Assembly (NCBI RefSeq): GCF_030408635.1
Contig: NZ_CP047198.1
Span: 2,356,001-2,420,000, forward strand
DNA length: 64,000 bases
Direction of reading: 5' to 3'
Source of the DNA: Corynebacterium coyleae
GTDB lineage: Bacteria; Actinomycetota; Actinomycetes; Mycobacteriales; Mycobacteriaceae
Under the pieces are notes generated by a model. The model was not told where the DNA came from, did not search any database, and saw only the letters and a list, made by a program, of their open reading frames with translations. Position numbers and translations under genes: made by a program. Positions 1 to 64,000 of this stretch are shown here, in pieces. Every line of letters starts with the position of its first letter. Position 1 is the stretch's first letter.

Positions 1-1
1 G

Positions 2-898
2 GGCACGTTTTTCTCCGGCCAGGACGGCCTGTTCACCGGCAGCATCGAGCTGCTCGGCTCGGAGGAGCAGAAGGAGCGCTGGCTGCCGGACCTCTACGCC
101 GTGCGCAAGACCGGCGTGCTTGCGATCACGGAGCCGGAGGCTGGCTCCGACGTTGCCCAGGGCATGCGCACCACAGCCACCAAGGTGGATGGCGGCTGGA
201 TCCTCAACGGCGCGAAGCGCTGGATCGGCAACGCAACCTTCTCCGACTACGTCGCCGTCTACGCCCGCGACCCGGAGGACGAGCAGGTCAAGGGCTTCAT
301 CGTGGACACCACGTCCGAGGGCTACACGGCCACGCTGATGGAAAACCGCATTGCCATCCGCGCGGTGCAAAACGCCGACATCACGCTCGACAACGTGTTT
401 GTTCCGGACAGCGACAAGCTCGAGGGCGCGAACTCGTTCAAGGACATCAACAAGGTGTTCAAGAGTGCACGCTCCACGGTGGGTTGGCAGGCCGTCGGTA
501 CGCAAATGGGCGCGCTCGACGTGGCACTCGGCTACGCGGATGAGCGCATCCAGTTTGGCAAGAAGATCTCCTCGTTCCAGCTCAACCAGAACAAGCTGGC
601 CACCATGCAGGGCAACCTCGTTGCCTCCGAGTCGATGATGGCCCAGTTGGCCCGCATGGAGGATCGCGGTTCCGCGAACAACGAGCAGTCCGCGCTGGCC
701 AAGGCGTTCACCTCGAAGCTCATGCGTGAGACGGTCGCGCTCGGCCGCGAGATCCTCGGCGGCAACGGCCTGATCTCGGATTACCGCATGGCGAAGATCT
801 TCAACGACGCCGAGGCCATCTACTCCTACGAGGGCACCTACGACATCAACCAGCTCATCGTCGGTCGCTCCATCACGGGCGAATCGGCCTTCGTCTAG
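2..898 (+). CDS. Acyl-CoA dehydrogenase, glutaryl-CoA dehydrogenase-like (5' end missing)
   Basis: The reading frame is open from base 2, so this is the C-terminal ~298 residues of a FAD-dependent acyl-CoA dehydrogenase cut by the window edge. Family motifs are clear: GSEEQKERWLP, LAITEPEAGSD (FAD/substrate loop), a WIGN strand, YADERIQFGKKISSFQ, and near the C-terminus EILGGNG followed by YEGTYDINQLIVGRSITG. The Glu of YEGT is at the position of the catalytic base in glutaryl-CoA dehydrogenase, and that tail resembles this subfamily more than short-chain enzymes. The next gene, 20 bases downstream, is a class III CoA-transferase. The pair would suit activation and oxidation of a dicarboxylic acid such as glutarate, but substrate specificity is inferred. 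The residue binding the distal carboxylate lies outside the window. Confidence 0.85.
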   Translation, partial: GTFFSGQDGLFTGSIELLGSEEQKERWLPDLYAVRKTGVLAITEPEAGSDVAQGMRTTATKVDGGWILNGAKRWIGNATFSDYVAVYARDPEDEQVKGFIVDTTSEGYTATLMENRIAIRAVQNADITLDNVFVPDSDKLEGANSFKDINKVFKSARSTVGWQAVGTQMGALDVALGYADERIQFGKKISSFQLNQNKLATMQGNLVASESMMAQLARMEDRGSANNEQSALAKAFTSKLMRETVALGREILGGNGLISDYRMAKIFNDAEAIYSYEGTYDINQLIVGRSITGESAFV

Positions 899-918
899 TC
901 CACGCAGGAGGAAACACT

Positions 919-2055
919 ATGAATGCACCGCTTTCCGGAATCCGCGTCCTTGACCTCTCCCGCGTACTCGCAGGCCCGTTCTGCTCCATGATCTTGGCGG
1001 ACCTCGGTGCTGAGGTGATCAAGGTGGAGTCGCCGTGGGGTGACGATTCGCGTCAGTTCGGCCCGTTCGTCGACGGCACGTCCGCCTACTACCGCCTGTT
1101 CAACCGCTCGAAGATGGGCATCACGCTGGACTTCAAGAACGACGACGACAAGGAAGTGTTGCGTGATCTGGTCCGCCGCGCTGATGTGGTCGTCGAAAAT
1201 TTCCGCCCTGGTGTGCTTGAGAAGCTCGGCCTTGCGCCGAAGGATTTGCTGGAGATCAACCCGCGCCTCGTGGTCACGAGTATCTCCGGCTTCGGCCAGA
1301 CGGGCTCGCTTGCCAAGGAACCGGCGTACGACCTGGTTGCGCAGGCGATGAGTGGCCTGATGTCGATTACGGGTTGGCCGAACAGCAAGCCGACGCGTGT
1401 GGGCATCTCGCTGGGTGATCTCATCCCGGGCCTCTACGCCGCAATCGGCACGGTTTCGGCGCTCTACCAGCGTGAATCCACCGTCACCGGCCAGCATTTG
1501 GACCTTGCTATGTACGACTCGCTCATCTCCGTCATGGAGTCCGTAGGCATGCGTGCGCTTTACGACGACACCCCGCCCACCCGCATCGGCAACGACCACG
1601 GCCTGTCAGCGCCGTTTTCCACGTATGCGACCAAGGACGGCGACGTAGTCATCGCGATCACCACGAACCGGCTGTTCGAGCGCCTGGCCAACGCGCTGGG
1701 CATCCCGGAGATGGCCACCGACCATCGCTTTGCAGAGCCGGTGGCCCGCTCCGACAACCGGGTTGCGCTGCGCGAACTGATCGAAGAAGCGCTGAGCACA
1801 AAGACACGCTCGGAGACCATCGCCCTGTTTGAAGAACATGGTGTGCCCACCGCCCGCGTGTACGACCTGGACGAGGCACTACGCAGCCCGTTCGCCCAGG
1901 AACGCGGTGTGGTGGTTGAAGAAACGGATGGGTTCCGCACCCTCGCCTCCCCGCTCAAGCTCGCCGGGATGGGCAAGCCAACGCCGGCGCCGGAGTTGGG
2001 GCAAGACAACGAACGTATCCAGTCCTGGTTGAGCGAAGATCCGCGCACCACCTGA
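919..2055 (+). CDS. CaiB/BaiF family (class III) CoA-transferase
   Basis: 378 residues, a normal length for the family. The N-terminus LSGIRVLDLSRVLAGPFCSMILADLGAEVIKVE is the classical CaiB/BaiF opening, followed by NFRPGVLEKLG and the strand HLDLAMYDSLI around residue 194, which contains the aspartate expected to form the acyl-anhydride intermediate. The enzyme would move CoA between carboxylates. A good GAGGA-type ribosome site lies just before the ATG. It starts 20 bases after the acyl-CoA dehydrogenase and ends 21 bases before the YjiH-type gene, so the three are probably one transcript. Substrate is not readable from sequence; a glutarate/succinyl-CoA role is inferred from the neighbour. 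Confidence 0.9.
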   Translation: MNAPLSGIRVLDLSRVLAGPFCSMILADLGAEVIKVESPWGDDSRQFGPFVDGTSAYYRLFNRSKMGITLDFKNDDDKEVLRDLVRRADVVVENFRPGVLEKLGLAPKDLLEINPRLVVTSISGFGQTGSLAKEPAYDLVAQAMSGLMSITGWPNSKPTRVGISLGDLIPGLYAAIGTVSALYQRESTVTGQHLDLAMYDSLISVMESVGMRALYDDTPPTRIGNDHGLSAPFSTYATKDGDVVIAITTNRLFERLANALGIPEMATDHRFAEPVARSDNRVALRELIEEALSTKTRSETIALFEEHGVPTARVYDLDEALRSPFAQERGVVVEETDGFRTLASPLKLAGMGKPTPAPELGQDNERIQSWLSEDPRTT

Positions 2056-2076
2056 GTTCCGTAAAGGAGCAGCACC

Positions 2077-3474
2077 ATGGATGAAACACAGACCCCACGT
2101 CGTGGTGGCAGCACCCGTTGGATTCCGGGCGACAACATCGCCGCAGTCCCGTCCCTTCCGCCCGAGCACGAGGTGGACAGCCTGGAGCCGAAGAACAAGT
2201 GGAGGTTTTTCCTCTACAGCGCGATCGGTTCCTTTGCGTTTTTCGTCCCGTTTACTGTCGGGGAGAAGAACACGATTCTGTTGGACCACATTGTGGGCTG
2301 GCTCCAGTCCTCACTTGCCGGCGCCCTGCCGTACATCACCCTGGTGATGATCACCGCCGGCGCCGTCTACCAATTCGCCACCGGTAAGTGGCGCGAGGAT
2401 AAAGCGCGTGCCGTGTTCGCGTTCCTCTCCGCGTTGGCGGTGGTGTTGTGCGCGATGCTCGTGTTCAACTTCGGCCCCGCATTTCTTTTCGACGAACGCC
2501 TCGGCCCCTTCATCCTGAACAAACTCGTCATCCCCGTCGGCCTGCTTATCCCAGTGGGTGCCGTATTTTTGGGTTTGCTGGTTGGCTTCGGCCTGATGGA
2601 ATTCATCGGTGTGATGGTGCAGCGGTTCATGCGGCCGGTGTATCGCACCCCGGGTAAGTCGGCCGTTGACGCAGTGGCGTCGTTTTTGGGGTCATACTCG
2701 CTGGGCCTTTTGATTACCAACCGCGTCTACCGCACCGGCGGCTATACGGCGCGCGAAGCGTCGATCATCGCGGCTGGGTTCTCCACCGCATCGGCGACGT
2801 TCATGGTGGTTGTGGCGCGAACGCTGGACCTGATGCACATCTGGGGCGTGTACTTCGCGGTCACGCTCCTTGTGTGCTTCCTAGTCACTATCGTCGTCGT
2901 CCGCATCCCTCCGTTGAGCACGATCCCGGACGATTACTACCCGGGCGCTACCCCGCAGCCGGAGGAGCGCGTGGAGGGCAACCTGTTCGCCGCCGCGTGG
3001 AAGGAAGCGAAGGCGTTTTTGGCGCAGGCGGAGTCGCTGCCGAAGACCATTTGGCGCAACTTCAAAGACGGCGTGATCATGACCATCCAGGTCATCCCGG
3101 GCATCATGGCTGTTGGCATCATCGGCTTGGCGCTGGCGTTCTACACCCCGGCGTTCAAGATTCTGGGCGCGCTGTTCTATCCGCTGGCGTGGGTGTTCCA
3201 GTTGCCGGATCCGTGGCTCGCGTCCGAGGCGTTTGCCATCGGCCTCTCTGAGCTGTTCCTGCCGGCAACGTTGGCGGCTGGCAACGAGTCTGACGTACTG
3301 CGCTTCACCGTTGGTGTGGTCTCCATCAGCCAGGTGTTCTTCTTCTCCTCGATGATCCCGGCGGTGCTGGCCACGGACATCCCGTTGAAGATCAGCCACA
3401 TGGTGATCATCTGGTTCCAGCGCGTGGTGCTGTCCATCATCCTGACGGTGCCGATCGCGTACCTGATCTTTTAA
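2077..3474 (+). CDS. YjiH-family membrane protein (nucleoside-recognition/gate domain)
   Basis: 465 residues with roughly ten hydrophobic segments and a ~45-residue polar N-terminal extension. The body matches the YjiH/'nucleoside recognition' (Gate) membrane family: a GFSTASATFMVVVARTL stretch mid-protein and repeated glycine-rich helices. Members are presumed transporters, but no substrate is established. It closes the acyl-CoA dehydrogenase/CoA-transferase run and precedes hutU by 158 bases, so it might import histidine or urocanate, or serve the upstream acid pathway; both are inference. A ribosome site (AAAGGAG) supports the ATG used. A strong inverted repeat follows the stop. Confidence 0.75.
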   Translation: MDETQTPRRGGSTRWIPGDNIAAVPSLPPEHEVDSLEPKNKWRFFLYSAIGSFAFFVPFTVGEKNTILLDHIVGWLQSSLAGALPYITLVMITAGAVYQFATGKWREDKARAVFAFLSALAVVLCAMLVFNFGPAFLFDERLGPFILNKLVIPVGLLIPVGAVFLGLLVGFGLMEFIGVMVQRFMRPVYRTPGKSAVDAVASFLGSYSLGLLITNRVYRTGGYTAREASIIAAGFSTASATFMVVVARTLDLMHIWGVYFAVTLLVCFLVTIVVVRIPPLSTIPDDYYPGATPQPEERVEGNLFAAAWKEAKAFLAQAESLPKTIWRNFKDGVIMTIQVIPGIMAVGIIGLALAFYTPAFKILGALFYPLAWVFQLPDPWLASEAFAIGLSELFLPATLAAGNESDVLRFTVGVVSISQVFFFSSMIPAVLATDIPLKISHMVIIWFQRVVLSIILTVPIAYLIF

Positions 3475-3487
3475 CCCCCACTACCCG

Positions 3488-3511
3488 GTTTGTCTCGTAT
3501 CCGAGACAAAC
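3488..3511. promoter_or_regulatory. Perfect 10-bp inverted repeat after YjiH gene
   Basis: GTTTGTCTCG and its exact reverse complement CGAGACAAAC are separated by TATC, 13 bases after the YjiH stop codon. There is no T-run on either strand, which argues against a simple intrinsic terminator. It could be an operator for the hut genes or a stabilising 3' hairpin. Confidence 0.5.
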
Positions 3512-3556
3512 TGGGCAAAAACTGTCTTCCAGCAACCACATCGCCCCCTTATCCTC

Positions 3557-3576
3557 AATGTAACGCAGGTTACATT
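3557..3576. promoter_or_regulatory. Palindrome upstream of hutU, candidate operator
   Basis: AATGTAAC-GCAG-GTTACATT is a perfect 8-bp inverted repeat 56 bases before the hutU ATG. Position and symmetry suit a GntR/FadR-like or other dimeric repressor controlling histidine use. No regulator gene lies next to hutU or hutI in the window, so the binding protein is unknown. Confidence 0.5.
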
Positions 3577-3632
3577 CCTGTCGGATTGTGCTCCTGCATC
3601 ACGAAACTCAATGAGCCGTAGAAAGGATTCCC

Positions 3633-5324
3633 ATGGCGAAGAACTGGTCCGAAGGTGCACGCGAGGTCCGCTCCCCGCGAGGCACTGAGATCACTGCAAA
3701 GTCCTGGCAGACCGAGGCCCCGCTGCGCATGCTGCAGAACAACCTTGATCCGGAGGTTGCGGAGCGCCCCGATGATCTCGTCGTCTACGGCGGCACCGGT
3801 CGTGCGGCCCGAAGCTGGGAGGCCTTTGACGCGATCGTCGATACGCTGAAGGACCTCGAGTCCGACGAAACGCTGCTGGTCCAGTCCGGCAAGCCGGTCG
3901 GCGTGTGGAAGACCAACGAGTGGGCGCCGCGCGTGCTCATCGCCAACTCCAACCTGGTGGGCGACTGGGCTAACTGGGAGCATTTCCGCGAGCTCGAGGA
4001 CGAGGGCCTGATGATGTACGGCCAGATGACGGCCGGTTCCTGGATCTACATCGCAACCCAGGGCATCCTGCAGGGCACCTACGAAACCTTCGCGGCTGTG
4101 GCGAAGAAGCGTTTCAACGGCACGCTCGCCGGCACCCTGACCCTGACCGGCGGCTGCGGCGGCATGGGTGGCGCACAGCCGCTGTCCGTCACCCTCAACG
4201 GTGGTGCCTGCCTCATCGTCGATGTTGACGAGGGCCGCCTGAAGCGTCGCCAGGGCAAGCGCTACCTCGACGAGGTCACCACCGACCTCGAGGAAGCAAT
4301 CAAGCTGGTCACCGACGCGAAGAACGAGAAGCGCGCCCTGTCCGTGGGCCTCGTCGGCAACGCGTCCGAGGTCTTCCCGGAGATGCTGCGCCGCCACCGC
4401 GCTGGCGAGTTCACCGTGGACATCGTCACCGACCAGACCTCCGCACACGACCCGCTGTCCTACCTGCCAAGCGAGATCCCGTTCGCCGACTGGCACACCG
4501 AGGCAGACGCCGACCCGACCACCTTTACCAAGAAGGCCCGCGAGGCCATGGCCGCACAGGTCCAGGCAATGGTCGAGTTCCAGGACGAGGGCGCCGAGGT
4601 GTTCGACTACGGCAACTCCATCCGCGACGAGGCCCGCAAGGCCGGCTACTCCCGCGCGTTTGAGTTCCCGGGCTTCGTCCCGGCCTACATCCGCCCGCTG
4701 TTCTGCGAGGGCCTTGGCCCGTTCCGCTGGGTTGCACTTTCCGGCGACCCGGAGGACATCAAGGTCACCGACCAGGCCATCAAGGAGGCTTTCCCGGACA
4801 ACGAGCACCTGCACCGCTGGCTCGATGCGGCCGAGGAGTACGTGGAGTTCGAGGGCCTGCCGGCACGTATTTGCTGGCTGGGCTACGGCGAGCGTGCCAA
4901 GGCCGGCGTGATCTTCAACAACCTGGTCAAGGAAGGCAAGGTCAAGGCACCGATCGTCATCGGCCGTGACCACCTGGACTCCGGCTCCGTGGCCTCCCCG
5001 TACCGCGAGACCGAGTCCATGCTCGACGGCACCGACGCTGTGGCTGACTGGCCGCTGCTCAACGCCATGACCGCTGTGTCCGGCGGCGCGACCTGGGTAT
5101 CCATCCACCACGGTGGTGGCGTGGGCATGGGTCGTTCCATCCACACCGGCCAGGTCACGGTGGCTGACGGCACCGAGCTCGCCGAGGCGAAGCTCAAGGC
5201 TGTGCTCACCAACGATCCGGGTATGGGCGTCATCCGCCACGTGGATGCCGGTTACTCCCGCGCCAACGAGGTCGCGCAGGAGCGCGGCGTGCGCATCCCG
5301 ATGAAGTTCCAGGCACGCGACTAA
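3633..5324 (+). CDS. hutU: Urocanate hydratase
   Basis: 563 residues, full length for urocanase, which hydrates urocanate to imidazolone propionate in histidine degradation using a tightly bound NAD+. The dinucleotide site is seen in [15 protein letters not shown] (about residues 166-181). The conserved Cys region is in [19 protein letters not shown], and [18 protein letters not shown] and the C-terminal [19 protein letters not shown] are family hallmarks. An AAAGGA ribosome site precedes the ATG. A terminator-like hairpin separates it from hutI 93 bases downstream. Histidase (hutH) and formimidoyl-glutamate enzymes are not in this window. A palindrome upstream probably marks its control region. 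Confidence 0.97.
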
Positions 5325-5337
5325 TCACGCGCCGTAG

Positions 5338-5375
5338 AGCGCTGACGTTTCCCTCACGGGCGCGTCAGCGCTTTT
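5338..5375 (+). terminator. Hairpin terminator between hutU and hutI
   Basis: AGCGCTGACG pairs with CGTCAGCGCT (10 bp, 15-base loop), immediately followed by TTTTCG. It lies 14 bases after hutU and 43 before the hutI ATG. It may end hutU transcription or lower hutI expression relative to hutU. Confidence 0.7.
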
Positions 5376-5417
5376 CGTTACCCTGGGCCCCACGAAGCCC
5401 TCCGAAGAAAGGCACCC

Positions 5418-6611
5418 ATGAGCACCTTTATTACTGGCATTTCCGAGCTCCGCACGGTCTCCGAGCTGGGCACCATTAAGAACGCAGCATTGCTTATCGA
5501 CGACGGCGTGATCGCCTGGGTCGGCCCCGCCGACGAAGCCCCCGCGGAAGCAGCAAACGCCGCCGAAACCGTCGATGTTGGCGGGCGCGCAGTCCTGCCC
5601 GGCTGGGTAGATTCCCACTCCCACATGGTTTTCGACGGCAACCGCGCCGAAGAGTTCGAGGCCCGCATGGCCGGCGAGTCCTACGCCGCCGGCGGCATCG
5701 CCGTGACCATGGAGGCAACCCGCTCCGCAGGCGAGGAGCGCCTGGATAAGTTGGTGGCGGAGCGCGTCGCCGCAGGCCATGCGGGCGGCACCACCACCTT
5801 TGAGACCAAAACCGGCTACGGCCTGAACGTCGAGTCCGAGGCAGAGGCCGCACGCGTGGCCGCCCGCCACGTGGACGAGGTGACGTTCCTCGGCGCACAC
5901 CTGGTCCCGCCGGGGGCGGACGCTGACGAATACATCGACGAGGTCGTCGGCCCGATGCTGGATGCGGTGAAGGACCACGTGCAGTGGATCGACGTGTTCT
6001 GCGAGCGCGGAGCGTTTAACGAGGAGCAGTCCCGCCGCGTCCTCGAGGCCGGCAAAAAGGTTGGCCTGGGTGTGCGCGTGCACGGCAACCAGCTTGGGCA
6101 GGGCCCGGGCGTGAAGCTTGCGGTGGAGATGGGCGCGGCCAGCGTGGACCACGTCAACTACCTCTCTGATGAGGACTTCGAGCTGCTGGCCGGTTCGGAC
6201 ACCGTAGCCACGCTGCTGCCTGCCTGCGATCTGTCCACCCGCGAGGATCTTGCACCGGGGCGCAAACTTATCGACGCCGGCGCCACCGTCGCCATCGCAT
6301 CCAACCTCAACCCCGGTACGTCGTTTACGTCCTCGATGAACTTCTGCGTGACCACCGCGGTGCTGCAGCAGTACCTCACGCTCGACGAGGCGATCGAGGC
6401 TGCCACCACCGGCGGTGCGAAGGCGCTGCGCCGTCACAACGTCGGCGACGGCAAGGACCCGCAGGGCCGCCCGGCCAAGGGCACGCTGGTGCCCGGCGCG
6501 GCCGCCGACCTGCACATCCTGGATGCAGAAAACGCCATCAACCTGGCCTACCGCCCAGGCATGCCGATTACGTGGAAGACCTGGGTGGCAGGCCAGAAGG
6601 TCTACGGCTAA
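5418..6611 (+). CDS. hutI: Imidazolonepropionase
   Basis: 397 residues; a metal-dependent amidohydrolase opening the imidazolone ring of imidazolone-5-propionate to formimidoyl-glutamate. Visible motifs are the metal-binding HxH in DSHSHMVFDGNRAEEF (about residues 66-80), FETKTGYGL, the third metal histidine in VRVHGNQLGQGPG, SVDHVNYL, ATLLPACDL and IASNLNPGTSF. An AAGAAAGG ribosome site precedes the ATG. It lies downstream of hutU in the same direction but after a hairpin. Its stop overlaps the convergent ABC ATPase gene by 4 bases. One exact copy of the dispersed 12-mer (5492) sits near the start as Leu-Ile-Asp-Asp. Confidence 0.97.
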   Translation: MSTFITGISELRTVSELGTIKNAALLIDDGVIAWVGPADEAPAEAANAAETVDVGGRAVLPGWVDSHSHMVFDGNRAEEFEARMAGESYAAGGIAVTMEATRSAGEERLDKLVAERVAAGHAGGTTTFETKTGYGLNVESEAEAARVAARHVDEVTFLGAHLVPPGADADEYIDEVVGPMLDAVKDHVQWIDVFCERGAFNEEQSRRVLEAGKKVGLGVRVHGNQLGQGPGVKLAVEMGAASVDHVNYLSDEDFELLAGSDTVATLLPACDLSTREDLAPGRKLIDAGATVAIASNLNPGTSFTSSMNFCVTTAVLQQYLTLDEAIEAATTGGAKALRRHNVGDGKDPQGRPAKGTLVPGAAADLHILDAENAINLAYRPGMPITWKTWVAGQKVYG

Positions 6612-8278
6612 ACGCTGCCTTCTGCGCGCGAGGCGAACAACGCCTCGCGCCGCGCTGCCTGCTCGACCGGATCAGGCACGGGCAGCGAACCGACGAGGCG
6701 CTGCGTGTAGGCCTGCTGCGGGTTCGCCATAACGTCCTTGCCATAGCCGCATTCGACCAGGTCACCGTGGTAGAGCACGCCGACGGTGTGGGAGACCATG
6801 TCCACCACGGCCAGGTCGTGGCTGATGAACAGGGCCGCGAACCCGAGGTCGCGCTGCAGCGATTGGAACAGGTCCAGCACCACCGCTTGGACGGAGACGT
6901 CCAGGGCGGAGGTGGGCTCGTCGGCAATGAGCAGCTCCGGGTCGAGCACAAGGCCGCGGGCGAGCGAGACGCGCTGGCGCTGACCACCCGACAACTCGTG
7001 CGGGTAGCGCGACGCGAACGAACTCGGCAGTTCAACCGCCTCGAGCAGTTCCGCCGCGCGCTGCTTGCGTTCCTTCGCGGATACATCGGAGTTGACCACG
7101 AGTGGCTCGGTGATGCACTCCTCCACCGTGAAATACGGGTTGAAGGAGGTCGCTGGGTCCTGGAACACGAAGCCGACGCGCTTGCGCAGTTCCCGTAGTT
7201 CGGCCGCGCGGATGCCGTTGAGTTCCTTGCCTAGCACCTTCAGTGATCCACCGGTGACCTTCTCCAGGCCCACCATGGACCTACCAATGGTGGTCTTGCC
7301 GGAACCAGACTCACCCACCAGGCCGAACACTTCGCCCTTGTGGATCTGGAAGGACACACCTTTCACCGCGGTAAACGACGGCGCTCCGAGGCGACCCGGG
7401 TAGGTCACCTCCAAACCGTCTGCTTCCACCACGGGTGTGGTGATGCGCATCGCCTCGAGTTCCGCCGCCGGCGTGATCACGCTGAGCGACTTCGTGCCCA
7501 GTCGCGGCACCGCACCCAGGAGTTTCTTGGTGTAGTCCTCGCGCGGGTTGGCAAACAGTTCGCGCACCGGGGCGCGCTCAATGATCTTGCCGTGGTACAT
7601 CACGGCCACCGAGTCAGCCAGGTCCGCGACCACACCCATGTTGTGGGTGATGATGATGATCGAGGTGCCGCGCTCGTCGCGAAGCTTGCGCAAGAGCTGC
7701 AGAATCTCCGCCTGCACGGTTACGTCCAGGGCGGTGGTTGGCTCGTCGGCAACGATGGTGTTCGCGCCGAGTTCCACCGCCATGGCGATCATGATGCGCT
7801 GCTTCTGACCACCCGAGAACTCGTGCGGGTAGCGGTTGATACGCTTCTCCGGCTCAGGGATACCAACCGCGCGAAGTGCTTCGACGCAACGTGCCTTGGC
7901 TTCCTTCTTCGAGATCTTCGGGTTGTGCGCCTTGAGCCCTTCCGCCATCTGCCACCAGATGGGGAACACCGGGTTCATTGCGCTCGACGGCTCCTGGAAG
8001 ATCATGGACACGTCGCGCCCGCGCATCTTGCGCAGTTCGTCGTGGTTCATGACGGTGACGTCGTTGCCCTCAACGAGCACCGCGCCCTTGGACACGGCGG
8101 TGTCGCCGAGCAGGCCGAGCACGGATCGCGCGGTAACCGTCTTGCCGGAGCCGGACTCGCCGACCAGCGCAAGAATCTCACCCGGCTCGACCTCGAGGTT
8201 CACGCCCTTGACGGCGTGCACGAACCCAGCGTCGGTATTAAACCCGACGTGGAGGTCCTGAATGTCTACGCGGTTCAT
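6608..8278 (-). CDS. Fused double ATPase of a peptide/nickel-type ABC importer (DppD-DppF-like)
   Basis: 556 residues with two complete ABC domains in tandem. The first has Walker A GESGSGKT at residues 40-47, signature FSGGQKQRI and Walker B ADEPTTALD. The second has Walker A GESGSGKTT near residue 322, signature LSGGQRQRVSLARG and ADEPTSALD. Such DppD-DppF fusions energise oligopeptide, nickel or glutathione importers from the cytoplasmic face. It is the last gene of a four-gene minus-strand operon and overlaps the preceding permease by 4 bases. Its 3' end overlaps hutI by 4 bases. An inverted repeat (6626-6650, 10-bp arms) lies within its last codons and could act as a terminator. Confidence 0.93.
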   Translation of the reverse strand: MNRVDIQDLHVGFNTDAGFVHAVKGVNLEVEPGEILALVGESGSGKTVTARSVLGLLGDTAVSKGAVLVEGNDVTVMNHDELRKMRGRDVSMIFQEPSSAMNPVFPIWWQMAEGLKAHNPKISKKEAKARCVEALRAVGIPEPEKRINRYPHEFSGGQKQRIMIAMAVELGANTIVADEPTTALDVTVQAEILQLLRKLRDERGTSIIIITHNMGVVADLADSVAVMYHGKIIERAPVRELFANPREDYTKKLLGAVPRLGTKSLSVITPAAELEAMRITTPVVEADGLEVTYPGRLGAPSFTAVKGVSFQIHKGEVFGLVGESGSGKTTIGRSMVGLEKVTGGSLKVLGKELNGIRAAELRELRKRVGFVFQDPATSFNPYFTVEECITEPLVVNSDVSAKERKQRAAELLEAVELPSSFASRYPHELSGGQRQRVSLARGLVLDPELLIADEPTSALDVSVQAVVLDLFQSLQRDLGFAALFISHDLAVVDMVSHTVGVLYHGDLVECGYGKDVMANPQQAYTQRLVGSLPVPDPVEQAARREALFASRAEGSV

Positions 8279-9222
8279 GCCGCTACCTCCTCAAACTGGT
8301 CGCCGTCTTTCGCTTTTGCTTTACGACGAACACGCAACCGCGGATCATTCAAATCATTCAACGACTCACCAACGAGTGTGATACCCAGCACCGCCAGCAC
8401 GATGGCCAGGCCCGGGAACAGCGCAGTCCACCAGATGCCGGAGGTGACGTCCGAAACCGCACGGTTGAGGTCGTATCCCCACTCAGCGGCGGAGGTCGGC
8501 TCGATACCGAAACCGATAAAGCCCAGGCCCGCAAGGGTGAGGATGGCCTCCGACGCGTTAAGCGTGAAGATCAGCGGCAGGGTGCGGGTGGCGTTGCGGA
8601 AGATGTGCACCGCCATGATGCGCCAGTGGGATGCACCGACGACCATCGCGGATTCCACGAACGGTTCCGACTTCAACCGCATCGTCTCCGCACGGATGAC
8701 GCGGAAGTATTGCGGGATGAACACCACCGTGATCGAGATTGCCGCCGCGGCGATACCGCCGAGCGCGCTGGACTTACCGCCGGTCAGCGCGATCGACATG
8801 ACAATCGCCAACAGCAGCGACGGGAAGGCGTACACAGCGTCGGCGATCATCACCAGAATCCTGTCGAGCCAGCCACCGACGTAACCGGAGATCAAACCCA
8901 GCAGCACACCGAGAATGATCGACATCAGCACGGACGCGACGATGACCAGCACCGCGGTGCGGGTACCCCACACCACGCGCGAGAACACGTCGAACCCTGC
9001 GACGGTCGTGCCCCAGATGTGTTCGGCCGACGGTGCTTGCTGGGTGCCGAACGCGCCCGCGTCGTCGCCAGTCTGCGACCAGGTGTACGGGGCGATCAGT
9101 GGCGCGAAGATTGCCGTGAGTAGCAGCCCGGCGGTGAGCACCAGGCCGAGGATGAGCATGAACCGCTGCAAACCGGCGGAACGGATGACGTCCTTCACCA
9201 ATGGGAGTTTCTTCCAGTTCAT
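8275..9222 (-). CDS. ABC transporter permease (DppC/OppC family)
   Basis: 315 residues, with an N-terminal cytoplasmic stretch and about six membrane segments. The DppC-type N-terminal domain LTAGLLLTAIFAPLIAPY is followed by a permease core with the EAA-like loop VESAMVVGASHWRIMAVHIFRNA, which contacts the ATPase. It forms the second half of the transmembrane channel with the adjacent DppB-like protein. It overlaps its upstream partner by a single base and the downstream ATPase gene by 4, indicating translational coupling. Substrate not predictable. Confidence 0.92.
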   Translation of the reverse strand: MNWKKLPLVKDVIRSAGLQRFMLILGLVLTAGLLLTAIFAPLIAPYTWSQTGDDAGAFGTQQAPSAEHIWGTTVAGFDVFSRVVWGTRTAVLVIVASVLMSIILGVLLGLISGYVGGWLDRILVMIADAVYAFPSLLLAIVMSIALTGGKSSALGGIAAAAISITVVFIPQYFRVIRAETMRLKSEPFVESAMVVGASHWRIMAVHIFRNATRTLPLIFTLNASEAILTLAGLGFIGFGIEPTSAAEWGYDLNRAVSDVTSGIWWTALFPGLAIVLAVLGITLVGESLNDLNDPRLRVRRKAKAKDGDQFEEVAA

Positions 9223-10295
9223 TAGAACCTCACCCTCGGGTCGACGAACGCAGCGATGATGTCAACGATGAAGTTGGTCACGGCCACAATCACTGCCATG
9301 AGCATCACAATGCCCTGCACAGCCACGTAGTCACGCGCTTGCATGTACTGCACCAGGATGTAGCCCAGCCCCTTCCATTCGAAGGTGGTTTCCGTCAGCA
9401 CCGCGCCACCAAGTGAGAGTGCAATCTGCATGCCCATCACGGTGATCACCGGGATCAGCGCAGGACGCAGCGCGTGGTGGGTGACCAGGCGACGTTCCTT
9501 CACACCGCGCGAACGGGCGGACTCGATGTACTGGCGCTCAAACGTGCCGATGATGTTCGTGCGCACAAGACGCAGGAACACACCACCAAGCAGCAGACCC
9601 AGCGCAAGCGACGGCAGCACCGCGTGCGTAGCAATGTCCTTGATCAGCGCTGGGTCCCCAAGCCGCAGCGCATCAAGGCCGTAGAACGGCGTCGGGTTCG
9701 TGATGGAACGCAGCGTCGACTCCCCAGAGGTGGAGACACGACCTGCGACCGGCAGCCATCCAAGCTTGACAGAAAAGACCAGCTTGAGCAGCAAACCGAC
9801 GAAGAACACCGGGGTGGCGTAGGCGAGGATGCCGAAGATGCGCAGCACCGCGTCCGGCAGGCGGTCGCGGAACGCTGCAGCAACCATGCCGCCGGGTACA
9901 CCGATCAGGATGGCCACGATCAGGCCGTAGAACACCAGCTCAGCTGTCGCGGCACCGTAGGTAGTCAGTAGCTCGGTCACCTCCCGGCCGTCGGTAAACG
10001 TGGTGCCGAAGTCGCCGCGAACAACATCGCCCAAGTAGTCGAAGTACTGGATGATCAACGGCCGGTCGTATCCCGCTTCCTCCACACGGCGTGCGAGCTC
10101 GTCGGGAGACAGTCGCCCACCCAGCGCCGCGGTGATCGGGTCACCGGTGGAACGCATGAGGAAGAAGACGGTGGTGATCAGAATGAAGATGGTGGGGAAA
10201 ATAAGCAGAAAACGAATAAGGATGTAGCGCAGGAAACTTCCGCCGCGATCCTTACTCGTTTTCTGGTCGTTTTCCGCCTTGACGGCGGTAGTCAT
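9222..10295 (-). CDS. ABC transporter permease (DppB/OppB family)
   Basis: 357 residues; DppB-type permease with the first membrane helix at about residues 24-46 (FLRYILIRFLLIFPTIFILI). The domain typical of dipeptide importers (STGDPITAALGGRLSPDELARR) follows, then a permease core with the coupling loop QYIESARSRGVKERRLVTHHALRPAL. About 35 residues of polar N-terminal extension are present. It starts 18 bases after the binding-protein gene stop and overlaps the next permease by one base. Together with the partner it forms the membrane channel. Confidence 0.92.
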   Translation of the reverse strand: MTTAVKAENDQKTSKDRGGSFLRYILIRFLLIFPTIFILITTVFFLMRSTGDPITAALGGRLSPDELARRVEEAGYDRPLIIQYFDYLGDVVRGDFGTTFTDGREVTELLTTYGAATAELVFYGLIVAILIGVPGGMVAAAFRDRLPDAVLRIFGILAYATPVFFVGLLLKLVFSVKLGWLPVAGRVSTSGESTLRSITNPTPFYGLDALRLGDPALIKDIATHAVLPSLALGLLLGGVFLRLVRTNIIGTFERQYIESARSRGVKERRLVTHHALRPALIPVITVMGMQIALSLGGAVLTETTFEWKGLGYILVQYMQARDYVAVQGIVMLMAVIVAVTNFIVDIIAAFVDPRVRF

Positions 10296-10313
10296 GGTTT
10301 CGAGGTGCCTAAC

Positions 10314-11957
10314 TTACTTGGTAATCGGGCCGAGGAAGAGCATGAACGAGGAGTCCAGAACAACGCCCTCGACGTCCTTGCCAACGATGGCGAACTGCTT
10401 GCCCTGCAGCAGCGGCACGGTGGACAGTTCGTCTGCCATGTAGTCCTGGATCTCGCCGATCTTCTTGTCGCGAGCATCGTGGTCCGGCTCCGTTGCGGAT
10501 TCACGGATCATGGTGTCAACCTTCTCGTCTTCGAAGTGGTTGCCCAGGAAGTTGTTCAGGGTGAAGAACGGGGTCAGGTAGTTGTCGGAATCCGGGAAGT
10601 CCGGGAACCAACCCAGCTGGTAGAGCGGGTAGACGTCGTTGGTGCGGTCCTTGGCGTACTGGACCCACTCGGTGGACTGCAGGTCGACCGTGAACAGGCC
10701 GTCTGCTTCCAGCTGCGACTTGATTGCCGCGTACTCGTCACCGGAGGACGGACCGTAGTGGTCCGGGTTGTACTGCAGTGCGATGTTCACCGGGGTTTCA
10801 ACGCCGGCATCCTCGAGGATCTTCTTCGCCTTCTCAGCGTCCGGCTTACCGTCTGCCTGCAGGTACTTGTCCTTCACAGCCTCGTTCGCGCCACGCATGG
10901 ATTCCGGAACAACGGAGTACAGCGGTGCGAAGGTGTCCTTGTACACGTTGGTGGCCAGCGCCGGACGGTCGATCGACGCTGCGATTGCCTGACGTACAGC
11001 CTTCGCCTTCGCCGGGTCAGCGTTGTCGGCCTTCGCGCCGTACGGCATGGTGTCGAAGTTGAAGACCATGTAGCGGATCTCGCCGCCCGGACCTTCGACG
11101 ACCTTCACGTTGTCGTCGTTACGCAGATCGTCGATGTCCGTTGCGGACAGGGAACGGTATGCGACGTCGATGTTGTTCTTCTGCACGTCGAGCTTCATGT
11201 TCGACGCGTCGGCGTAGTACTTGACGTTCACACCGTCGTTCGCTGCGGTGCCCATGAGGCCCTTGTAGTCAGCGCGCGGGGAGTAGGCGATGAGCTGGTT
11301 CTCGTTGAAGTCGCTAATCGAGTACTGGCCGGCAAACGGCTTGCCAGCAACAACGTCGGCGTTCTCCAGGACCTTGTCAGCCGGGAATACATCCTCATCG
11401 ACGATCGGGCTCACCGGGGAGTTCAGCACGAACGGGAAGGTCTGGTCGTTGCCTTCCTTGAGCTTGAACACAACGGTGGTGTCGTCCGGAGCCTCGACCG
11501 AATCAAGGTTGGCCAGCATGGAGGCCGGGCCGTTCGGATCGTCGATAGCAATCTGGCGGTCGAACGTGAACTTCACATCGGACGAGGTCAGGTCGTTGCC
11601 GTTTTCGAACTTCAGGCCTTCCTTCAGCTTCACCGTGTACTCGGTGGGGCTGGTGAACTCAGCAGACTCAGCCAGCGACGGCACCGGCTCGGCGTCGAGT
11701 GCGCCCTGCGGGGTTTCCAGCAGGAAGCCGTACACCTGGCGCATGACGTTGTAGCTGCCGTTGTCGTACGACCCGGCCGGGTCGAGTTTCGTGATCTTGT
11801 CGGTGGTGCCGACGGTGATCACGCCGTCCCCTGCCGGTGCATCCGCTGCCTCGTTGGAGTCAGATTCGGTGGATGCACATGCGGTCGTCAGCGCGCCGCA
11901 CGCGATAAGGGCAAGTGCCGACTTGAGCAGCTTTGCCCGTCCTTTCGAAGAGGACAT
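10314..11957 (-). CDS. ABC transporter substrate-binding lipoprotein (family 5, peptide/nickel type)
   Basis: 547 residues. The N-terminus has basic residues, a hydrophobic stretch and cysteines at ALIACGALTTACAS, consistent with a lipoprotein signal (the second Cys in TTAC is the more likely acylation site). The mature part is a family-5 solute-binding protein (LDPAGSYDNGSYNVMRQVYGFL, the usual TPAEYTVKLKEGLKF-like region, YPLYQLGWFPDFPDSDNYL near the C-terminus). The last motif is common in actinobacterial DppA/OppA-like proteins. It is the first gene of the importer operon. An AAGGAGA ribosome site precedes the ATG. Confidence 0.92.
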   Translation of the reverse strand: MSSSKGRAKLLKSALALIACGALTTACASTESDSNEAADAPAGDGVITVGTTDKITKLDPAGSYDNGSYNVMRQVYGFLLETPQGALDAEPVPSLAESAEFTSPTEYTVKLKEGLKFENGNDLTSSDVKFTFDRQIAIDDPNGPASMLANLDSVEAPDDTTVVFKLKEGNDQTFPFVLNSPVSPIVDEDVFPADKVLENADVVAGKPFAGQYSISDFNENQLIAYSPRADYKGLMGTAANDGVNVKYYADASNMKLDVQKNNIDVAYRSLSATDIDDLRNDDNVKVVEGPGGEIRYMVFNFDTMPYGAKADNADPAKAKAVRQAIAASIDRPALATNVYKDTFAPLYSVVPESMRGANEAVKDKYLQADGKPDAEKAKKILEDAGVETPVNIALQYNPDHYGPSSGDEYAAIKSQLEADGLFTVDLQSTEWVQYAKDRTNDVYPLYQLGWFPDFPDSDNYLTPFFTLNNFLGNHFEDEKVDTMIRESATEPDHDARDKKIGEIQDYMADELSTVPLLQGKQFAIVGKDVEGVVLDSSFMLFLGPITK

Positions 11958-11985
11958 GGTTTCTCCTTGTTTTTTGCTTTTGCTA

Positions 11986-12046
11986 GTTGTCGACGACTCC
12001 CGACAACGTTGCCGGAAACTATAAACGCATAGAAACGCATAAAACT
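11986..12046 (-). promoter_or_regulatory. Control region of the ABC importer operon
   Basis: Upstream of the binding-protein gene lies an inverted repeat GTTGTCG (11986-11992) / CGACAAC (12001-12007). Farther upstream are two direct copies of AAACGCATA (12023-12041 region, + strand reading) within an AT-rich stretch containing TATAGTTT on the minus strand, a possible -10. The arrangement fits a promoter with an operator, but no start site can be proven. Confidence 0.35.
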
Positions 12047-12072
12047 CGGAGTGTTACCAAAACGTTATAAAA

Positions 12073-12142
12073 CCGGCCACCGGAACCCCCTTTCGAGCCC
12101 AACCCAGAAACAGGGCAGGTGAAAGGGAATCCCAATGGCCGG
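12073..12142 (-). terminator. Long imperfect hairpin downstream of the DUF5926 gene
   Basis: Arms of 22 bases (12073-12094 and 12121-12142) pair along their whole length with only a few wobble or mismatched positions; CCGGCCA and CCCTTTC segments match exactly. On the minus strand the hairpin is followed by TTTTAT. It lies 31 bases after the DUF5926 stop, so terminating that gene is the simplest role. The 26-base loop is unusually large for a terminator. Confidence 0.55.
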
Positions 12143-12172
12143 CAAAGGACCAATCAGCGAACTATTTGCCGC

Positions 12173-13096
12173 TTAGATGGTCACCTGACGGGACTTAATA
12201 TTGTCCAGTTGTTTGCGCTCGTCTGCAGATAATGCAGCGTCGTTGGCGTACTCGGCGGTGATCTTCTTATCCAGTTCCGCCAGCGCCGCCTCGTAGGAGT
12301 CGGCCGCCACGGACGGGTCGAGGTCGAACACCGGAACAACCAGGCCGTGGGTGCGGAATGCGCCGGCGAACTTGGTGTCCTCGCCCAGGTTCAGCTCGCC
12401 ACGTGCCGCGATGCGTGCCAGTGCGGACAGCATCTGCGCCTCGTTATCTTCGGTGCGCACCCAGCGGATGTGTGCCTTGCCGCCGCCCGGGTTAACCCAC
12501 CAGATTGCGCCCGGCAGGTTCTCGCCGATCTTCTCAGACGGCAGGACGGCGTCGTTGGCCTGGCGCAGCGCCTGCTGGATCTGCGGCGGGACCGAAGCCC
12601 CCTCCGGGAACCACCAGGAGAAGTCCTGGTAGGTGGTGATGTCCAGGGTGGCGTCGTCGCTAAGAAGCTCCGACAGCTCCGGCTGCGAACCGTCGGCGAC
12701 GGTGGACTGCAGCGTCTCGCCCGGCTTCGCATTCACTACCCAGTTCAGGGCGTACGCGAGGTCGCGGCCCGGGTTCTGGGAGTGGGAGGTGACCTGAAGC
12801 GCGACGAAACGCTCGCCGCCCTGGTCCTCCTCGCGCACGAGCGCGGCACCGGCGCCCGGCAGGACGGTCACGATGTTGACCGGGGTGCCCTTCACATCCA
12901 CCGTGGTCACGGCAGAGGGGACGAACTCCTGCAGCGCTACCAGGTCGGCTTCTGCTGCCAGACCGCCGTACGGGCGGGGGTCCTTCTGGAACTTCTCGCG
13001 CTCAGCGGCGCGGGCTGCGAGTTTTGCCTCGCGGCGCGACATGCCCTCGGGCAGGTCTGCGCGGTTCTTCTTTTTCTTCGGTTTGCGTTGCACCAT
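12173..13096 (-). CDS. DUF5926 family protein
   Basis: 307 residues using the ATG at 13096 (MVQRKPKKKKNR); the frame stays open upstream, but those 25 residues do not look native. A strongly basic N-terminus resembling a nucleic-acid-binding tail (KPKKKKNRADLPEGMSRREAKLAARAAER) is followed by an acidic/aliphatic globular part containing SWWFPEGASVPPQIQQAL and GAIWWVNPGGGKAHIRWVRTE. I recognise it as the conserved actinobacterial DUF5926 protein often found beside a GDPD gene, as here. No biochemical role is known to me. A SecC-like zinc motif is absent. Confidence 0.75.
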   Translation of the reverse strand: MVQRKPKKKKNRADLPEGMSRREAKLAARAAEREKFQKDPRPYGGLAAEADLVALQEFVPSAVTTVDVKGTPVNIVTVLPGAGAALVREEDQGGERFVALQVTSHSQNPGRDLAYALNWVVNAKPGETLQSTVADGSQPELSELLSDDATLDITTYQDFSWWFPEGASVPPQIQQALRQANDAVLPSEKIGENLPGAIWWVNPGGGKAHIRWVRTEDNEAQMLSALARIAARGELNLGEDTKFAGAFRTHGLVVPVFDLDPSVAADSYEAALAELDKKITAEYANDAALSADERKQLDNIKSRQVTI

Positions 13097-13139
13097 GCGC
13101 GCAATCGTACCGGCGCGCACGACACCGGCGGGCAACAAG

Positions 13140-13895
13140 CTAGTCAGACACAACAGCGGTGTGGTTGCCAAAGATTTCCAGGGCGAGATCGGGCAGGTCT
13201 GTTGCCATCACATCCACGCCTTTGTCGGCGCACCATTGCATGCCACGTGGTGTGTTTACGGTCCAGGTGTACGTCTTCAAACCGCGGTATCCCAGCAGCT
13301 CAGTGCGCAGTTGCAGGTGCTGCAGCGCAGGGCCCACACCGTAGGGGCGGGAGAACATGCGGTTCTTTTTGTTCCACTTCATCTCGCGCAGGCGGAACAG
13401 GTAGAAGGTTTCCAGTTCGGGCGCCATGTCGGTGAAGTAGCGCACCGCGCGGTGGGAGAAGGACGCGAGGTGGATGTTCGGGGAGTCGTCGAGACGCGCG
13501 TACCTGAGCATGCGGAAGGTCTGTTCGTCCACCTCAGGCCCGTGCGGGGTGGGGTGTTTGGTCTCTATGTAGATGTGTTTGTCGGGGTAGTCCTGCATGA
13601 GTTCGAGCAGTTCTTCCAGCAGCATGATCCGCTGCGGGTCCTCTTTGGTGCCGACGTTCAGTTCGCGCAGGTCGTTGTAGTCGTTGAAGTCGATGCGCCC
13701 ACGCACGCCCGCGGTGCGGATCAGGGTGGGGTCGTGGAAGACGACAACTCGCCCGTCACGGGTGAGCCGTACATCGCATTCGATGCCGTGGATGGGAAGT
13801 TCGAGCGCCTTTTCAAACGCGCGCTGTGTGAGTTCTGGGTAGGATCCGGAAAATCCCCGGTGGGCGACGATTTTTGGTGCGGTGTTGTGGCTCAC
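13140..13895 (-). CDS. Glycerophosphodiester phosphodiesterase family protein
   Basis: 251 residues from the GTG at 13895 (MSHNTAPKIVAHRGFSG). GDPD signatures are present: VAHRGFSGSYPELTQRAFEKAL, GIECDVRLTRDGRVVVFHDPTLIRTAGVRG (metal Glu/Asp and general-acid His) and IYIETKHPT. The C-terminal ends TYTWTVNTPRGMQWCADKGVDVMATDLPD. No signal peptide is visible, so it is probably cytoplasmic; it would split glycerophosphodiesters into glycerol-3-phosphate and an alcohol. The open frame extends far upstream but is antisense to the divergent hydrolase gene, so the start is set at the conserved N-terminus. The divergent neighbour starts 64 bases away. Confidence 0.9.
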   Translation of the reverse strand: MSHNTAPKIVAHRGFSGSYPELTQRAFEKALELPIHGIECDVRLTRDGRVVVFHDPTLIRTAGVRGRIDFNDYNDLRELNVGTKEDPQRIMLLEELLELMQDYPDKHIYIETKHPTPHGPEVDEQTFRMLRYARLDDSPNIHLASFSHRAVRYFTDMAPELETFYLFRLREMKWNKKNRMFSRPYGVGPALQHLQLRTELLGYRGLKTYTWTVNTPRGMQWCADKGVDVMATDLPDLALEIFGNHTAVVSD

Positions 13896-13959
13896 GGCCC
13901 ACAGGCTACTCGCTCTTGCGCCCGCCCGCGAGCGTAAGAAGTTTGGGACAATAGCGAGC

Positions 13960-15885
13960 GTGCTTATCGACGACACCCGCAACGCCATCCGCAACATCAG
14001 CGCGAAACTGCCCAACGCAGTATGGCGTGCGCGCCAACGGTTCTCGTTCAGCCGCGACGGTTGGCTGGCGGTACCGATCGGCGCGGTGCAGGTGTTGGGG
14101 GACCTCTCCCCCGCGATCCGCCTGCTTGGCCCGCACCGCCTGCCGCCCGCGTTTCGCTCTGGTTTGGTCGGCGCGGAGGTGGCCACGTGGGGTGCGGTGT
14201 CTCCGTCGTTGCTGCCACACAACTGGTGGGCGACCGCGGCGAACGTGGCGGTACTCCAGGGCATCGGCCACGGGGTTGCGACGGGCCTTGCGCGCGCGTT
14301 CGGGCCGACGACCCCACCAACCGGGACTGGACGTTTGCCCCGCCCAGCGCGTGTTGCGATGACCGCGACCACGGTTGCGGTGTTCGCCACCTCGATCCGC
14401 CGGCGCATACGGCTGAAGCGCCTGGTGCAAAGCGACGACACGTTCCGGGCTTCTGACCTGGCGGGTGGCGTGATGCTGGGCACGCTCGGATACGGCACGG
14501 TGCTGCTGGTCGGCGATGCGATCCAGTCCTTCATCGATGCACTCAACGAGCTGCTGGGCAAGAAGTTGCCGCCGGTGGCGTCGTGGCCAATCGCCATCGT
14601 GGGCGGTGGTGTGCTGCTGGTGTTGGTAAGCGACCGGGTGGTGCTGCGTCGGTTCCTCTCCAATGCGAGCCGGCGCGCCTTCGAGTTGGACCGTGAGTAC
14701 ATGCGTGGCGCGGTGCAGCCGCATCGTCCGCAGCGTTCGGGTTCGCCGGAGTCTTCGGTGGATTGGAACCTCATGGGCCGCCAGGGTCGCGCGGTGGTCT
14801 CCGGTGGCCCGCGAAAGGAGGACATTGAACGTGTCCTCGGCCGGGAGGCGCACGAGCCGATCCGTGTCTTCGTCGGCCTGGATCTGGAGCGTGAGCAGGA
14901 CGAGCCGGACTTTGAGCAGATGGCGCGCCTGGCCATTAAGGAGATGTACCGCACCGGCGCGTTTGAGCGCTCCCACATCGCGGTGATGTCGGCGGCCGGC
15001 ACGGGCTGGATCAACGACTTCCACACGTCCGGGTTCGAGTTTGTCACCGGCGGCGATAGTGCGATCGTCGCTATGCAGTACTCGTATCTGCCCTCGGCGT
15101 ATTCGTATCTTGCGGACCGCACGAACCCGGTGCGCTCCTCGCGCATGTTGATCGAGTACATCCTGCGCGAACTCGAGAACATCCCCGAATCCTCCCGCCC
15201 GAAACTCTTCGTCGGCGGCGAATCGCTCGGCGCCTACGGGGTTTCCGACGCATTCGAGTCCGTCGAGGAACTCTTCGCACTCACCTCCGGCGCCGTGTTC
15301 ACCGGCACGCCCGGCTTCGCCCGCAACCACAGCGAGTTGACCAAGAAGCGCCAACAAGGTTCTCCGGAGCGCCTTCCGCTTATCGACGACGGCCTCCACG
15401 TCCGCTTCACCGCCCACCCCGACCACCTCATCCACGACTTCCAAGGCGACGCCTACGCGCAGAAGTGGGAGGCCCCGCGCGTCGTGTTCGCCCAACACGC
15501 CTCGGATCCGGTGGTGTGGTGGGACCACAGCCTGGCGTGGCGCCGGCCGGACTGGCTGAAGGAGCCGGGCTCGCGCGGGGTTCCGGCACCGAAAAAACAG
15601 CACTTGGACGCGCTGCACACCATGCGTTGGATGCCGCTGGTGACGTACTGGCAGATTGCCATCGACCAGTTGTCCTCCAAGGATTACCCGTCGCCCCACG
15701 GGCACAACTACCACGAGGAAACCGTGGCGTATTGGAACGGCGTCATCCACGGCGAGCGTTCAGACGAGGATTCAAACGCCGCGCTTTCCAAGGACGAGAT
15801 CAAGCGCGTGGCCGCCTGGATCCACAACGACGCCACCAAACTGCGCCGCCCCGTCGGAGGGTTCCCCTCCAAGCACGGCTACTAA
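13960..15885 (+). CDS. Membrane alpha/beta-hydrolase (Abhydrolase_9 family)
   Basis: 641 residues from the GTG at 13960. The N-terminal ~260 residues hold several hydrophobic segments (SGLVGAEVATWGAVSPSLL, GVMLGTLGYGTVLLVGDAI, WPIAIVGGGVLLVLVSDRVVLRR). The C-terminal half is the actinobacterial Abhydrolase_9 domain: RVFVGLDLEREQDEPDFEQMA, a nucleophile elbow FVGGESLGAYG, and PVVWWDHSLAWRRPDWL. The likely role is a membrane-anchored serine hydrolase/esterase; its substrate is unknown. The start codon itself forms part of an exact dispersed 12-mer (13962), and a second exact copy lies at 15378. The stop overlaps the convergent msrA by 4 bases. The start is uncertain because the frame is open from 13882. 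Confidence 0.85.
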   Translation: MLIDDTRNAIRNISAKLPNAVWRARQRFSFSRDGWLAVPIGAVQVLGDLSPAIRLLGPHRLPPAFRSGLVGAEVATWGAVSPSLLPHNWWATAANVAVLQGIGHGVATGLARAFGPTTPPTGTGRLPRPARVAMTATTVAVFATSIRRRIRLKRLVQSDDTFRASDLAGGVMLGTLGYGTVLLVGDAIQSFIDALNELLGKKLPPVASWPIAIVGGGVLLVLVSDRVVLRRFLSNASRRAFELDREYMRGAVQPHRPQRSGSPESSVDWNLMGRQGRAVVSGGPRKEDIERVLGREAHEPIRVFVGLDLEREQDEPDFEQMARLAIKEMYRTGAFERSHIAVMSAAGTGWINDFHTSGFEFVTGGDSAIVAMQYSYLPSAYSYLADRTNPVRSSRMLIEYILRELENIPESSRPKLFVGGESLGAYGVSDAFESVEELFALTSGAVFTGTPGFARNHSELTKKRQQGSPERLPLIDDGLHVRFTAHPDHLIHDFQGDAYAQKWEAPRVVFAQHASDPVVWWDHSLAWRRPDWLKEPGSRGVPAPKKQHLDALHTMRWMPLVTYWQIAIDQLSSKDYPSPHGHNYHEETVAYWNGVIHGERSDEDSNAALSKDEIKRVAAWIHNDATKLRRPVGGFPSKHGY

Positions 15886-16523
15886 ATGCCGCAGGCCACG
15901 CCGGTGGAGTGGTGCGGGCAGTAGCCGTTGGGCACCTTGTGCAGGTACTGCTGGTGCTCCTCCTCAGCGAGGTAGTACGGCGCGCCGGCGCGCACTTCGG
16001 TGGTGATGTCGCCGTAGCCAGCGCTGTTCAGGTCCGCCTCGTACTGGCGGATCCACTCACGGATCTGCTCGGCCTCTTCCTCGGTGTCGGTGTAGAAGGC
16101 GGAGCGGTACTGGGTGCCCACGTCGTTGCCTTGGCGGTAGCCCTGGGTTGGGTCATGCGCCTCGAGTGCAGTCTTAACGATCTCCTTCAGCGAGATCACC
16201 TCCGGGTCGTAGACCACCTCCACCAACTCCACGTGGTTGGTCTGGCCGGAGCAGACTTCGCGGTAGGTGGGGTTCGGGGTAATGCCGCCGCCGTAGCCGA
16301 CCGAGGTCGATTCAACACCGTCGAGCTGCCAGAACATCTTCTCCGCACCCCAGAAGCAGCCAATCCCGATGAGGATGCGCTTCTGCCCCTCACGCCACGG
16401 GCCGGTAATCGGGGTGGTCAGCACGGCGTGCGGGCGGGGGTTGGCAAGGACGGGTTCGGGGCGGCCGGGGAGGGCCGTGGTGTCGTCGACAAGCTTTGGC
16501 TCAGGTGCGAAAAGAAATCCCAT
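15882..16523 (-). CDS. msrA: Peptide methionine-S-sulfoxide reductase MsrA
   Basis: 213 residues from the ATG at 16523 (MGFLFAPEPKLVDD); a GTG 8 codons upstream is possible. MsrA reduces methionine-S-sulfoxide in oxidised proteins. The catalytic motif GCFWGAEKMFWQLDGV is intact, with GYGGGITPNPTYREVCSGQTNHVE and the downstream HQQYLHKVPNGYCPHHSTGVAC, which carries resolving cysteines. Its ~45-residue N-terminal extension is typical of actinobacterial forms. It is divergent from sodA, another oxidative-defence gene, with 89 bases between the starts. The 3' end overlaps the hydrolase gene by 4 bases. Confidence 0.95.
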   Translation of the reverse strand: MGFLFAPEPKLVDDTTALPGRPEPVLANPRPHAVLTTPITGPWREGQKRILIGIGCFWGAEKMFWQLDGVESTSVGYGGGITPNPTYREVCSGQTNHVELVEVVYDPEVISLKEIVKTALEAHDPTQGYRQGNDVGTQYRSAFYTDTEEEAEQIREWIRQYEADLNSAGYGDITTEVRAGAPYYLAEEEHQQYLHKVPNGYCPHHSTGVACGI

Positions 16524-16612
16524 ATCTGCTGTAACGAGTTTGGGCACAACACTGTTCCCAAATTTTCTCTACGATGGTTGCCGTACACGAAATCAAACGA
16601 AAGGAAACCATC

Positions 16613-17215
16613 ATGGCTGTTTACGAGCTTCCTGATCTCCCGTACGCATACGACGCACTTGAGCCGCACATCTCCGCAGAGATTATGCAGCTGCACCATG
16701 ACAAGCACCACGCTAACTACGTCAACGGCGCAAACACTGCACTCGAGGCTCTTGAGGCAGAGCGCAACGGCGACGCAAACGCCGACAAGATCCGCGCACT
16801 GACCAAGAACCTTGCGTTCAACCTCGGTGGCCACACGAACCACTCCATCTTCTGGAAGAACATGGCACCGAACGCTGGTGGCAACCCGACCGGCGCAATC
16901 GCCGAGGCTATCGACCGCGACTTCGGCTCCTTCGAGGGCTTTAAGAAGCAGTTCGCTGCCGTGGCTAACGGCCTGCAGGGCTCCGGCTGGGCAGTGCTTG
17001 GTTACGACCACATCGCTGGCCGTCTGATCATCCAGCAGATGACCGACCAGCAGGGCAACATCTCCGTGGACTTCACCCCGGTCCTGATGCTCGATATGTG
17101 GGAGCACGCTTTCTACCTGCAGTACAAGAACGTCAAGGCTGACTACGTCGAGGCTTGGTGGAACGTTGTCAACTGGGACGACGTCAACGAGCGCTACGCA
17201 AAGGCTTCTGCATAA
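16613..17215 (+). CDS. sodA: Superoxide dismutase (Mn/Fe family)
   Basis: 200 residues, the expected length for the corynebacterial enzyme. Metal ligands are in IMQLHHDKHHANYV (His), GGHTNHSIFW (His) and DMWEHAFYLQYK (Asp and His). The enzyme dismutates superoxide in the cytoplasm or cell wall fraction. No signal peptide is seen. The start is the ATG at 16613 behind a GAAAGGAA ribosome site, although the frame is open further upstream. Codon choice is strongly biased, as expected for a highly expressed gene. A very strong terminator follows. Confidence 0.97.
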   Translation: MAVYELPDLPYAYDALEPHISAEIMQLHHDKHHANYVNGANTALEALEAERNGDANADKIRALTKNLAFNLGGHTNHSIFWKNMAPNAGGNPTGAIAEAIDRDFGSFEGFKKQFAAVANGLQGSGWAVLGYDHIAGRLIIQQMTDQQGNISVDFTPVLMLDMWEHAFYLQYKNVKADYVEAWWNVVNWDDVNERYAKASA

Positions 17216-17240
17216 ACCTGCAGCGACCTAGCTAATACAA

Positions 17241-17281
17241 GCGCCCGCCACCTCCGAAAGGAGGTGGCGGGCGCTTGTTGT
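17241..17281 (+). terminator. Strong intrinsic terminator after sodA
   Basis: GCGCCCGCCACCTCC - GAAA - GGAGGTGGCGGGCGC forms a perfect 15-bp stem with a tetraloop, followed by TTGTTGTTTT. Confidence 0.93.
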
Positions 17282-17329
17282 TTTCCCTGTGATACGTCGA
17301 GTCCGCATGAACTCAAGAAGCAGTCTAAG

Positions 17330-17348
17330 TTAGGGTCGCCTTAACTGC
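17330..17348. promoter_or_regulatory. DtxR-like box upstream of the MFS gene
   Basis: TTAGGGTCGCCTTAACTGC matches 13 of 19 positions of the corynebacterial DtxR consensus (TTAGGTTAGCCTAACCTAA), including the whole left half TTAGG and central GCCT. It is 64 bases before the MFS start. If real, the carrier would be repressed by iron. The right half-site is weak. Confidence 0.35.
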
Positions 17349-17411
17349 AAGTATTTTCGCAAAGTTTTTGTTGCGTAATTCCCCCGCGAGAAGTTTCGTA
17401 ACATAGGCAGG

Positions 17412-18587
17412 GTGAGAAAAGGCAGTCCTGAATACCGCAAAGCAACGCTAGCGATGCTGGCGTTCGGCCTCGCCATCTTCAACACCCTCTACGCAACCCA
17501 GGCCCTGCTGCCCACGCTCACCACCGAGTTGGACATCACGCCCTCCACCGCCGCACTGACGGTCTCCGCCGCCACCGGCGCCCTTGCGCTGTGCGTGGTG
17601 CCGGCGTCGATCCTCTCGGAAAAGTACGGGCGCGGGCGCATCCTGGTCATCTCCGCACTGGCCGCCACCGGCATCGGCTTGTTGCTGCCCATCGCCCAAA
17701 ACGCCGAACAACTCATCGCCATGCGTGCCTTCCAGGGCGCGATGATCGCCGGCACCCCGGCTGTGGCCATGACGTGGCTGTCCGAAGAACTCGACCACCG
17801 GGACCTACCCGGCGCGATGGGGCTCTACATCGCCGGCAACAGCATCGGTGGGCTCACCGGACGTCTCATCCCGGCAGGGCTTTTGGAGGTCACCACCTGG
17901 CGGTGGGCGCTACTCGGCAGCGGGCTCGTCGCTTTCCTCCTGGCGGTGGTTGCCGTGTGGCTGCTTCCGGAGCAGCGCAATTTCGTACCGAAGCTCTCCA
18001 TCCGCCCAAGCGCGGAAATTCGCGCCATGGCCCGCCACCTGCGCAACCCCCGGCTGCTGGTGCTCTACACCACCGCGTTCGTAGCCATGGGCGTGTTCGT
18101 GTCCATGTACAACTTCTTCGGCTTTCGCGCGGTGCTCGACTTCGGCCTGCCCGCAGCCTTGTCCGGCCTGGTGTACGTGGTGTACCTGTCCGGCACGTGG
18201 TCAAGCGCCCGTGCCGGTGTGCTGCTGAAGCGCCATGGGCACGGGGTGGTGGTGCTGGCGTCGTCGATACTCATGCTCCTCGGCGCGCTTGCCGCAGCCA
18301 GCGGGTCGCTGTGGATCACGCTGCTTGGCCTATTGGTGTTCACCGCCAGCTTCTTCGCGCTGCACTCCACGGCATCCGGTTGGGTTGGGCTCATCGCCGA
18401 GCGCGACCGTGCGGAGGCCTCCAGTATGTACGTGTTCTGCTACTACATGGGCTCGTCGATCCTGGGTGCTGCCACCGGGCGTGCGTACGAGGCGTTGCCG
18501 TGGGCAGGCTTCGTCGGTGTGCTCGCCGGACTACTTGCTGCCCTCGTGGCCACGGGTGCGGCGCTGTGGAAGGCGGAGCCCCGCTAA
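17412..18587 (+). CDS. MFS transporter (YnfM-like)
   Basis: 391 residues, twelve predicted membrane segments, GTG start. The N-terminal half has LYATQALLPTLTTELDITPSTAALTVSAATGALALC and the cytoplasmic loop SEKYGRGRILV, characteristic of the YnfM/arabinose-efflux-like branch. The second half contains GSSILGAATGRAYEALPW. It is probably a drug or metabolite exporter; a DtxR-like sequence upstream raises an iron or siderophore link. The gene stands alone between the sodA terminator and a convergent nuclease gene 6 bases away. Another reading is a general multidrug pump without iron control. Confidence 0.85.
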   Translation: MRKGSPEYRKATLAMLAFGLAIFNTLYATQALLPTLTTELDITPSTAALTVSAATGALALCVVPASILSEKYGRGRILVISALAATGIGLLLPIAQNAEQLIAMRAFQGAMIAGTPAVAMTWLSEELDHRDLPGAMGLYIAGNSIGGLTGRLIPAGLLEVTTWRWALLGSGLVAFLLAVVAVWLLPEQRNFVPKLSIRPSAEIRAMARHLRNPRLLVLYTTAFVAMGVFVSMYNFFGFRAVLDFGLPAALSGLVYVVYLSGTWSSARAGVLLKRHGHGVVVLASSILMLLGALAAASGSLWITLLGLLVFTASFFALHSTASGWVGLIAERDRAEASSMYVFCYYMGSSILGAATGRAYEALPWAGFVGVLAGLLAALVATGAALWKAEPR

Positions 18588-18593
18588 ACCCCG

Positions 18594-20108
18594 CTAAACC
18601 TGGCCCAATCGTGGCACGCCCGGCGCGCCGGCGTCGAGGAAGTCGCGCACGGCACGGGTGGCCAGGCAGTCGTCTTCGTTGTAGCGGATGAGCATGTCGC
18701 GCGCTTCGATATCGCCAAGCCTTCCCGCGCGACGCAGTGCCACAGAGCGTTCCCCATCCACGTCGTCATCCTCCCACGCGAAGCCGACCACAGGCCCGAG
18801 TACTTTCAGGCCGAGCCCATCCGTGCCGACGAGCGAACGTCGCACCAGGGCGAACACGTCGACCCAGTCCTCAGACGCGATGAACTCCGCAACCTCCGCC
18901 TCGTCCACCGAGGCAAACCTGCGTGCCGACGACCGCAGCCAATGGTTCTCCCCACCCGCCGCATAACAGTAAGCGCGGAAGGTCTGGCCAGCCTCGCGGG
19001 CGTCGCGGCGCCGCTGCATCAGCCACGACCAGAACGCGTTGAAGTTCGCCTCCTCGGCCGCACCACCAACGTCTTCCCAGGTGACAAACGCGCGGTACTG
19101 TTCACCGTCGTACGCACCCCACAGGTAGGCGCCCTGGTCGAGGTAGGCCTCCATGTCGATGTCGATCTCCACGTCGGCGCGCGGCACCGGCGCCAACTTC
19201 TCCCGCCGCAGCACGGGGATACCGGCGCGCCAGGCGCGGGCGATGGCTGCGGGTTCGGCGGGGCCGTCGTCGATAAGCGACTGCACCGTGGTGATCCCCT
19301 CCTCGCGCCACACGTCCCCGCGGCCGCCCGGCAGGAGCAGCGAAATGTCGTCAAGTTCCTCCAGGCGCGGCTTGCACAGCGGCCAAAACCGGCAGGATGC
19401 GCACTGTTTCATCCGCTTCGGCTCGTCCGGGATCTCCACCGCAAGCGCCTCACGCAACTGCGGGACGTAGCGGGCGGGGTCGACAACGTACACGCGCGCC
19501 CGATCCTGCCCGACCGCACCGCCGCGACCATCCGCGAGCGTGCCCAACAGCACATGCGCCATGGCCAGCCGGTAACCATCAACCGTGTGGTGGCGGCCCT
19601 TCGCCTTCACCGTCATCGCCCGGCCCAGCCCAAGCCGGCCGGTGGGCACCATCAACATCTCGTTCGTCGGATGCTCGCGCGCCACCCGGTGGTTCGAGAT
19701 AATCACCGGCGCGTACCCGCGTTCGGTGCGCACCAGCACGTCGACCTCCGCAAGGGTGGGCACCCCGTCAACCTCCCCCTCGAGCGCCGCGTTGGTGATC
19801 AGGTGTGCGCGACGCTTCAGCGCCAATCGCGTCTCGACGATCCGCGCATCCACCCCCGCACCCGGATCGATATCAATGCGCGTAAAGGCCTTTCCGCGGC
19901 CATCCCCAACCGCACGCCTCACCGGCAACGCATCGAACACAGCAGCACGACCCGCATCAATCTGCGGTTGGCGCAGCAGCGCATCCGGCAACTCAGGCGT
20001 ATCCGGGTGCGCGCGTCGCTGACGCAGCCGGTAGCGGCACCCGACAAGATCGGACGCCCGCACCGGCTGCGCTGGTTGGGCAGTCCCGCCCACGGTGGGA
20101 GGTTTCAC
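18594..20108 (-). CDS. TM0106-family RecB-like nuclease
   Basis: 504 residues from the GTG at 20108 (MKPPTVGG); the frame is open upstream. The N-terminal half shows a RecB/Cas4-like arrangement: VRASDLVGCRYRLRQRRAHPD, EGEVDGVPTLAEVDVLVR (PD-(D/E)xK-like core) and a cysteine cluster CASCRFWPLC. The C-terminal half is an RNase H-like exonuclease domain ending in RYNEDDCLATRAVRDFL, the YNEDD signature. This domain order is that of the TM0106-type putative nucleases; the cellular role is not established. An exact dispersed 12-mer lies at 19267. It is convergent with the MFS gene and divergent from the DUF6474-like gene. Confidence 0.82.
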   Translation of the reverse strand: MKPPTVGGTAQPAQPVRASDLVGCRYRLRQRRAHPDTPELPDALLRQPQIDAGRAAVFDALPVRRAVGDGRGKAFTRIDIDPGAGVDARIVETRLALKRRAHLITNAALEGEVDGVPTLAEVDVLVRTERGYAPVIISNHRVAREHPTNEMLMVPTGRLGLGRAMTVKAKGRHHTVDGYRLAMAHVLLGTLADGRGGAVGQDRARVYVVDPARYVPQLREALAVEIPDEPKRMKQCASCRFWPLCKPRLEELDDISLLLPGGRGDVWREEGITTVQSLIDDGPAEPAAIARAWRAGIPVLRREKLAPVPRADVEIDIDMEAYLDQGAYLWGAYDGEQYRAFVTWEDVGGAAEEANFNAFWSWLMQRRRDAREAGQTFRAYCYAAGGENHWLRSSARRFASVDEAEVAEFIASEDWVDVFALVRRSLVGTDGLGLKVLGPVVGFAWEDDDVDGERSVALRRAGRLGDIEARDMLIRYNEDDCLATRAVRDFLDAGAPGVPRLGQV

Positions 20109-20199
20109 AATGCCTGCCACGATACCCGGGCAGCGTTGCCGGACCGACAGGTACAGTTGTTTGGAGTTAACGCAAACGAAAACGCAAGGAGTACCGACC

Positions 20200-20835
20200 A
20201 TGGGTGTCCTGGGCATCATCCGCAAAGCACGCCGCAACGTCAAGGCCGAAATCAAGGCCGCTGAGGTGCACGCACGCCAACTGGCCAAGGATCAGGCGAA
20301 GGCCGACAAGCGCACCGCCGAACTGCTGGACAAGGCAGAAAAGCGTCTGCTGAAGGAAGAGAAGAAGGGCCTGAAGCGCAAGCGCAAGCACGAAAAGGAC
20401 CTGGCTAAGGCTCACCTGAAGCGCATCGAGGAAGCCGGCATTACCAAGAAGAAGGCCAAGCAGTGGACCGGCGCCGCCCGCGTCCTCATCCCCATCGCGC
20501 TGCCGCTGATCTACAAGGCGCTGACCTCCCTGCAGCAGAACCAGGTGAACGCCAACGCAGCAGGCCTCGGCCTGTCCGCAGGTGATCTGGCGCGCCACTC
20601 CGGCCGCGGCGCCGAGCTCAAGGCCCGCATCGAGGCGATCCGCGCAAGCGTGTCCGGCTCCGGCGAGTTGACCGAGAGCTTCAAGCGTGACGCGAGCGTG
20701 CGTCTCGACGAGCTCGAGCAGGCCGTCCGCAACGCCGAACACGCCAACCCGGAGCAGCGCCGTCTGGCTCACAACTCCATCGACGAGGACCTCAACGTCC
20801 TCGCCGGCGATGTCCAGGAGCGCCTCTCCCGCTAG
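20200..20835 (+). CDS. DUF6474-like coiled-coil protein
   Basis: 211 residues from the ATG at 20200, behind GCAAGGAG. The first ~95 residues are a highly charged Lys/Glu/Ala-rich helix or coiled coil (RKARRNVKAEIKAAEVHARQ, KAEKRLLKEEKKGLKRKRKH). A hydrophobic segment follows, ARVLIPIALPLIYKAL (about residues 95-110), then a second helical part ending EQRRLAHNSIDEDLNVLAGD. I associate it with the corynebacterial DUF6474 family; function unknown. Its stop abuts the convergent response-regulator gene. Confidence 0.7.
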   Translation: MGVLGIIRKARRNVKAEIKAAEVHARQLAKDQAKADKRTAELLDKAEKRLLKEEKKGLKRKRKHEKDLAKAHLKRIEEAGITKKKAKQWTGAARVLIPIALPLIYKALTSLQQNQVNANAAGLGLSAGDLARHSGRGAELKARIEAIRASVSGSGELTESFKRDASVRLDELEQAVRNAEHANPEQRRLAHNSIDEDLNVLAGDVQERLSR

Positions 20836-21474
20836 TTAGAGCACACCCTGCTCGCGCGCCGACGCCACGGCCGAGGTGCGCGAGCGCACACCCAACTTGT
20901 CGTAAATGTGGACAAGGTGGGACTTCACGGTGGCCTCAGACAGCATGAGTTCGTGGCCGATCTCGCGGTTCGACGAACCAGCAGCCACCAGTTGCAGCAC
21001 CTCCAACTCGCGCGGTGTGAGCGAGGAACGTGGCGTACGCTCGCGCGTTTCCAAACGGTCGCGCACCACCGGCGACATGGTGGCATCACCGCGGGCGGTC
21101 GAGCGCACCGCCGCGACCAACTCCTCCGGCGGGGCGTCCTTCAGCAGGTAGCCCACTGCGCCGGCCTCGATTGCGCCGAGGATGTCCGCATCCGTGTCGT
21201 AGTTGGTCACCACCAGCACCTTCGGCGGGTTGGTCATTCGGGAACGGATCTCCGCCGTCGCCTGCGCACCCGTGGTCACACGCTGGCCTTCCGCACCGGC
21301 GCCGAAGCGCAGGTCCATCAACACCACGTCAATGCCGCCGGCTTGCGCTGCGGCGATCGCGCCTTCCGCGGTGGCAACTTCTGCCACGACCTCGATGTCG
21401 TCCGCTTCTTCGAGCACGGCACGCAGGCCGAGGCGAACGATCTCGTGGTCGTCTGCCAGCAGGACTCTAATCAC
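20836..21474 (-). CDS. NarL/FixJ-type response regulator
   Basis: 212 residues: receiver domain with acidic pocket LADDHE and phospho-acceptor Asp54 in VVLMDLRFG, conserved Lys in YLLKDAPPEEL, and a C-terminal LuxR-type HTH (SLTPRELEVLQLVAAGSSNREIGHELMLSEATVKSHLVHIYDKLGV). It is paired with the histidine kinase 15 bases upstream, and the two are one operon. The insertion AGAEGQRVTTGAQATA after the Asp strand is also seen in other actinobacterial members. The regulated genes are not apparent. Confidence 0.95.
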   Translation of the reverse strand: MIRVLLADDHEIVRLGLRAVLEEADDIEVVAEVATAEGAIAAAQAGGIDVVLMDLRFGAGAEGQRVTTGAQATAEIRSRMTNPPKVLVVTNYDTDADILGAIEAGAVGYLLKDAPPEELVAAVRSTARGDATMSPVVRDRLETRERTPRSSLTPRELEVLQLVAAGSSNREIGHELMLSEATVKSHLVHIYDKLGVRSRTSAVASAREQGVL

Positions 21475-21489
21475 CGGGGACCTCCTCGT

Positions 21490-22710
21490 TTACGTCTTTT
21501 GGTTGATATTAACCGGCACGGCGACAGAAAGGGCCGTAGGCCCGCCCGGCGCGGACTCAATGTCCAACTTCCCACCCAGTTCTGCCGCACGTGAACGCAT
21601 CGCGTCCAGCCCCAAATGCCCCAACCCGCTGGGTTTGAGTTCCTGAGCATCCACGTCGAAGCCGCGCCCGTTGTCCACCACGTCCAGGCGCACCTCGTCC
21701 GGCGCGTAGGTCAGCGTGATGCGGGTACGGGTGGCCTCGGCATGGTTGACCACGTTGGATACCGCGCCTTGGGCGATGCGCAGCAAGCCAGCCTCCACGC
21801 GCATGGGCAGCTGGATGGCCTCGCCGTCTTTCTCCACCTCGATGTCCAACTCGCCCGCCGTGGCAAAATCACCCGCGACTCGCTCGAGCGCTTCACGTAA
21901 CGACGACTCCGTCAACGGCGCCGGCGCCAACGCCGCAATCATCGCGCGCGTTTCTGCCAGGTTGTTCGACGCCGCCCGGCGCGCCGTTTCCATTTTGCGC
22001 AGCGGCTGCGTCGCATCCACGCCAAGCCCCTGGATGTCGCGCTCGGCGGAGTGCAGCAGCATCTGGATCGAGGACAGGTTCTGCGCCACCGTGTCGTGAA
22101 TCTCGTGTGCGAGGCGCTCGCGTTCCTGTGCCACACCGGCGGCGCGCTCAGTTTCGGCGAGACGGTCGCGGGTGGTCAGGAGTTCGTCGATAAGCTGCTG
22201 GCGTTCTTGGCTGACCTTATTGATGGTGAAAAACGCCCAATCAATCGCCATCACCACCACCGCCGACAGCGCCGGCCCCATCACCCCGCCGAGCGTGAGC
22301 CCCGCCGGGATCTGCACCGCGATACTAATTGCCAGCCCCACCGCCACCCAGGCGTAGCCGAGCCAGCCGCGCATCGCCCGCAGGTAGACGAAGAACAGCA
22401 CGAACACCCAGTACACCGCTACCGGCGACACCGTCGTATCCGCCACCCACAGCGCTGTCGCGCTAAACGCCCACACGATGCGGCCCCACCTGCCCCACCG
22501 GTACATCTCCACCATGCCGTAGAACAGCAGGAACGCGAACCCGGCGGTGAGCAAAATGTGCAGCAGCGCCTCGTTCAGAGGCATCCGCGCCAGCGCGCCC
22601 AGCGACACCACCATCAGGCACACAGCCAAAATGGTGATGCCGGAATCAAGCGCGCTGTTTTCGGTACGTTTTCCGGGGTGCTGCTCCAGCAGCACTAATC
22701 TGGAGCTCAT
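21490..22710 (-). CDS. NarL-family sensor histidine kinase (HisKA_3)
   Basis: 406 residues from the ATG at 22710. An alternative GTG at 22695 would remove the unusual overlap with the divergent start. The N-terminal 150 residues hold four to six membrane helices. A coiled coil follows (SQERQQLIDELLTTRDRLAETERAA), then the phospho-His box ERLAHEIHDTVAQNLSS near residue 204, and the ATPase domain with DNGRGFDVD and a glycine loop GLGHLGLDAMRSRA. There is no large extracytoplasmic domain, so the signal is probably membrane-related. An exact 12-mer at 22184 encodes Leu-Ile-Asp-Glu in the coiled coil. Confidence 0.93.
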   Translation of the reverse strand: MSSRLVLLEQHPGKRTENSALDSGITILAVCLMVVSLGALARMPLNEALLHILLTAGFAFLLFYGMVEMYRWGRWGRIVWAFSATALWVADTTVSPVAVYWVFVLFFVYLRAMRGWLGYAWVAVGLAISIAVQIPAGLTLGGVMGPALSAVVVMAIDWAFFTINKVSQERQQLIDELLTTRDRLAETERAAGVAQERERLAHEIHDTVAQNLSSIQMLLHSAERDIQGLGVDATQPLRKMETARRAASNNLAETRAMIAALAPAPLTESSLREALERVAGDFATAGELDIEVEKDGEAIQLPMRVEAGLLRIAQGAVSNVVNHAEATRTRITLTYAPDEVRLDVVDNGRGFDVDAQELKPSGLGHLGLDAMRSRAAELGGKLDIESAPGGPTALSVAVPVNINQKT

Positions 22711-23260
22711 GCGTTCGAGATTACCCATCGTGCTGCTCGTGCTCGCCCTCGCCGGTTGCGGGGAGCAATCGCTTAACGACGACACCCCCACCCCCGAACC
22801 CGCTCCCACCCCCGATTCCGGCCTGCCGGTCGAAGCGCTGCCGGACACCTCGCGCGACGGGTGGCAGGAATGCCCCTACCTGGACACCGAGTGGGTAGCG
22901 CGCACCAACGGCCAGCGCGTCACCGGGGTGGGCACCGACACCCGCTTCGACACCCCAGCCTGCCAGTTCTGGTCCTACCCCGAAGAACCCCAACTGACCG
23001 TGATCGTGCGCCACATGGACTCCCCCGAACAGGCCATGGCGGTGGTGGACTGGGCCACCCCAGTGGACCTCACCCAACCCGCCGACCACCCCGCAGGCTG
23101 GGACGGTGGCCGCCATGGCGGCGGAGACGTCCCCAACCGCATCGGCGCCGCATACTCCGTGGCCAAAGGCAACGTGGCCGTGACGGTGTTTACCAACCAA
23201 GACGAGTCGGTCAAAGCCGAAGCGGTAGCCACCGAAGCAATCACTAACCTAGGGCTGTAA
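22709..23260 (+). CDS. DUF2020 lipoprotein
   Basis: 183 residues. The N-terminus MRSRLPIVLLVLALAGCGEQ is a clear lipoprotein signal with lipobox LAGC (Cys17), so the mature protein should be anchored to the outer face of the cytoplasmic membrane. A Pro/Thr-rich linker is followed by a ~140-residue domain (GWQECPYLDTEWVARTNGQ, PACQFWSY, VAVTVFTNQDESVKAEAV) which I recognise as DUF2020, described from Corynebacterium. Its ATG overlaps the divergent kinase ATG (CATG), and its TAA overlaps the next ATG by one base (TAATG), so it is probably coupled to the Nudix-LOG gene. Confidence 0.85.
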   Translation: MRSRLPIVLLVLALAGCGEQSLNDDTPTPEPAPTPDSGLPVEALPDTSRDGWQECPYLDTEWVARTNGQRVTGVGTDTRFDTPACQFWSYPEEPQLTVIVRHMDSPEQAMAVVDWATPVDLTQPADHPAGWDGGRHGGGDVPNRIGAAYSVAKGNVAVTVFTNQDESVKAEAVATEAITNLGL

Positions 23261-24207
23261 TGAACACCATCAACGTCGCCGCCATCGTATTCACCGACAA
23301 CGCCGGGCGCGTCCTGTGCGTGCGCAAACACTCCAGCCCGCGCTTCCAACTCCCCGGAGGCAAGCCGGAAGGCGGCGAGACCCGCCTGCAAACCGCAATG
23401 CGCGAAACCCGCGAAGAAATCGGCATCGACGTCGACCCCGAACACTTGAGCTACCTGGGCACGTTTACCGCCGAGGCCTCCAACGAGCCCGGCCACAGCG
23501 TGACCTCCACTGTGTTCCTCCACCCCGGCCTGCCCGCCGATCCGGCCCCCGCCGCCGAGATCGCCGAAGCCACCTGGATCGACCCCACCGACCACGCCGA
23601 CTTCGAAATCGCGCCCCTGCTGCGCACCCAAATCTTTCCCGCGCTAACCCCCGCGAACATCAACGCCATCGCCGTGTTCGCCGGCGCCCGCGAGGGCACC
23701 GACCCTAACAACGCCATCCTGGCCCACGAGCTCGGCAAAGCACTCTCCCGCCACGACATCACTCTGGTCTACGGCGGATCCAAGCTCGGGTTGATGGGTG
23801 AGGTGGCGAGGGGGTCGTCGAAAAGCATTGGTGTCCTCACACACCACCTCGCGCAATACGAGATCCAGTACGACGGGCTCGAACGCCTCGAAATGGTGGA
23901 CACCCTCGCCGAACGCAAAGCGCGCATGAGCGAACTTTCCGACGCCATCGTGGCCCTGCCCGGCGGCGCCGGCACCCTCGACGAACTTTTCGACGAATGG
24001 ACCAACCAACAACTCGGCCTCCACCGCAAACCCATCGGGCTGCTCGGCCGCGACTTCTGGGCCCCCTTCATCGCCATGGTGGACCACATGGTCGCCCACG
24101 GCTTTGTGCGCGCCACCGACCGAGCACACCTCATCGTCGCCGACGACCCCGACGAACTCATCGCAGCACTGCGCGCCTGGCACCCACCGGTACCGCGCTG
24201 GCTCTAA
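23260..24207 (+). CDS. Nudix hydrolase - LOG-family fusion protein
   Basis: 315 residues with two enzyme domains. Residues ~1-130 are a Nudix hydrolase with a complete Nudix box GGKPEGGETRLQTAMRETREEIGI (residues 28-51; shown here only as its key Gly, Glu, REx2EE and G positions matter). Residues ~130-310 are a Rossmann-fold LOG-type domain (TIGR00730-like): IAVFAGAREG, LVYGGSKLGLMGEVA, ERKARMSELSDAIVALPG, then PGGAGTLDE near residue 233. LOG proteins release free cytokinin-like bases from nucleotides; Nudix domains hydrolyse nucleoside diphosphate derivatives. The fusion suggests consecutive steps in nucleotide sanitation or salvage (inference). The ATG overlaps the preceding stop by one base. 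Confidence 0.88.
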   Translation: MNTINVAAIVFTDNAGRVLCVRKHSSPRFQLPGGKPEGGETRLQTAMRETREEIGIDVDPEHLSYLGTFTAEASNEPGHSVTSTVFLHPGLPADPAPAAEIAEATWIDPTDHADFEIAPLLRTQIFPALTPANINAIAVFAGAREGTDPNNAILAHELGKALSRHDITLVYGGSKLGLMGEVARGSSKSIGVLTHHLAQYEIQYDGLERLEMVDTLAERKARMSELSDAIVALPGGAGTLDELFDEWTNQQLGLHRKPIGLLGRDFWAPFIAMVDHMVAHGFVRATDRAHLIVADDPDELIAALRAWHPPVPRWL

Positions 24208-24210
24208 GGG

Positions 24211-24363
24211 CTACACCGCGACGTCGTTATACGGCATCTGCGCCGACACCCATGGGTAAATAACCTCCATGAGCAGGAGGAATAACAACACCACAATGAT
24301 GGCGGTGAGCAGCCACTTCACCACCGGCGGGCCCGGTAGTTTGCGCCACAACGCTGCATACAT
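24211..24363 (-). CDS. Small membrane protein paired with class E sortase
   Basis: 50 residues: MYAALWRKLPGPPVVKWL, a single hydrophobic helix of about 18 residues, then IYPWVSAQMPYNDVAV. It starts three bases after the sortase stop on the same strand. A short membrane protein of this type, with the PGP...K pattern before the helix, commonly accompanies actinobacterial class E sortases. Its role is unknown; a sortase partner or substrate-delivery factor is plausible. The stop lies 3 bases from the convergent Nudix-LOG gene. Confidence 0.75.
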   Translation of the reverse strand: MYAALWRKLPGPPVVKWLLTAIIVVLLFLLLMEVIYPWVSAQMPYNDVAV

Positions 24364-24366
24364 GGG

Positions 24367-25146
24367 CTAATCCACCTCCGTCATCGCCGGCGGGAGCGCA
24401 CCCGCCTGGTCCTTCGGCGTCACTTCCGTGCGCACCGCGTGAATGATCATGCGCTCCGCGTTAGAGAACTGTGGGTGACACGTGGTCAATGTAATCAAGC
24501 CCTCCATGCCGGGCTCCACCTTCGTGGACTTCGACCCAGGCATCGGGTTGACCACCTCAATGTTGCCCGGCAGCGTGATCTCCCGGCCAAGCACGTGCTG
24601 GTAATCGCCCGACGCGATGCGCTCATTCATCTGCTCCGGCAAGCATCCGGCGCCCTCCGCGTGACGAGCCGCCGGATCCGGCGACAACGGCATCACCCGA
24701 TACGTCACCCACTCCTTCTGCGTCTCCACAACGATCGCGTCACAGGCCTTCAGCGCGCCAAGATCATTAAACGGCGCACCCTTGCCCACACGGTGACCAG
24801 CGACCGCAAAGTTGCCATCTTGGCCCGGGTACTGCGTATCCGGGTAGTGCCCCGGACCCGTGAGCAACTGCGCCTCCTGCACGCCCTCGACGATGGCGAA
24901 CTGGTAGTCCTGCCCAAACGCCGGGATATACATCTTCGCAAGCGCGTCCCCCAACTCGGCGTGCTTTGCCTGACGAGGGTTCACCCACTGCTCCTCAAGC
25001 CTCGTCTGCACATCGTCCTGCATCTTCGCCGACGCCAAATTGGTCCAATAGGACTCATAAAACGCGAACAGCAACAGCAACACACCAACCGTCAGCAGGA
25101 CCTCGCCAATCACCTGCGAGACACTGACACGATTCTTCCCAGCCAT
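24367..25146 (-). CDS. Class E sortase
   Basis: 259 residues: a membrane anchor near residues 12-30 (GEVLLTVGVLLLLFAFYESY), extracytoplasmic sortase beta-barrel with catalytic His in VAGHRV, active-site Cys in LITLTTCHPQFS, and catalytic Arg in MIIHAVRTE. The TLTTC form is typical of class E enzymes, which in actinobacteria attach LAXTG-type proteins to peptidoglycan. No LAXTG substrate gene is evident nearby. It is the middle gene of a TetR-sortase-small protein operon: the TetR stop lies 2 bases before the ATG. That arrangement suggests regulated housekeeping sorting. Confidence 0.93.
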   Translation of the reverse strand: MAGKNRVSVSQVIGEVLLTVGVLLLLFAFYESYWTNLASAKMQDDVQTRLEEQWVNPRQAKHAELGDALAKMYIPAFGQDYQFAIVEGVQEAQLLTGPGHYPDTQYPGQDGNFAVAGHRVGKGAPFNDLGALKACDAIVVETQKEWVTYRVMPLSPDPAARHAEGAGCLPEQMNERIASGDYQHVLGREITLPGNIEVVNPMPGSKSTKVEPGMEGLITLTTCHPQFSNAERMIIHAVRTEVTPKDQAGALPPAMTEVD

Positions 25147-25148
25147 AA

Positions 25149-25778
25149 CTAAATGGAGTAATCCGGTGGCGGCGCGCCCAACTTGGACTTGGCCAGAGCC
25201 TTAGCAGTGTGCAAGGGGGCACTGTCACGCAAAATGCGCGCACCAGCAAGCCCACCCTCCAAAAAGATCAGCAGCTCATCCGTCAACGAGGACGAATCGT
25301 AGCCATTCTTCTCATTGAGCAACTCCGTGATCGTGGAATGCATCCACAGGCGATGATTCCTGCAGGTCTCCACAATCCGCTCCTCGGATTCCGTCTCCGG
25401 GCGCGGGTACTCGGCCGCAGCGTTGAGGAACGGCGAGCCACGGAACTCCTTCTGGGGCTCCTCCTCGATCGCCATATCGAACAAAGCGAGGATCTTCGAA
25501 TCCGCATCCGGCGCCTTCGCCGCACGCTCACCCCAACGTGAACGGTACTGCTCGTCGAGCTCCTCCAGGTACGCAACAACCAAGTTGTCCTTCGACCCCA
25601 GCAGCGAGTACAACGACGCCTTCGCCACATCCGCCTCACGCAAAATGCGGTCAATGCCGATGACGCGGATGCCTTCTTCTGTAAACAGCTTCGTCGCGGC
25701 ATCCAGCAGACGCTGCCGAGGACTCGGACGATCGCGGCGGCGCGCAGGCGCCTTCTTCTTACTCGTGGCGGCGGCCAA
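25149..25778 (-). CDS. TetR-family transcriptional regulator
   Basis: 209 residues. A basic, Lys/Arg-rich N-terminal tail precedes a standard TetR HTH (RQRLLDAATKLFTEEGIRVIGIDRILREADVAKASLYSLLGSKDNLVVAYL). The C-terminal ligand domain is unassigned. It is the first gene of the sortase operon; a near-palindromic site 43 bases upstream of its start is a likely autoregulatory operator. The ligand is unknown. A GGAG ribosome site is present. Confidence 0.92.
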   Translation of the reverse strand: MAAATSKKKAPARRRDRPSPRQRLLDAATKLFTEEGIRVIGIDRILREADVAKASLYSLLGSKDNLVVAYLEELDEQYRSRWGERAAKAPDADSKILALFDMAIEEEPQKEFRGSPFLNAAAEYPRPETESEERIVETCRNHRLWMHSTITELLNEKNGYDSSSLTDELLIFLEGGLAGARILRDSAPLHTAKALAKSKLGAPPPDYSI

Positions 25779-25820
25779 TAGGAACTCCTTTCGCGCGCCT
25801 AAAACAGGACCATCTCAATA

Positions 25821-25840
25821 TAGACAAAACGGTTCGTCTA
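25821..25840. promoter_or_regulatory. Candidate TetR operator
   Basis: TAGACAAAACGGTTCGTCTA is symmetric at 16 of 20 positions with outer arms TAGAC/GTCTA, the typical pattern of many TetR operators, and lies 43 bases upstream of the TetR start. Confidence 0.6.
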
Positions 25841-25851
25841 TTCCAGCGAAA

Positions 25852-25880
25852 AGCCCCCGGAGCAGCTCACTCCGGGGGCT
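25852..25880 (-). terminator. Terminator of the GlsB-like gene
   Basis: AGCCCCCGGAG and CTCCGGGGGCT form an 11-bp perfect stem with a 7-base loop; on the minus strand it is followed by TTTTCG. It lies 13 bases past the GlsB-like stop codon. Confidence 0.85.
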
Positions 25881-25893
25881 CAAAGCAGATTGC

Positions 25894-26163
25894 TTATCGA
25901 CGACTACCTGTCACCTTATTCACAATCCACAGCAGAATCACCGCACCGATCAGGCAGGTCAGGAAACTAAAGAAGCGTCCCCCGCCTTCCACATCAAAGC
26001 CGAGCAGGCCAAGCAGCCAGCCGCCGATGAAACCACCGATAACACCGACCAGAATGTTCAGGCCGATGCCCATCTGTGCGTCACGGTTCTGCATCTTGGA
26101 TGCGATCCAGCCAGCAAGGCCGCCGATAATAATCCAGCCGATAAAACCAAGTGTTGGAGTCAT
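25894..26163 (-). CDS. GlsB/YeaQ/YmgE family membrane protein
   Basis: 89 residues with three glycine-rich hydrophobic segments (LGFIGWIIIGGLAGWIASKM, IGLNILVGVIGGFIGGWLLGLLGF, FFSFLTCLIGAVILLWIVNKV), the pattern of the transglycosylase-associated/GlsB family. These small membrane proteins are often stress-induced; mechanism unknown. It lies downstream of a universal stress protein gene on the same strand. Its TAA stop falls inside an exact copy of the dispersed 12-mer (25892), the only exact copy read antisense to a gene. Confidence 0.88.
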   Translation of the reverse strand: MTPTLGFIGWIIIGGLAGWIASKMQNRDAQMGIGLNILVGVIGGFIGGWLLGLLGFDVEGGGRFFSFLTCLIGAVILLWIVNKVTGSRR

Positions 26164-26247
26164 GTTGAAATCCGTCCTTATAAATAGATTTTGTCAGTTA
26201 CCCCTACCATTGTCCCTCGTTTTTCGGACTTTTGGGTAACGAATCTA

Positions 26248-27153
26248 TTACTCCTCCGGACGGACCACCATCATCGGGCACGGCGCCGACTGCAGCAGCG
26301 CACGCGAAGTGGACCCAAGCAGCATGCCCTTGAAGCCGCCGCGACCGTGCGAACCGGTCACCAGCAACTGGGCGTTCTCTGCCGCGTTGGTCAGTGCGCG
26401 CACCGGACGGTCACGTGCAATAACCTTCTTCACCTGGACATCCGGGTACTTCTCGATCAGTTCGGCCAACAACTCGTCGAGAAGCTGCTGCTTATCCTGC
26501 TTCACAGCTTCCCAGTGATCCTCAGCCACCGCGTACCCAGCACCAGGGCCCTGGATGTGCGTATCCACCCAAGTGTGCACCGCAACCAGCTCCGCACCAC
26601 GCGCCGCCGCCTCCTCGAAGGCAACTTCTGTTGCGCGCTGCGAAACCTCAGAGCCATCCACACCGACCACAACCGGACCGTACTTGTTCTCCTCGGTCAC
26701 CGCGCTATCCTCGCGCACCACCACAACCGGGCAGTTCGCGTGCGACACCACAGCACCAGAAACGGAGCCCAGCACCATGCCAGACAGGCCACCCAGACCA
26801 CGGGAGCCCATCACGATCATCGTGGACTCATTCGACATACGCAGCAGCATGTCAATCGGAGAACCCTCAGCCACCGCGTGGCCAATGTGCAGGTCCGGCG
26901 CCACTTCAAGTGCGATATCGCGGGCACGATCCACGGACTGCATCGTCTCGCGCTGGAGTTCGTCGAAAATCTCCGCCGGCGGAACCATGCCCTCCGCGTA
27001 CAGGAACTGCGGCATGGTGTAGCTCGCAGCCAAACGCAGCGGAATACCACGCTTCATCGCCGTATTCGCCGCCCAACGCACCGCATTATCTGAAGCGGGG
27101 CTGCCATCGACAGCAACAACGACGATGTCTTCGCGGGTCTCTTCCTGGGTCAT
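26248..27153 (-). CDS. Universal stress protein (tandem UspA domains)
   Basis: 301 residues with two UspA domains. Domain 1 begins VVVAVDGSPASDNAVRWAA and ends with the nucleotide-binding loop VMGSRGLGGLSGMVLGSVS. Domain 2 begins VVVGVDGSEVSQRATEVA and ends VTGSHGRGGFKGMLLGSTS. Both have the G-2x-G-9x-G(S/T) motif for ATP binding. Cytoplasmic stress or dormancy regulator. A second, more diverged Usp protein is at 61010-61972. The region before GlsB (26164-26247) holds an inverted repeat GTTACCC/GGGTAAC. Confidence 0.95.
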   Translation of the reverse strand: MTQEETREDIVVVAVDGSPASDNAVRWAANTAMKRGIPLRLAASYTMPQFLYAEGMVPPAEIFDELQRETMQSVDRARDIALEVAPDLHIGHAVAEGSPIDMLLRMSNESTMIVMGSRGLGGLSGMVLGSVSGAVVSHANCPVVVVREDSAVTEENKYGPVVVGVDGSEVSQRATEVAFEEAAARGAELVAVHTWVDTHIQGPGAGYAVAEDHWEAVKQDKQQLLDELLAELIEKYPDVQVKKVIARDRPVRALTNAAENAQLLVTGSHGRGGFKGMLLGSTSRALLQSAPCPMMVVRPEE

Positions 27154-27215
27154 TATCTCAGCCTTTCTGAGCTAGACAGCTGGTTATACCCACATTCTAG
27201 TCGCGCAAGCGTAAG

Positions 27216-27362
27216 TTAGCGGGGAATCTCCACCGGGGTTGCTGCCGGCGCATTCGCCGGATACAGCAAGTTGTAAATCAGGGTCAACGCGTCCGCGATC
27301 GCCTTACCAATGCCCTGCGAAAAGAAGCCCATCAACGGCTCAACCAATGCTCCTAAATCCAT
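27216..27362 (-). CDS. Small conserved-looking hydrophobic protein, 48 residues
   Basis: MDLGALVEPLMGFFSQGIGK opens an amphipathic/hydrophobic stretch (AIADALTLIYNLLYPANA) and the tail is Pro/Ala-rich. It is divergent from the RluA gene with 22 bases between starts. Size and opening recall the short corynebacterial mycomembrane porin-type peptides, but no specific identity can be shown. Evidence for coding is its good start, clean termination and location in an otherwise empty gap. Not recognised functionally. Confidence 0.55.
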   Translation of the reverse strand: MDLGALVEPLMGFFSQGIGKAIADALTLIYNLLYPANAPAATPVEIPR

Positions 27363-27384
27363 GCGGGCTAATCTACTACACACT

Positions 27385-28347
27385 ATGGCGAGAAAGAAGG
27401 GTCCACCAGCAATGCCGCTGCCACCCCGCGGCGGCCTCGGCGCATCCCGCGCCCGCGTCCCCGAAGGCGACGGCATCCGCGCCATCGACTTCATCTGGCA
27501 CCTCGTCTCCACTCAGCGCCACCGCCACCCCGAAGACAACTTTTCCGCAGTACAACAGCGTTTCGACGACTCCCTCGTCGTTCACCGCGACACCACCCCA
27601 ATCTCTCCCGAGGACTGGCTCGAACCCGGCACCGACGTCTTCTTCTACCGACGTCCCGCCCCCGAAACCCCCGTCCCCTACGACATCGTTCCAGTCTTCG
27701 AAGACGACAACATCCTCGTCGTGGACAAGCCACCATTCCTGGCGACGATGCCGCGTGCCTCCCACATCACCGAAACCGCCACCGTGCGTCTCCGTCGCGC
27801 CACCGGGAACGAAGAACTCACCCCCGCTCACAGATTGGACCGCGGCACCTCTGGTTTGTTGCTGTTGACCAAACGCCGCGAAGTCCGTGGCGCCTACCAG
27901 GAACTTTTTGCCCGCCGGGAGGTGGACAAGATGTACGAGGCGATCGCACCGTATGTTGCACTGTCCGTACCTGCAGACTGGTCCCACCACCTGGTCAAGG
28001 TTGCTGGCGAAGCCGCTGGTTCTGTACTCGTGGGTGAGGAGCCGAACTCCCACACCGAGGTAGCTTCCGTTACTCGGCTGCCTGCCGAGCAGGAGCAGGA
28101 GTTGCAGTCGCTCTATGGCGTTACCGCTCCTTTGGGACGCTACGTTCTCCACCCAACAACCGGCCGCACCCACCAACTGCGGCTGCAAATGATGACCGAA
28201 GCCGCCCCCATCCTTGGCGACACCATCTACCCCACATTGCTCCCCGCCGACGCCGAGGACTTCTCCCGCCCTATGCGGCTGCGGTGCATCGGTTTAGGGT
28301 TTGTGGATCCATTAACCGGCGAAGATCGCTCCTTCGCGCTGAATTAG
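27385..28347 (+). CDS. RluA-family pseudouridine synthase
   Basis: 320 residues from the ATG at 27385. The synthase core holds the catalytic-Asp motif HRLDRGTSGLLLLTK (near residue 149), preceded by VVDKPPFLATMPRA and followed by HPTTGRTHQLRLQM. No S4 RNA-binding domain is obvious at the N-terminus. It would isomerise uridine in rRNA or tRNA; the target is undetermined. Its 3' end borders the hairpin-repeat region and rrn terminator. Confidence 0.93.
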   Translation: MARKKGPPAMPLPPRGGLGASRARVPEGDGIRAIDFIWHLVSTQRHRHPEDNFSAVQQRFDDSLVVHRDTTPISPEDWLEPGTDVFFYRRPAPETPVPYDIVPVFEDDNILVVDKPPFLATMPRASHITETATVRLRRATGNEELTPAHRLDRGTSGLLLLTKRREVRGAYQELFARREVDKMYEAIAPYVALSVPADWSHHLVKVAGEAAGSVLVGEEPNSHTEVASVTRLPAEQEQELQSLYGVTAPLGRYVLHPTTGRTHQLRLQMMTEAAPILGDTIYPTLLPADAEDFSRPMRLRCIGLGFVDPLTGEDRSFALN

Positions 28348-28568
28348 AGGCGGGAAGGCCTGACAGCTCCTTCGTTGGGCAGTCCGGCTGTCACAATCTG
28401 TCGGGACCATTTCTGAACTTACCGGAACCCCGAATGCAAAACTGCACATCACACCTTTCGCCAACCTGGGCGGAGTGTAAAACCCTGCAGCCGACGAGGC
28501 ACCATTTTGCATCGATAGCTGTTCGCGCCAGACATGAAGTATCTACGGGCGGGTGGAAACCGCTTGGC
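28348..28568. other. Intergenic segment without a supported gene
   Basis: No ORF here has a ribosome site or family resemblance. Short inverted pieces such as GAATGCAAAA (28430 region) against TTTTGCATCG (28505 region) could fold. It leads into the modular repeat cluster. Confidence 0.5.
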
Positions 28569-28884
28569 TCCGCATTGCGGACTAGTGGGGGTGTACCCAT
28601 TAACTATGCAGCGGCATAGTCATGCCCGATCCCCTCCTTACTCTGCATTGCGGACAAGTGGGTGGACACCAACTATACAGTGGCATAGTGAGCCTCGTTC
28701 CGATTCTCACTTCGCGTTGCGGACAAGTTGGTGGACACCAACGATTCTGTTGCCTCAGCCAGGTCACGGGCGGTTGGGAACCCAGCCGTTGACTATGCAG
28801 TGGCATAGTGACGCCGGTTTTGTCGTTGATTCCGCATTGCAGACATTCCGACTCCGCATTGCGGACAAGTTGGTGGTCACCAAC
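28569..28884. repeat. Cluster of modular hairpin repeats (A-B-C units) beside rrn
   Basis: Three short inverted-repeat modules recur. A, CCGCATTGCGGACAAG (CCGCA/TGCGG arms), begins near 28570, 28642, 28712, 28831 (degenerate) and 28853. B, GTTGGTGGACACCAAC or close variants, follows A at 28585, 28658, 28727 and 28869, with a variant at 28771. C, CTATGCAGTGGCATAG (CTATGC/GCATAG arms), lies at 28604, 28674 and 28793. Two units run A-B-C with a period of about 71 bases, then the order decays. A further A-B copy lies at 54949. There is no coding potential; it resembles a REP/MITE-like family. Confidence 0.8.
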
Positions 28885-28910
28885 GAAATGTAGAGGGATG
28901 GGAATGTGAA

Positions 28911-28954
28911 AAACACCCGTAGATGAAACTGGGTGGTTTCGTCTACGGGTGTTT
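28911..28954 (-). terminator. rrn operon terminator
   Basis: AAACACCCGTAGA pairs perfectly with TCTACGGGTGTTT (13 bp), with an inner GAAAC/GTTTC extension. On the minus strand the stem ends in a run of five T. It lies 16 bases past the 5S gene. Confidence 0.9.
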
Positions 28955-28970
28955 GTGTGTGAAGTTGTTG

Positions 28971-29090
28971 GGTCGGCGGTAACCTACTCTCCCACTCCCT
29001 CCCGGGAGCAGTACCATCGGCGCGGGCGGGCTTAGCTTCCGGGTTCGGAATGGGACCGGGCGTTTCCCCGCCGCTATCAACCACCGACAC
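28971..29090 (-). rRNA. rrf: 5S ribosomal RNA
   Basis: About 120 bases. The minus-strand reading contains GGGGAAACGCCCGGTCCCAT, CCGAACCCGGAAGCTAAG and GTGGGAGAGTAGGTTACCGC, typical of actinobacterial 5S. Ends are estimated from pairing of the terminal stem (GTCGGTGGT with ACCGCCGAC). Confidence 0.93.
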
Positions 29091-29147
29091 ATCTTGGGGG
29101 TTGATGTGATCGTGATGATCAGTATTGAGATGTCATTGTGACAATGG

Positions 29148-29180
29148 GTGTGTTGTGTCAGTGACTGCATAGTGGACGCG
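29148..29180 (-). other. 23S 3' processing strand
   Basis: The segment (plus reading begins GTGTTGTGTCAGTGACTGCA) is the near-complement of the 16S-23S spacer segment at 32371-32398. In the transcript the two can pair as GTGTTGTGT / ACACAACAC and ATAGTGGACGCGA / TCGCGTCCACTAT, enclosing 23S rRNA as a presumed RNase III stem. Confidence 0.7.
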
Positions 29181-29221
29181 AACAGTGTTTCGTTTTGTGT
29201 TTGGTTTGTTGAAAAACCGGG

Positions 29222-32300
<3,079 letters not shown>

Positions 32301-32370
32301 AATTACGGTCGCTACAAAAACTGCAGACAACTCAACAAACAAAAATTACACAAAAAGAACAAGATGCTCG

Positions 32371-32398
32371 CGTCCACTATACAGTTCTCACACAACAC
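32371..32398 (-). other. 16S-23S spacer: processing stem / boxA-like element
   Basis: The 410-base spacer (32301-32711) contains no tRNA gene. Its minus-strand segment GTGTTGTGTGAGAACTGTAT followed by AGTGGACG resembles the actinobacterial rRNA leader element TGTTGTTTGAGAACTC and pairs with the 23S 3' flank. The rest of the spacer is CA-rich on the plus strand with no coding potential. Confidence 0.7.
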
Positions 32399-32707
32399 AC
32401 ACCCCACGAAGACCAACCACCACAACAGATGATCAACCACCATGGAATGCCACAACAAGGAACACACAATGTTGCCCCAGACACCCAACAGCATGCCAAC
32501 ACACCATCAATTTCATTGCTGCAAACACGCACTTGATATCCATGCACCCAAGCGTGCACACCCCACAACCACACCCCATACTCACATAAGCATGAAAACC
32601 ATGGTTGGGTGTGTCTCCACCCGGACATTTTCAAAACAAACTGGTGGCAGTACCACACTCGGGTACTCAACCACCACACCCACAACTGTGGGCGAAAAAT
32701 AAAAGCT

Positions 32708-34231
<1,524 letters not shown>

Positions 34232-34791
34232 AATGTTTCAGCAGAAACAGGCCGTGAAAAGCCCAATACCTAACCAAAAACAAACCAACCAACACCACAA
34301 CACCAAAAAGCACTGCAATGCTGGACTGGCACAAAAATAAAAAATCCAAAAATTACCGGAAGCCAAAAACTTCCAACCAACCCCCACCCTGACGGGGCAA
34401 AAACAAGGGTTGGCAACATGCATCATGCACTCACAAATGAAGCACACCACACAGATGATCAGGCAATCAATGGTTCACCCGACCACCACCGGCACACACC
34501 AAACAAGGCATGCACACCATGGCACACAACACCAAGCACACAACAACAAAAAATGCATTGGCACACTATCGAGTTCTCAAACAACACCAGCACACTCAAA
34601 CACACCCACACAACAGCGCAGATAAGTCCGAAGTGACTTGAAATGATATTGGTCCGCGATTGTTTTCCTGCCCGCCACACAAACCAGAGAACCTTGATCG
34701 CTCTCCAGCGGGGCGTTGTCGGTCTCGCTGACTGGGATTAAGTTACACACACCCAAACAACAACACAAATCACCAGCGTAGAGCGTGTTTT
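34232..34791 (-). promoter_or_regulatory. rrn leader and promoter region
   Basis: This 560-base gap has no supported gene. On the minus strand it holds the leader element TGTTGTTTGAGAACTCGATA (at 34567-34586), matching the conserved actinobacterial boxA/antitermination leader. The promoter should lie upstream, around 34600-34790. A possible but weak -35/-10 pair is TTGTTT with TAACTTAAT near 34740-34765. No protein-coding reading here has a ribosome site. Confidence 0.6.
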
Positions 34792-35790
34792 CTAAGCGTC
34801 TTTAAATCCTTGTTTTGGGTTAATCACGCCAAAAACGAACAACGCCTGCAAAACCAGGCCGATCAAGAACATCAAACCCGCGATGGCCAGCGCGTATGCG
34901 ACTTGGGCGGGGTGGGGATCGTCGATAAGCAATGTGTCTTTGACCGCGAAGAACAGGAACATCGCAGGGATGAGACCAACGTCTGTGCGCCACACCTTCA
35001 GCGGTGCGCCGAGCACAGCACTGGCGAGGCCCGCTGCCCCCAGAGCAAGAATCGCCCTCAGACCGATTGGCGCGACCAGCAGCAACACCGCCATATAGAG
35101 CGCAACCGATGCCAGGGCGGCACCCCAATACAGGACCAGCCAGCGGCGCCGGGGAACGCCGAAACTCATCATCGACGTCGCCCCGAGAACGCCTGTGCCG
35201 GCGCTGCAATAGACCATGGCCCAGACGAGGATCGGCAGGCTCACGAGGAACTGGGCGAGAGGCTCGCTGCTCACCACATTCGCAAGGTAGAGCAAAAGAC
35301 TATGCGCAACCGCGATGCCTGCTGCCCACAACAGTTGTGGCTTGAAAATCACCTCGAAGATGAACCCTCCCCGGCCGATTCGGCCACGCACCGCGCGCCG
35401 ATCCTCGTCGTTGGTCGCCTCGACGTAGCGCGTGCCTATCAGCAGGCCAGCGACCACCGCAAAGAGCGCGCCGAGCAGGCCAACCCAATCGGGCCGCGCC
35501 GCCAGCGCCACGCCAACCCCGCACAACACCGCCGGCACCACCCCAAAGGCCGCAAGTTTCACAGCGCGCGAGCGCGGCACACCGAACGCGGTATAGGCAG
35601 TCTCCTCCTGCTGCAACGCGACAAGTACAAGCACCGTGACCATGCTGGGGAGGAATGCGGCAGAAAGCGCACTATCCACAACAAACGGTCCAAACGCCAT
35701 GACGGCGATCAACGGCACCATCCACAGCAGCCGCTTCAGCGGCGAGGCAACAAACTGGTGGCGAAAGAATCCGAGAAGCGTGGTGTTCAT
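34792..35790 (-). CDS. ABC transporter membrane protein of a GntR-regulated exporter
   Basis: 332 residues from the ATG at 35790, which overlaps the ATPase stop by one base (TAATG). About ten hydrophobic segments are present, e.g. RLLWMVPLIAVMAFGPFVVD, VGLLGALFAVVAGLLIG and LAIAGLMFLIGLVLQALFVF. It has no recognised fold beyond ABC-2-like permeases and is assigned by its operon position. It probably forms the channel for an antibiotic or lipid exporter of the YtrA-regulated kind. An exact dispersed 12-mer at 34919 encodes Leu-Ile-Asp-Asp in a loop. Confidence 0.8.
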   Translation of the reverse strand: MNTTLLGFFRHQFVASPLKRLLWMVPLIAVMAFGPFVVDSALSAAFLPSMVTVLVLVALQQEETAYTAFGVPRSRAVKLAAFGVVPAVLCGVGVALAARPDWVGLLGALFAVVAGLLIGTRYVEATNDEDRRAVRGRIGRGGFIFEVIFKPQLLWAAGIAVAHSLLLYLANVVSSEPLAQFLVSLPILVWAMVYCSAGTGVLGATSMMSFGVPRRRWLVLYWGAALASVALYMAVLLLVAPIGLRAILALGAAGLASAVLGAPLKVWRTDVGLIPAMFLFFAVKDTLLIDDPHPAQVAYALAIAGLMFLIGLVLQALFVFGVINPKQGFKDA

Positions 35791-36548
35791 TACGACACCT
35801 CCAACACGTGCTCGATGAGGTCGTCGAACTTGGCGGCGCGGGCATGGCGCGGGGCGTCGTCGAGAGGAACAAGCTCGGGGCCAGCAACAGCGAACGCGTC
35901 CGCATCCTCCGGAACACATTGCTTTGCGACGACCCCATCACGCCCCAGAATCACCGCACTGTCCAGTACTTTCGCGGCGTCTTCGATGTGGTGTGTGGCC
36001 ATGACGATCGTGCGCCCCGTGTCCGCCTGCGCCAACAGGTGGCGGTAGAAAACCTGGGTGTTGTGGGTGTCGAGGCCGACGTAGGGCTCGTCGAGAAGCA
36101 AAAGCTCCGTGCCGGATGCGAGGCCGATGACGATGGAAACCATGGCGCGCTGCCCGCGAGAGAGTTTCTCGTAACGGGTGCCCAGGGCGGGATCCAAGGC
36201 GAAGTCGGCGATGAGTGTGTCCGCGATGGTTTGGTTCCAACCGCGGAAGCGCAAGCGCGCTCCCTTGTTCACGTCTGCAGCGGACCACCAGCCGGGGTAC
36301 GCGGTATCGACGCCGGTCAGGCAAGTATTGTCCATCACCCGGGCGTTGTCGAAGGGGCGCTGCCCGAAGACCTCAACGGTGCCGTCCGTGGGTTTCAGCT
36401 GGCCGGCAAGGATGCGCAGCAGGGTGGATTTGCCCACGCCGTTGCGGCCGAGCAAGCCGTGGATACCGGGGCCGAGGTCCAGGTCGACGCCGTTGAGCAC
36501 TTGCGTGCTGCCGAAGCGATGCGTGAGGCCAGCGGTGTGGATTGTCAT
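35790..36548 (-). CDS. ABC transporter ATP-binding protein
   Basis: 252 residues: Walker A GRNGVGKST (about residues 35-43), Q-loop region, signature LSRGQRAMVSI (a variant of LSGGQ), Walker B ELLLLDEPYVGLD and switch His in VMATHHIED. Closest in style to the YtrB/multidrug ATPases. It overlaps the GntR gene by 4 bases and the permease by 1. Its target substrate is unknown. Confidence 0.92.
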   Translation of the reverse strand: MTIHTAGLTHRFGSTQVLNGVDLDLGPGIHGLLGRNGVGKSTLLRILAGQLKPTDGTVEVFGQRPFDNARVMDNTCLTGVDTAYPGWWSAADVNKGARLRFRGWNQTIADTLIADFALDPALGTRYEKLSRGQRAMVSIVIGLASGTELLLLDEPYVGLDTHNTQVFYRHLLAQADTGRTIVMATHHIEDAAKVLDSAVILGRDGVVAKQCVPEDADAFAVAGPELVPLDDAPRHARAAKFDDLIEHVLEVS

Positions 36549-36919
36549 CGGTACAGTCCTCTACTTTCTGCGACGCGGTCGATGAGGTCGTGGAGGTCGG
36601 CGCGGGAGTAGCCGAGGTGGACGGCTTCGTCGATAAGCGGTGCGATGTATTGGCCGGCAAACGCCTCGCGGCGAGTGGCCAGGATGCGCTCGCGGGCGCC
36701 GTCGGTGACGAACATGCCGAGGCCGCGGCGCTTTTCCAACACGTTGTCGCTCACAAGCAAAGCCAGCCCCTTGCGCGCAGTGGCGGGGTTGATTTCGTGG
36801 AACTGCGCCAACTGATTCGTCGAAGGGGCCTGATCGCCGGGCTTGAGGGAGCCGTCGACGATGAGGTCCTCCACAAAACTGGCGATCTGCACGAATAACG
36901 GCTCCGCATCAGTATTCAC
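36545..36919 (-). CDS. GntR-family regulator, YtrA subfamily
   Basis: 124 residues: N-terminal winged HTH (PLFVQIASFVEDLIVDGSL, APSTNQLAQFHEINPATARKGLALLVSDNVLEKRRGLGMFV) and only a short C-terminal dimerisation tail, as in YtrA regulators that repress linked ABC exporters in response to cell-wall antibiotics. It heads the three-gene operon. A 14-bp palindrome 27 bases upstream of its start is the likely autoregulatory operator. An exact 12-mer at 36627 encodes Leu-Ile-Asp-Glu. Confidence 0.92.
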   Translation of the reverse strand: MNTDAEPLFVQIASFVEDLIVDGSLKPGDQAPSTNQLAQFHEINPATARKGLALLVSDNVLEKRRGLGMFVTDGARERILATRREAFAGQYIAPLIDEAVHLGYSRADLHDLIDRVAESRGLYR

Positions 36920-36945
36920 GACGCCTCCATTCGCCTCATTGGTTA

Positions 36946-36959
36946 GTTACTCGAGTAAC
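36946..36959. promoter_or_regulatory. Palindromic operator for the GntR-ABC operon
   Basis: GTTACTCGAGTAAC is a perfect 14-bp palindrome, flanked by GGTTA and CAACTAACTAAC, upstream of the GntR start. Autorepression by the YtrA-type regulator is the expected role. Confidence 0.65.
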
Positions 36960-37091
36960 CAACTAACTAACACGGGTTCAGGTGGAGTGCAACCAAAAAA
37001 CAGAAAAAGAACATGGAGAACCCGCGCAAAATCAGGCAAGATGGGCCGTGAAAATCAACTTAGCAACGAAAAGAATCGGAATTTAGGAGCC

Positions 37092-38537
37092 ATGCTTGAA
37101 CGCACACTGGTGTTCGTCGACACGTCTTACCTGCTCGCGAGCTTTTACAATTCGTGGGAAATCGGCGCAAGAGCCCAACTAGAAATCGACCTCCCCGAGG
37201 TAGTCAACACCCTCGGGAACATGATCACCGACCAACTCAACCAACCCATCCATAGGCAACTCTGGTACGACGGCATCCCCGACTCCGGGCCCCACCGCTA
37301 CCAACGCGCACTGCGCACCTGCGACGGCGTGCAACTCCGCACCGGCCAACTCATCGAATGGGGCGAACGACGCACCCAAAAAGGCGTTGACACCCGCCTC
37401 GTCGCCGACCTCGTGGTCAACGGCCTGAGCGAAAAATTCACCGACTTCGTCCTCGTCTCCGGCGACGCAGACATGATCCCCGGCGTCGAAGAAGTCACCC
37501 GCACCGGCACCCGCGTACACCTCTACGGATTCGGGTGGGACTCCATGTCCTCCGCACTGCGCCACGCATGCGACAGCACCACCATTCTCGACCCGCGCGA
37601 GGACTTCTCCAACGCCATGCGCCTGCAAGTCCTCGAAGGCCCCCTGCCGCCGACCATCCGGGAGCGCCCGCTTAACGACGCCGCGCCCCTCGACGAAGCC
37701 GACGGCCCGACCTCCGTCCCAGGCCTTGGCCCCGAGCCGCTCAGCGCCGAATGCGCCAACGCCGAAGCAGAGAAACAGGAAGAGAAGACGGGTGCTGGCG
37801 ATGGTTCGGGTGCCGGTGCTGATGCGTCGCAGGGTTCGGCGGAGAGTTCGGCGGAGGGCTCCAAGACCTCTGAGGCCGAGACCACCGAAGCCAAGCCTGC
37901 TGCACCTGCCTCGTCTGCTGCACCTGCAGCGCCGAAGCCTTCCGACATTGTCGGTGCTCCGGTTGCCCAGCAGCGCACGCACGAACCCGACGAGCCGGAA
38001 CTCGACGAGCCTTCCGAGGCACAGGTCGAGGCCAACAACGAGTCCAACAAACCCGGCAACAAGCAGGTCTCCAGCGAACAACGCCCGGCTGCCACTCCGG
38101 CGCCGACGCCGGCCGCAAAGACAAGCCCTTCGGATACCGACTCGTCCGCCGACTCAACCAAGGCGGAGGATTCCGCGCCGCAGCAGGGACCGAAGCCGGC
38201 ACCGAAGCCGTCGATGATGGCGCCGCGCCGCAAGCTTCGCTCCCGCTACGTCCCGCTCCCGGAGGAGGTGTGGACGTCCGCCGGCTTCCAAACCCCCTAC
38301 GACGTGGGACAACAGTACGCATCATGGTGGTTTGAAAACGCCGCCACCATGGAGCAGCGCGACAGCGCACACCTGCTCTCGGGCGGTGGGTTGCCTCCGG
38401 AGATCGATAGGCCACTGCTGCAGTTCGCCTGCGAAACCCTCCACGAGTACACGCTGACTGAAACCCAGCGCGTCAATCTTCGCGACGGGTTCCACTCCGG
38501 CATCCGCGGTGTCCTGATCAACATCCGCCGCAGCTAG
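37092..38537 (+). CDS. NYN-domain (PIN-like) protein with long disordered linker
   Basis: 481 residues from the ATG at 37092 (TTAGGAGC ribosome site). Residues ~1-190 form a NYN/LabA-like nuclease domain with conserved acidic sites FVDTSYLLASF, KGVDTRLVADL and LVSGDADMIPGVEEV. Residues ~215-375 are a low-complexity Ala/Glu/Pro/Ser-rich linker. Residues ~385-481 form a conserved-looking domain (RSRYVPLPEEVWTSAGFQTP, AHLLSGGGLPPEIDRPLLQF). NYN domains are RNA-cleaving in several families, so an RNA-processing role is probable. Codon usage shifts within the linker. A strong terminator follows. Confidence 0.85.
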   Translation: MLERTLVFVDTSYLLASFYNSWEIGARAQLEIDLPEVVNTLGNMITDQLNQPIHRQLWYDGIPDSGPHRYQRALRTCDGVQLRTGQLIEWGERRTQKGVDTRLVADLVVNGLSEKFTDFVLVSGDADMIPGVEEVTRTGTRVHLYGFGWDSMSSALRHACDSTTILDPREDFSNAMRLQVLEGPLPPTIRERPLNDAAPLDEADGPTSVPGLGPEPLSAECANAEAEKQEEKTGAGDGSGAGADASQGSAESSAEGSKTSEAETTEAKPAAPASSAAPAAPKPSDIVGAPVAQQRTHEPDEPELDEPSEAQVEANNESNKPGNKQVSSEQRPAATPAPTPAAKTSPSDTDSSADSTKAEDSAPQQGPKPAPKPSMMAPRRKLRSRYVPLPEEVWTSAGFQTPYDVGQQYASWWFENAATMEQRDSAHLLSGGGLPPEIDRPLLQFACETLHEYTLTETQRVNLRDGFHSGIRGVLINIRRS

Positions 38538-38555
38538 TCGCTTTACGACGACACC

Positions 38556-38587
38556 GGGGCCGCCAACCACCTTGCGGCCCCGTTTTT
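38556..38587 (+). terminator. Terminator of the NYN gene
   Basis: GGGGCCGC pairs with GCGGCCCC (8 bp, 10-base loop), followed by GTTTTT. It starts 19 bases after the stop. A variant of the dispersed 12-mer (GCTTTACGACGA at 38540) lies between. Confidence 0.88.
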
Positions 38588-38651
38588 GCGTTGCTTGCCC
38601 TGCGCTTCTCTTCTGCTTCCGGCGCCTCCCCGTCTGCCCCCCTTTCTCGAA

Positions 38652-38825
38652 ATAGTTCCCCGCGCGGGAACTTTCTTCGGTTTCCGGCACCTTTGCCGCG
38701 ACATTTCCCCAGGTCGGCAGTTCTAGACACTCGTGGTCGGACAAAATAGTTCCCGGATTCAGCGTGAACCTGGGAACTTTTTTGCGGCTGCCCCTGGCAC
38801 TGACAAATATTGCAAAATTTGTCAG
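38652..38825. repeat. Inverted-repeat elements in the NYN-PspA gap
   Basis: Two elements share the arms TAGTTCCC...GGGAACTTT: one with a short loop at about 38652-38672, another spanning 38743-38781 and ending in a T-run (a possible terminator). Farther on, CTGACAAAT (38800-38808) pairs with ATTTGTCAG (38817-38825). No gene is supported between 38588 and 38891. Confidence 0.6.
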
Positions 38826-38891
38826 GCCGGATTTCTGTCCAGGCCAGATACCGGTGGCTGACAGATTACGGCGGAATGTGTCAGGAAAGGC

Positions 38892-39848
38892 CTAGCGCTC
38901 GGCGCCAGAGTCGGTCTCGGCGTCAGTGTCGGCATCAGCCTTAGCGTCAGCATCCGACTCGGCGTCGCGGAGGTAGGCCTCGGCGTCGCCGATGGTGTCG
39001 TCGGCAGCGCCCGCCGCTTCGGCAGCGCCAGTGTCGGCAGTCTCAGCAGAATCGGCAGCGTCCCCCTCGGAGCCGGCTTCGAGCTGGCGGTCGGCTGCGG
39101 AAGCAGAAGCACCCGAACCGGCCTCGAGCTCGCCGCCCATGGAGGCACGGATCTCGGCGAGACGGTTGGAGGCGGCCGCATCGGAAGAGCCGGACTCGAT
39201 TTCGGCGATGCGATCGTTCATGGAGTCCTTCATCAACTCCTGCTGGCCAAGTGCGTTGGCGTAGCGCCGTTCGATTTTGTCGCGTACGCCGTCGAGGGTG
39301 GGCACGTCGTCAGTATTGAACTGGTTCATCGTGTCCATGGTGCGGGCCGTGTGCTCCTGCATCTTGGCCTGGTTGAGCTGGGACTCAAGCTGGGAAACCT
39401 GGGCCAGTTGCTCCTGCAGGCGGGCCTCGGACTGCTTCTGCTTTTGCTGTGCTTCCTTGGCGGCGTGGTCGGCGGAGGCGTAGGACTGCTTGGTTTGCTC
39501 AAGTTCCTGCTCGACGGACACCAGTTGGGTGGCGATGACCTCGGCGGTGGAGTTGAACTGTTGGGCCTTTTCGGTGTCGCCAGCGGCGGTGGCCTTGTCG
39601 GCAGCCTGGAGGGCGGTGCGGGCCTTGGCCTGCAGGTCGTCCTGGGACTTAATCAGGCGGTCGAGTTTCATCTGCAGCTGGTTGCGGTTGCCGATGATGT
39701 TGGCGGCCTGCTGGGTGATGTCTTGGTGCTGCTTCTTCGCGGCTGCGATGGCCTGTTGGATTTGCACCTTCGGGTCGGCATTCTCGTCGATTTTGGTGTC
39801 GAAAGACTGCATAAGGTACTTCCAGCCTTTGGTAAACGGGTTCGCCAT
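38892..39848 (-). CDS. PspA/IM30 family protein with acidic tail
   Basis: 318 residues. Residues ~1-225 form the PspA/Vipp1-type coiled coil (KGWKYLMQSFDTKIDENADPKVQIQQAIAAAKKQHQDI..., then long Gln/Lys/Ala-rich helices). The C-terminal ~75 residues are an Ala/Asp/Glu-rich low-complexity tail (ESDADAKADADTDAETDSGA) not seen in the core family. PspA proteins oligomerise on the inner membrane under envelope stress. An AAAGGA ribosome site precedes the ATG. A thioredoxin gene lies upstream on the same strand, separated by a terminator. Confidence 0.9.
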   Translation of the reverse strand: MANPFTKGWKYLMQSFDTKIDENADPKVQIQQAIAAAKKQHQDITQQAANIIGNRNQLQMKLDRLIKSQDDLQAKARTALQAADKATAAGDTEKAQQFNSTAEVIATQLVSVEQELEQTKQSYASADHAAKEAQQKQKQSEARLQEQLAQVSQLESQLNQAKMQEHTARTMDTMNQFNTDDVPTLDGVRDKIERRYANALGQQELMKDSMNDRIAEIESGSSDAAASNRLAEIRASMGGELEAGSGASASAADRQLEAGSEGDAADSAETADTGAAEAAGAADDTIGDAEAYLRDAESDADAKADADTDAETDSGAER

Positions 39849-39910
39849 GGTTGGGTCCTTTCGGTGTTTGTCGGTTTGGGTGCGTCGTCGTTAGGCAAGT
39901 GTACGCATGA

Positions 39911-39936
39911 AAAAAGCGCCCGGCAGGCGGGCGCTT
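39911..39936 (-). terminator. Terminator of trxA
   Basis: AAGCGCCCG pairs with CGGGCGCTT (9 bp, 5-base loop), followed on the minus strand by six T. It lies 12 bases past the thioredoxin stop. Confidence 0.9.
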
Positions 39937-39948
39937 GGGGGGTGAGGT

Positions 39949-40320
39949 CTAGTTTTCCTCGGTGTTTTGGGCTGCGATCTGACGGCGAACCTCGTCCATA
40001 TCGAGGGCCTTGACCTGGCTAATCACGTCTTCGAAGGCGGCCGGCGGAAGGGCGCCAGCTTGCTGCCAAATCATGATTCCGTCGCGGAATGCCATCAGGG
40101 TAGGAATTGCCTGAATCTCAAGTGCGGCTGCGAGCTGCTGGTTCGCCTCGGTGTCGAGTTTGGCAAACGTCACGTCGGTGTGGGTCTCGGATGCCTTTTC
40201 GTAGGTTGGGGCGAACTGGCGACAGGGGCCGCACCAGGAGGCCCATGCGTCGACAAAGACGATGCCGTCCTGAGTGACGGTTTGCTCAAACGTGTCCTCG
40301 GTTACATCAATGGTGCTCAA
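39949..40320 (-). CDS. trxA: Thioredoxin
   Basis: 123 residues, with redox motif WASWCGPCRQF (CGPC) at about residues 28-38, the cis-Pro segment IQAIPTLMAFRDG, and a normal thioredoxin fold length plus a short C-terminal extension rich in Asp/Glu/Arg. Cytoplasmic disulfide reductant. It is divergent from the copper operon with 116 bases between starts, so the two may share control elements. Confidence 0.93.
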   Translation of the reverse strand: MSTIDVTEDTFEQTVTQDGIVFVDAWASWCGPCRQFAPTYEKASETHTDVTFAKLDTEANQQLAAALEIQAIPTLMAFRDGIMIWQQAGALPPAAFEDVISQVKALDMDEVRRQIAAQNTEEN

Positions 40321-40436
40321 CGTTTCGCTCCTTGTTGCGTTGGGTTATCCTTTTGGGGTTGTGTCACATACAACGCGAAGAGTTTTGTCGTATTCCCACC
40401 CGTGTTGGGGACGCTTTAAGGAGGCGCTCACCAGTC

Positions 40437-40637
40437 ATGACGAAGACCTATAAGATTTCGGGTCCTGATGACGAAGTGGCTGTTGCTTCCCTTGCAGATG
40501 AGCTTTCTCTGGTGCAGGGTGCGCATGAGGTGGACATCAATATTGAGGACGGCGTCTTGACTGTTGTCGGGTTCACGTTCACTGATGAGGATGTCCGGTT
40601 GGCTGCGGTGAACGCAGGCTACGAGTTACATTTTTGA
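40437..40637 (+). CDS. HMA-like protein lacking the CxxC metal site
   Basis: 66 residues from the ATG at 40437 behind a TAAGGAGG ribosome site. The pattern GAHEVDINIEDGVLTVVGF then DVRLAAVNAGYEL is that of a heavy-metal-associated ferredoxin-like domain. However, the expected GMTCxxC is replaced by SGPDDEVAVA and there is no cysteine at all. It is the first gene of a copper operon (then copZ, copA), 27 bases before copZ. Possible roles are a structural partner or regulator of CopA or CopZ; inferred only. Confidence 0.7.
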   Translation: MTKTYKISGPDDEVAVASLADELSLVQGAHEVDINIEDGVLTVVGFTFTDEDVRLAAVNAGYELHF

Positions 40638-40664
40638 CCTATAACACCGTTTGAGGAGGCTGCG

Positions 40665-40865
40665 ATGGCTGAGCGTACGTTCCAGGTTGAGGGCATGACC
40701 TGCGGACATTGCGAGTTGAGTGTGCAGGAGGAGGTCGGCGAGATCGCTGGTGTCACCGGTGTGAAGGCTGACCACAAGACTGGCAATGTTGTCGTGGAGG
40801 GCGAGGGCTACTCCGACGCGGATATTGCTGCTGCAGTTGAGGAAGCGGGCTACAAGCTGGCCTAA
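40665..40865 (+). CDS. copZ: Copper chaperone CopZ
   Basis: 66 residues with intact metal site GMTCGHCELSVQEEV and the HMA terminus AAAVEEAGYKLA. It binds Cu(I) and hands it to the P-type ATPase. Middle gene of the copper operon; a GAGGAG ribosome site is present, and copA starts 33 bases downstream. Confidence 0.93.
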   Translation: MAERTFQVEGMTCGHCELSVQEEVGEIAGVTGVKADHKTGNVVVEGEGYSDADIAAAVEEAGYKLA

Positions 40866-40898
40866 ACGGGGATTTCGTCACGGGTATATGGTGGGGCC

Positions 40899-43094
40899 AT
40901 GACTCAACCTCCAGTGGCGTTGCAACATATTGAGCTCGGCGTAACGGGGATGACCTGTTCGTCGTGCTCTTCGCGTATTCAGCGCAAGTTGAACAAGCTT
41001 GATGGCGTTGATGCGTCGGTAAATTACTCCACCGAGACTGCGACTGTTTCGTTTGATCCGTCGTCGACGTCGACGCAGTTGCTTATCGACGAAGTCCGCG
41101 CCGCCGGCTACGACGCCTTTGAAATGGGTGACGAAAACGGTGGGGAAGCCGGTGAGGACGGGGGGTCGTCGACAAGCAATGCTCTCGATGAGGCGCGCGA
41201 TGAAGAGGCCGAGTATTTAAAGCGCACGACGATTTGGTCGGCGCTGGTGTCGCTGCCGGTGATGCTGGTGAGCATGATCCACGGGCTGCAGTTCCCGAAT
41301 TGGGAGTTTGCGGCGCTGGCTGCGACGACGCTGGTGTTTTTCTCCGCGGGCAGTGTGTTCCACCGTGCGACGTGGGTGAATCTGAAGCACGGCGCGATGA
41401 CCATGGACACGCTGATCACGCTGGGTACGTCGGCGGCGTACCTGTGGTCGATTTGGGCACTGTTTGTTGGTGGCCCAGGCGAACCGGTGTACCTCGAGAC
41501 CGCGTGTGTCGTGATCACGTTCCTGCTCTTGGGTAGGTGGTTTGAGACGCGCGCGAAAGGGCAGTCCTCGGAAGCGCTGCGCGAACTGCTGAGCATGGGC
41601 GCCAAGGACGCGGCGGTGATCCGCGGGGATAAAGAGGTCCGGGTGCCGATCTCGCAGGTAGTTGTGGGGGATCGTTTCGTGGTTCGCCCTGGTGAGAAGG
41701 TGGCCACGGATGGGCGTGTGATCTCGGGGCATTCAGCTATCGACGAATCCATGCTGACCGGCGAGTCCGTCCCGGTGGAGGTCGGCGAGGGCTCGATGGT
41801 CACCGGCGCGACCCTGAACACGTCGGGACGTCTGGTGGTGGAGGCCACCCGTGTCGGCTCGGAAACGACGCTGGCGCAGATGGGGCAGCTGGTCAAGGAC
41901 GCGCAGGCTGGCAAGGCGCCGGTGGAGCGTCTGGTGGACCGGATCTCGCAGGTGTTTGTGCCGACGGTTGTTGTGGTTTCCCTGATCACGCTGGTGGGGC
42001 ACCTGCTGGTGGGCCATGCGGTGGAGGACGCGTTTACGGCGGCGGTGGCGGTGTTGATCATCGCCTGCCCGTGCGCGTTGGGCCTGGCCACGCCGACGGC
42101 GATCTTGGTGGGTACCGGCCGTGGCGCCCAGATGGGGTTGTTGATTAAGGGCCCGGATGTGCTGGAATCCACACGCCAGGTGGACACGGTGGTGATGGAT
42201 AAGACCGGCACGGTGACCACTGGTCAGATGGGTGTGGCTGATGTGCTGCCTGGCCCGGGCTACGAGGCCGATGAGGTGCTGCGCCTGGCTGCCGGTGTGG
42301 AGGCGGGTTCCGAGCACCCGATCGCACAGGCGATTGTGGAGGCCGCCGATGAGGTTCCTGAGGCAACCGGATTTGAGAATTTGCCAGGTCAGGGGGCTTC
42401 TGCGCGTATCGACGACACCCTCGTCCGCGTCGGCCGCCCCACCGGAGAGCTTGGTGCCCTGGCGGATGCGTTCACGGAGGCCGAGCAGCGCGGCGCGACC
42501 GCGGTTGCCGTGGAGGTCGACGGTGTTGTGGCCGGTGTGATCGCGGTGCGCGACACGGTGAAGGAGGACTCGCGCGATGCCGTCGCACGCCTGCGCGACT
42601 TGGGGATGACCCCTCACCTGCTCACTGGCGACAACCAGGGCGCAGCGGAGGCGGTGGCGGCTGAGGTGGGGATCGATCCCGCAAACGTCACCGCTGGCGT
42701 GCTGCCGGAGGACAAGGTCAACGTGGTCAAACGGCTGCAGGACTCGGGTCACCGGGTGGCTATGATCGGCGACGGTGTCAACGACGCCGCCGCCCTCGCC
42801 CAAGCGGACCTTGGTATGGCGATGGGAGCCGGCACCGACGTGGCCATTGAGGCGTCCGACATTACGTTGATGCATTCCTCGCTACGTTCCGCCGTGGACG
42901 CAATCCGCCTGTCGCGCAAAACGTTGAAGACCATCAAGGGCAACCTGTTCTGGGCGTTCGCCTACAACGTGCTGCTCATTCCGGTGGCTGCGCTGGGCTT
43001 CTTGGACCCGATGCTTGCCGGAATTGCGATGGCCTTCTCGTCAGTATTTGTGGTGTCCAACTCGCTGCGCCTGCGCGCGTTCAAGTCGGAATAG
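40899..43094 (+). CDS. copA: Copper-exporting P1B-type ATPase
   Basis: 731 residues: N-terminal HMA domain with [12 protein letters not shown] (residues ~14-25), about eight membrane helices, actuator loop [14 protein letters not shown], metal-transport [12 protein letters not shown], phosphorylation site DKTGTVT, and hinge [20 protein letters not shown]. It pumps Cu(I) out across the cytoplasmic membrane. The spacer after the HMA domain ([20 protein letters not shown]) is acidic. Two 12-mer copies (41081 exact, 41166 with one mismatch) are 85 bases apart in opposite orientation. No linked CsoR gene is visible. Confidence 0.96.
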
Positions 43095-43151
43095 TGAAGT
43101 GCGACTACCTGCTGAAATAAAGTACATGCAACAAGGTGTTCGACTTATTAA

Positions 43152-43736
43152 GTGAAACATTACGTTCGACTTGATGTCTTTTCAGACGTGAGACAGGACG
43201 CCGCCGACAACCGATACGCCATCGTCACCGCAGCTAGACAGTTGCTTGTGGACGAAGGGCCACACGTGTCCATGCGCACTATCGCCGGAGCTGCCAAAGT
43301 CGGAGTCGCAACGGTGACGCGCCACTTCCCGGAGCGCACGGACCTGTACGACGCCGTGAGCGAACAAACCTTGAACGACATTGTTCAGATCCTCGACGAT
43401 CACTCCGTCGAATTCACGGTAGATACGCGAAAGGCTTGGCGCGACACCATCCATGCAATCGGCAACCTAGGGCTTGCGGCTATCGCTCAGGGATCCGCCG
43501 AAAAGCGTGCTGCGGAAGTGCGGGAGATCTACGACGGGCTCCTCGCTCCCGCGAAGCGAGCCAAGCTCTGTCCCGCAGACCTGGATCCGTTGGAGTTGCA
43601 CTTCTCGCTTGGCATTGTGAGCCGACCGCTGCCTGCCCCAGCGCCTGACGTCATCCGCTGGGATAGCATGACGCACAAAATGATCGACACGCTACTCGAC
43701 GGCTGGGAAGCTCAAGCACACTCAGCTGAATATTAA
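43152..43736 (+). CDS. TetR-family transcriptional regulator
   Basis: 194 residues from the GTG at 43152, or 182 from the GTG at 43188 (MRQDAADNR), which begins closer to the HTH. The HTH is ...ADNRYAIVTAARQLLVDEGPHVSMRTIAGAAKVGVATVTRHFPERTDLYDAV. The C-terminal domain is that of TetR proteins linked to efflux carriers. Neither start has a good ribosome site, suggesting a leaderless transcript. A direct repeat GTTCGACTT occurs at 43139 and 43164, a possible operator. It lies just upstream of an MFS gene on the same strand. Base composition is lower in GC than its neighbours. Confidence 0.88.
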   Translation: MKHYVRLDVFSDVRQDAADNRYAIVTAARQLLVDEGPHVSMRTIAGAAKVGVATVTRHFPERTDLYDAVSEQTLNDIVQILDDHSVEFTVDTRKAWRDTIHAIGNLGLAAIAQGSAEKRAAEVREIYDGLLAPAKRAKLCPADLDPLELHFSLGIVSRPLPAPAPDVIRWDSMTHKMIDTLLDGWEAQAHSAEY

Positions 43737-43776
43737 GTTCCGAGTTTTCGCAGGCCACGGCCTAAACTCCCCCTGC

Positions 43777-45090
43777 ATGAACACTGATCAACAGCTCACG
43801 CGCACTGAGCGCCTCGACCGCCTTCCTGTCACCCCGAAACACAAACGCCTGCTTGTCGGCTCCGGCATTGGCTGGGCGCTGGACGCGATGGACATCGGCT
43901 TGGTGTCGTTCATCATCGCAGCACTCGCCATCCACTGGGATCTAGACAAGACCACGACGAGTTGGATCGCGTCGGTTGGGTTTATCGGTATGGCGATCGG
44001 CGCGTCGCTCGGCGGGTTGCTCGCCGACAAGATCGGACGCCGCCAGGTGTTCGCCGCGACGCTGCTGCTCTACGGGTTGGCCACGGGCGCGTCGGCGCTG
44101 GCGTGGTCGGTCGCGTCGCTGATCGTGTTCCGCTTCCTGGTGGGCTTGGGCCTCGGCGCGGAACTTCCCGTTGCGTCCACACTGGTCAGCGAGTTTTCTC
44201 CACGTAAGGTGCGCGGGCGCATGGTGGTGCTGCTCGAAGCGTTTTGGGCGGTGGGTTGGATTCTGGCGGCGGTGATCGGCACGTTTGTCGTCGCTAATGG
44301 CGAGACCGGTTGGCGCTGGGGCTTCGCCATCGGCGCGCTACCCGCCCTGTACGCGATCGTGGTGCGCCTGGGCCTGCCGGAATCGGTGCGCTTCCTGGAA
44401 TCCAAGGGCCGCCACGACGAGGCTGAGGAGATCGTGCGCTCCTTCGAGGCGGAGGCCGACCCCGCAAACTACGACACCACCGTGCCTGCACAGGAGGAGC
44501 CGATCCAAGGTGGCATCTGGGGCGCTGCTTTGCGACGACGCACCGCCGCCTTCTGGACCGTCTGGTTCTGCGTGTCGCTGTCCTACTACGGCGCCTTCAT
44601 CTGGATCCCATCCCTGCTGGTGGAGCAGGGTTTCTCGCTCGTGCGGTCATTCACGTTCACGCTGATTATCACGCTTGCGCAGTTGCCGGGCTACGCGGTT
44701 GCCGCCTGGCTCATCGAGGTCTGGGGGCGCAGGACGACCCTGTCCGTGTTCCTCGCAGGGTCTGCGGTCTCCGCGTTCGGCTTCGGCATGGCGAGTGCCG
44801 AGTGGCAGATCATCCTCGCGGGCTGCCTGCTGTCGTTCTTCAATCTCGGCGCATGGGGCGCGCTGTACGCGATCGGCCCGGAGCTCTACCCCACCGCGAT
44901 CCGCGCGACCGGCACCGGCGCGGGTGCCGCGTTCGGCCGCATCGGTTCGATCCTCGCCCCGCTCGTGGTCCCGCCGGTGCTGGCGTTCGGCGGCTCGACC
45001 GCAGTGTTCGGCGTGTTTGCCGCAGCGTTCCTGCTGGCGTGCGTCGCTGCGTTTACGTTGCCGGAGCAAAAGGGAGTTGCGCTTGCCTAG
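43777..45090 (+). CDS. MFS transporter, metabolite:H+ symporter type (NiaP/aromatic-acid-like)
   Basis: 437 residues, twelve membrane helices. Motifs include GWALDAMDIGLVSFIIAAL in helix 1, the loop GGLLADKIGRRQVFA, GLGLGAELPVASTLVSEFSP with RGRMVV after helix 4, and PELYPTAIRATGTG near the end; this is the sugar-porter-like branch that includes NiaP and aromatic-acid carriers. It is probably an importer of a small organic acid or vitamin. It follows the TetR gene by 40 bases and may be its target. Stop overlaps nothing; a lipoprotein gene follows. Confidence 0.85.
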   Translation: MNTDQQLTRTERLDRLPVTPKHKRLLVGSGIGWALDAMDIGLVSFIIAALAIHWDLDKTTTSWIASVGFIGMAIGASLGGLLADKIGRRQVFAATLLLYGLATGASALAWSVASLIVFRFLVGLGLGAELPVASTLVSEFSPRKVRGRMVVLLEAFWAVGWILAAVIGTFVVANGETGWRWGFAIGALPALYAIVVRLGLPESVRFLESKGRHDEAEEIVRSFEAEADPANYDTTVPAQEEPIQGGIWGAALRRRTAAFWTVWFCVSLSYYGAFIWIPSLLVEQGFSLVRSFTFTLIITLAQLPGYAVAAWLIEVWGRRTTLSVFLAGSAVSAFGFGMASAEWQIILAGCLLSFFNLGAWGALYAIGPELYPTAIRATGTGAGAAFGRIGSILAPLVVPPVLAFGGSTAVFGVFAAAFLLACVAAFTLPEQKGVALA

Positions 45091-45144
45091 CGACGACACC
45101 ACGTACCATCGCACTCATCCCCCGTTCCCGTGTTAAGGATTGCC

Positions 45145-45735
45145 ATGCGTCGCGTACTCGCCCCCTTGTCTCTGCTGACCGCCTTGTTGCTCGCCGGTTG
45201 CGCGGGTGGGACCGGCGAGCCGGAGACCATCGTGGTCACCTCGACCGAAGTCGTCGACGCACCCGCACCTGAATCGGCGCCGGAGGCGAATCCCGAAACC
45301 GAGCCGGAATCCGAACCCGAGGCTGCACCAGCACCAGAGCAGCCCGCTGCCCCGCTAGCCGGAGCGTTCGAACTCGACCCGGCGTACAAAGGTCAGGTCG
45401 GCGGCAAGTGCGGCATGACACCCGACGGCGCGAAGATCTCAGTCGGCGACACCACCTCCTGCGACCTCGCGGCAGCGGCCTACCCACATGCGATTAACGC
45501 CACGTGGGCCTGGAGTAACAAACCAAACGTAACGTCGGTGCCGTTCACGAATATCTCCGGTGTACCCAGCCCCATCACCGGCGGTGCGTATGACCTGCGC
45601 TGCGCTGTCGGATCTTCGGGGCAGACGATGAGCTGCTACGGCCCGGACAACGACCCGTACATGACCTACGAGCTCGAGATGACCACAACGTGGCACCCGC
45701 GCATCAACATCGTTGGGGAGTACCCACACAACTAA
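45145..45735 (+). CDS. Putative lipoprotein of unknown function
   Basis: 196 residues from the ATG at 45145. The N-terminus MRRVLAPLSLLTALLLAGCA is a lipoprotein signal with lipobox LAGC (Cys19). A ~50-residue Glu/Pro/Ala-rich linker is followed by a globular part with four cysteines (GGKCGM, TTSCDL, DLRCAV, MSCYG), presumably two disulfides outside the membrane. A conserved Trp/Gly pattern (ATWAWSNKP) is present. I do not recognise the family. It is convergent with dnaB; their stop codons are adjacent. Confidence 0.75.
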   Translation: MRRVLAPLSLLTALLLAGCAGGTGEPETIVVTSTEVVDAPAPESAPEANPETEPESEPEAAPAPEQPAAPLAGAFELDPAYKGQVGGKCGMTPDGAKISVGDTTSCDLAAAAYPHAINATWAWSNKPNVTSVPFTNISGVPSPITGGAYDLRCAVGSSGQTMSCYGPDNDPYMTYELEMTTTWHPRINIVGEYPHN

Positions 45736-47262
45736 CTAACCGTGGGCCATGTTGACAAAGCGCGAGTAGTGCAGCTGGTGCGCCACCGGGATGGTGTCAA
45801 TCGGGCCGCCACGGTGCTTGGCCACGATGATGTCGGCTTCGCCGGCGCGCTCGTCGTCACGATCCTGTGAGTCCGGGCGGTACAGCAGGAACACCATGTC
45901 GGCGTCCTGCTCCAGCGAGCCCGACTCACGCAGGTCAGCCAACTGCGGGCGCTTGTCGGTACGTGCTTCGGGGCCACGGTTGAGCTGCGAAATCGCAATG
46001 ACCGGCACCTCGAGCTCCTTGGCCAACAGCTTGAGGTGGCGGGAGAACTCCGAGACCTCCTGCTGGCGGGACTCAACGCGCTTGCCGGAGCTCATCAGCT
46101 GCAGGTAGTCCACCACAACCAGGTCCAGGCCGTGCTGCTGCTTGAGGCGGCGTGCCTTGGAGCGAATCTCCATCATGGTGAGGTTCGGGGAGTCGTCGAT
46201 AAATAGCGGCGCATCCTGGATCTCCGTGAGGCGCTTGGTCAGCTTCTCCCAGTCGCGCTCCTCCATCTGGCCGGAACGCATCGCGGAAAGCTTGATCTCC
46301 GTCTCGGCGGAGAGCATGCGCATGATGATCTCGGAGGCACTCATTTCCAGCGAGAAGATCACGCTGGTTTTGCCCTGGTGGATCGAGCAGGAGCGCATGA
46401 AGTCCAGCGCTAGTGTCGACTTACCCACACCAGGACGTGCTGCGATGATGATCATCTGGCCGGCGTGAAGGCCGTTGGTGAGCTTGTCTAGGTCGATAAA
46501 CCCAGTCGGCACGCCGGCCTCGAGGGCACCGCCGGATGCGATCATGGTCAGCTCGTCGATAGTTGGCTTGAGCAATTCCGAGAGCGGACGGTAATCCTCG
46601 CCCACGTTATTGCGGGAAATGGAGAACACCTTCTGCTGCGCATGGTCGACGAGCGCTTCGATCTCCATGCCCTCTTCGCCCTCGTAGCCCAACTGGACCA
46701 CCTGGGTGCCGGCGTTAACCAGCTGGCGCAGGATCGACTTCTCTTCGACGATCTCCGCGTAGTAGCCGGCGTTCGCCGACGTCGGCACCTCAGAGATCAG
46801 CGTGTGCAGATACGGGGCGCCACCGACGCGCTCCAGTTCGTTGAGACGGTCCAAGCGTGCCGCGACAATGAGCACGTCGACGGAGCTTCCCTGGGAGAAC
46901 AGGTCCAGAATCGCCTGGTAGATAAGCTGGTGCGCCGGGTGGTAAAAGTCATCCGGCCGCAGCCCGTCGGCCACGTCCAGGATCACGTCCGGGTTGAGCA
47001 GCATTGCGCCGAGGACGGAACGCTCCGCGCGCTCGTCGTGGGGTGGGGTGCGGTACTCCTGCTGGACGTCACCACGGTTGTTGCCGTACTTGTTGTAGCG
47101 CTTCTGGCCACCCTTGCCGTTGCCACCGAAGTTATCGCCGCCGGCGAAGCGGTTGGAGCCGCCAGTGTTTTGTTCGAAGTCGGCGAAGTCCCCAAAGTCG
47201 CCGTAGTCCGCTACCGGCTCCGGTGGTGGTACGTAGTCGTCGAAGCTGTCGTTCGCACCCAT
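45736..47262 (-). CDS. dnaB: Replicative DNA helicase DnaB
   Basis: 508 residues from the ATG at 47262. An unusual Gly/Asp/Asn-rich N-terminal ~55 residues precedes the normal DnaB N-domain (PPHDERAERSVLGAMLLNPDVILDVADGL), then the RecA-like motor with Walker A AARPGVGKSTLALDF, VIFSLEMSASEIIMRML, LVVVDYLQLM and the arginine-finger region SREEV-type SEFSRHLKLLAKELEVPVI. It unwinds DNA at the replication fork as a hexamer. No intein interrupts the motor. A cluster of DnaA boxes lies upstream. Confidence 0.97.
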   Translation of the reverse strand: MGANDSFDDYVPPPEPVADYGDFGDFADFEQNTGGSNRFAGGDNFGGNGKGGQKRYNKYGNNRGDVQQEYRTPPHDERAERSVLGAMLLNPDVILDVADGLRPDDFYHPAHQLIYQAILDLFSQGSSVDVLIVAARLDRLNELERVGGAPYLHTLISEVPTSANAGYYAEIVEEKSILRQLVNAGTQVVQLGYEGEEGMEIEALVDHAQQKVFSISRNNVGEDYRPLSELLKPTIDELTMIASGGALEAGVPTGFIDLDKLTNGLHAGQMIIIAARPGVGKSTLALDFMRSCSIHQGKTSVIFSLEMSASEIIMRMLSAETEIKLSAMRSGQMEERDWEKLTKRLTEIQDAPLFIDDSPNLTMMEIRSKARRLKQQHGLDLVVVDYLQLMSSGKRVESRQQEVSEFSRHLKLLAKELEVPVIAISQLNRGPEARTDKRPQLADLRESGSLEQDADMVFLLYRPDSQDRDDERAGEADIIVAKHRGGPIDTIPVAHQLHYSRFVNMAHG

Positions 47263-47330
47263 GTTTTCCCCTTTCACTGTGGCTATGACACTACCCTCTC
47301 CTCCGACATTTTCTAGACCCACCAGACGAG

Positions 47331-47611
47331 TTATCCACAGGGGCTGTGAAATCTTTCGACATTGTGCGGGTAGTTATTCACAAGTCATCCACCCAGCTTG
47401 TGGAGAACTTGTGTACAGCGACACCAAACCCGCAGGAACTTATCCCAAACGCGCAGGTCAAACGCTATTCATCCAAACCCCACGCTCCGGGTGTAGCCGG
47501 GGGATAACTTCTCACCACGGGGTTTGACAAAGCACATTTCAACAGTTTCGGACCCCTTTTTTGGCCCCTGCAGCCACGTGCCCAGGCACTTTGGATCCAC
47601 ACTTATCCACA
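47331..47611. promoter_or_regulatory. DnaA-box cluster upstream of dnaB
   Basis: Within the 393-base gap (47263-47655) are TTATCCACA at 47331-47339 and 47603-47611 (both perfect), TTATTCACA at 47374-47382 (consensus TTATNCACA), and TTCTCCACA on the minus strand at 47399-47407 (one mismatch). The first lies 69 bases from the dnaB ATG. This could be a DnaA-regulated promoter or a DnaA titration site. No gene is supported in this gap. Confidence 0.75.
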
Positions 47612-47655
47612 TCAATCACACGCCATGACAACTGTTCCGCAGTTACAGTGCATAC

Positions 47656-48072
47656 ATGGAAACACGAGGCATTCTTTGGATCTACGCCATCGCAATGGTG
47701 GTGTTCCCTGCGGCGTGGATAAGCCTGTTGCGCCTGATCGGCGGCGGCTGGGAGTTTCGGACTGCCACGGCGCTCTTCGGCACCTTCGAGGCCGCGACCA
47801 CATTGCTCGCGCTGGGTGGTGCCACGTGGTTCACCGCCGCGGCGCGCGGTCGCAAGAAAATAGGCGCACTGGTCACGGTGTGGCTCGCAACCGCCTGCCT
47901 CGTCGTCGGCTGGGGCTCGATGGCCGTTGCGCATTGGGAGGAGTACCAGGCCGACATGGCGTTGCCGATCATCAACTTGTTCATGCTCCTCATCCCAGTC
48001 GGCACGGTGCTTGTCTTCGCCGCCGCCATCGCCGAGTCCGCATCACGCGCGCGAAGCAAACGCCAGCGGTAG
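47656..48072 (+). CDS. Putative four-helix membrane protein
   Basis: 138 residues with four hydrophobic segments ([76 protein letters not shown]) and a basic C-terminus [10 protein letters not shown] do not recognise a family. Divergent from dnaB across the DnaA-box region and convergent with recQ, overlapping it by 30 bases at the 3' ends. Confidence 0.7.
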
Positions 48073-50103
48073 CACCTCCACCCCGTACCGTTCCGCAAGG
48101 TCGGCTGCCGCAACCGTGACCGACCAACCGGAATCCACCTCCCCGGTCAGCAGCAGCACGGGGCCTGTCTCCACCTCGAGGCCCGTGTAGTCGTAGTACC
48201 GGTCAAGCCCGTTGACGCGAAACGCCGAGTTTCGTGCTTCTACCTCGCGCGATGGCGTATCGACGACCCCACCAAACCGCATCTGCCCCACCCTTGCCAG
48301 CGCTTCTGCGGTAGCCACGATCATCTCGTTTCGTGCCGGATCAGCATCGCCCAAAGCGACGACAGTGGTGGGGCGTTCCTCCCAGGCCCAGTCCGCGAGC
48401 ACCGCCACGAACCGGCCCAGCCAGGCATCCTCACGCCAGTTGCTCAGCGGCCGGTAGGTGTTCGCCCGCAGCAGCTCTGCCAGGGCGGGACCGCGGGCGA
48501 CGTCGTTGAGACGCCCCAACGCTTTGCCTTGCAGCACGCCCTTGATCTTGCCGCGGCGCGCGGAGCCGGTCGGCCACATTTTGCGTTGGGTAAGTTGGAC
48601 GCCGGGGGCGCGCAGTTGTTCGTCCATACGCTGCGCCAACGCAGCGTCCACGTCCACTGGCAGGTGATTGCCGGTGCAGTTGTCGCAGCGCCCGCAACGC
48701 TCATCGGGCGCGAGAGTGGGGTCGTCGAGTTCACGACGTAGAAACGCTATGCGGCACCCGTCCGTGGCTTCGTAAGCCAGCATCAGGTCTTGTTCGCGCT
48801 TACGCGCTTCGGCGAGCCCGCCGTAGCGCTCGTGGTCATACTCCCAGGCAGCACCGGTGGACACCCAGCCGCCCTTCACGCGACGCACGGCGCCGTCGAC
48901 GTCGAGAACCTTCAGGGCCTGGTCGATACGCGTACGGGAGAGGTCCACGAAGTTCTCCAGCCGAGGTGTGGAGAACGGCTCCTCGCTTAGCGCGCCGAGA
49001 AGTTGGCGCACCACGTGTTCCTCCGGCATGGACACGGACGCGAAGTAGTCCCACACGCGCTCGTCCTCAGGCCCGGGCAGCAACACGACCTCAGCGTGGT
49101 CGGTAGCACGCCCGGCGCGGCCGATCTGCTGGTAGTAACTCACTGGCGACGACGGCGCCCCCAGGTGCACAACAAACCCCAGGTCGGGTTTGTCGAAGCC
49201 CATGCCCAGCGCGGACGTAGCCACGAGCGCTTTGAGTTCGTTGTCGATCAGGGCGCGCTCGAGGCGTTCGCGCTCCTCCGCTTCGGTGCGTCCGGTGTAC
49301 GCGGCGACGTTCCAGCCAGCGTTTTCGAGTGCCTCGGCGAGGTCGTGCGCAGCGGCGACGGTCAGGCAATAGATGATGCCGGAGCCGTTGACATAGGCGA
49401 GGTACTGCGCGATCCACGCCGCGCGCTGGGTTGGGTCCGGCAACTGCACCACGTTCAGCGCGAGCGACTCGCGGTCCAGCCCGCCACGCAGCACACCGGT
49501 GTTCTCGCCGAGTTGAGCCACAACGTCAGCCACCACACGGTCGTTCGCGGTCGCTGTCGTGGCGAGGACCGGGGTGGCCTCCGGGAGGTCGTCGATTAGC
49601 ACCGCAATACGGCGATAATCGGGGCGGAAGTCGTGGCCCCAGTCCGAAATACAGTGCGCCTCGTCCACCACCAACATCCCCGCAGAACGCGCCAGTTGTG
49701 GAAGCACCTGCTCTCTAAAATCCGGCGCGTTGAGGCGCTCTGGGCTGATTAGCAGCAGGTCATAGTCGTTCAGGTGCGCTTGGATCTCGTCCCACTCCGT
49801 CATATTCGCGGAGTTGATCGTCGCCGCACGAATCCCCGCGCGCGCCGCCGACTCCACCTGGTTACGCATCAACGCCAACAGCGGCGACACAATGATCGAC
49901 GGCCCCGCACCCGCCTCACGCAGCAACTTCGCCGCGATGAAGTACACCGCCGACTTACCCCAACCGGTGCGCTGCACGACAAGCATGCGTTTGCGCTGGT
50001 TCACTAACGCATCGATGGCGGTCCACTGGTCGTCGCGAAGCATGGCTTCGGGGCCCGCAATGCCTTTGAGAAGTTCGTCTGCTTGTGTGCGCGTCGCTGT
50101 CAT
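48043..50103 (-). CDS. RecQ-family DNA helicase with extra C-terminal domain
   Basis: 686 residues, ATG start. SF2 helicase motifs: [12 protein letters not shown] (near residue 45), Ia [42 protein letters not shown], and C-terminal [29 protein letters not shown]. An RQC-like cysteine cluster CGRCDNC is present. The last ~110 residues end in [19 protein letters not shown], which resembles the PRPP-binding loop of phosphoribosyltransferases but lacks the two acidic residues. Related actinobacterial helicases often lack a clear HRDC domain. It lies beside ATPase and VapBC genes. Confidence 0.92.
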
Positions 50104-50166
50104 GGCGCAACCCTATAACACCGCCACGACACGGCCCAGGCCTGCAGATACAGTAGTATCAGCGTC

Positions 50167-50289
50167 ATGGAATCATTCGACGAGTCGGAAGTCGCGAGCT
50201 ACGAGGAAACACGGCGACTTACGCACGCTGAGCTCGATCGTATTTTCAACGAGCGCGCTAACCTCATGGCGCGACTCAAGGACGCTTAA
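50167..50289 (+). CDS. 40-residue acidic/helical ORF
   Basis: ATG at 50167, TAA at 50287-50289. MESFDESEVASYEETRRLTH then AELDRIFNERANLMARLKDA, a charged amphipathic helix. It is divergent from recQ (63 bases between starts) and convergent with an ATPase gene, overlapping it by 4 bases at the stop. It has no clear ribosome site. An AT-containing stretch before it (TACAGTAGTATCAGCG) has a possible -10 (TAGTAT), suggesting a leaderless gene. Coding status is moderate; function unknown. Confidence 0.55.
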   Translation: MESFDESEVASYEETRRLTHAELDRIFNERANLMARLKDA

Positions 50290-50963
50290 CCAAACTCCCC
50301 TTCTGCCCAGTCCGCCATGAACTCGGCGATGCCGTGGGGGTCCGCGAGGAAGTCGCGCATCGCCCGAAACGCCAGCGTGTCCTCTGCGGCGAGGTTGCGC
50401 TCCACGCCGTCGTCGCTGATCTCGACGATCTCCGCACCCGGGATCGCCGCCACAATGGGCGAATGCGTGACGACGACTACCTGCGCCCCCACTTCACCCA
50501 ACGCATGCAACTGCGCCAGTAGGGCCATTTGGGCGACGGGGGACAGGCCGGACTCGGGCTCGTCGAGAAGATACAGCGCGTTGGGGATCAGCCGCGATGT
50601 CAGTTCGAGGACCGATTCGCCGTGGGAGCGCCCGCCGAATTCGGTGATGCGCGTATGTGTTTCGCCGCGCAGGAAGTAGCCGACTTTCGCCCGCGGGCCG
50701 GTGGTCAGGGTGAGCACGCCGTAAAGCGGGTCGTGGGCGCCCGCCTTCTCCACACCCCACGTGCCGCCTTCCAACGTGAACCCCCAGGCCCGCGCCATTC
50801 CCTCCAGCAGCGTGGACTTGCCCACCCCGTTGCCGCCAGTAATCACCGTAATCGGCCGCCTAAAGGCAAACCCGAACTCGGCGACGTGCGCGATGGCCGG
50901 GGTCTCCACAGTCCACGGCGGTGCGGCTTGGGCGTCGACGTCGACGCGTTGGATGAACATCAT
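50286..50963 (-). CDS. Predicted ATPase (COG3910-like), second of a tandem pair
   Basis: 225 residues. ABC-type ATPase without membrane segments: Walker A GGNGVGKST (about residue 44), a FLRGETHTRI segment, signature SHGESVLELTSR, Walker B LYLLDEPESGLSP and switch VVVTHSPIVAAIPGAEIVEI. This order is that of the COG3910 predicted ATPases (SMC/Rad50-like small proteins), whose function is not known to me. It overlaps its paralogue upstream by 4 bases. The C-terminal ends RDFLADPHGIAEFMADWAE. Confidence 0.85.
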   Translation of the reverse strand: MMFIQRVDVDAQAAPPWTVETPAIAHVAEFGFAFRRPITVITGGNGVGKSTLLEGMARAWGFTLEGGTWGVEKAGAHDPLYGVLTLTTGPRAKVGYFLRGETHTRITEFGGRSHGESVLELTSRLIPNALYLLDEPESGLSPVAQMALLAQLHALGEVGAQVVVVTHSPIVAAIPGAEIVEISDDGVERNLAAEDTLAFRAMRDFLADPHGIAEFMADWAEGEFG

Positions 50964-51646
50964 GGTCCCACCAGGTAGCGGGCGGTGCCGGTTGGGTCGT
51001 TGATGAATTCGCGGGTGGCGGTGACGGGCTCGCAGTCGTCGAAAAGCACAGGCTCGAGGTCGGGAACATGCAGGATGCGGGCGTCTGGGATGGCAAGGAG
51101 CACAGGCGAATGCGTTGCGACGACCACCTGTGCCCCACGCCGCGCGAGCACCGTCAGCAGGCCGAGGAGTTCGAGTTGGGAGAAGATGGAGAGGCCGTCT
51201 TCGGGCTCGTCGAGAAGAATTAGCGAGTCCGGGCCGAAGCGGGTGCGCGCCAGGTCCATGATGCCCTGGCCGTGGCTGCGTCTGGTGAGGCCTACAAGCG
51301 GGTCGGCGGGCCCCAGGCTCTCGTGGTATTCCGCAAGGTCAAGGTATGTTTCGCCGCGCAGGAAGTAGACGTCGCGGGGGTTTTCGCGGCGCGTCAGCGT
51401 GAGCGAGCGGTGCAGGGCCGAATGGTCTGCGGCGGTAAAGCGCGCGTGGCGCGAACCGCCAGCAGCGTTGGCGCCCATGGCCACGGCGATCGCCTCGACG
51501 AGCGTGGATTTTCCGGAACCGTTATCGCCGGTCAACAGCGTGACCTGGCCTAACTCGAGCGGCGTTTGTTGGAGGGAGTGCACCACCGACAGATCACGCG
51601 CGTAGCCCTGGACAGGAGCATCAATGCGCACACGGGTAAGAAACAT
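50960..51646 (-). CDS. Predicted ATPase (COG3910-like), first of a tandem pair
   Basis: 228 residues from the ATG at 51646 (an upstream ATG 7 codons earlier overlaps vapC). Walker A GDNGSGKST, FLRGETYLDL, signature SHGQGIMDLAR, Walker B LILLDEPEDGLSI, and switch VVVATHSPVLLAIPDARILHV. Clearly paralogous to the next gene in every motif. Four bases separate it from the vapC stop, and the next ATPase gene overlaps it by 4, so vapB-vapC-ATPase-ATPase look like one transcript. Confidence 0.85.
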   Translation of the reverse strand: MFLTRVRIDAPVQGYARDLSVVHSLQQTPLELGQVTLLTGDNGSGKSTLVEAIAVAMGANAAGGSRHARFTAADHSALHRSLTLTRRENPRDVYFLRGETYLDLAEYHESLGPADPLVGLTRRSHGQGIMDLARTRFGPDSLILLDEPEDGLSIFSQLELLGLLTVLARRGAQVVVATHSPVLLAIPDARILHVPDLEPVLFDDCEPVTATREFINDPTGTARYLVGP

Positions 51647-51650
51647 GGGG

Positions 51651-52061
51651 CTACCGCCAGTTCTCAATCTTCAAGCCGCCAACCCGTGAAAACTCTTTCT
51701 CGTTGGCGGTGACTAGGACTAAGTCTTGTCGGATCGCTTGGGCCGCAATCCATAGATCGTTAGCCCCAATCGGTAGCCCTCTATCTAGAAGATCTGCCCG
51801 AAGCCGTCCGTAAATCGATGCACATTCCTCATCGACTCCCAATATGCGTCTACCGTGTAGCAGTACCCTGTACGTCCGGTGCAGGATCTCTGGATTTACC
51901 GACCGCTGAATACCCGCTTCAATCTCACCGAGAACAACAGTAGAGAGCCATAGCTTTGAGCTCGCACATTCAGTTACTCGTTGGACAACCCGGGGTTGAG
52001 TTCCCCGTTCAATGTCGATCCAGACATTCGTGTCAAGAAGATATCCCATCGAATCGTTCAT
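51651..52061 (-). CDS. vapC: VapC-family PIN-domain toxin
   Basis: 136 residues (ATG at 52061; a second ATG 4 codons later is possible). PIN-domain acidic residues: Asp10 in YLLDTNVW, Glu46 in VLGEIEAG, Asp102 in GANDLWIAA, and the VTANEKEF end, all intact, so it should be an active Mg-dependent ribonuclease toxin. Its ATG overlaps the vapB stop (ATGA), the usual coupling. The region is lower in GC than its surroundings, suggesting acquisition. Confidence 0.93.
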   Translation of the reverse strand: MNDSMGYLLDTNVWIDIERGTQPRVVQRVTECASSKLWLSTVVLGEIEAGIQRSVNPEILHRTYRVLLHGRRILGVDEECASIYGRLRADLLDRGLPIGANDLWIAAQAIRQDLVLVTANEKEFSRVGGLKIENWR

Positions 52062-52366
52062 CCTCCGTGATCAGGGGAATGATCGAGGTTCGGCACTTCG
52101 TCGAGTGGGAGGTCTTCAATTTCCTCAATTAGTCCCTGCTCGAGGTTGTGTTCCTTCTGGAATTCACGAAGCCTGGCGACGACAAGTCCGAAATCCTCTT
52201 CCTCCGGCCTCAGAAGAAGCCCTTCCGGCACGGCTTCAATGGACACAGCCCCAGATGCAATGCGTAGTGCTGCAGGGATTCGCACTGCCTGGCTGTTCCC
52301 AGATTTAAAAACAGTCGTACGGATCGGACCGCTCACATTCGGTTCCTCTCGAATAGGTTCTGCCAT
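52058..52366 (-). CDS. vapB: VapB-family (AbrB/MazE-fold) antitoxin
   Basis: 102 residues from the ATG at 52366. The DNA-binding swapped-hairpin domain is VFKSGNSQAVRIPAALRIASGAVSIEAVPEGLLL, characteristic of VapB/AbrB antitoxins. The acidic C-terminal half (EEIEDLPLDEVPNLDHSP) probably wraps the toxin. It heads the vapBC-ATPase operon. A palindromic site 20 bases upstream of the start is a probable autorepression operator. Confidence 0.92.
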   Translation of the reverse strand: MAEPIREEPNVSGPIRTTVFKSGNSQAVRIPAALRIASGAVSIEAVPEGLLLRPEEEDFGLVVARLREFQKEHNLEQGLIEEIEDLPLDEVPNLDHSPDHGG

Positions 52367-52385
52367 GACACCCTCCACAGATCGA

Positions 52386-52407
52386 TGTATATCCGCAACG
52401 ATATACA
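52386..52407. promoter_or_regulatory. Operator of the vapBC operon
   Basis: TGTATATC-CGCAAC-GATATACA is a perfect 8-bp inverted repeat directly upstream of vapB, the arrangement expected for VapBC autoregulation. The TATATC half-site may overlap the promoter -10. Confidence 0.75.
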
Positions 52408-52435
52408 GATTCGCGGTGTCCAGCAAGACCCTCTT

Positions 52436-53200
52436 TTACCGCAGACCTGCTGGCAGTGGCGTTGCGGCATCTGCCGCGACGAGGATCCCGTAGGCCGCGC
52501 CGGAGATGATCCCGACGATGTTGGTGCTGCCGTCCGGATTCACGGTGTACAGCGGGGAGCCCGAATCGCCCTGCAGCGACAGGATCATCACCGCGATCTC
52601 TCCGGTGCGCGGGTTCACGTTGAGCACCGGGCCGCAGGTACGGGACGTGCGTGCGCCGTCCTTGCACACGATCTGACCTTCGCGTACCGAGGTCACCGGC
52701 GCGCGCCCCGCCACACGCCGCGTGGGGTTGATGAACTGCGCGAACTGGCTCAGACCATGCAGCGCACCGATGAACGGAATATCGATGAAGCCGCCGCGCA
52801 TCGCGTGGGCATCGGTGACATGGCGGTCCATGCGGAACCAGGCAACGTCCTTCAACTCGCCGCCGAGAGTGTTGTCGCCCTCGAGCTCGAAACCTGAATC
52901 CTGCAGGTTGCTCGCTACTGGGGTGCGCGCATCCGCTGCTAGCACCCGTACCGCGTGCGCCCCACCGATCGGGGCGAGGCAGTGCCCGGCGGTCACGCCG
53001 TACATCGCGCCGCTCCGGTACGCGATGGAGTTCAACGTGCAGCCGTATTTCTCCCCATCGCTGTACTCGATGCGAATGCTGTCACCCGCATACATGGCCA
53101 GCGCTTGGGCTGGGGTGGCTGCCATACCAAGCACGCCCGCTGCTGCGACAGTGAGGGACAAAACGGTGTTGCGCACCCGGCGCAGGCGGGAAGAGATCAT
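52436..53200 (-). CDS. Secreted chymotrypsin-fold serine protease
   Basis: 254 residues from the ATG at 53200. A Sec signal peptide (RRVRNTVLSLTVAAAGVLGM) probably ends at an Ala-x-Ala site near TPAQA. The S1 protease triad is visible: His73 in GVTAGHCL, an Asp in LKDVAWFRMD (about residue 117), and Ser in LQGDSGSPLYTV (about residue 213). The overall layout resembles small actinobacterial trypsin-like enzymes. Extracellular; substrate unknown. Its stop lies near the vapBC operator, and its start is about 35 bases from the rplI terminator. Confidence 0.88.
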   Translation of the reverse strand: MISSRLRRVRNTVLSLTVAAAGVLGMAATPAQALAMYAGDSIRIEYSDGEKYGCTLNSIAYRSGAMYGVTAGHCLAPIGGAHAVRVLAADARTPVASNLQDSGFELEGDNTLGGELKDVAWFRMDRHVTDAHAMRGGFIDIPFIGALHGLSQFAQFINPTRRVAGRAPVTSVREGQIVCKDGARTSRTCGPVLNVNPRTGEIAVMILSLQGDSGSPLYTVNPDGSTNIVGIISGAAYGILVAADAATPLPAGLR

Positions 53201-53234
53201 GGCGAAGATTCTTCCACACTTTGGGTATGCAAAA

Positions 53235-53271
53235 AGCGCGGGCCCCACTCCTCACAAGTGGGACCCGCGCT
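53235..53271 (-). terminator. Terminator of the rpsF-ssb-rplI operon
   Basis: AGCGCGGGCCCCACT and AGTGGGACCCGCGCT pair over 15 positions with one mismatch and a 7-base loop; on the minus strand a T-run follows. It lies about 65 bases past the rplI stop. Confidence 0.9.
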
Positions 53272-53335
53272 ACAAGTGCTGTTGTCGTTGGACTGCTGCG
53301 TGCTGTTCTGACGCGCAGTCGTCGTCAAGCGGTGC

Positions 53336-53788
53336 TTATGCGCTTACGACCTCGAAGTTCACCTTGCCCTCCACGTCGTCGTGGAGGTTAACCTTGACCT
53401 GGTAGCCACCGGTCTTGGTCACCAGGCCCTTAGGCACGGTGATGCGGCGCTTGTCCAGGTTCGGGCCGCCGGCAGCCTTGACGGCGTCGGCGATGTCGGC
53501 AGCCTTCACGGAGCCGAAGAGCTTGCCGTTGTTCGCAGTGCGAACGGCAACCTTGACGCCGGTGAGCTGGTCGAGCTGGTCGCGCAGCTCCTTGGCGTGA
53601 TCCAGGTCGCGGACCTGGCGCTCAGCCTGAGCACGCTTAATGTCTTCAATCTGCTTCTCTGCGCCGCGGGTAGCCGGGATAGCCAGGCCGCGCGGGAGCA
53701 GGAAGTTGCGTCCGTAACCGTTCTTGACCTCGACGACCTCGCCAGGTTCGCCAAGCTTCTCGACGGCAGCGGTGAGGATCAGCTTCAT
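53336..53788 (-). CDS. rplI: 50S ribosomal protein L9
   Basis: 150 residues with the L9 signature KLGEPGEVVEVKNGYGRNFLLPRGLA and the C-terminal domain ending DVEGKVNFEVVSA. Binds 23S rRNA at the L1 stalk base. It follows ssb by 48 bases in the conserved rpsF-ssb-rplI order; rpsR, present between ssb and rplI in many bacteria, is absent here. Confidence 0.97.
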   Translation of the reverse strand: MKLILTAAVEKLGEPGEVVEVKNGYGRNFLLPRGLAIPATRGAEKQIEDIKRAQAERQVRDLDHAKELRDQLDQLTGVKVAVRTANNGKLFGSVKAADIADAVKAAGGPNLDKRRITVPKGLVTKTGGYQVKVNLHDDVEGKVNFEVVSA

Positions 53789-53836
53789 AATCCTAACCTT
53801 CCTTATGGTGAAAAATGCTTGATGTGTGGTTGTCGT

Positions 53837-54463
53837 TTAGAACGGTGGCTCATCGCCCGCGCCACCGAAGCCACCGGCCTCGGGTGCGGAACCCCACGGA
53901 TCATGTGCAGGCTGCTGGGGCTGGTTCTGGCCGCCTTGGCCCTGGCCCTGGGTTTGGCCGCCGAAGCCGCCACCCTGGTTACCTTGGCCGCCGCCGAAAC
54001 CGCCCTGGTTAAAGCCGCCCTGCTGCTGGTTCTGGCCGCCGAAGCCGCCACCCTGGTTGCCCTGGCCGCCGCCGTAGCCGCCCTGCCCGCCCTCACGCGG
54101 GTTGCGGTTGACGTTAGCCGTGGCGTACTTCAGGGACGGGCCGACCTCATCGACCTCGACCTCGAACACAGTGCGGTTTTCGCCCTCTTTAGTTTGGTAG
54201 GAACGCTGCTTGAGCTTGCCGGTGACCACAACGCGCATGCCCTTGGTCAGGGACTCTGCGACGTTCTCGGCCATCTGGCGCCAGCAGTTACAGGTCAGAA
54301 ACAGTGCTTCGCCATCCTCGAACTGGTTCGTCTCCCGGTTATACGTACGTGGGGTGGACGCGATGCGGAAGTTCGCAACCGCGGCACCGCTCGGGATGAA
54401 ACGCAGTTCCGGGTCAGCAACCAAGTTGCCGACAACGGTAATCGGGGTATCGCCTTGAGCCAT
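53837..54463 (-). CDS. ssb: Single-stranded DNA-binding protein
   Basis: 208 residues: OB-fold core ([49 protein letters not shown]) in residues ~1-110, then a Gly/Gln/Asn-rich linker made of repeats such as [20 protein letters not shown], and the acidic tip AGDEPPF, which binds partner proteins. Coats single-stranded DNA during replication and repair. The linker repeat is tandem and could vary in length between strains. It is the middle gene of the rpsF-ssb-rplI operon. Confidence 0.97.
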
Positions 54464-54515
54464 GTTTCGTGAACCTTCCTACCTGCTGATCGTGTGGTTG
54501 TAGAGCCTACCGGTC

Positions 54516-54803
54516 TTACTTATCGGTACGCAGAACCTTGGTACGAAGAACGTTGTCGTTCAGGTTCAGCAGACGGTCGAGCTCCTTGACCGTGTCAGCC
54601 TCGCAGTCGAGGTTCACAACGGCGTAGATGCCCTCTTCCTTCTTGTTGATCGGGTAAGCAAGACGCTTCTTGCCCCACACATCAACGTTCTCCACCTTGC
54701 CGTTGTCCTTGCGGACAGTCTCCAGGAACTTATCCAGGGACGGGGCAACGGTGCGCTCATCCTGCTGCGGATCGAGGATGATCATTACTTCGTAGTGACG
54801 CAC
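54516..54803 (-). CDS. rpsF: 30S ribosomal protein S6
   Basis: 95 residues taking the GTG at 54803 ([13 protein letters not shown]), which has GGAGG 11 bases upstream; ATG at 54812 or GTG at 54815 would add three or four residues with poorer spacing. Core motif [18 protein letters not shown]. Heads the operon rpsF-ssb-rplI. A structured leader (54829-54896) precedes it. Confidence 0.93.
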
Positions 54804-54828
54804 GGACCTCATCACCTCCTATGGTCTT

Positions 54829-54896
54829 AGTCTGTTCGGCCATAACCCTTGTGGTCATGGCAGGAGGGTCGTTGCGTCAAGCAACCTGAACAGACT
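54829..54896 (-). promoter_or_regulatory. Structured rpsF leader, candidate S6:S18 autoregulatory element
   Basis: AGTCTGTTC (54829-54837) pairs perfectly with GAACAGACT (54888-54896), enclosing an inner hairpin GTTGC/GCAAC and CCAT/ATGG pieces. On the minus strand the 3' arm reads GGCCGAACAGACT, with a CCG next to the stem. It lies 26 bases before the start. A ribosomal-protein leader is the best explanation; its identity as the S6:S18 motif needs covariance search. Confidence 0.5.
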
Positions 54897-54948
54897 ACCC
54901 CACGGTTTGCACTGCTCAAAACCCTGGCCGCGGGGATGACATGAAAGA

Positions 54949-54999
54949 CTCCGCATTGCGGACAATTGGCCGGCAACCAATCGTTGGCAGGCACCAACG
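54949..54999. repeat. Distant copy of the hairpin repeat (A-B modules)
   Basis: CTCCGCATTGCGGACAATTG matches module A of the 28.6 kb cluster, followed by two B-like stem-loops, ATTGG...CCAAT and GTTGGCAGGCACCAAC. It lies between the rpsF leader and the 3' end of the next gene. Confidence 0.75.
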
Positions 55000-55006
55000 G
55001 CTGGCG

Positions 55007-55981
55007 TTAGAACGGCAACCCCGGCAACTTCGGCAGAGCCGGCAGCGGGATGCCCAACGACGGCCCGACCGCCGCAACCGCAATACCCAAAGCTGCGAGA
55101 ACTCCGACCACAAGGCCCACGATCGCGAGCGGGGATACCTCAACCTCACCCTGAGAACTCAAACTGCTCAAGCCCGCCTCACCGCGCAGCGAGTCGATGT
55201 TCCAATTACGAACCTCGTCAATGCTGGTCGGGTACTTCACCTCTCGGTTGCCGCCGTCTGCGCAGGCAACCCGCGCGTTCATATCCACTTCGAGGTACGC
55301 CGTCGTTCCCCCGATGGCGAGTTGGACATCGTCGGCGGCCAAGAACGTTTTCCGGAAAGTCTTCAGATCGGACTGGGACAGGTTGCCCTGCACAACGAAG
55401 CTCTTCCAGGCAACGTCTTCAAAGTCCTGCCGGTTCACGCGCTTGCCCCGCACACGGTTCGCCTCCTCAACACCAAGTGCGCTGACCGGCCGCTCCGAGA
55501 TGCTGCCCTGTTTGATGCTCGGCTTTACCGCCCACACCTCGACCTTTGTAAGTTCCTCGGTGAGGTGTTGTGCCAGCACATGCTCCATACCTACCTGCTG
55601 GAGGCGTTCCGTGTACCGCTGCTCAGTGCGCTTTTGAGCCTCTTTGGCGTCTGCGAGCCTGCTCGCGAGATTCTTCTGTGCCTCCACAAGCTCTGCAAGC
55701 GAGGGTTCTGCCCGGAACTCCCGAACGATGTTCTCTGTTCCGGGGTACAGCACCTCAAATGCTTTCACCGCAGCGTTGGCGTACACCTCTTGTGTGCTGA
55801 CGTTGGCCCAAGCGCTGTAGGTTGCCGCTTCCCGGTCGTTCAGCTTTAACATGCAGATCCCGTTCGCCGCCAACACCATGGGCCCTTCATTCGGCCCGAC
55901 TGTAGCGGCGACTGCAGCTGGGGCAAGGCCGCCCGCGACCAGCGATACGGCGAGCGGCAGGGTAATAATTCGACGGTTCAA
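55007..55981 (-). CDS. Secreted protein with C-terminal membrane segment, unknown function
   Basis: 324 residues. A signal peptide (RRIITLPLAVSLVAGGLAPA, cleavage near AVAAT) is followed by a mostly helical domain with a coiled coil (AELVEAQKNLASRLADAKEA), two cysteines (NGICML, ARVACADG), a Gly-rich stretch and a C-terminal hydrophobic helix (SPLAIVGLVVGVLAALGIAV). It ends LPALPKLPGLPF. I do not recognise a family. GC is lower than in the neighbouring ribosomal genes. Located between the rpsF operon and the next lipoprotein. Confidence 0.78.
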   Translation of the reverse strand: MNRRIITLPLAVSLVAGGLAPAAVAATVGPNEGPMVLAANGICMLKLNDREAATYSAWANVSTQEVYANAAVKAFEVLYPGTENIVREFRAEPSLAELVEAQKNLASRLADAKEAQKRTEQRYTERLQQVGMEHVLAQHLTEELTKVEVWAVKPSIKQGSISERPVSALGVEEANRVRGKRVNRQDFEDVAWKSFVVQGNLSQSDLKTFRKTFLAADDVQLAIGGTTAYLEVDMNARVACADGGNREVKYPTSIDEVRNWNIDSLRGEAGLSSLSSQGEVEVSPLAIVGLVVGVLAALGIAVAAVGPSLGIPLPALPKLPGLPF

Positions 55982-56082
55982 CGCGGGCTCCTTTTTAGCA
56001 ACAGCAGTCCGGTATCGGACACGGTGCTTTCAGGATATTTTCACCGAGCAGAACCCGCAGCAAAACGCGAAAATCTTCGGTC

Positions 56083-56481
56083 TTAGCGGTCGACGTCTAA
56101 AACGAGGCCGTCCTTATCGATATCAATGTCGATTTCGCCGAACTCCACCTCGAAGTAGCCGTCATCGTCCCACTCCACCTTGGCCTTGCCATCCTGGGCG
56201 GCCTTTAAGACGTCTTGGACTTCGGCTTCGGTCACGTTTTCGTCGACAAGATCCTTGCGCGCCTCATCCGAGTAGCCGGTCACAGCGGCCGGGAGATCCT
56301 CGGACACAGCGGCTCCAGCGTTCGACGTTTCCGTCACGGTTTCGGGCGCGACGGTTTCAGTGACTGTTTCAGGCGCAGTCTCCGGCGCAGTTTCGCCAGA
56401 ATCAGAACACGCCGCCACGGCAAGTCCTGCGGTGGCGGCGACTGTCAGGGCAACCATCTTCTTCGTAAGCACGGGCCCCAC
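56083..56481 (-). CDS. Small putative lipoprotein with C-terminal PepSY-like acidic domain
   Basis: 132 residues from the GTG at 56481, or 129 from the GTG at 56472 (MLTKKMVALTV). Lipoprotein signal with Cys in LAVAACSDSG, then Glu/Thr/Pro repeats (ETAPETAPETVTETVAPETV). A small domain ends VEWDDDGYFEVEFGEIDIDI, alternating acidic and hydrophobic residues. Function unknown. Confidence 0.7.
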   Translation of the reverse strand: MGPVLTKKMVALTVAATAGLAVAACSDSGETAPETAPETVTETVAPETVTETSNAGAAVSEDLPAAVTGYSDEARKDLVDENVTEAEVQDVLKAAQDGKAKVEWDDDGYFEVEFGEIDIDIDKDGLVLDVDR

Positions 56482-56495
56482 TGTAACGACGAAAA

Positions 56496-56684
56496 TCAGG
56501 TCGGGTTTGGCACCGCGACGAAAAGTGCGAGCGACACCGGGATGATCGTCATGAACACAAACGCGACCGCGCCGCAGATGATCGACTCTTTCTTGCGGCC
56601 CTTCGTTGCCATGTAGAACGACGCGCCGAACAGGGCAAACGCGATCAGGATAGAGACGATGCCGAGCACCGTTGCGGTGGTCAT
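56496..56684 (-). CDS. Small two-helix membrane protein
   Basis: 62 residues, two hydrophobic helices (TVLGIVSILIAFALFGASFY and GAVAFVFMTIIPVSLALFVA) joined by a basic loop MATKGRKKES. It starts 3 bases inside the end of the upstream GT87 gene, with 4-base overlap (ATGA), so it is co-transcribed with it. Unknown function. Confidence 0.7.
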   Translation of the reverse strand: MTTATVLGIVSILIAFALFGASFYMATKGRKKESIICGAVAFVFMTIIPVSLALFVAVPNPT

Positions 56685-58213
56685 GGTTGCGTACTCACCG
56701 CCTCCGCCTCAGCCTCGGCGGGCTTAACGGGCTCGGGCGTGGGCTCGTCGATAAGCACAGGCTCTTTCCACTGCGCAGGCAGCGACATCAGCGGGTCGTG
56801 GCCGTTGTGCGCGTCGCGGACCTTGTCCGGGCGCTTGCCGAGCATTTGCTTGACGACGAGCACCATCACCGCCACGATAAACGCATCGCGCGCCAGGATG
56901 AAGATGTCCAGGAACCAACCCGGCACACCCATGTTGTCGTCGCCCATCATGTGCCACATCAGCACCGGCCAAACCATCATGTCCGCCACCATCCAGGACA
57001 GCAGCAGACGCCAGTACGGCAGTGCGAGGACCGCGGGAACCACAAACCACAGAGAGTACTGCGGGCTCCATACCTTGTTAAACAGCAGGAAGAAGCCGAC
57101 GATGAGCACGATCAGTTCCGCAATGCGCGGGGTTTGCGGCGCACGCAGGCCGAGGATGAGGACGAACAGGCAGCCGAGCAGGAACAGGATCAGGGTGACG
57201 GCGTTGAGGATCACCGGGGCGCCCTCACCGGAGTCGAAGCCGGCCCACCCGAACTCGCGGGAGAGCACCGCGTAGATGGTGGTCCACTCCCAGCCGCGGT
57301 CGGTGTTGAGGCGGTTGAACTCGCTCCATGCGTCTGGGTAACGCAGGTACACCGGCGCGTTGACGGCGATCCAGGTGATGGCGGTGGCGCCGACCATCTT
57401 GAAGAACGGCACGAGGTCACGCTTGCGGATCGCCACAGTGAGGTACGCGCCGAGGATGAACAGCGGCCACAGTTTGAACGCGGTGCCCAAACCGACGAGC
57501 ACACCGGCCAGCCACCACTTGCGGTTGCGCGCCGCGAGCATCGCGGCGACGGCGAAGAAGATCGAAGGGATGTCCCAGTTGGTAAACGCGTGGACGATCA
57601 GCAGCGGCGAACCGGCGACGAGCAGCGTGTCCCAGATGCGGTTGCCGGCAAGTTCCGCGACCATGCGGATGGTGATCACCCAGATGATGGACATCAGCAG
57701 TGCGGTGACGTAGAAGTACCAGCCGGATTCCGGCAGGAAGCTATCAGTCAGGAAGTAGGTACCGCGCGCGATCCAGGCGCTGAGCTGCTGGAACAGGCCA
57801 GCGAGCACCGGGTATTCCATGTAGCGGGTCAGGTCGTCTTCTACCCACGAGTAGGCGTAGACAAAGCCCGGCTGGTCCAGACCGCGTGCTCCGTAGAGCG
57901 GGATGATGTCGTTGTAGCAGGCAGCGACGAACTGGCGGTTGCCGTCCCAGTTGAGCTGCATGATGCCGTTGTCGTCCAGTTTGCCGCCAGCGCAGCGCGA
58001 CTTCTGTAGTGCGCCGAAGGACAAGAAGATGTATGCGACGGCGATGATGGCGCGCAGCGGCGTCCAGAACCGGGCGCGGCCGATCTGGGCGAAGCGGCCC
58101 ATTGGTCCGCCGAGGTAGTTCACCCAGCCGCGTGCCACCGGTTCGGTTTTGCCGGGCTGGACGCGGTCGGCCGGGTCCGGCCATGTGACGGTTGTTTGAT
58201 CAGTCTGAGACAT
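56681..58213 (-). CDS. GT87/DUF2029 family membrane glycosyltransferase
   Basis: 510 residues with about ten membrane helices and the loop-1 acidic region (AYSWVEDDLTRYMEYPVL) typical of GT-C glycosyltransferases using polyprenyl-phosphate sugars. The C-terminal tail is cytoplasmic and Glu/Pro-rich. By position beside PBP1A, as Rv0051 beside ponA1 in Mycobacterium tuberculosis, it is likely the orthologue; its product may be an envelope mannosylated lipid or polysaccharide. An exact 12-mer (56745) encodes Leu-Ile-Asp-Glu in the tail. It starts 4 bases after the PBP stop. Confidence 0.85.
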   Translation of the reverse strand: MSQTDQTTVTWPDPADRVQPGKTEPVARGWVNYLGGPMGRFAQIGRARFWTPLRAIIAVAYIFLSFGALQKSRCAGGKLDDNGIMQLNWDGNRQFVAACYNDIIPLYGARGLDQPGFVYAYSWVEDDLTRYMEYPVLAGLFQQLSAWIARGTYFLTDSFLPESGWYFYVTALLMSIIWVITIRMVAELAGNRIWDTLLVAGSPLLIVHAFTNWDIPSIFFAVAAMLAARNRKWWLAGVLVGLGTAFKLWPLFILGAYLTVAIRKRDLVPFFKMVGATAITWIAVNAPVYLRYPDAWSEFNRLNTDRGWEWTTIYAVLSREFGWAGFDSGEGAPVILNAVTLILFLLGCLFVLILGLRAPQTPRIAELIVLIVGFFLLFNKVWSPQYSLWFVVPAVLALPYWRLLLSWMVADMMVWPVLMWHMMGDDNMGVPGWFLDIFILARDAFIVAVMVLVVKQMLGKRPDKVRDAHNGHDPLMSLPAQWKEPVLIDEPTPEPVKPAEAEAEAVSTQP

Positions 58214-58217
58214 GCTG

Positions 58218-60443
58218 TTACTGGAACGCCTCCTGAACTTGGCCGATCACATCGTTGACAGCATCACGCAAGTCCGGCGCAGGCGCCGGTGCGGGAGCAG
58301 GTGCAGGTGCCGGTGCTGGCGCGGGAGCCGGTGCTGGTGCCGGAGCAGGTGCTTCGCTCGGAGCGGAAGATGCAGCCGACTCGGATTCCGTCGGCGCAGT
58401 CCCGGTAGCCGAGTTTTGGGTTGCCGGAGTGGAGTAGTAACCACCCAGGCCAACGCCACCCTTGTAGGCGTTCACGCCCCAGTACACCGGGCTTGCCGGC
58501 TCGAAGTACTCAAAGTCTTGATCCGCCAGCTCAGTGTCCAAGACCTGCTTCCAGATTTGCGACGGCGTGTTCGAGCCGAACATGTTGCCGCCCCACTCAT
58601 TGAAGATGGCGGAGGTGTTGTCGGCGGTACCGACCCACACGGCCACAGCTAGCTGCGGGGTGGAGCCGACCATCCAGGCGTCCTTGTTCATGCCGGTGTT
58701 GCCCAGCTGCGCAGTGCCGGTCTTTGCCGCGGACGGGCGGCCGCCAGCGAGCACCGCGTTGGAGTACGCCGGCACGGTCTGCATTGCTTCGAGGACGTTG
58801 TCCGCCACCTGCTCGGAGACGCGACGTTCGGTGTAGTTGCGGTCCACCTCGTAGAGGACCTCACCGTTGGCGTCCACAACCTTTTCCACGAAGTGGGTCG
58901 GGTGCATGGCGCCGCGGTTGGTCAGGGTTGCCACTGCGGTAGCCATGTCCAGCACGCGCGACTGGTACTGGCCCAGCACGATGCCTTCGTAGGGCTGGCC
59001 GCCGTTTTCACGCAGCGTTACAGGGATGCCCGGGATGGACTTGGCCACGCCGAGGGCATGCGCCATGTCGGCGGTGTCCTGGGTGGTGTTATCCAATTCG
59101 TCCTGGATGCGCAGGTACGCGGTGTTGGAGGAGGTACGGGTGGCTTCCTTCATGGACAGCATTCCGCCGCCACCGCCGTCCCAGTTGGTCACGGTGATGC
59201 CGCCGGGCAGGGTCACTGGCGACGAATCAAACACCGCGCTGAGCGGAATACCCTGCTGCAGGGCTGCCGCCAGGCCGAAGATCTTGAACGTGGAGCCGGT
59301 CTGCAGGCCCGCGTTGGCGTAGTCCCAACCGCTGGCTTCCTCGCCGCCGTAGTAGGCGCGCACGGCACCGGTACTCGGCTCGATGGCAACGACGCCGGAG
59401 CGGGCGTCATCCTGCAGGTAGGACAGGCGCTGACGGGTGATCTCTTCGACGTTTTGCTGGGTGCCAGCATCGATCGTGGTGGTGATCTGCAGGCCACGGT
59501 TGGTCAGGTCGTCCTCGGTGATGCCGATGGTGGCCAACTCCGCCACAACCTGGTTTTTAATCAGGCCATTTGCGCCGGTTGCTTCCGTGTAGGCCGAGTA
59601 GGTGGCCGGGTCACGGGTCTCCGGGTAGTGGGCGGCCGCGCGACGCTCCTGGGTGATGGCGCCGGTTTCCACCATGCCGTCCATGACGTAGTTCCAGCGG
59701 CCTTCCGCGGCTTCGCGGTTGGTCCACGGGTCAAGCTGGCTCGGCAGCTGGATCGACGCGGCCAGGACTGCGCCCTCCTCCAGTGTGAGCTGGGAGGCTG
59801 GTTTGTTGAAGTAGGCGTGCGCTGCGGCTTCGATGCCGTAGGCGTTGCGGCCGAAGTAGACCGTGTTCAGGTAGGCGCGCAGAATGTCGGCCTTTTCCCA
59901 CTGGTTGGTCATCTTCACCGAGTAGACGAGCTCTTTAGCTTTACGCTCGTAGGAGTGCTCGTTGCCCACCAGTGCGTTCTTCACGTACTGCTGGGTGATG
60001 GTGGAGCCGCCACCTGCGGATGCGTTGCCGGTGAGCTGCCCGATGGCGGCGCGAGCGAAGCCTGTCGGGGAGAAGCCGGAGTTGGTCCAGAAGTCACGGT
60101 CTTCTGCCGCAAGCACCGCGTTTTGGACGTCTTCGGGCACCTGGTCAAGCGGGATCTGCTTACGGTTGCCTTCCGGCGGGACGATGCGGGCGAGTTCCTT
60201 GTCGCCGTCGCGGTAGAAGATGTTGGAGATCTGCGCCGTTTCAATCTTGCCCGGCTCGGGCACCTCGGCGCGCGCGTAGCTCCAGAAGAACCACGCCAGC
60301 GGGATCGCCGCAATCATGGCCAAGAACAGCAAGAACGCGATAAACCACTGCCATGCGCGCGACCGTTTCTTGGTTGTGACGGTCGTTGAGCCGTTGCTTT
60401 TCTTCTTGGCGGTCGTGTCGCCGCCGTTGTCTTTATCTGACAC
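58218..60443 (-). CDS. Bifunctional penicillin-binding protein (PBP1A type)
   Basis: 741 residues from the GTG at 60443 (MSDKDNGGD); an upstream TTG is less likely. A cytoplasmic Lys-rich tail precedes a membrane helix (residues ~38-57). The glycosyltransferase domain carries EDRDFWTNSG (114-123), GGSTITQQYVKN and RKAKELVYS. The transpeptidase domain has Ser-x-x-Lys STFK near residue 385, SNTAYL, and KTGTAQLGN near 573. A tail of Ala-Pro dipeptide repeats ends in EAFQ. Polymerises and cross-links peptidoglycan. It corresponds by position to ponA1. Confidence 0.95.
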   Translation of the reverse strand: MSDKDNGGDTTAKKKSNGSTTVTTKKRSRAWQWFIAFLLFLAMIAAIPLAWFFWSYARAEVPEPGKIETAQISNIFYRDGDKELARIVPPEGNRKQIPLDQVPEDVQNAVLAAEDRDFWTNSGFSPTGFARAAIGQLTGNASAGGGSTITQQYVKNALVGNEHSYERKAKELVYSVKMTNQWEKADILRAYLNTVYFGRNAYGIEAAAHAYFNKPASQLTLEEGAVLAASIQLPSQLDPWTNREAAEGRWNYVMDGMVETGAITQERRAAAHYPETRDPATYSAYTEATGANGLIKNQVVAELATIGITEDDLTNRGLQITTTIDAGTQQNVEEITRQRLSYLQDDARSGVVAIEPSTGAVRAYYGGEEASGWDYANAGLQTGSTFKIFGLAAALQQGIPLSAVFDSSPVTLPGGITVTNWDGGGGGMLSMKEATRTSSNTAYLRIQDELDNTTQDTADMAHALGVAKSIPGIPVTLRENGGQPYEGIVLGQYQSRVLDMATAVATLTNRGAMHPTHFVEKVVDANGEVLYEVDRNYTERRVSEQVADNVLEAMQTVPAYSNAVLAGGRPSAAKTGTAQLGNTGMNKDAWMVGSTPQLAVAVWVGTADNTSAIFNEWGGNMFGSNTPSQIWKQVLDTELADQDFEYFEPASPVYWGVNAYKGGVGLGGYYSTPATQNSATGTAPTESESAASSAPSEAPAPAPAPAPAPAPAPAPAPAPAPAPDLRDAVNDVIGQVQEAFQ

Positions 60444-60545
60444 TCGTTTTTCCCTGCGCAATTTGACTCGCGGCCCCCGCGGGGAGGGCGAAACCGCGAG
60501 CTACCTACTCGTTTTCTATGCACACCCTACCCGGCCAACGCGAAA

Positions 60546-60908
60546 TCACACTACTGGTACTGCAGTGACTTCCTTTAACAGATGGTTCCACTTGCAGTCG
60601 CGGCAAACCTCCACGAAGTGGACGGTGATGGGGCCGACCTCGTGCACCATGCGGTCGATTTCTTCTGCGCTGCGGGCGGTGCCGGTGCGTCGGCCGAGTT
60701 TTTCGCTGTACACCCAGGTAATCTCCCGCAGTTCGGCGCCACAGATGGGGCAGGGCCGTGGGGATGCGGTGCCGTGGTGTTCGGCGGCGGCGCGGAGGAT
60801 GAAGTCGGCGTCGCAGGCGTCGTCGATACGCATGCGCCCTGCGTTGAGCTCGCGCAATGCGTGACGACGACGCCACTCGTGCGACACCTCACCCTCATAC
60901 ACAAACAT
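60546..60908 (-). CDS. DUF5318 family protein
   Basis: 120 residues from the ATG at 60908 (MFVYEGEVSHEWRRR). Two zinc-ribbon-like cysteine pairs, RPCPICGAE and VCRDCKWNHL, with TGTARSAEEID between them. The pattern matches the DUF5318 proteins of actinobacteria (Rv0049-like). Probably metal-binding; role unknown. Divergent from the Usp gene and directly upstream of PBP1A on the same strand with 102 bases between. Confidence 0.8.
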   Translation of the reverse strand: MFVYEGEVSHEWRRRHALRELNAGRMRIDDACDADFILRAAAEHHGTASPRPCPICGAELREITWVYSEKLGRRTGTARSAEEIDRMVHEVGPITVHFVEVCRDCKWNHLLKEVTAVPVV

Positions 60909-61009
60909 CTGCGCAATGGTAACGCCGTTTTCGGTGCGTCGTCGACGCCACATATGATGTTGATGTTCAAACGTTTGCTAGCGACACTGCCACTTCGAGG
61001 AGCCACGAC

Positions 61010-61972
61010 GTGAGCCACCACGCTGTATCCCCCGAGTCTGCACGCCTACCGAACACTGTCGATTCGGATGCTCCTCTCCGCGTTGCGGTTGGCTGGGACA
61101 CCACAAGCGGCGAAGCCGTCGAGTTTGCCGCCTGGCTCGGCCGCTCCCTGCCGATGAAGGTGCAGGTCATGGCATCTGCGCAACTGCCGCCGATCCAGGC
61201 GCTGACAACCTCGGCGAAGAGCCGCAAGAAGCAGCTGAAGAAGATGCGCGAAGAGTTCCACAAACGCGTGGTCGATGAACTCGACGGGCAGATCCCGAAA
61301 TCGCAGTGGTCCAAAGAGGTGGCCACGCTCAAGGACGGCAAAGATACCGTCCGCTCGCTTCTCGACAACGCCTTAGAGTTCAACGCTGACCTCATCGTCA
61401 TGGGCTCCCGCGCAAAATCACCCAAGGGCCGACTACGCCCGTCCAGCGTTACGGACGAAATGCTCTACTCCTCCCCCATCCCCCTCGGGCTGGCACCGCG
61501 CGGAGTGAAGCTGTCTAAGAAGGGCATCACGCGCGTGACCTACGCCGTGGTGGACACCGACGGGAAGAAAGAGCCCGAGTTTTACGGCCTGGACTACGCC
61601 ACCGCCCTCGCGTGCGCGCTGCACCTGCCGCTGCGCATCATCGCGTTCTCTCCGACGAGTTACGACGAGCACGGCCCGAAATGGTACGAACGCACCCTCG
61701 GCATGCTTGACCACGCCCGCGACCGAGCCTGGGAGTACGCATGCGAACTCTCCCCCGACCGCCTCGACCATTTCGACGTGACCAGCTCCGTGTCCACCGG
61801 CAAGAGCTGGAAGCGCTCAATTGACTCGGTGAAGTGGCGCAAGGGCGACATCATGTGCCTGGGTTCGCAGCCGTCGCCGAATCTGCGCACGGTGTTTTTG
61901 GGCACGCTCGAAGGCGAGTTCATCCGCTACGCGCCTGTGCCCGTCATCGTCTGTCCGGAGGCAGCGAAGTAG
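61010..61972 (+). CDS. Diverged universal stress protein (UspA family)
   Basis: 320 residues from the GTG at 61010 (AGGAGCC ribosome site). Two UspA-like halves: VAVGWDTTSGEAVEFAAWLG ... LIVMGSRAKSPKGRLRPSSV, and VTYAVVDTDGKK ... IMCLGSQPSPNLRTVFLGTL. Both nucleotide loops are incomplete compared with the Usp at 26248-27153, and the Walker-like G-2x-G-9x-GS is weak, so ATP binding is uncertain. It is followed 10 bases later by a membrane protein gene. Confidence 0.85.
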   Translation: MSHHAVSPESARLPNTVDSDAPLRVAVGWDTTSGEAVEFAAWLGRSLPMKVQVMASAQLPPIQALTTSAKSRKKQLKKMREEFHKRVVDELDGQIPKSQWSKEVATLKDGKDTVRSLLDNALEFNADLIVMGSRAKSPKGRLRPSSVTDEMLYSSPIPLGLAPRGVKLSKKGITRVTYAVVDTDGKKEPEFYGLDYATALACALHLPLRIIAFSPTSYDEHGPKWYERTLGMLDHARDRAWEYACELSPDRLDHFDVTSSVSTGKSWKRSIDSVKWRKGDIMCLGSQPSPNLRTVFLGTLEGEFIRYAPVPVIVCPEAAK

Positions 61973-61982
61973 GTTAGGGCGT

Positions 61983-62447
61983 ATGCGCGACCATCCTGAA
62001 AACGACCTGCACTCCCCCGCCGACCGCTTTTCCCGCGTTCGCCCGGAGCCCCGTTCCTTTGATGAGTTGGCGGATGCCCCGGATCCGCTGGAGGTAGACC
62101 GGCGCAATAAGCGCTCCACCCGTCAGGCGATCACGTGGGCGCTGGGCACCGTTGGGGTGACGTTCCTGTTGGCGTTTGTGTTAGGCCTGGTCGCCCGCCT
62201 GCAAGGCGGGCCGCTGTGCAGCGACGGCGACGCCACCTGGCTGTGCACCCCAACCTGGCGCACCACCTGGGCTGTAGTCACCTCTCTCCCACCGATCGCC
62301 GGCCTGATCGGCTGCGCGGTGATCATGGTGCGCAAACTCAACCGCTACGAGCGCTGGATCCCGTGGATGGGCGTGTTCTGGATCCCGCTCGTGCCGTTCA
62401 CCATGGCGTGGCTGATTCTGACTATTGGGATGCTGGCGACGATGTAG
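61983..62447 (+). CDS. Putative three- or four-helix membrane protein
   Basis: 154 residues. An acidic, Pro-rich N-terminal ~50 residues ([20 protein letters not shown]) precedes three or four hydrophobic segments ([59 protein letters not shown]). I do not recognise the family; the same-strand Usp gene ends 10 bases earlier, and the two are probably co-transcribed. Its 3' end overlaps the convergent TrhO gene by 26 bases. Confidence 0.72.
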
Positions 62448-63321
62448 TTGCGCACTGCGCACAGTACGGGTTCTTCTCCCGGCAGGCCTCGCAGCTTAAG
62501 TACTGCTGGCGGCACTCCGGCTCGTTGGCGCAGTTGTAGAACTGGTTGGTCGCCTCCCCGCAGTGCACGCAGTGGCCGAGCTGGACGTAGTCCGGGTCGT
62601 CCGCGGAACCGAATTCGGTGTGCATGCGGTCGTCGAACACGTAGAGGGAGCCCTCCCACAGGCCGGAGTTGCCGAAGGCTTCGCCGTAGCGGACGATGCC
62701 GCCGTCGATTTGGTAGACCTCTTCGAACCCGCGGTTGATCATCAGGCTGGACAGCACCTCGCAGCGAATGCCGCCGGTGCAGTACGAGATGACCGGCTTG
62801 TCCTTCATCCAGTCGTACTTGCCGGACTCGAGCTCTTTGATGAAGTCGTGAGTGGTTTCCACATCTGGCACCACCGCGTTTTTAAACCGTCCGATCTCGG
62901 CCTCGCGGGTGTTGCGGCCATCGAAGAAGACCACGTCCGGGTTGGCCTCCACGAACTCGTTGACCTGCTGCGGAGTGAGGTGCTTGCCTCCCCCGATCAC
63001 ACCGTTTTCATCAACCTTCAACTCCCCCGGCGCACCAAACGCCACGATCTCGTCGCGGGCTTTGACGCTGAGTTTCGGAAAGTCTTCGGCACCGCCTTCG
63101 GACCACTTGAACTCGATGCCCTTGAAGTACTCTTTGGTCTTCTTCGCGTAGGTCTTGCAGGCACGGATGTCGCCACCGACGGTGCCGTTAATGCCGTGTT
63201 CGGAGACGATAATCCTGCCGGTCAGGCCGAGCCCTTCGCACAGGTCGCGTTGCCACAGACGCACCGCGTCCGGGTCGGCGATGGGCTGGAACTTGTAGTA
63301 GAGCAGGATTTTGCTGGTCAT
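62422..63321 (-). CDS. trhO: Rhodanese-domain tRNA hydroxylation protein TrhO (UPF0176)
   Basis: 299 residues. The order is the TrhO/YceA N-terminal acylphosphatase-like domain ([37 protein letters not shown]), then a rhodanese domain with the active-site loop [17 protein letters not shown] (Cys near residue 178). A C-terminal cysteine-rich, presumably zinc-binding region follows ([27 protein letters not shown]). TrhO hydroxylates wobble uridines (5-hydroxyuridine) in tRNA in other bacteria. The last ~15 residues overlap the convergent gene. Confidence 0.92.
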
Positions 63322-63331
63322 GCCTGGCAGT

Positions 63332-63673
63332 CTACGTCGAGCGGGTCCGTTCTTTGTAGGCGTATACGTCGCGCGTGTACACGCGGCGGTGTGTACCGAC
63401 TCTGTGGCCGGGCAGTGTGCCTTCGTCGATAAGCTTGACCACGTATGGACGAGACACGTTGAGCAGGTCAGCTACCTGCTGGGTGGTCATTTCATCTTCG
63501 GGGCTGGGTGGGCGCATGAGGCGCCCCTCCGCAAGATCCTCGAGCAGATCACGGATCCAGGCAGCGGTCTGTTTGGGTAGCGTGACTTCCTCACGCTGGT
63601 CAGCTCGGGCGGCAGCAATGCCGTCGTTGAGCTGAGCCAACGCGGTCTCCACCGGCGGTTGTTGTACAGGCAT
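63332..63673 (-). CDS. Excisionase-type HTH DNA-binding protein
   Basis: 113 residues from the ATG at 63673 (MPVQQPP). A helical N-terminal part is followed by a MerR/excisionase-like winged [35 protein letters not shown] then [16 protein letters not shown]. Such proteins can be recombination directionality factors or antitoxin-like regulators paired with PIN toxins, but no PIN gene, integrase or att site is adjacent: trhO begins 10 bases downstream. An exact 12-mer at 63423 encodes Leu-Ile-Asp-Glu within the recognition region. Confidence 0.8.
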
Positions 63674-63738
63674 ACAGGCGACCATAAACCACAAATACAA
63701 CGAGCGGAGCCGTTTTAAAGAAGAAATCTAAGATTTTC

Positions 63739-64000
63739 TTAGCGTTTGTGGTACAGCCCTTTTCGCCAGTACTGCGGCTCAGACGTTGCAAGCACGCCAA
63801 GATTGCGGAAAATGCCCTCGTCCACAGAACCAAGGATCGCCGTGATGTGAGCATCGCAACCACGAAGCGACTTCAGATGATCCAACGCGAGCGCCGCGTC
63901 CGGGTTCGACGCCGCCGACACGGACAAGGCAATCAGTACCTCGTCGGTGTGCAGGCGCGGGTTGACCGAACCCAGATGGCGGGTCTTCAGCGACTGGATC
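63739..64000 (-). CDS. DUF1846 family protein (3' end only; gene runs off the window)
   Basis: The frame is open from the window edge to a TAA at 63739-63741, giving the last ~87 residues: [40 protein letters not shown], then [20 protein letters not shown] and LYHKR. This end matches the C-terminus of the DUF1846 family (pattern CxxHxS/TxIL..VDE...LG...TSEP.Y...LYHK). Function unknown. An AT-rich near-palindrome (AAGAAATCT/AGATTTTCTT, 63719-63740) lies at its 3' end. Confidence 0.85.

Follow-up and report, generated by a model that had tools for sequence, protein, structure and literature searches.

The uptake words described in the literature covered, as far as its text was available to us, are the DUS of the Neisseriaceae and the USS of the Pasteurellaceae. 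According to the accessible parts of these reports, such words show no orientation bias, are somewhat regularly spaced and form close opposite pairs (PMC1626085), and they are under-represented in acquired DNA and in rRNA genes (PMC7811141). The DUS is an asymmetric over-represented word that occurs in both orientations, in coding and intergenic DNA, is poor in genomic islands and has dialects round a constant core, while the USS combines a core with a composition-biased 3' flank and is found in opposite pairs and in two subclade types (PMC7371117, PMC1626085, PMC7811141).

Most of the Corynebacterium genomes examined carry a word that is alike in most of these respects and is probably the core of a DUS/USS-like uptake sequence with dialects of its own. 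It has a constant GCTT..CGA where the DUS has a CTG core, its 3' flank is C-rich where that of the USS is AT-rich, and the word itself differs from the USS. Its density is also lower: the excerpts put DUS/USS at about one per kb (PMC1626085) or at one every 400-1100 bp (PMC7371117), against one motif per 2.0 kb in the C. coyleae genome (~470 per Mb in our sample of it). Further differences from the DUS are the Gram-positive host, the C-rich flank and the exclusion of neighbouring sites on the same strand.

Copy number and consensus of the word

The window, a stretch of 64,000 nucleotides of C. coyleae DNA, contains 11 exact copies of the 12-mer CTTATCGAC, five on the + and six on the - strand. 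Each starts where the preliminary description had placed it, and our recount of its approximately 11 one-mismatch copies gave 12. Matches with at most one mismatch number 23, compared with a mean of 0.35 and a maximum of 2 in 100 dinucleotide shuffles. Genome-wide the exact 12-mer occurs 199 times (104 forward, 95 reverse; control 0). A third-order Markov model predicts 0.17 copies in an 860 kb genome sample that holds 71, a strong excess; rescaled to the whole genome, the expectation is ~0.5.

The word as first described is real but was drawn too narrowly, as it missed that the two central positions are free (NN) and that G is allowed at base 3. A position-weight EM on the whole sample drifted to codon periodicity, and we used substitution tables and logos by context instead. 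The element has the asymmetric consensus tGC(T/G)T-NN-CGACG-A-C, followed by a C-rich 3' tail; downstream of the word the same strand is C-rich and G-poor. The form GC(T/G)TNNCGACGA has 40 sites in the window, listed here together with the rRNA operon; assignment to the Leu-Ile-Asp-Asp/Glu (LID(D/E), here LID) frame is based on our own gene calls.

1557..1568, +, motif variant GCTTTACGACGA, sense
3835..3846, -, motif variant GCGTATCGACGA, antisense
5492..5503, +, exact word, sense LID frame
7674..7685, -, motif variant GCTTCGCGACGA, sense
8318..8329, +, motif variant GCTTTACGACGA, antisense
11113..11124, -, motif variant GCGTAACGACGA, sense
13486..13497, -, motif variant GCGTCTCGACGA, sense
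13962..13973, +, exact word, sense LID frame
15378..15389, +, exact word, sense LID frame
16483..16494, -, motif variant GCTTGTCGACGA, sense
18921..18932, +, motif variant GCGTGCCGACGA, antisense
19267..19278, -, exact word, sense LID frame
19829..19840, +, motif variant GCGTCTCGACGA, antisense
20700..20711, +, motif variant GCGTCTCGACGA, sense
22184..22195, -, exact word, sense LID frame
22771..22782, +, motif variant GCTTAACGACGA, sense
23815..23826, -, motif variant GCTTTTCGACGA, antisense
25892..25903, +, exact word, spans end of antisense gene
26474..26485, -, motif variant GCTTCTCGACGA, sense
27558..27569, +, motif variant GCGTTTCGACGA, sense
28971..34230, -, rRNA operon (5S, 23S, 16S), no motif copy, within motif-free gap 27558 to 34919
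34919..34930, -, exact word, sense LID frame
35921..35932, +, motif variant GCTTTGCGACGA, antisense
36088..36099, -, motif variant GCTTCTCGACGA, sense
36627..36638, -, exact word, sense LID frame
38540..38551, +, motif variant GCTTTACGACGA, intergenic
41081..41092, +, exact word, sense LID frame
41166..41177, -, motif variant GCTTGTCGACGA, antisense
42404..42415, +, motif variant GCGTATCGACGA, sense
44527..44538, +, motif variant GCTTTGCGACGA, sense, other frame
48255..48266, +, motif variant GCGTATCGACGA, antisense
50030..50041, -, motif variant GCTTCGCGACGA, sense
50465..50476, +, motif variant GCGTGACGACGA, antisense
51036..51047, -, motif variant GCTTTTCGACGA, sense
51112..51123, +, motif variant GCGTTGCGACGA, antisense
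53319..53330, -, motif variant GCTTGACGACGA, intergenic
56745..56756, -, exact word, sense LID frame
56848..56859, +, motif variant GCTTGACGACGA, antisense
60820..60831, -, motif variant GCGTATCGACGA, sense
60859..60870, +, motif variant GCGTGACGACGA, antisense
63423..63434, -, exact word, sense LID frame

The gap that holds the rRNA operon is the largest motif-free one of the window. Counted as GCTTNNCGAYG, the motif is present 1234 times in the C. coyleae genome (control 117) and up to 2032 times in other genomes; like the DUS and USS, it is a short asymmetric word that lies far above expectation at hundreds to thousands of copies.

Orientation, spacing and distribution

The strand counts of the motif on the two arms of the C. 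coyleae genome are 90/89 and 104/117, and none of the 153 motif-bearing genomes has a forward/reverse imbalance at p<0.01. Such equal orientations are those of DUS/USS and not the biased ones of Chi or KOPS type; the lack of replichore bias therefore disfavours a translocase signal, one of the roles that the preliminary description had proposed.

Three of the four sets show a depletion of same-strand site pairs below ~1 kb. Such sites are over-dispersed in the C. coyleae genome, in a set of four other species (G149, G180, G089 and G142) and in 25 named loci; the exclusion is absent in the set G111, G006, G053 and G048, where 20 pairs under 500 bp were observed and 19.5 expected. Opposite-strand pairs are not depleted, and the regularity of spacing, a trait shared with DUS/USS, is thus strand-specific. 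Close opposite pairs (12-100 bp) occur at 2.2 times expectation in C. coyleae, at 0.98 times in the set containing G149 and at 0.72 times in the named loci. Avoidance of exact direct repeats was rejected as the cause of the same-strand exclusion, since identical 12-mers make up 4 of 46 close and 33 of 480 distant pairs. The orientation of the USS does not affect uptake in Haemophilus, according to the accessible part of the report (PMC1939737), and the exclusion is therefore not predicted from that organism.

These data bear on a Chi-like signal, which an AdnAB-type helicase-nuclease would read one-way in break repair, with the two orientations selected independently at kb spacing. We consider this unlikely. 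Chi is also a short oriented word with many copies, strand-specific exclusion would suit a one-orientation reader, and PDDEXK_1 proteins are encoded in 40 of 40 genomes, in C. coyleae by a pair of neighbouring open frames (1030 and 1140 aa), an arrangement that we take to be that of AdnAB. However, RecC is absent from all 40 genomes, PDDEXK_1 is present independently of the word (the 40 comprise 19 on, 3 intermediate and 18 off genomes), and 42 of 201 congeners lack the word altogether. Moreover, the orientation of E. coli Chi is biased along the replichores whereas that of the motif is not, and known Chi sites, at 5-8 bases, are shorter than the motif, which fixes roughly ten of 12 positions and extends into the flanks.

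Across these 201 congeneric genomes, 153 carry the motif, 42 are without it and 6 are intermediate; in other genera of the order it is at chance level. The spelling is CGACG in 139 carriers, CGATG in 13 and mixed in one, and the dialects share GCTT-NN-CGA, much as the constant core is kept among DUS dialects in the excerpts seen (PMC7371117). C. kefirresidentii is among the carriers, while G014 and the meridianum/G120/G041 group look like losses of the word. Sites turn over among species, with conserved subsets. The three motif-poorest of 41 sampled stretches are one prophage and two IS-bearing islands, so that acquired DNA, like the rRNA operon, is motif-poor as with DUS/USS, a post hoc result, since their low motif content was the reason for annotating the stretches. 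Viral contigs scanned with a 14-mer have one match each among the matches listed (80 of 120 contigs), which is chance-like.

A binding site for a nucleoid-associated or chromosome-architecture protein is less probable still. An asymmetric, protein-sized motif of ~12 bp plus flanks, repeated along the chromosome with few copies in acquired DNA, would be in keeping with it, but the 41 stretches show no regional pattern of the kind that parS, matS and KOPS form. The CGATG/CGACG dialects and the presence or absence of the word inside one genus also speak against such a protein, which offers no obvious reason for strand-specific exclusion. Multiple oriT/bom-like start sites of cell-to-cell chromosomal transfer, as in mycobacterial distributive conjugal transfer, are very improbable: the word is suitably strand-specific, asymmetric, genus-limited and C-rich downstream on one strand, but its copy number exceeds that of any oriT by far, and we know of none that approaches it.

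Selection on DNA rather than peptide

The main claim of the preliminary description, that selection acts on DNA, holds. Ten of the 11 exact copies do lie in the LID(D/E) frame and the copy at 25892 does overlap the end of an antisense gene; the one-mismatch sites at 23815, 41166 and 48255 are indeed antisense, and the two-mismatch site at 38540 (GCTTTACGACGA) is intergenic. In the 860 kb sample, the exact 12-mer occurs 40 times in the sense LID frame, where 0.22 copies are expected independently of codons. It is likewise in excess elsewhere, with 14 copies vs 0.012 in intergenic DNA, 9 vs 0.11 in antisense frame 1, 3 vs 0.002 in sense frame 1 and 2 vs under 0.001 in antisense frame 0. It is thus found in coding DNA (75 per Mb) and more densely in intergenic DNA (141 per Mb), as are DUS/USS. 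Enrichment on both gene strands, together with the highest density between genes, supports selection on the DNA and not on the peptide.

For an RNA-level element, whether a terminator, a Rho or sRNA site or an mRNA processing site, we see very little chance. The flank after the word, rich in C and poor in G, the same-strand exclusion and a slight sense excess of motif sites (226 of 351 vs 0.584 expected, p=0.026) would suit it, but antisense enrichment nearly equals sense (125 vs 4.6 expected, compared with 226 vs 6.5). A hairpin or RNA structure over word and flanks, hinted at in the consensus by pairing of GG-N-G with C-N-CC, was rejected, as no consistent covariation diagonal appeared in 416, 141, 132 and 242 sites; the single pair -7/+13 reached z 4.6 in the named set and was outside the top lists of the others.

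Equally improbable is a methyltransferase or restriction-system site. Some of these sites are likewise bipartite and asymmetric, but to our knowledge they are not normally over-represented hundreds of times, and methylation leaves the same-strand spacing unexplained. That the word is simply the ordinary spelling of Leu-Ile-Asp-Asp/Glu is virtually excluded: that frame holds 40 of the sample's 71 exact copies, but although CTT makes up 13% of Leu codons, 49 of 56 LID(D/E) there use it and are spelled CTTATCGAC, in line with the near-uniform spelling first described, and the frame-by-frame and intergenic counts refute this cause.

A proposed uptake system

An uptake word remains the best fit among the roles first listed, with architecture and methylation less likely. 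In the mechanism that we propose, the asymmetric consensus plus its C-rich tail would be bound by a DNA receptor that the competence machinery exposes at the surface, with a minor Tad/Flp pilus subunit or ComEA as the most plausible candidate, and ComEC would move one strand into the cell. DNA of the same species that bears the word would be taken up preferentially, and recombination of the imported DNA would let the word accumulate wherever tolerated (molecular drive) until it reached the numbers observed on both strands, from hundreds up to about two thousand. Spelling varies between lineages, CGACG or CGATG, and some have lost the word or never had it.

The genes comEA-comEC and dprA and a Tad/Flp locus are present, and ComEA has SLBB and HhH domains. 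Micrococcus luteus, an actinobacterium that transforms, has the same kind of gene set of ComEA, ComEC and Tad/Flp type, which was linked to transformation (PMC6370729, PMC6667448); the likeness of Corynebacterium is one of genes, and PMC6667448 does not use the term "uptake sequence". Our literature search found no paper showing transformation or uptake in Corynebacterium. Competence genes are found in on and off genomes alike, and none of the candidate predictors of the word separates its states: ComEC is present in 50/50 genomes (27 on, 2 intermediate, 21 off), the T2SSE/TadA family in 198/201, DprA in 20/20, and tadA with the DUF4244 pilin in 20/20 fetched loci, and PDDEXK_1 does no better. 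ComEC measures ~335-568 aa across the main clade with the motif, to which G014, G041 and G120 also belong, and 547-697 aa in the motif-free clade, and in the motif-bearing G114 comEC is in two pieces. As Competence was the sole Pfam domain in the three ComEC scanned, we treated length as a lineage difference and not as a correlate of the motif.

More tentatively, and at somewhat less than an even chance, the word may serve a genus-wide, dialect-forming self-recognition code for uptake that is polar, with word orientation setting the imported strand or direction. Polar uptake, with each strand tagged separately at kb intervals, would explain exclusion on the same strand only. Our literature search did not find such a code described for Gram-positive bacteria.

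If the uptake reading is true, a parallel system in a Gram-positive actinobacterium would represent an independent origin of sequence-specific DNA uptake. With both on and off states and several dialects among its 201 species, the genus would offer a natural series in which to look for the receptor and test molecular drive, and the strand-specific spacing makes uptake polarity directly testable. The system would also point to natural transformability in many corynebacteria of skin and mucosa, which would open a route to their genetics.

Constraint on the word at the level of DNA

All 11 exact copies of the 12-base word GCTTATCGACGA that the preliminary description had located in the window are confirmed at their starts (5 on the plus and 6 on the minus strand), and its estimate of about 11 one-mismatch copies compares with 12 counted; these 23 matches stand against a mean of 0.35 in the shuffled window. 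The genome carrying the window (G000, a single contig of 2,508,772 bases, of which the window spans 2356001–2420000) contains 199 exact copies (104 forward and 95 reverse) and 0 copies of the word read backwards. Further analyses used an 860 kb sample of G000, consisting of the window and 40 spaced stretches, in which our own gene caller predicted 796 genes (88% coding). Under a third-order Markov model, one of the nulls that the preliminary description had proposed, 0.17 exact copies are expected in this sample and 71 were observed.

The sample defines a degenerate motif, GC(T/G)T-NN-CGACG. Each single substitution in CGACG (bases 7–11) was seen 0 or 1 time, base 3 accepts G (48 copies) and base 5 accepts C, G and T (44, 36 and 20 copies). 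With bases 5 and 6 freed, GCTTNNCGACGA occurs 282 times against 5.5 expected, and GCGTNNCGACGA occurs 118 times against 8.7, while 13 comparison words with altered halves reach at most 4.9 times expectation. Logos of the intergenic and antisense sites show T at −1, preceded by A/T, and a GCA that starts 5–7 bases upstream of the motif (14, 23 and 18 of 172 sites; background 3.6). On the 3′ side, C is favored at +12, +14 and +15, and the sequence stays rich in C and poor in G as far as about +45. The C-rich tail is also present in named species and in the congeneric genomes G149, G180, G089 with G142, G006, G053 and, most weakly, G111. Stem covariation across the motif flanks showed no consistent pattern.

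Gene context upholds the earlier claim that selection acts on DNA and not on peptide. The 71 exact copies comprise 40 in the sense frame read as Leu-Ile-Asp-(Asp/Glu), 14 intergenic, 9 in antisense frame 1, 3 across a gene end, 3 in sense frame 1 and 2 in antisense frame 0. Relative to independent codons, the word is enriched 184-fold in the Leu-Ile-Asp frame, 83-fold in antisense frame 1, and 1646-fold and 6678-fold in two frames represented by 3 and 2 copies; the two remaining reading frames contain none. Its intergenic density (141 per Mb) exceeds that in coding sequence (75 per Mb). Of the 399 sites of the degenerate motif, 226 lie in sense orientation, where 6.5 are expected, and 125 in antisense orientation, where 4.6 are expected; the other 48 are in intergenic DNA or at gene edges. 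Sense sites make up a slightly larger share than expected (p = 0.026). Because the enrichment extends to sense, antisense and intergenic positions, neither peptide nor mRNA explains the word.

Two other repeated words were encountered. The first, GCTAGACGAT / ATCGTCTAGC, is unrelated to the main motif and has 21 copies against 0.46 expected in G000 sample loci L001–L040. The second, the 11-mer CAAATGCTCGT / ACGAGCATTTG, has 14 copies against 0.06 expected in G149 loci L043–L051 and is possibly a local repeat.

Chromosomal distribution and strand-specific spacing

Orientation, which the preliminary description had proposed to examine, is unbiased on either arm of the G000 chromosome (left, 90 forward and 89 reverse; right, 104 and 117). 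The poorest three of 41 stretches hold 0, 2 and 2 sites, together 4 against 30 expected. One is a prophage, with major head protein, tape measure and endolysin genes, and the other two carry several transposase genes of the IS21/IS3 kind; this depletion is a post hoc observation because the stretches were picked for annotation as motif-poor. The largest motif-free gap of the window (27558–34919) contains an rRNA operon (28971–34230).

Adjacent sites in the G000 sample lie on opposite strands in 240 cases and on the same strand in 136, with no preference past 2 kb. Opposite-strand neighbors outnumbered same-strand neighbors in 9/9 species sampled, with p < 0.05 in four (G000, G149, G180 and G089), and six comparison words, with few pairs for each, gave no such trend. 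When all pairs closer than 500 bp are considered, G000 has 14 same-strand pairs against 47.7 expected and 61 opposite-strand pairs against 52.4, and the same-strand ratio is still about 0.7 at 500–1500 bp. The pooled genomes G149, G180, G089 and G142 behave alike below 500 bp (same-strand 32 against 63.0; opposite 77 against 67.2), and the pool of G111, G006, G053 and G048 shows no same-strand exclusion at this distance (20 against 19.5). At 25 motif-bearing named loci, which are orthologous and hence not independent observations, pairs within 1 kb number 44 on the same strand (73.3 expected) and 72 on opposite strands (76.3 expected).

Avoidance of identical 12-mers was rejected as the cause of same-strand exclusion: 4/46 close pairs are identical, compared with 33/480 pairs at 3–10 kb. 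Among opposite-strand pairs 250–1000 bp apart, convergent pairs outnumber divergent pairs 53 to 28 in the G000 sample and, more weakly, 56 to 45 in four other species with the CGACG spelling; the named loci give 29 and 27, no clear excess.

The motif and candidate uptake genes across Corynebacterium

Counts of GCTTNNCGAYG range from 51 to 2032 per genome among 201 congeneric genomes, and those of the exact 12-mer from 0 to 328. By cut-offs that we set (motif-bearing, a count threefold or more that of the reversed control; motif-free, less than twofold), 153/201 genomes are motif-bearing (153–2032 copies, median 1130), 42 are motif-free (51–161 copies) and 6 fall between. No motif-bearing genome departs from forward/reverse balance at p < 0.01; 139 of the 153 use the CGACG spelling, 13 use CGATG (at least 70%) and one, G132, is mixed. 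When words were sought de novo in 13 species, a GCTT..CGA word emerged in nine, spelled CGACG in G000, G149, G180, G089, G142 and, weakly, G048, and CGATG in G111, G006 and G053; 100 kb each of G014, G066, G128 and G147 yielded no standout word. Of the 34 loci from named Corynebacterium, each about 20 kb long, 25 carry the motif (including C. tuberculostearicum, C. kefirresidentii, C. amycolatum, C. oculi and, with CGATG, C. macginleyi), 8 are motif-free (including C. jeikeium, C. falsenii, C. glyciniphilum and C. meridianum) and one is unclear. Outside the genus, the 13-mer GCTTATCGACGAC, in this spelling alone, has 0–2 copies in each of 199 genomes from elsewhere in the order, and 46 loci of other genera contain 21 GCTTNNCGAYG matches against 44 for reversed patterns.

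On a 59-row ComEC tree, where the intermediate G041 and G120 were set as motif-free and one locus and three outgroups were unlabelled, motif state requires a minimum of 4 changes, and well supported branches force 2 of them. A deep motif-free clade encloses the motif-bearing C. amycolatum, and losses lie within the motif-bearing clade. When 6 to 21 genes around comEC were aligned by codon, 0 to 8 sites coincided between G000 and each of 25 other loci (chance, at most 0.01), and the four species at 72% protein identity share 2–5 of 16–17 G000 sites. Sites are partly kept and partly replaced between species.

In G000, comEA (SLBB and HhH domains) adjoins comEC. The named genomes that match this ComEC best are C. 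sp. HMSC074A01, C. gottingense, C. sp. MSK008 and other Corynebacterium. G000 also carries dprA and a tad locus that includes tadA (T2SSE) and a gene for a DUF4244 pilin. By position, the neighbors of these tad genes are provisionally called ssd, tadB, tadC and TadE-like; of two small proteins scanned, one gave a sub-threshold match to a TadE/G-like family and the other none. One TadE-like gene of the tad locus (L123:9247-9558), whose protein begins LLIDD, has a copy of the exact word at its predicted start.

These genes do not separate motif-bearing from motif-free genomes: comEC was found in 50/50 genomes, motif-free ones included, the T2SSE family in 198/201, and both dprA and tadA with the DUF4244 pilin gene in 20/20, the latter being fetched loci (10 motif-bearing including the weak G132, 3 intermediate, 7 motif-free). 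Matches to one or both TadE-like genes are missing in G048, G014, G039 and G181 among these 20 loci. RecC was found in 0/40 genomes and PDDEXK_1 in 40/40. A PDDEXK_1 match beside an AdnAB-like gene has an in-frame TGA within its open frame (G000:C1:627055-627729), as do matches in G180, G142, G054 and G164. In the motif-bearing G114 the ComEC match is in two pieces (contig C13, 122007–122782), a split that may reflect misassembly or recent loss. The actinobacterium M. luteus has comEA and comEC, and its transformation requires Flp-type pili (PMC6370729; also PMC6667448).

Comparison with known uptake sequences

Within open-access literature, we found no description of this word or of an uptake sequence in Corynebacterium. 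Two papers contain the 12-mer itself, and 28 contain it or one of its 10- and 11-base parts; among the matches listed, the sole Corynebacterium paper (PMC6475665) has it in a primer. The main text of a transformation review (PMC12236230) mentions neither Corynebacterium nor Actinobacteria. The uptake sequences of Neisseriaceae (DUS) and Pasteurellaceae (USS) are described as occurring about once per kb without orientation bias, with spacing somewhat more regular than random and some close opposite pairs (PMC1626085). They are scarce in rRNA genes and in DNA of recent acquisition, and their occurrence is explained by molecular drive (PMC7811141); DUS form dialects around a CTG core and are scarce in genomic islands (PMC7371117). 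The Corynebacterium word shares most of these traits, but it is no more than about half as dense, and a clear excess of close opposite pairs is seen in G000 only. Unlike DUS and USS, it has a Gram-positive host, a different sequence, a C-rich flank and strand-specific spacing. This spacing is not predicted from Haemophilus because orientation was without effect in an analysis of uptake there (PMC1939737). We infer that the word works in one orientation, perhaps deciding which strand enters.
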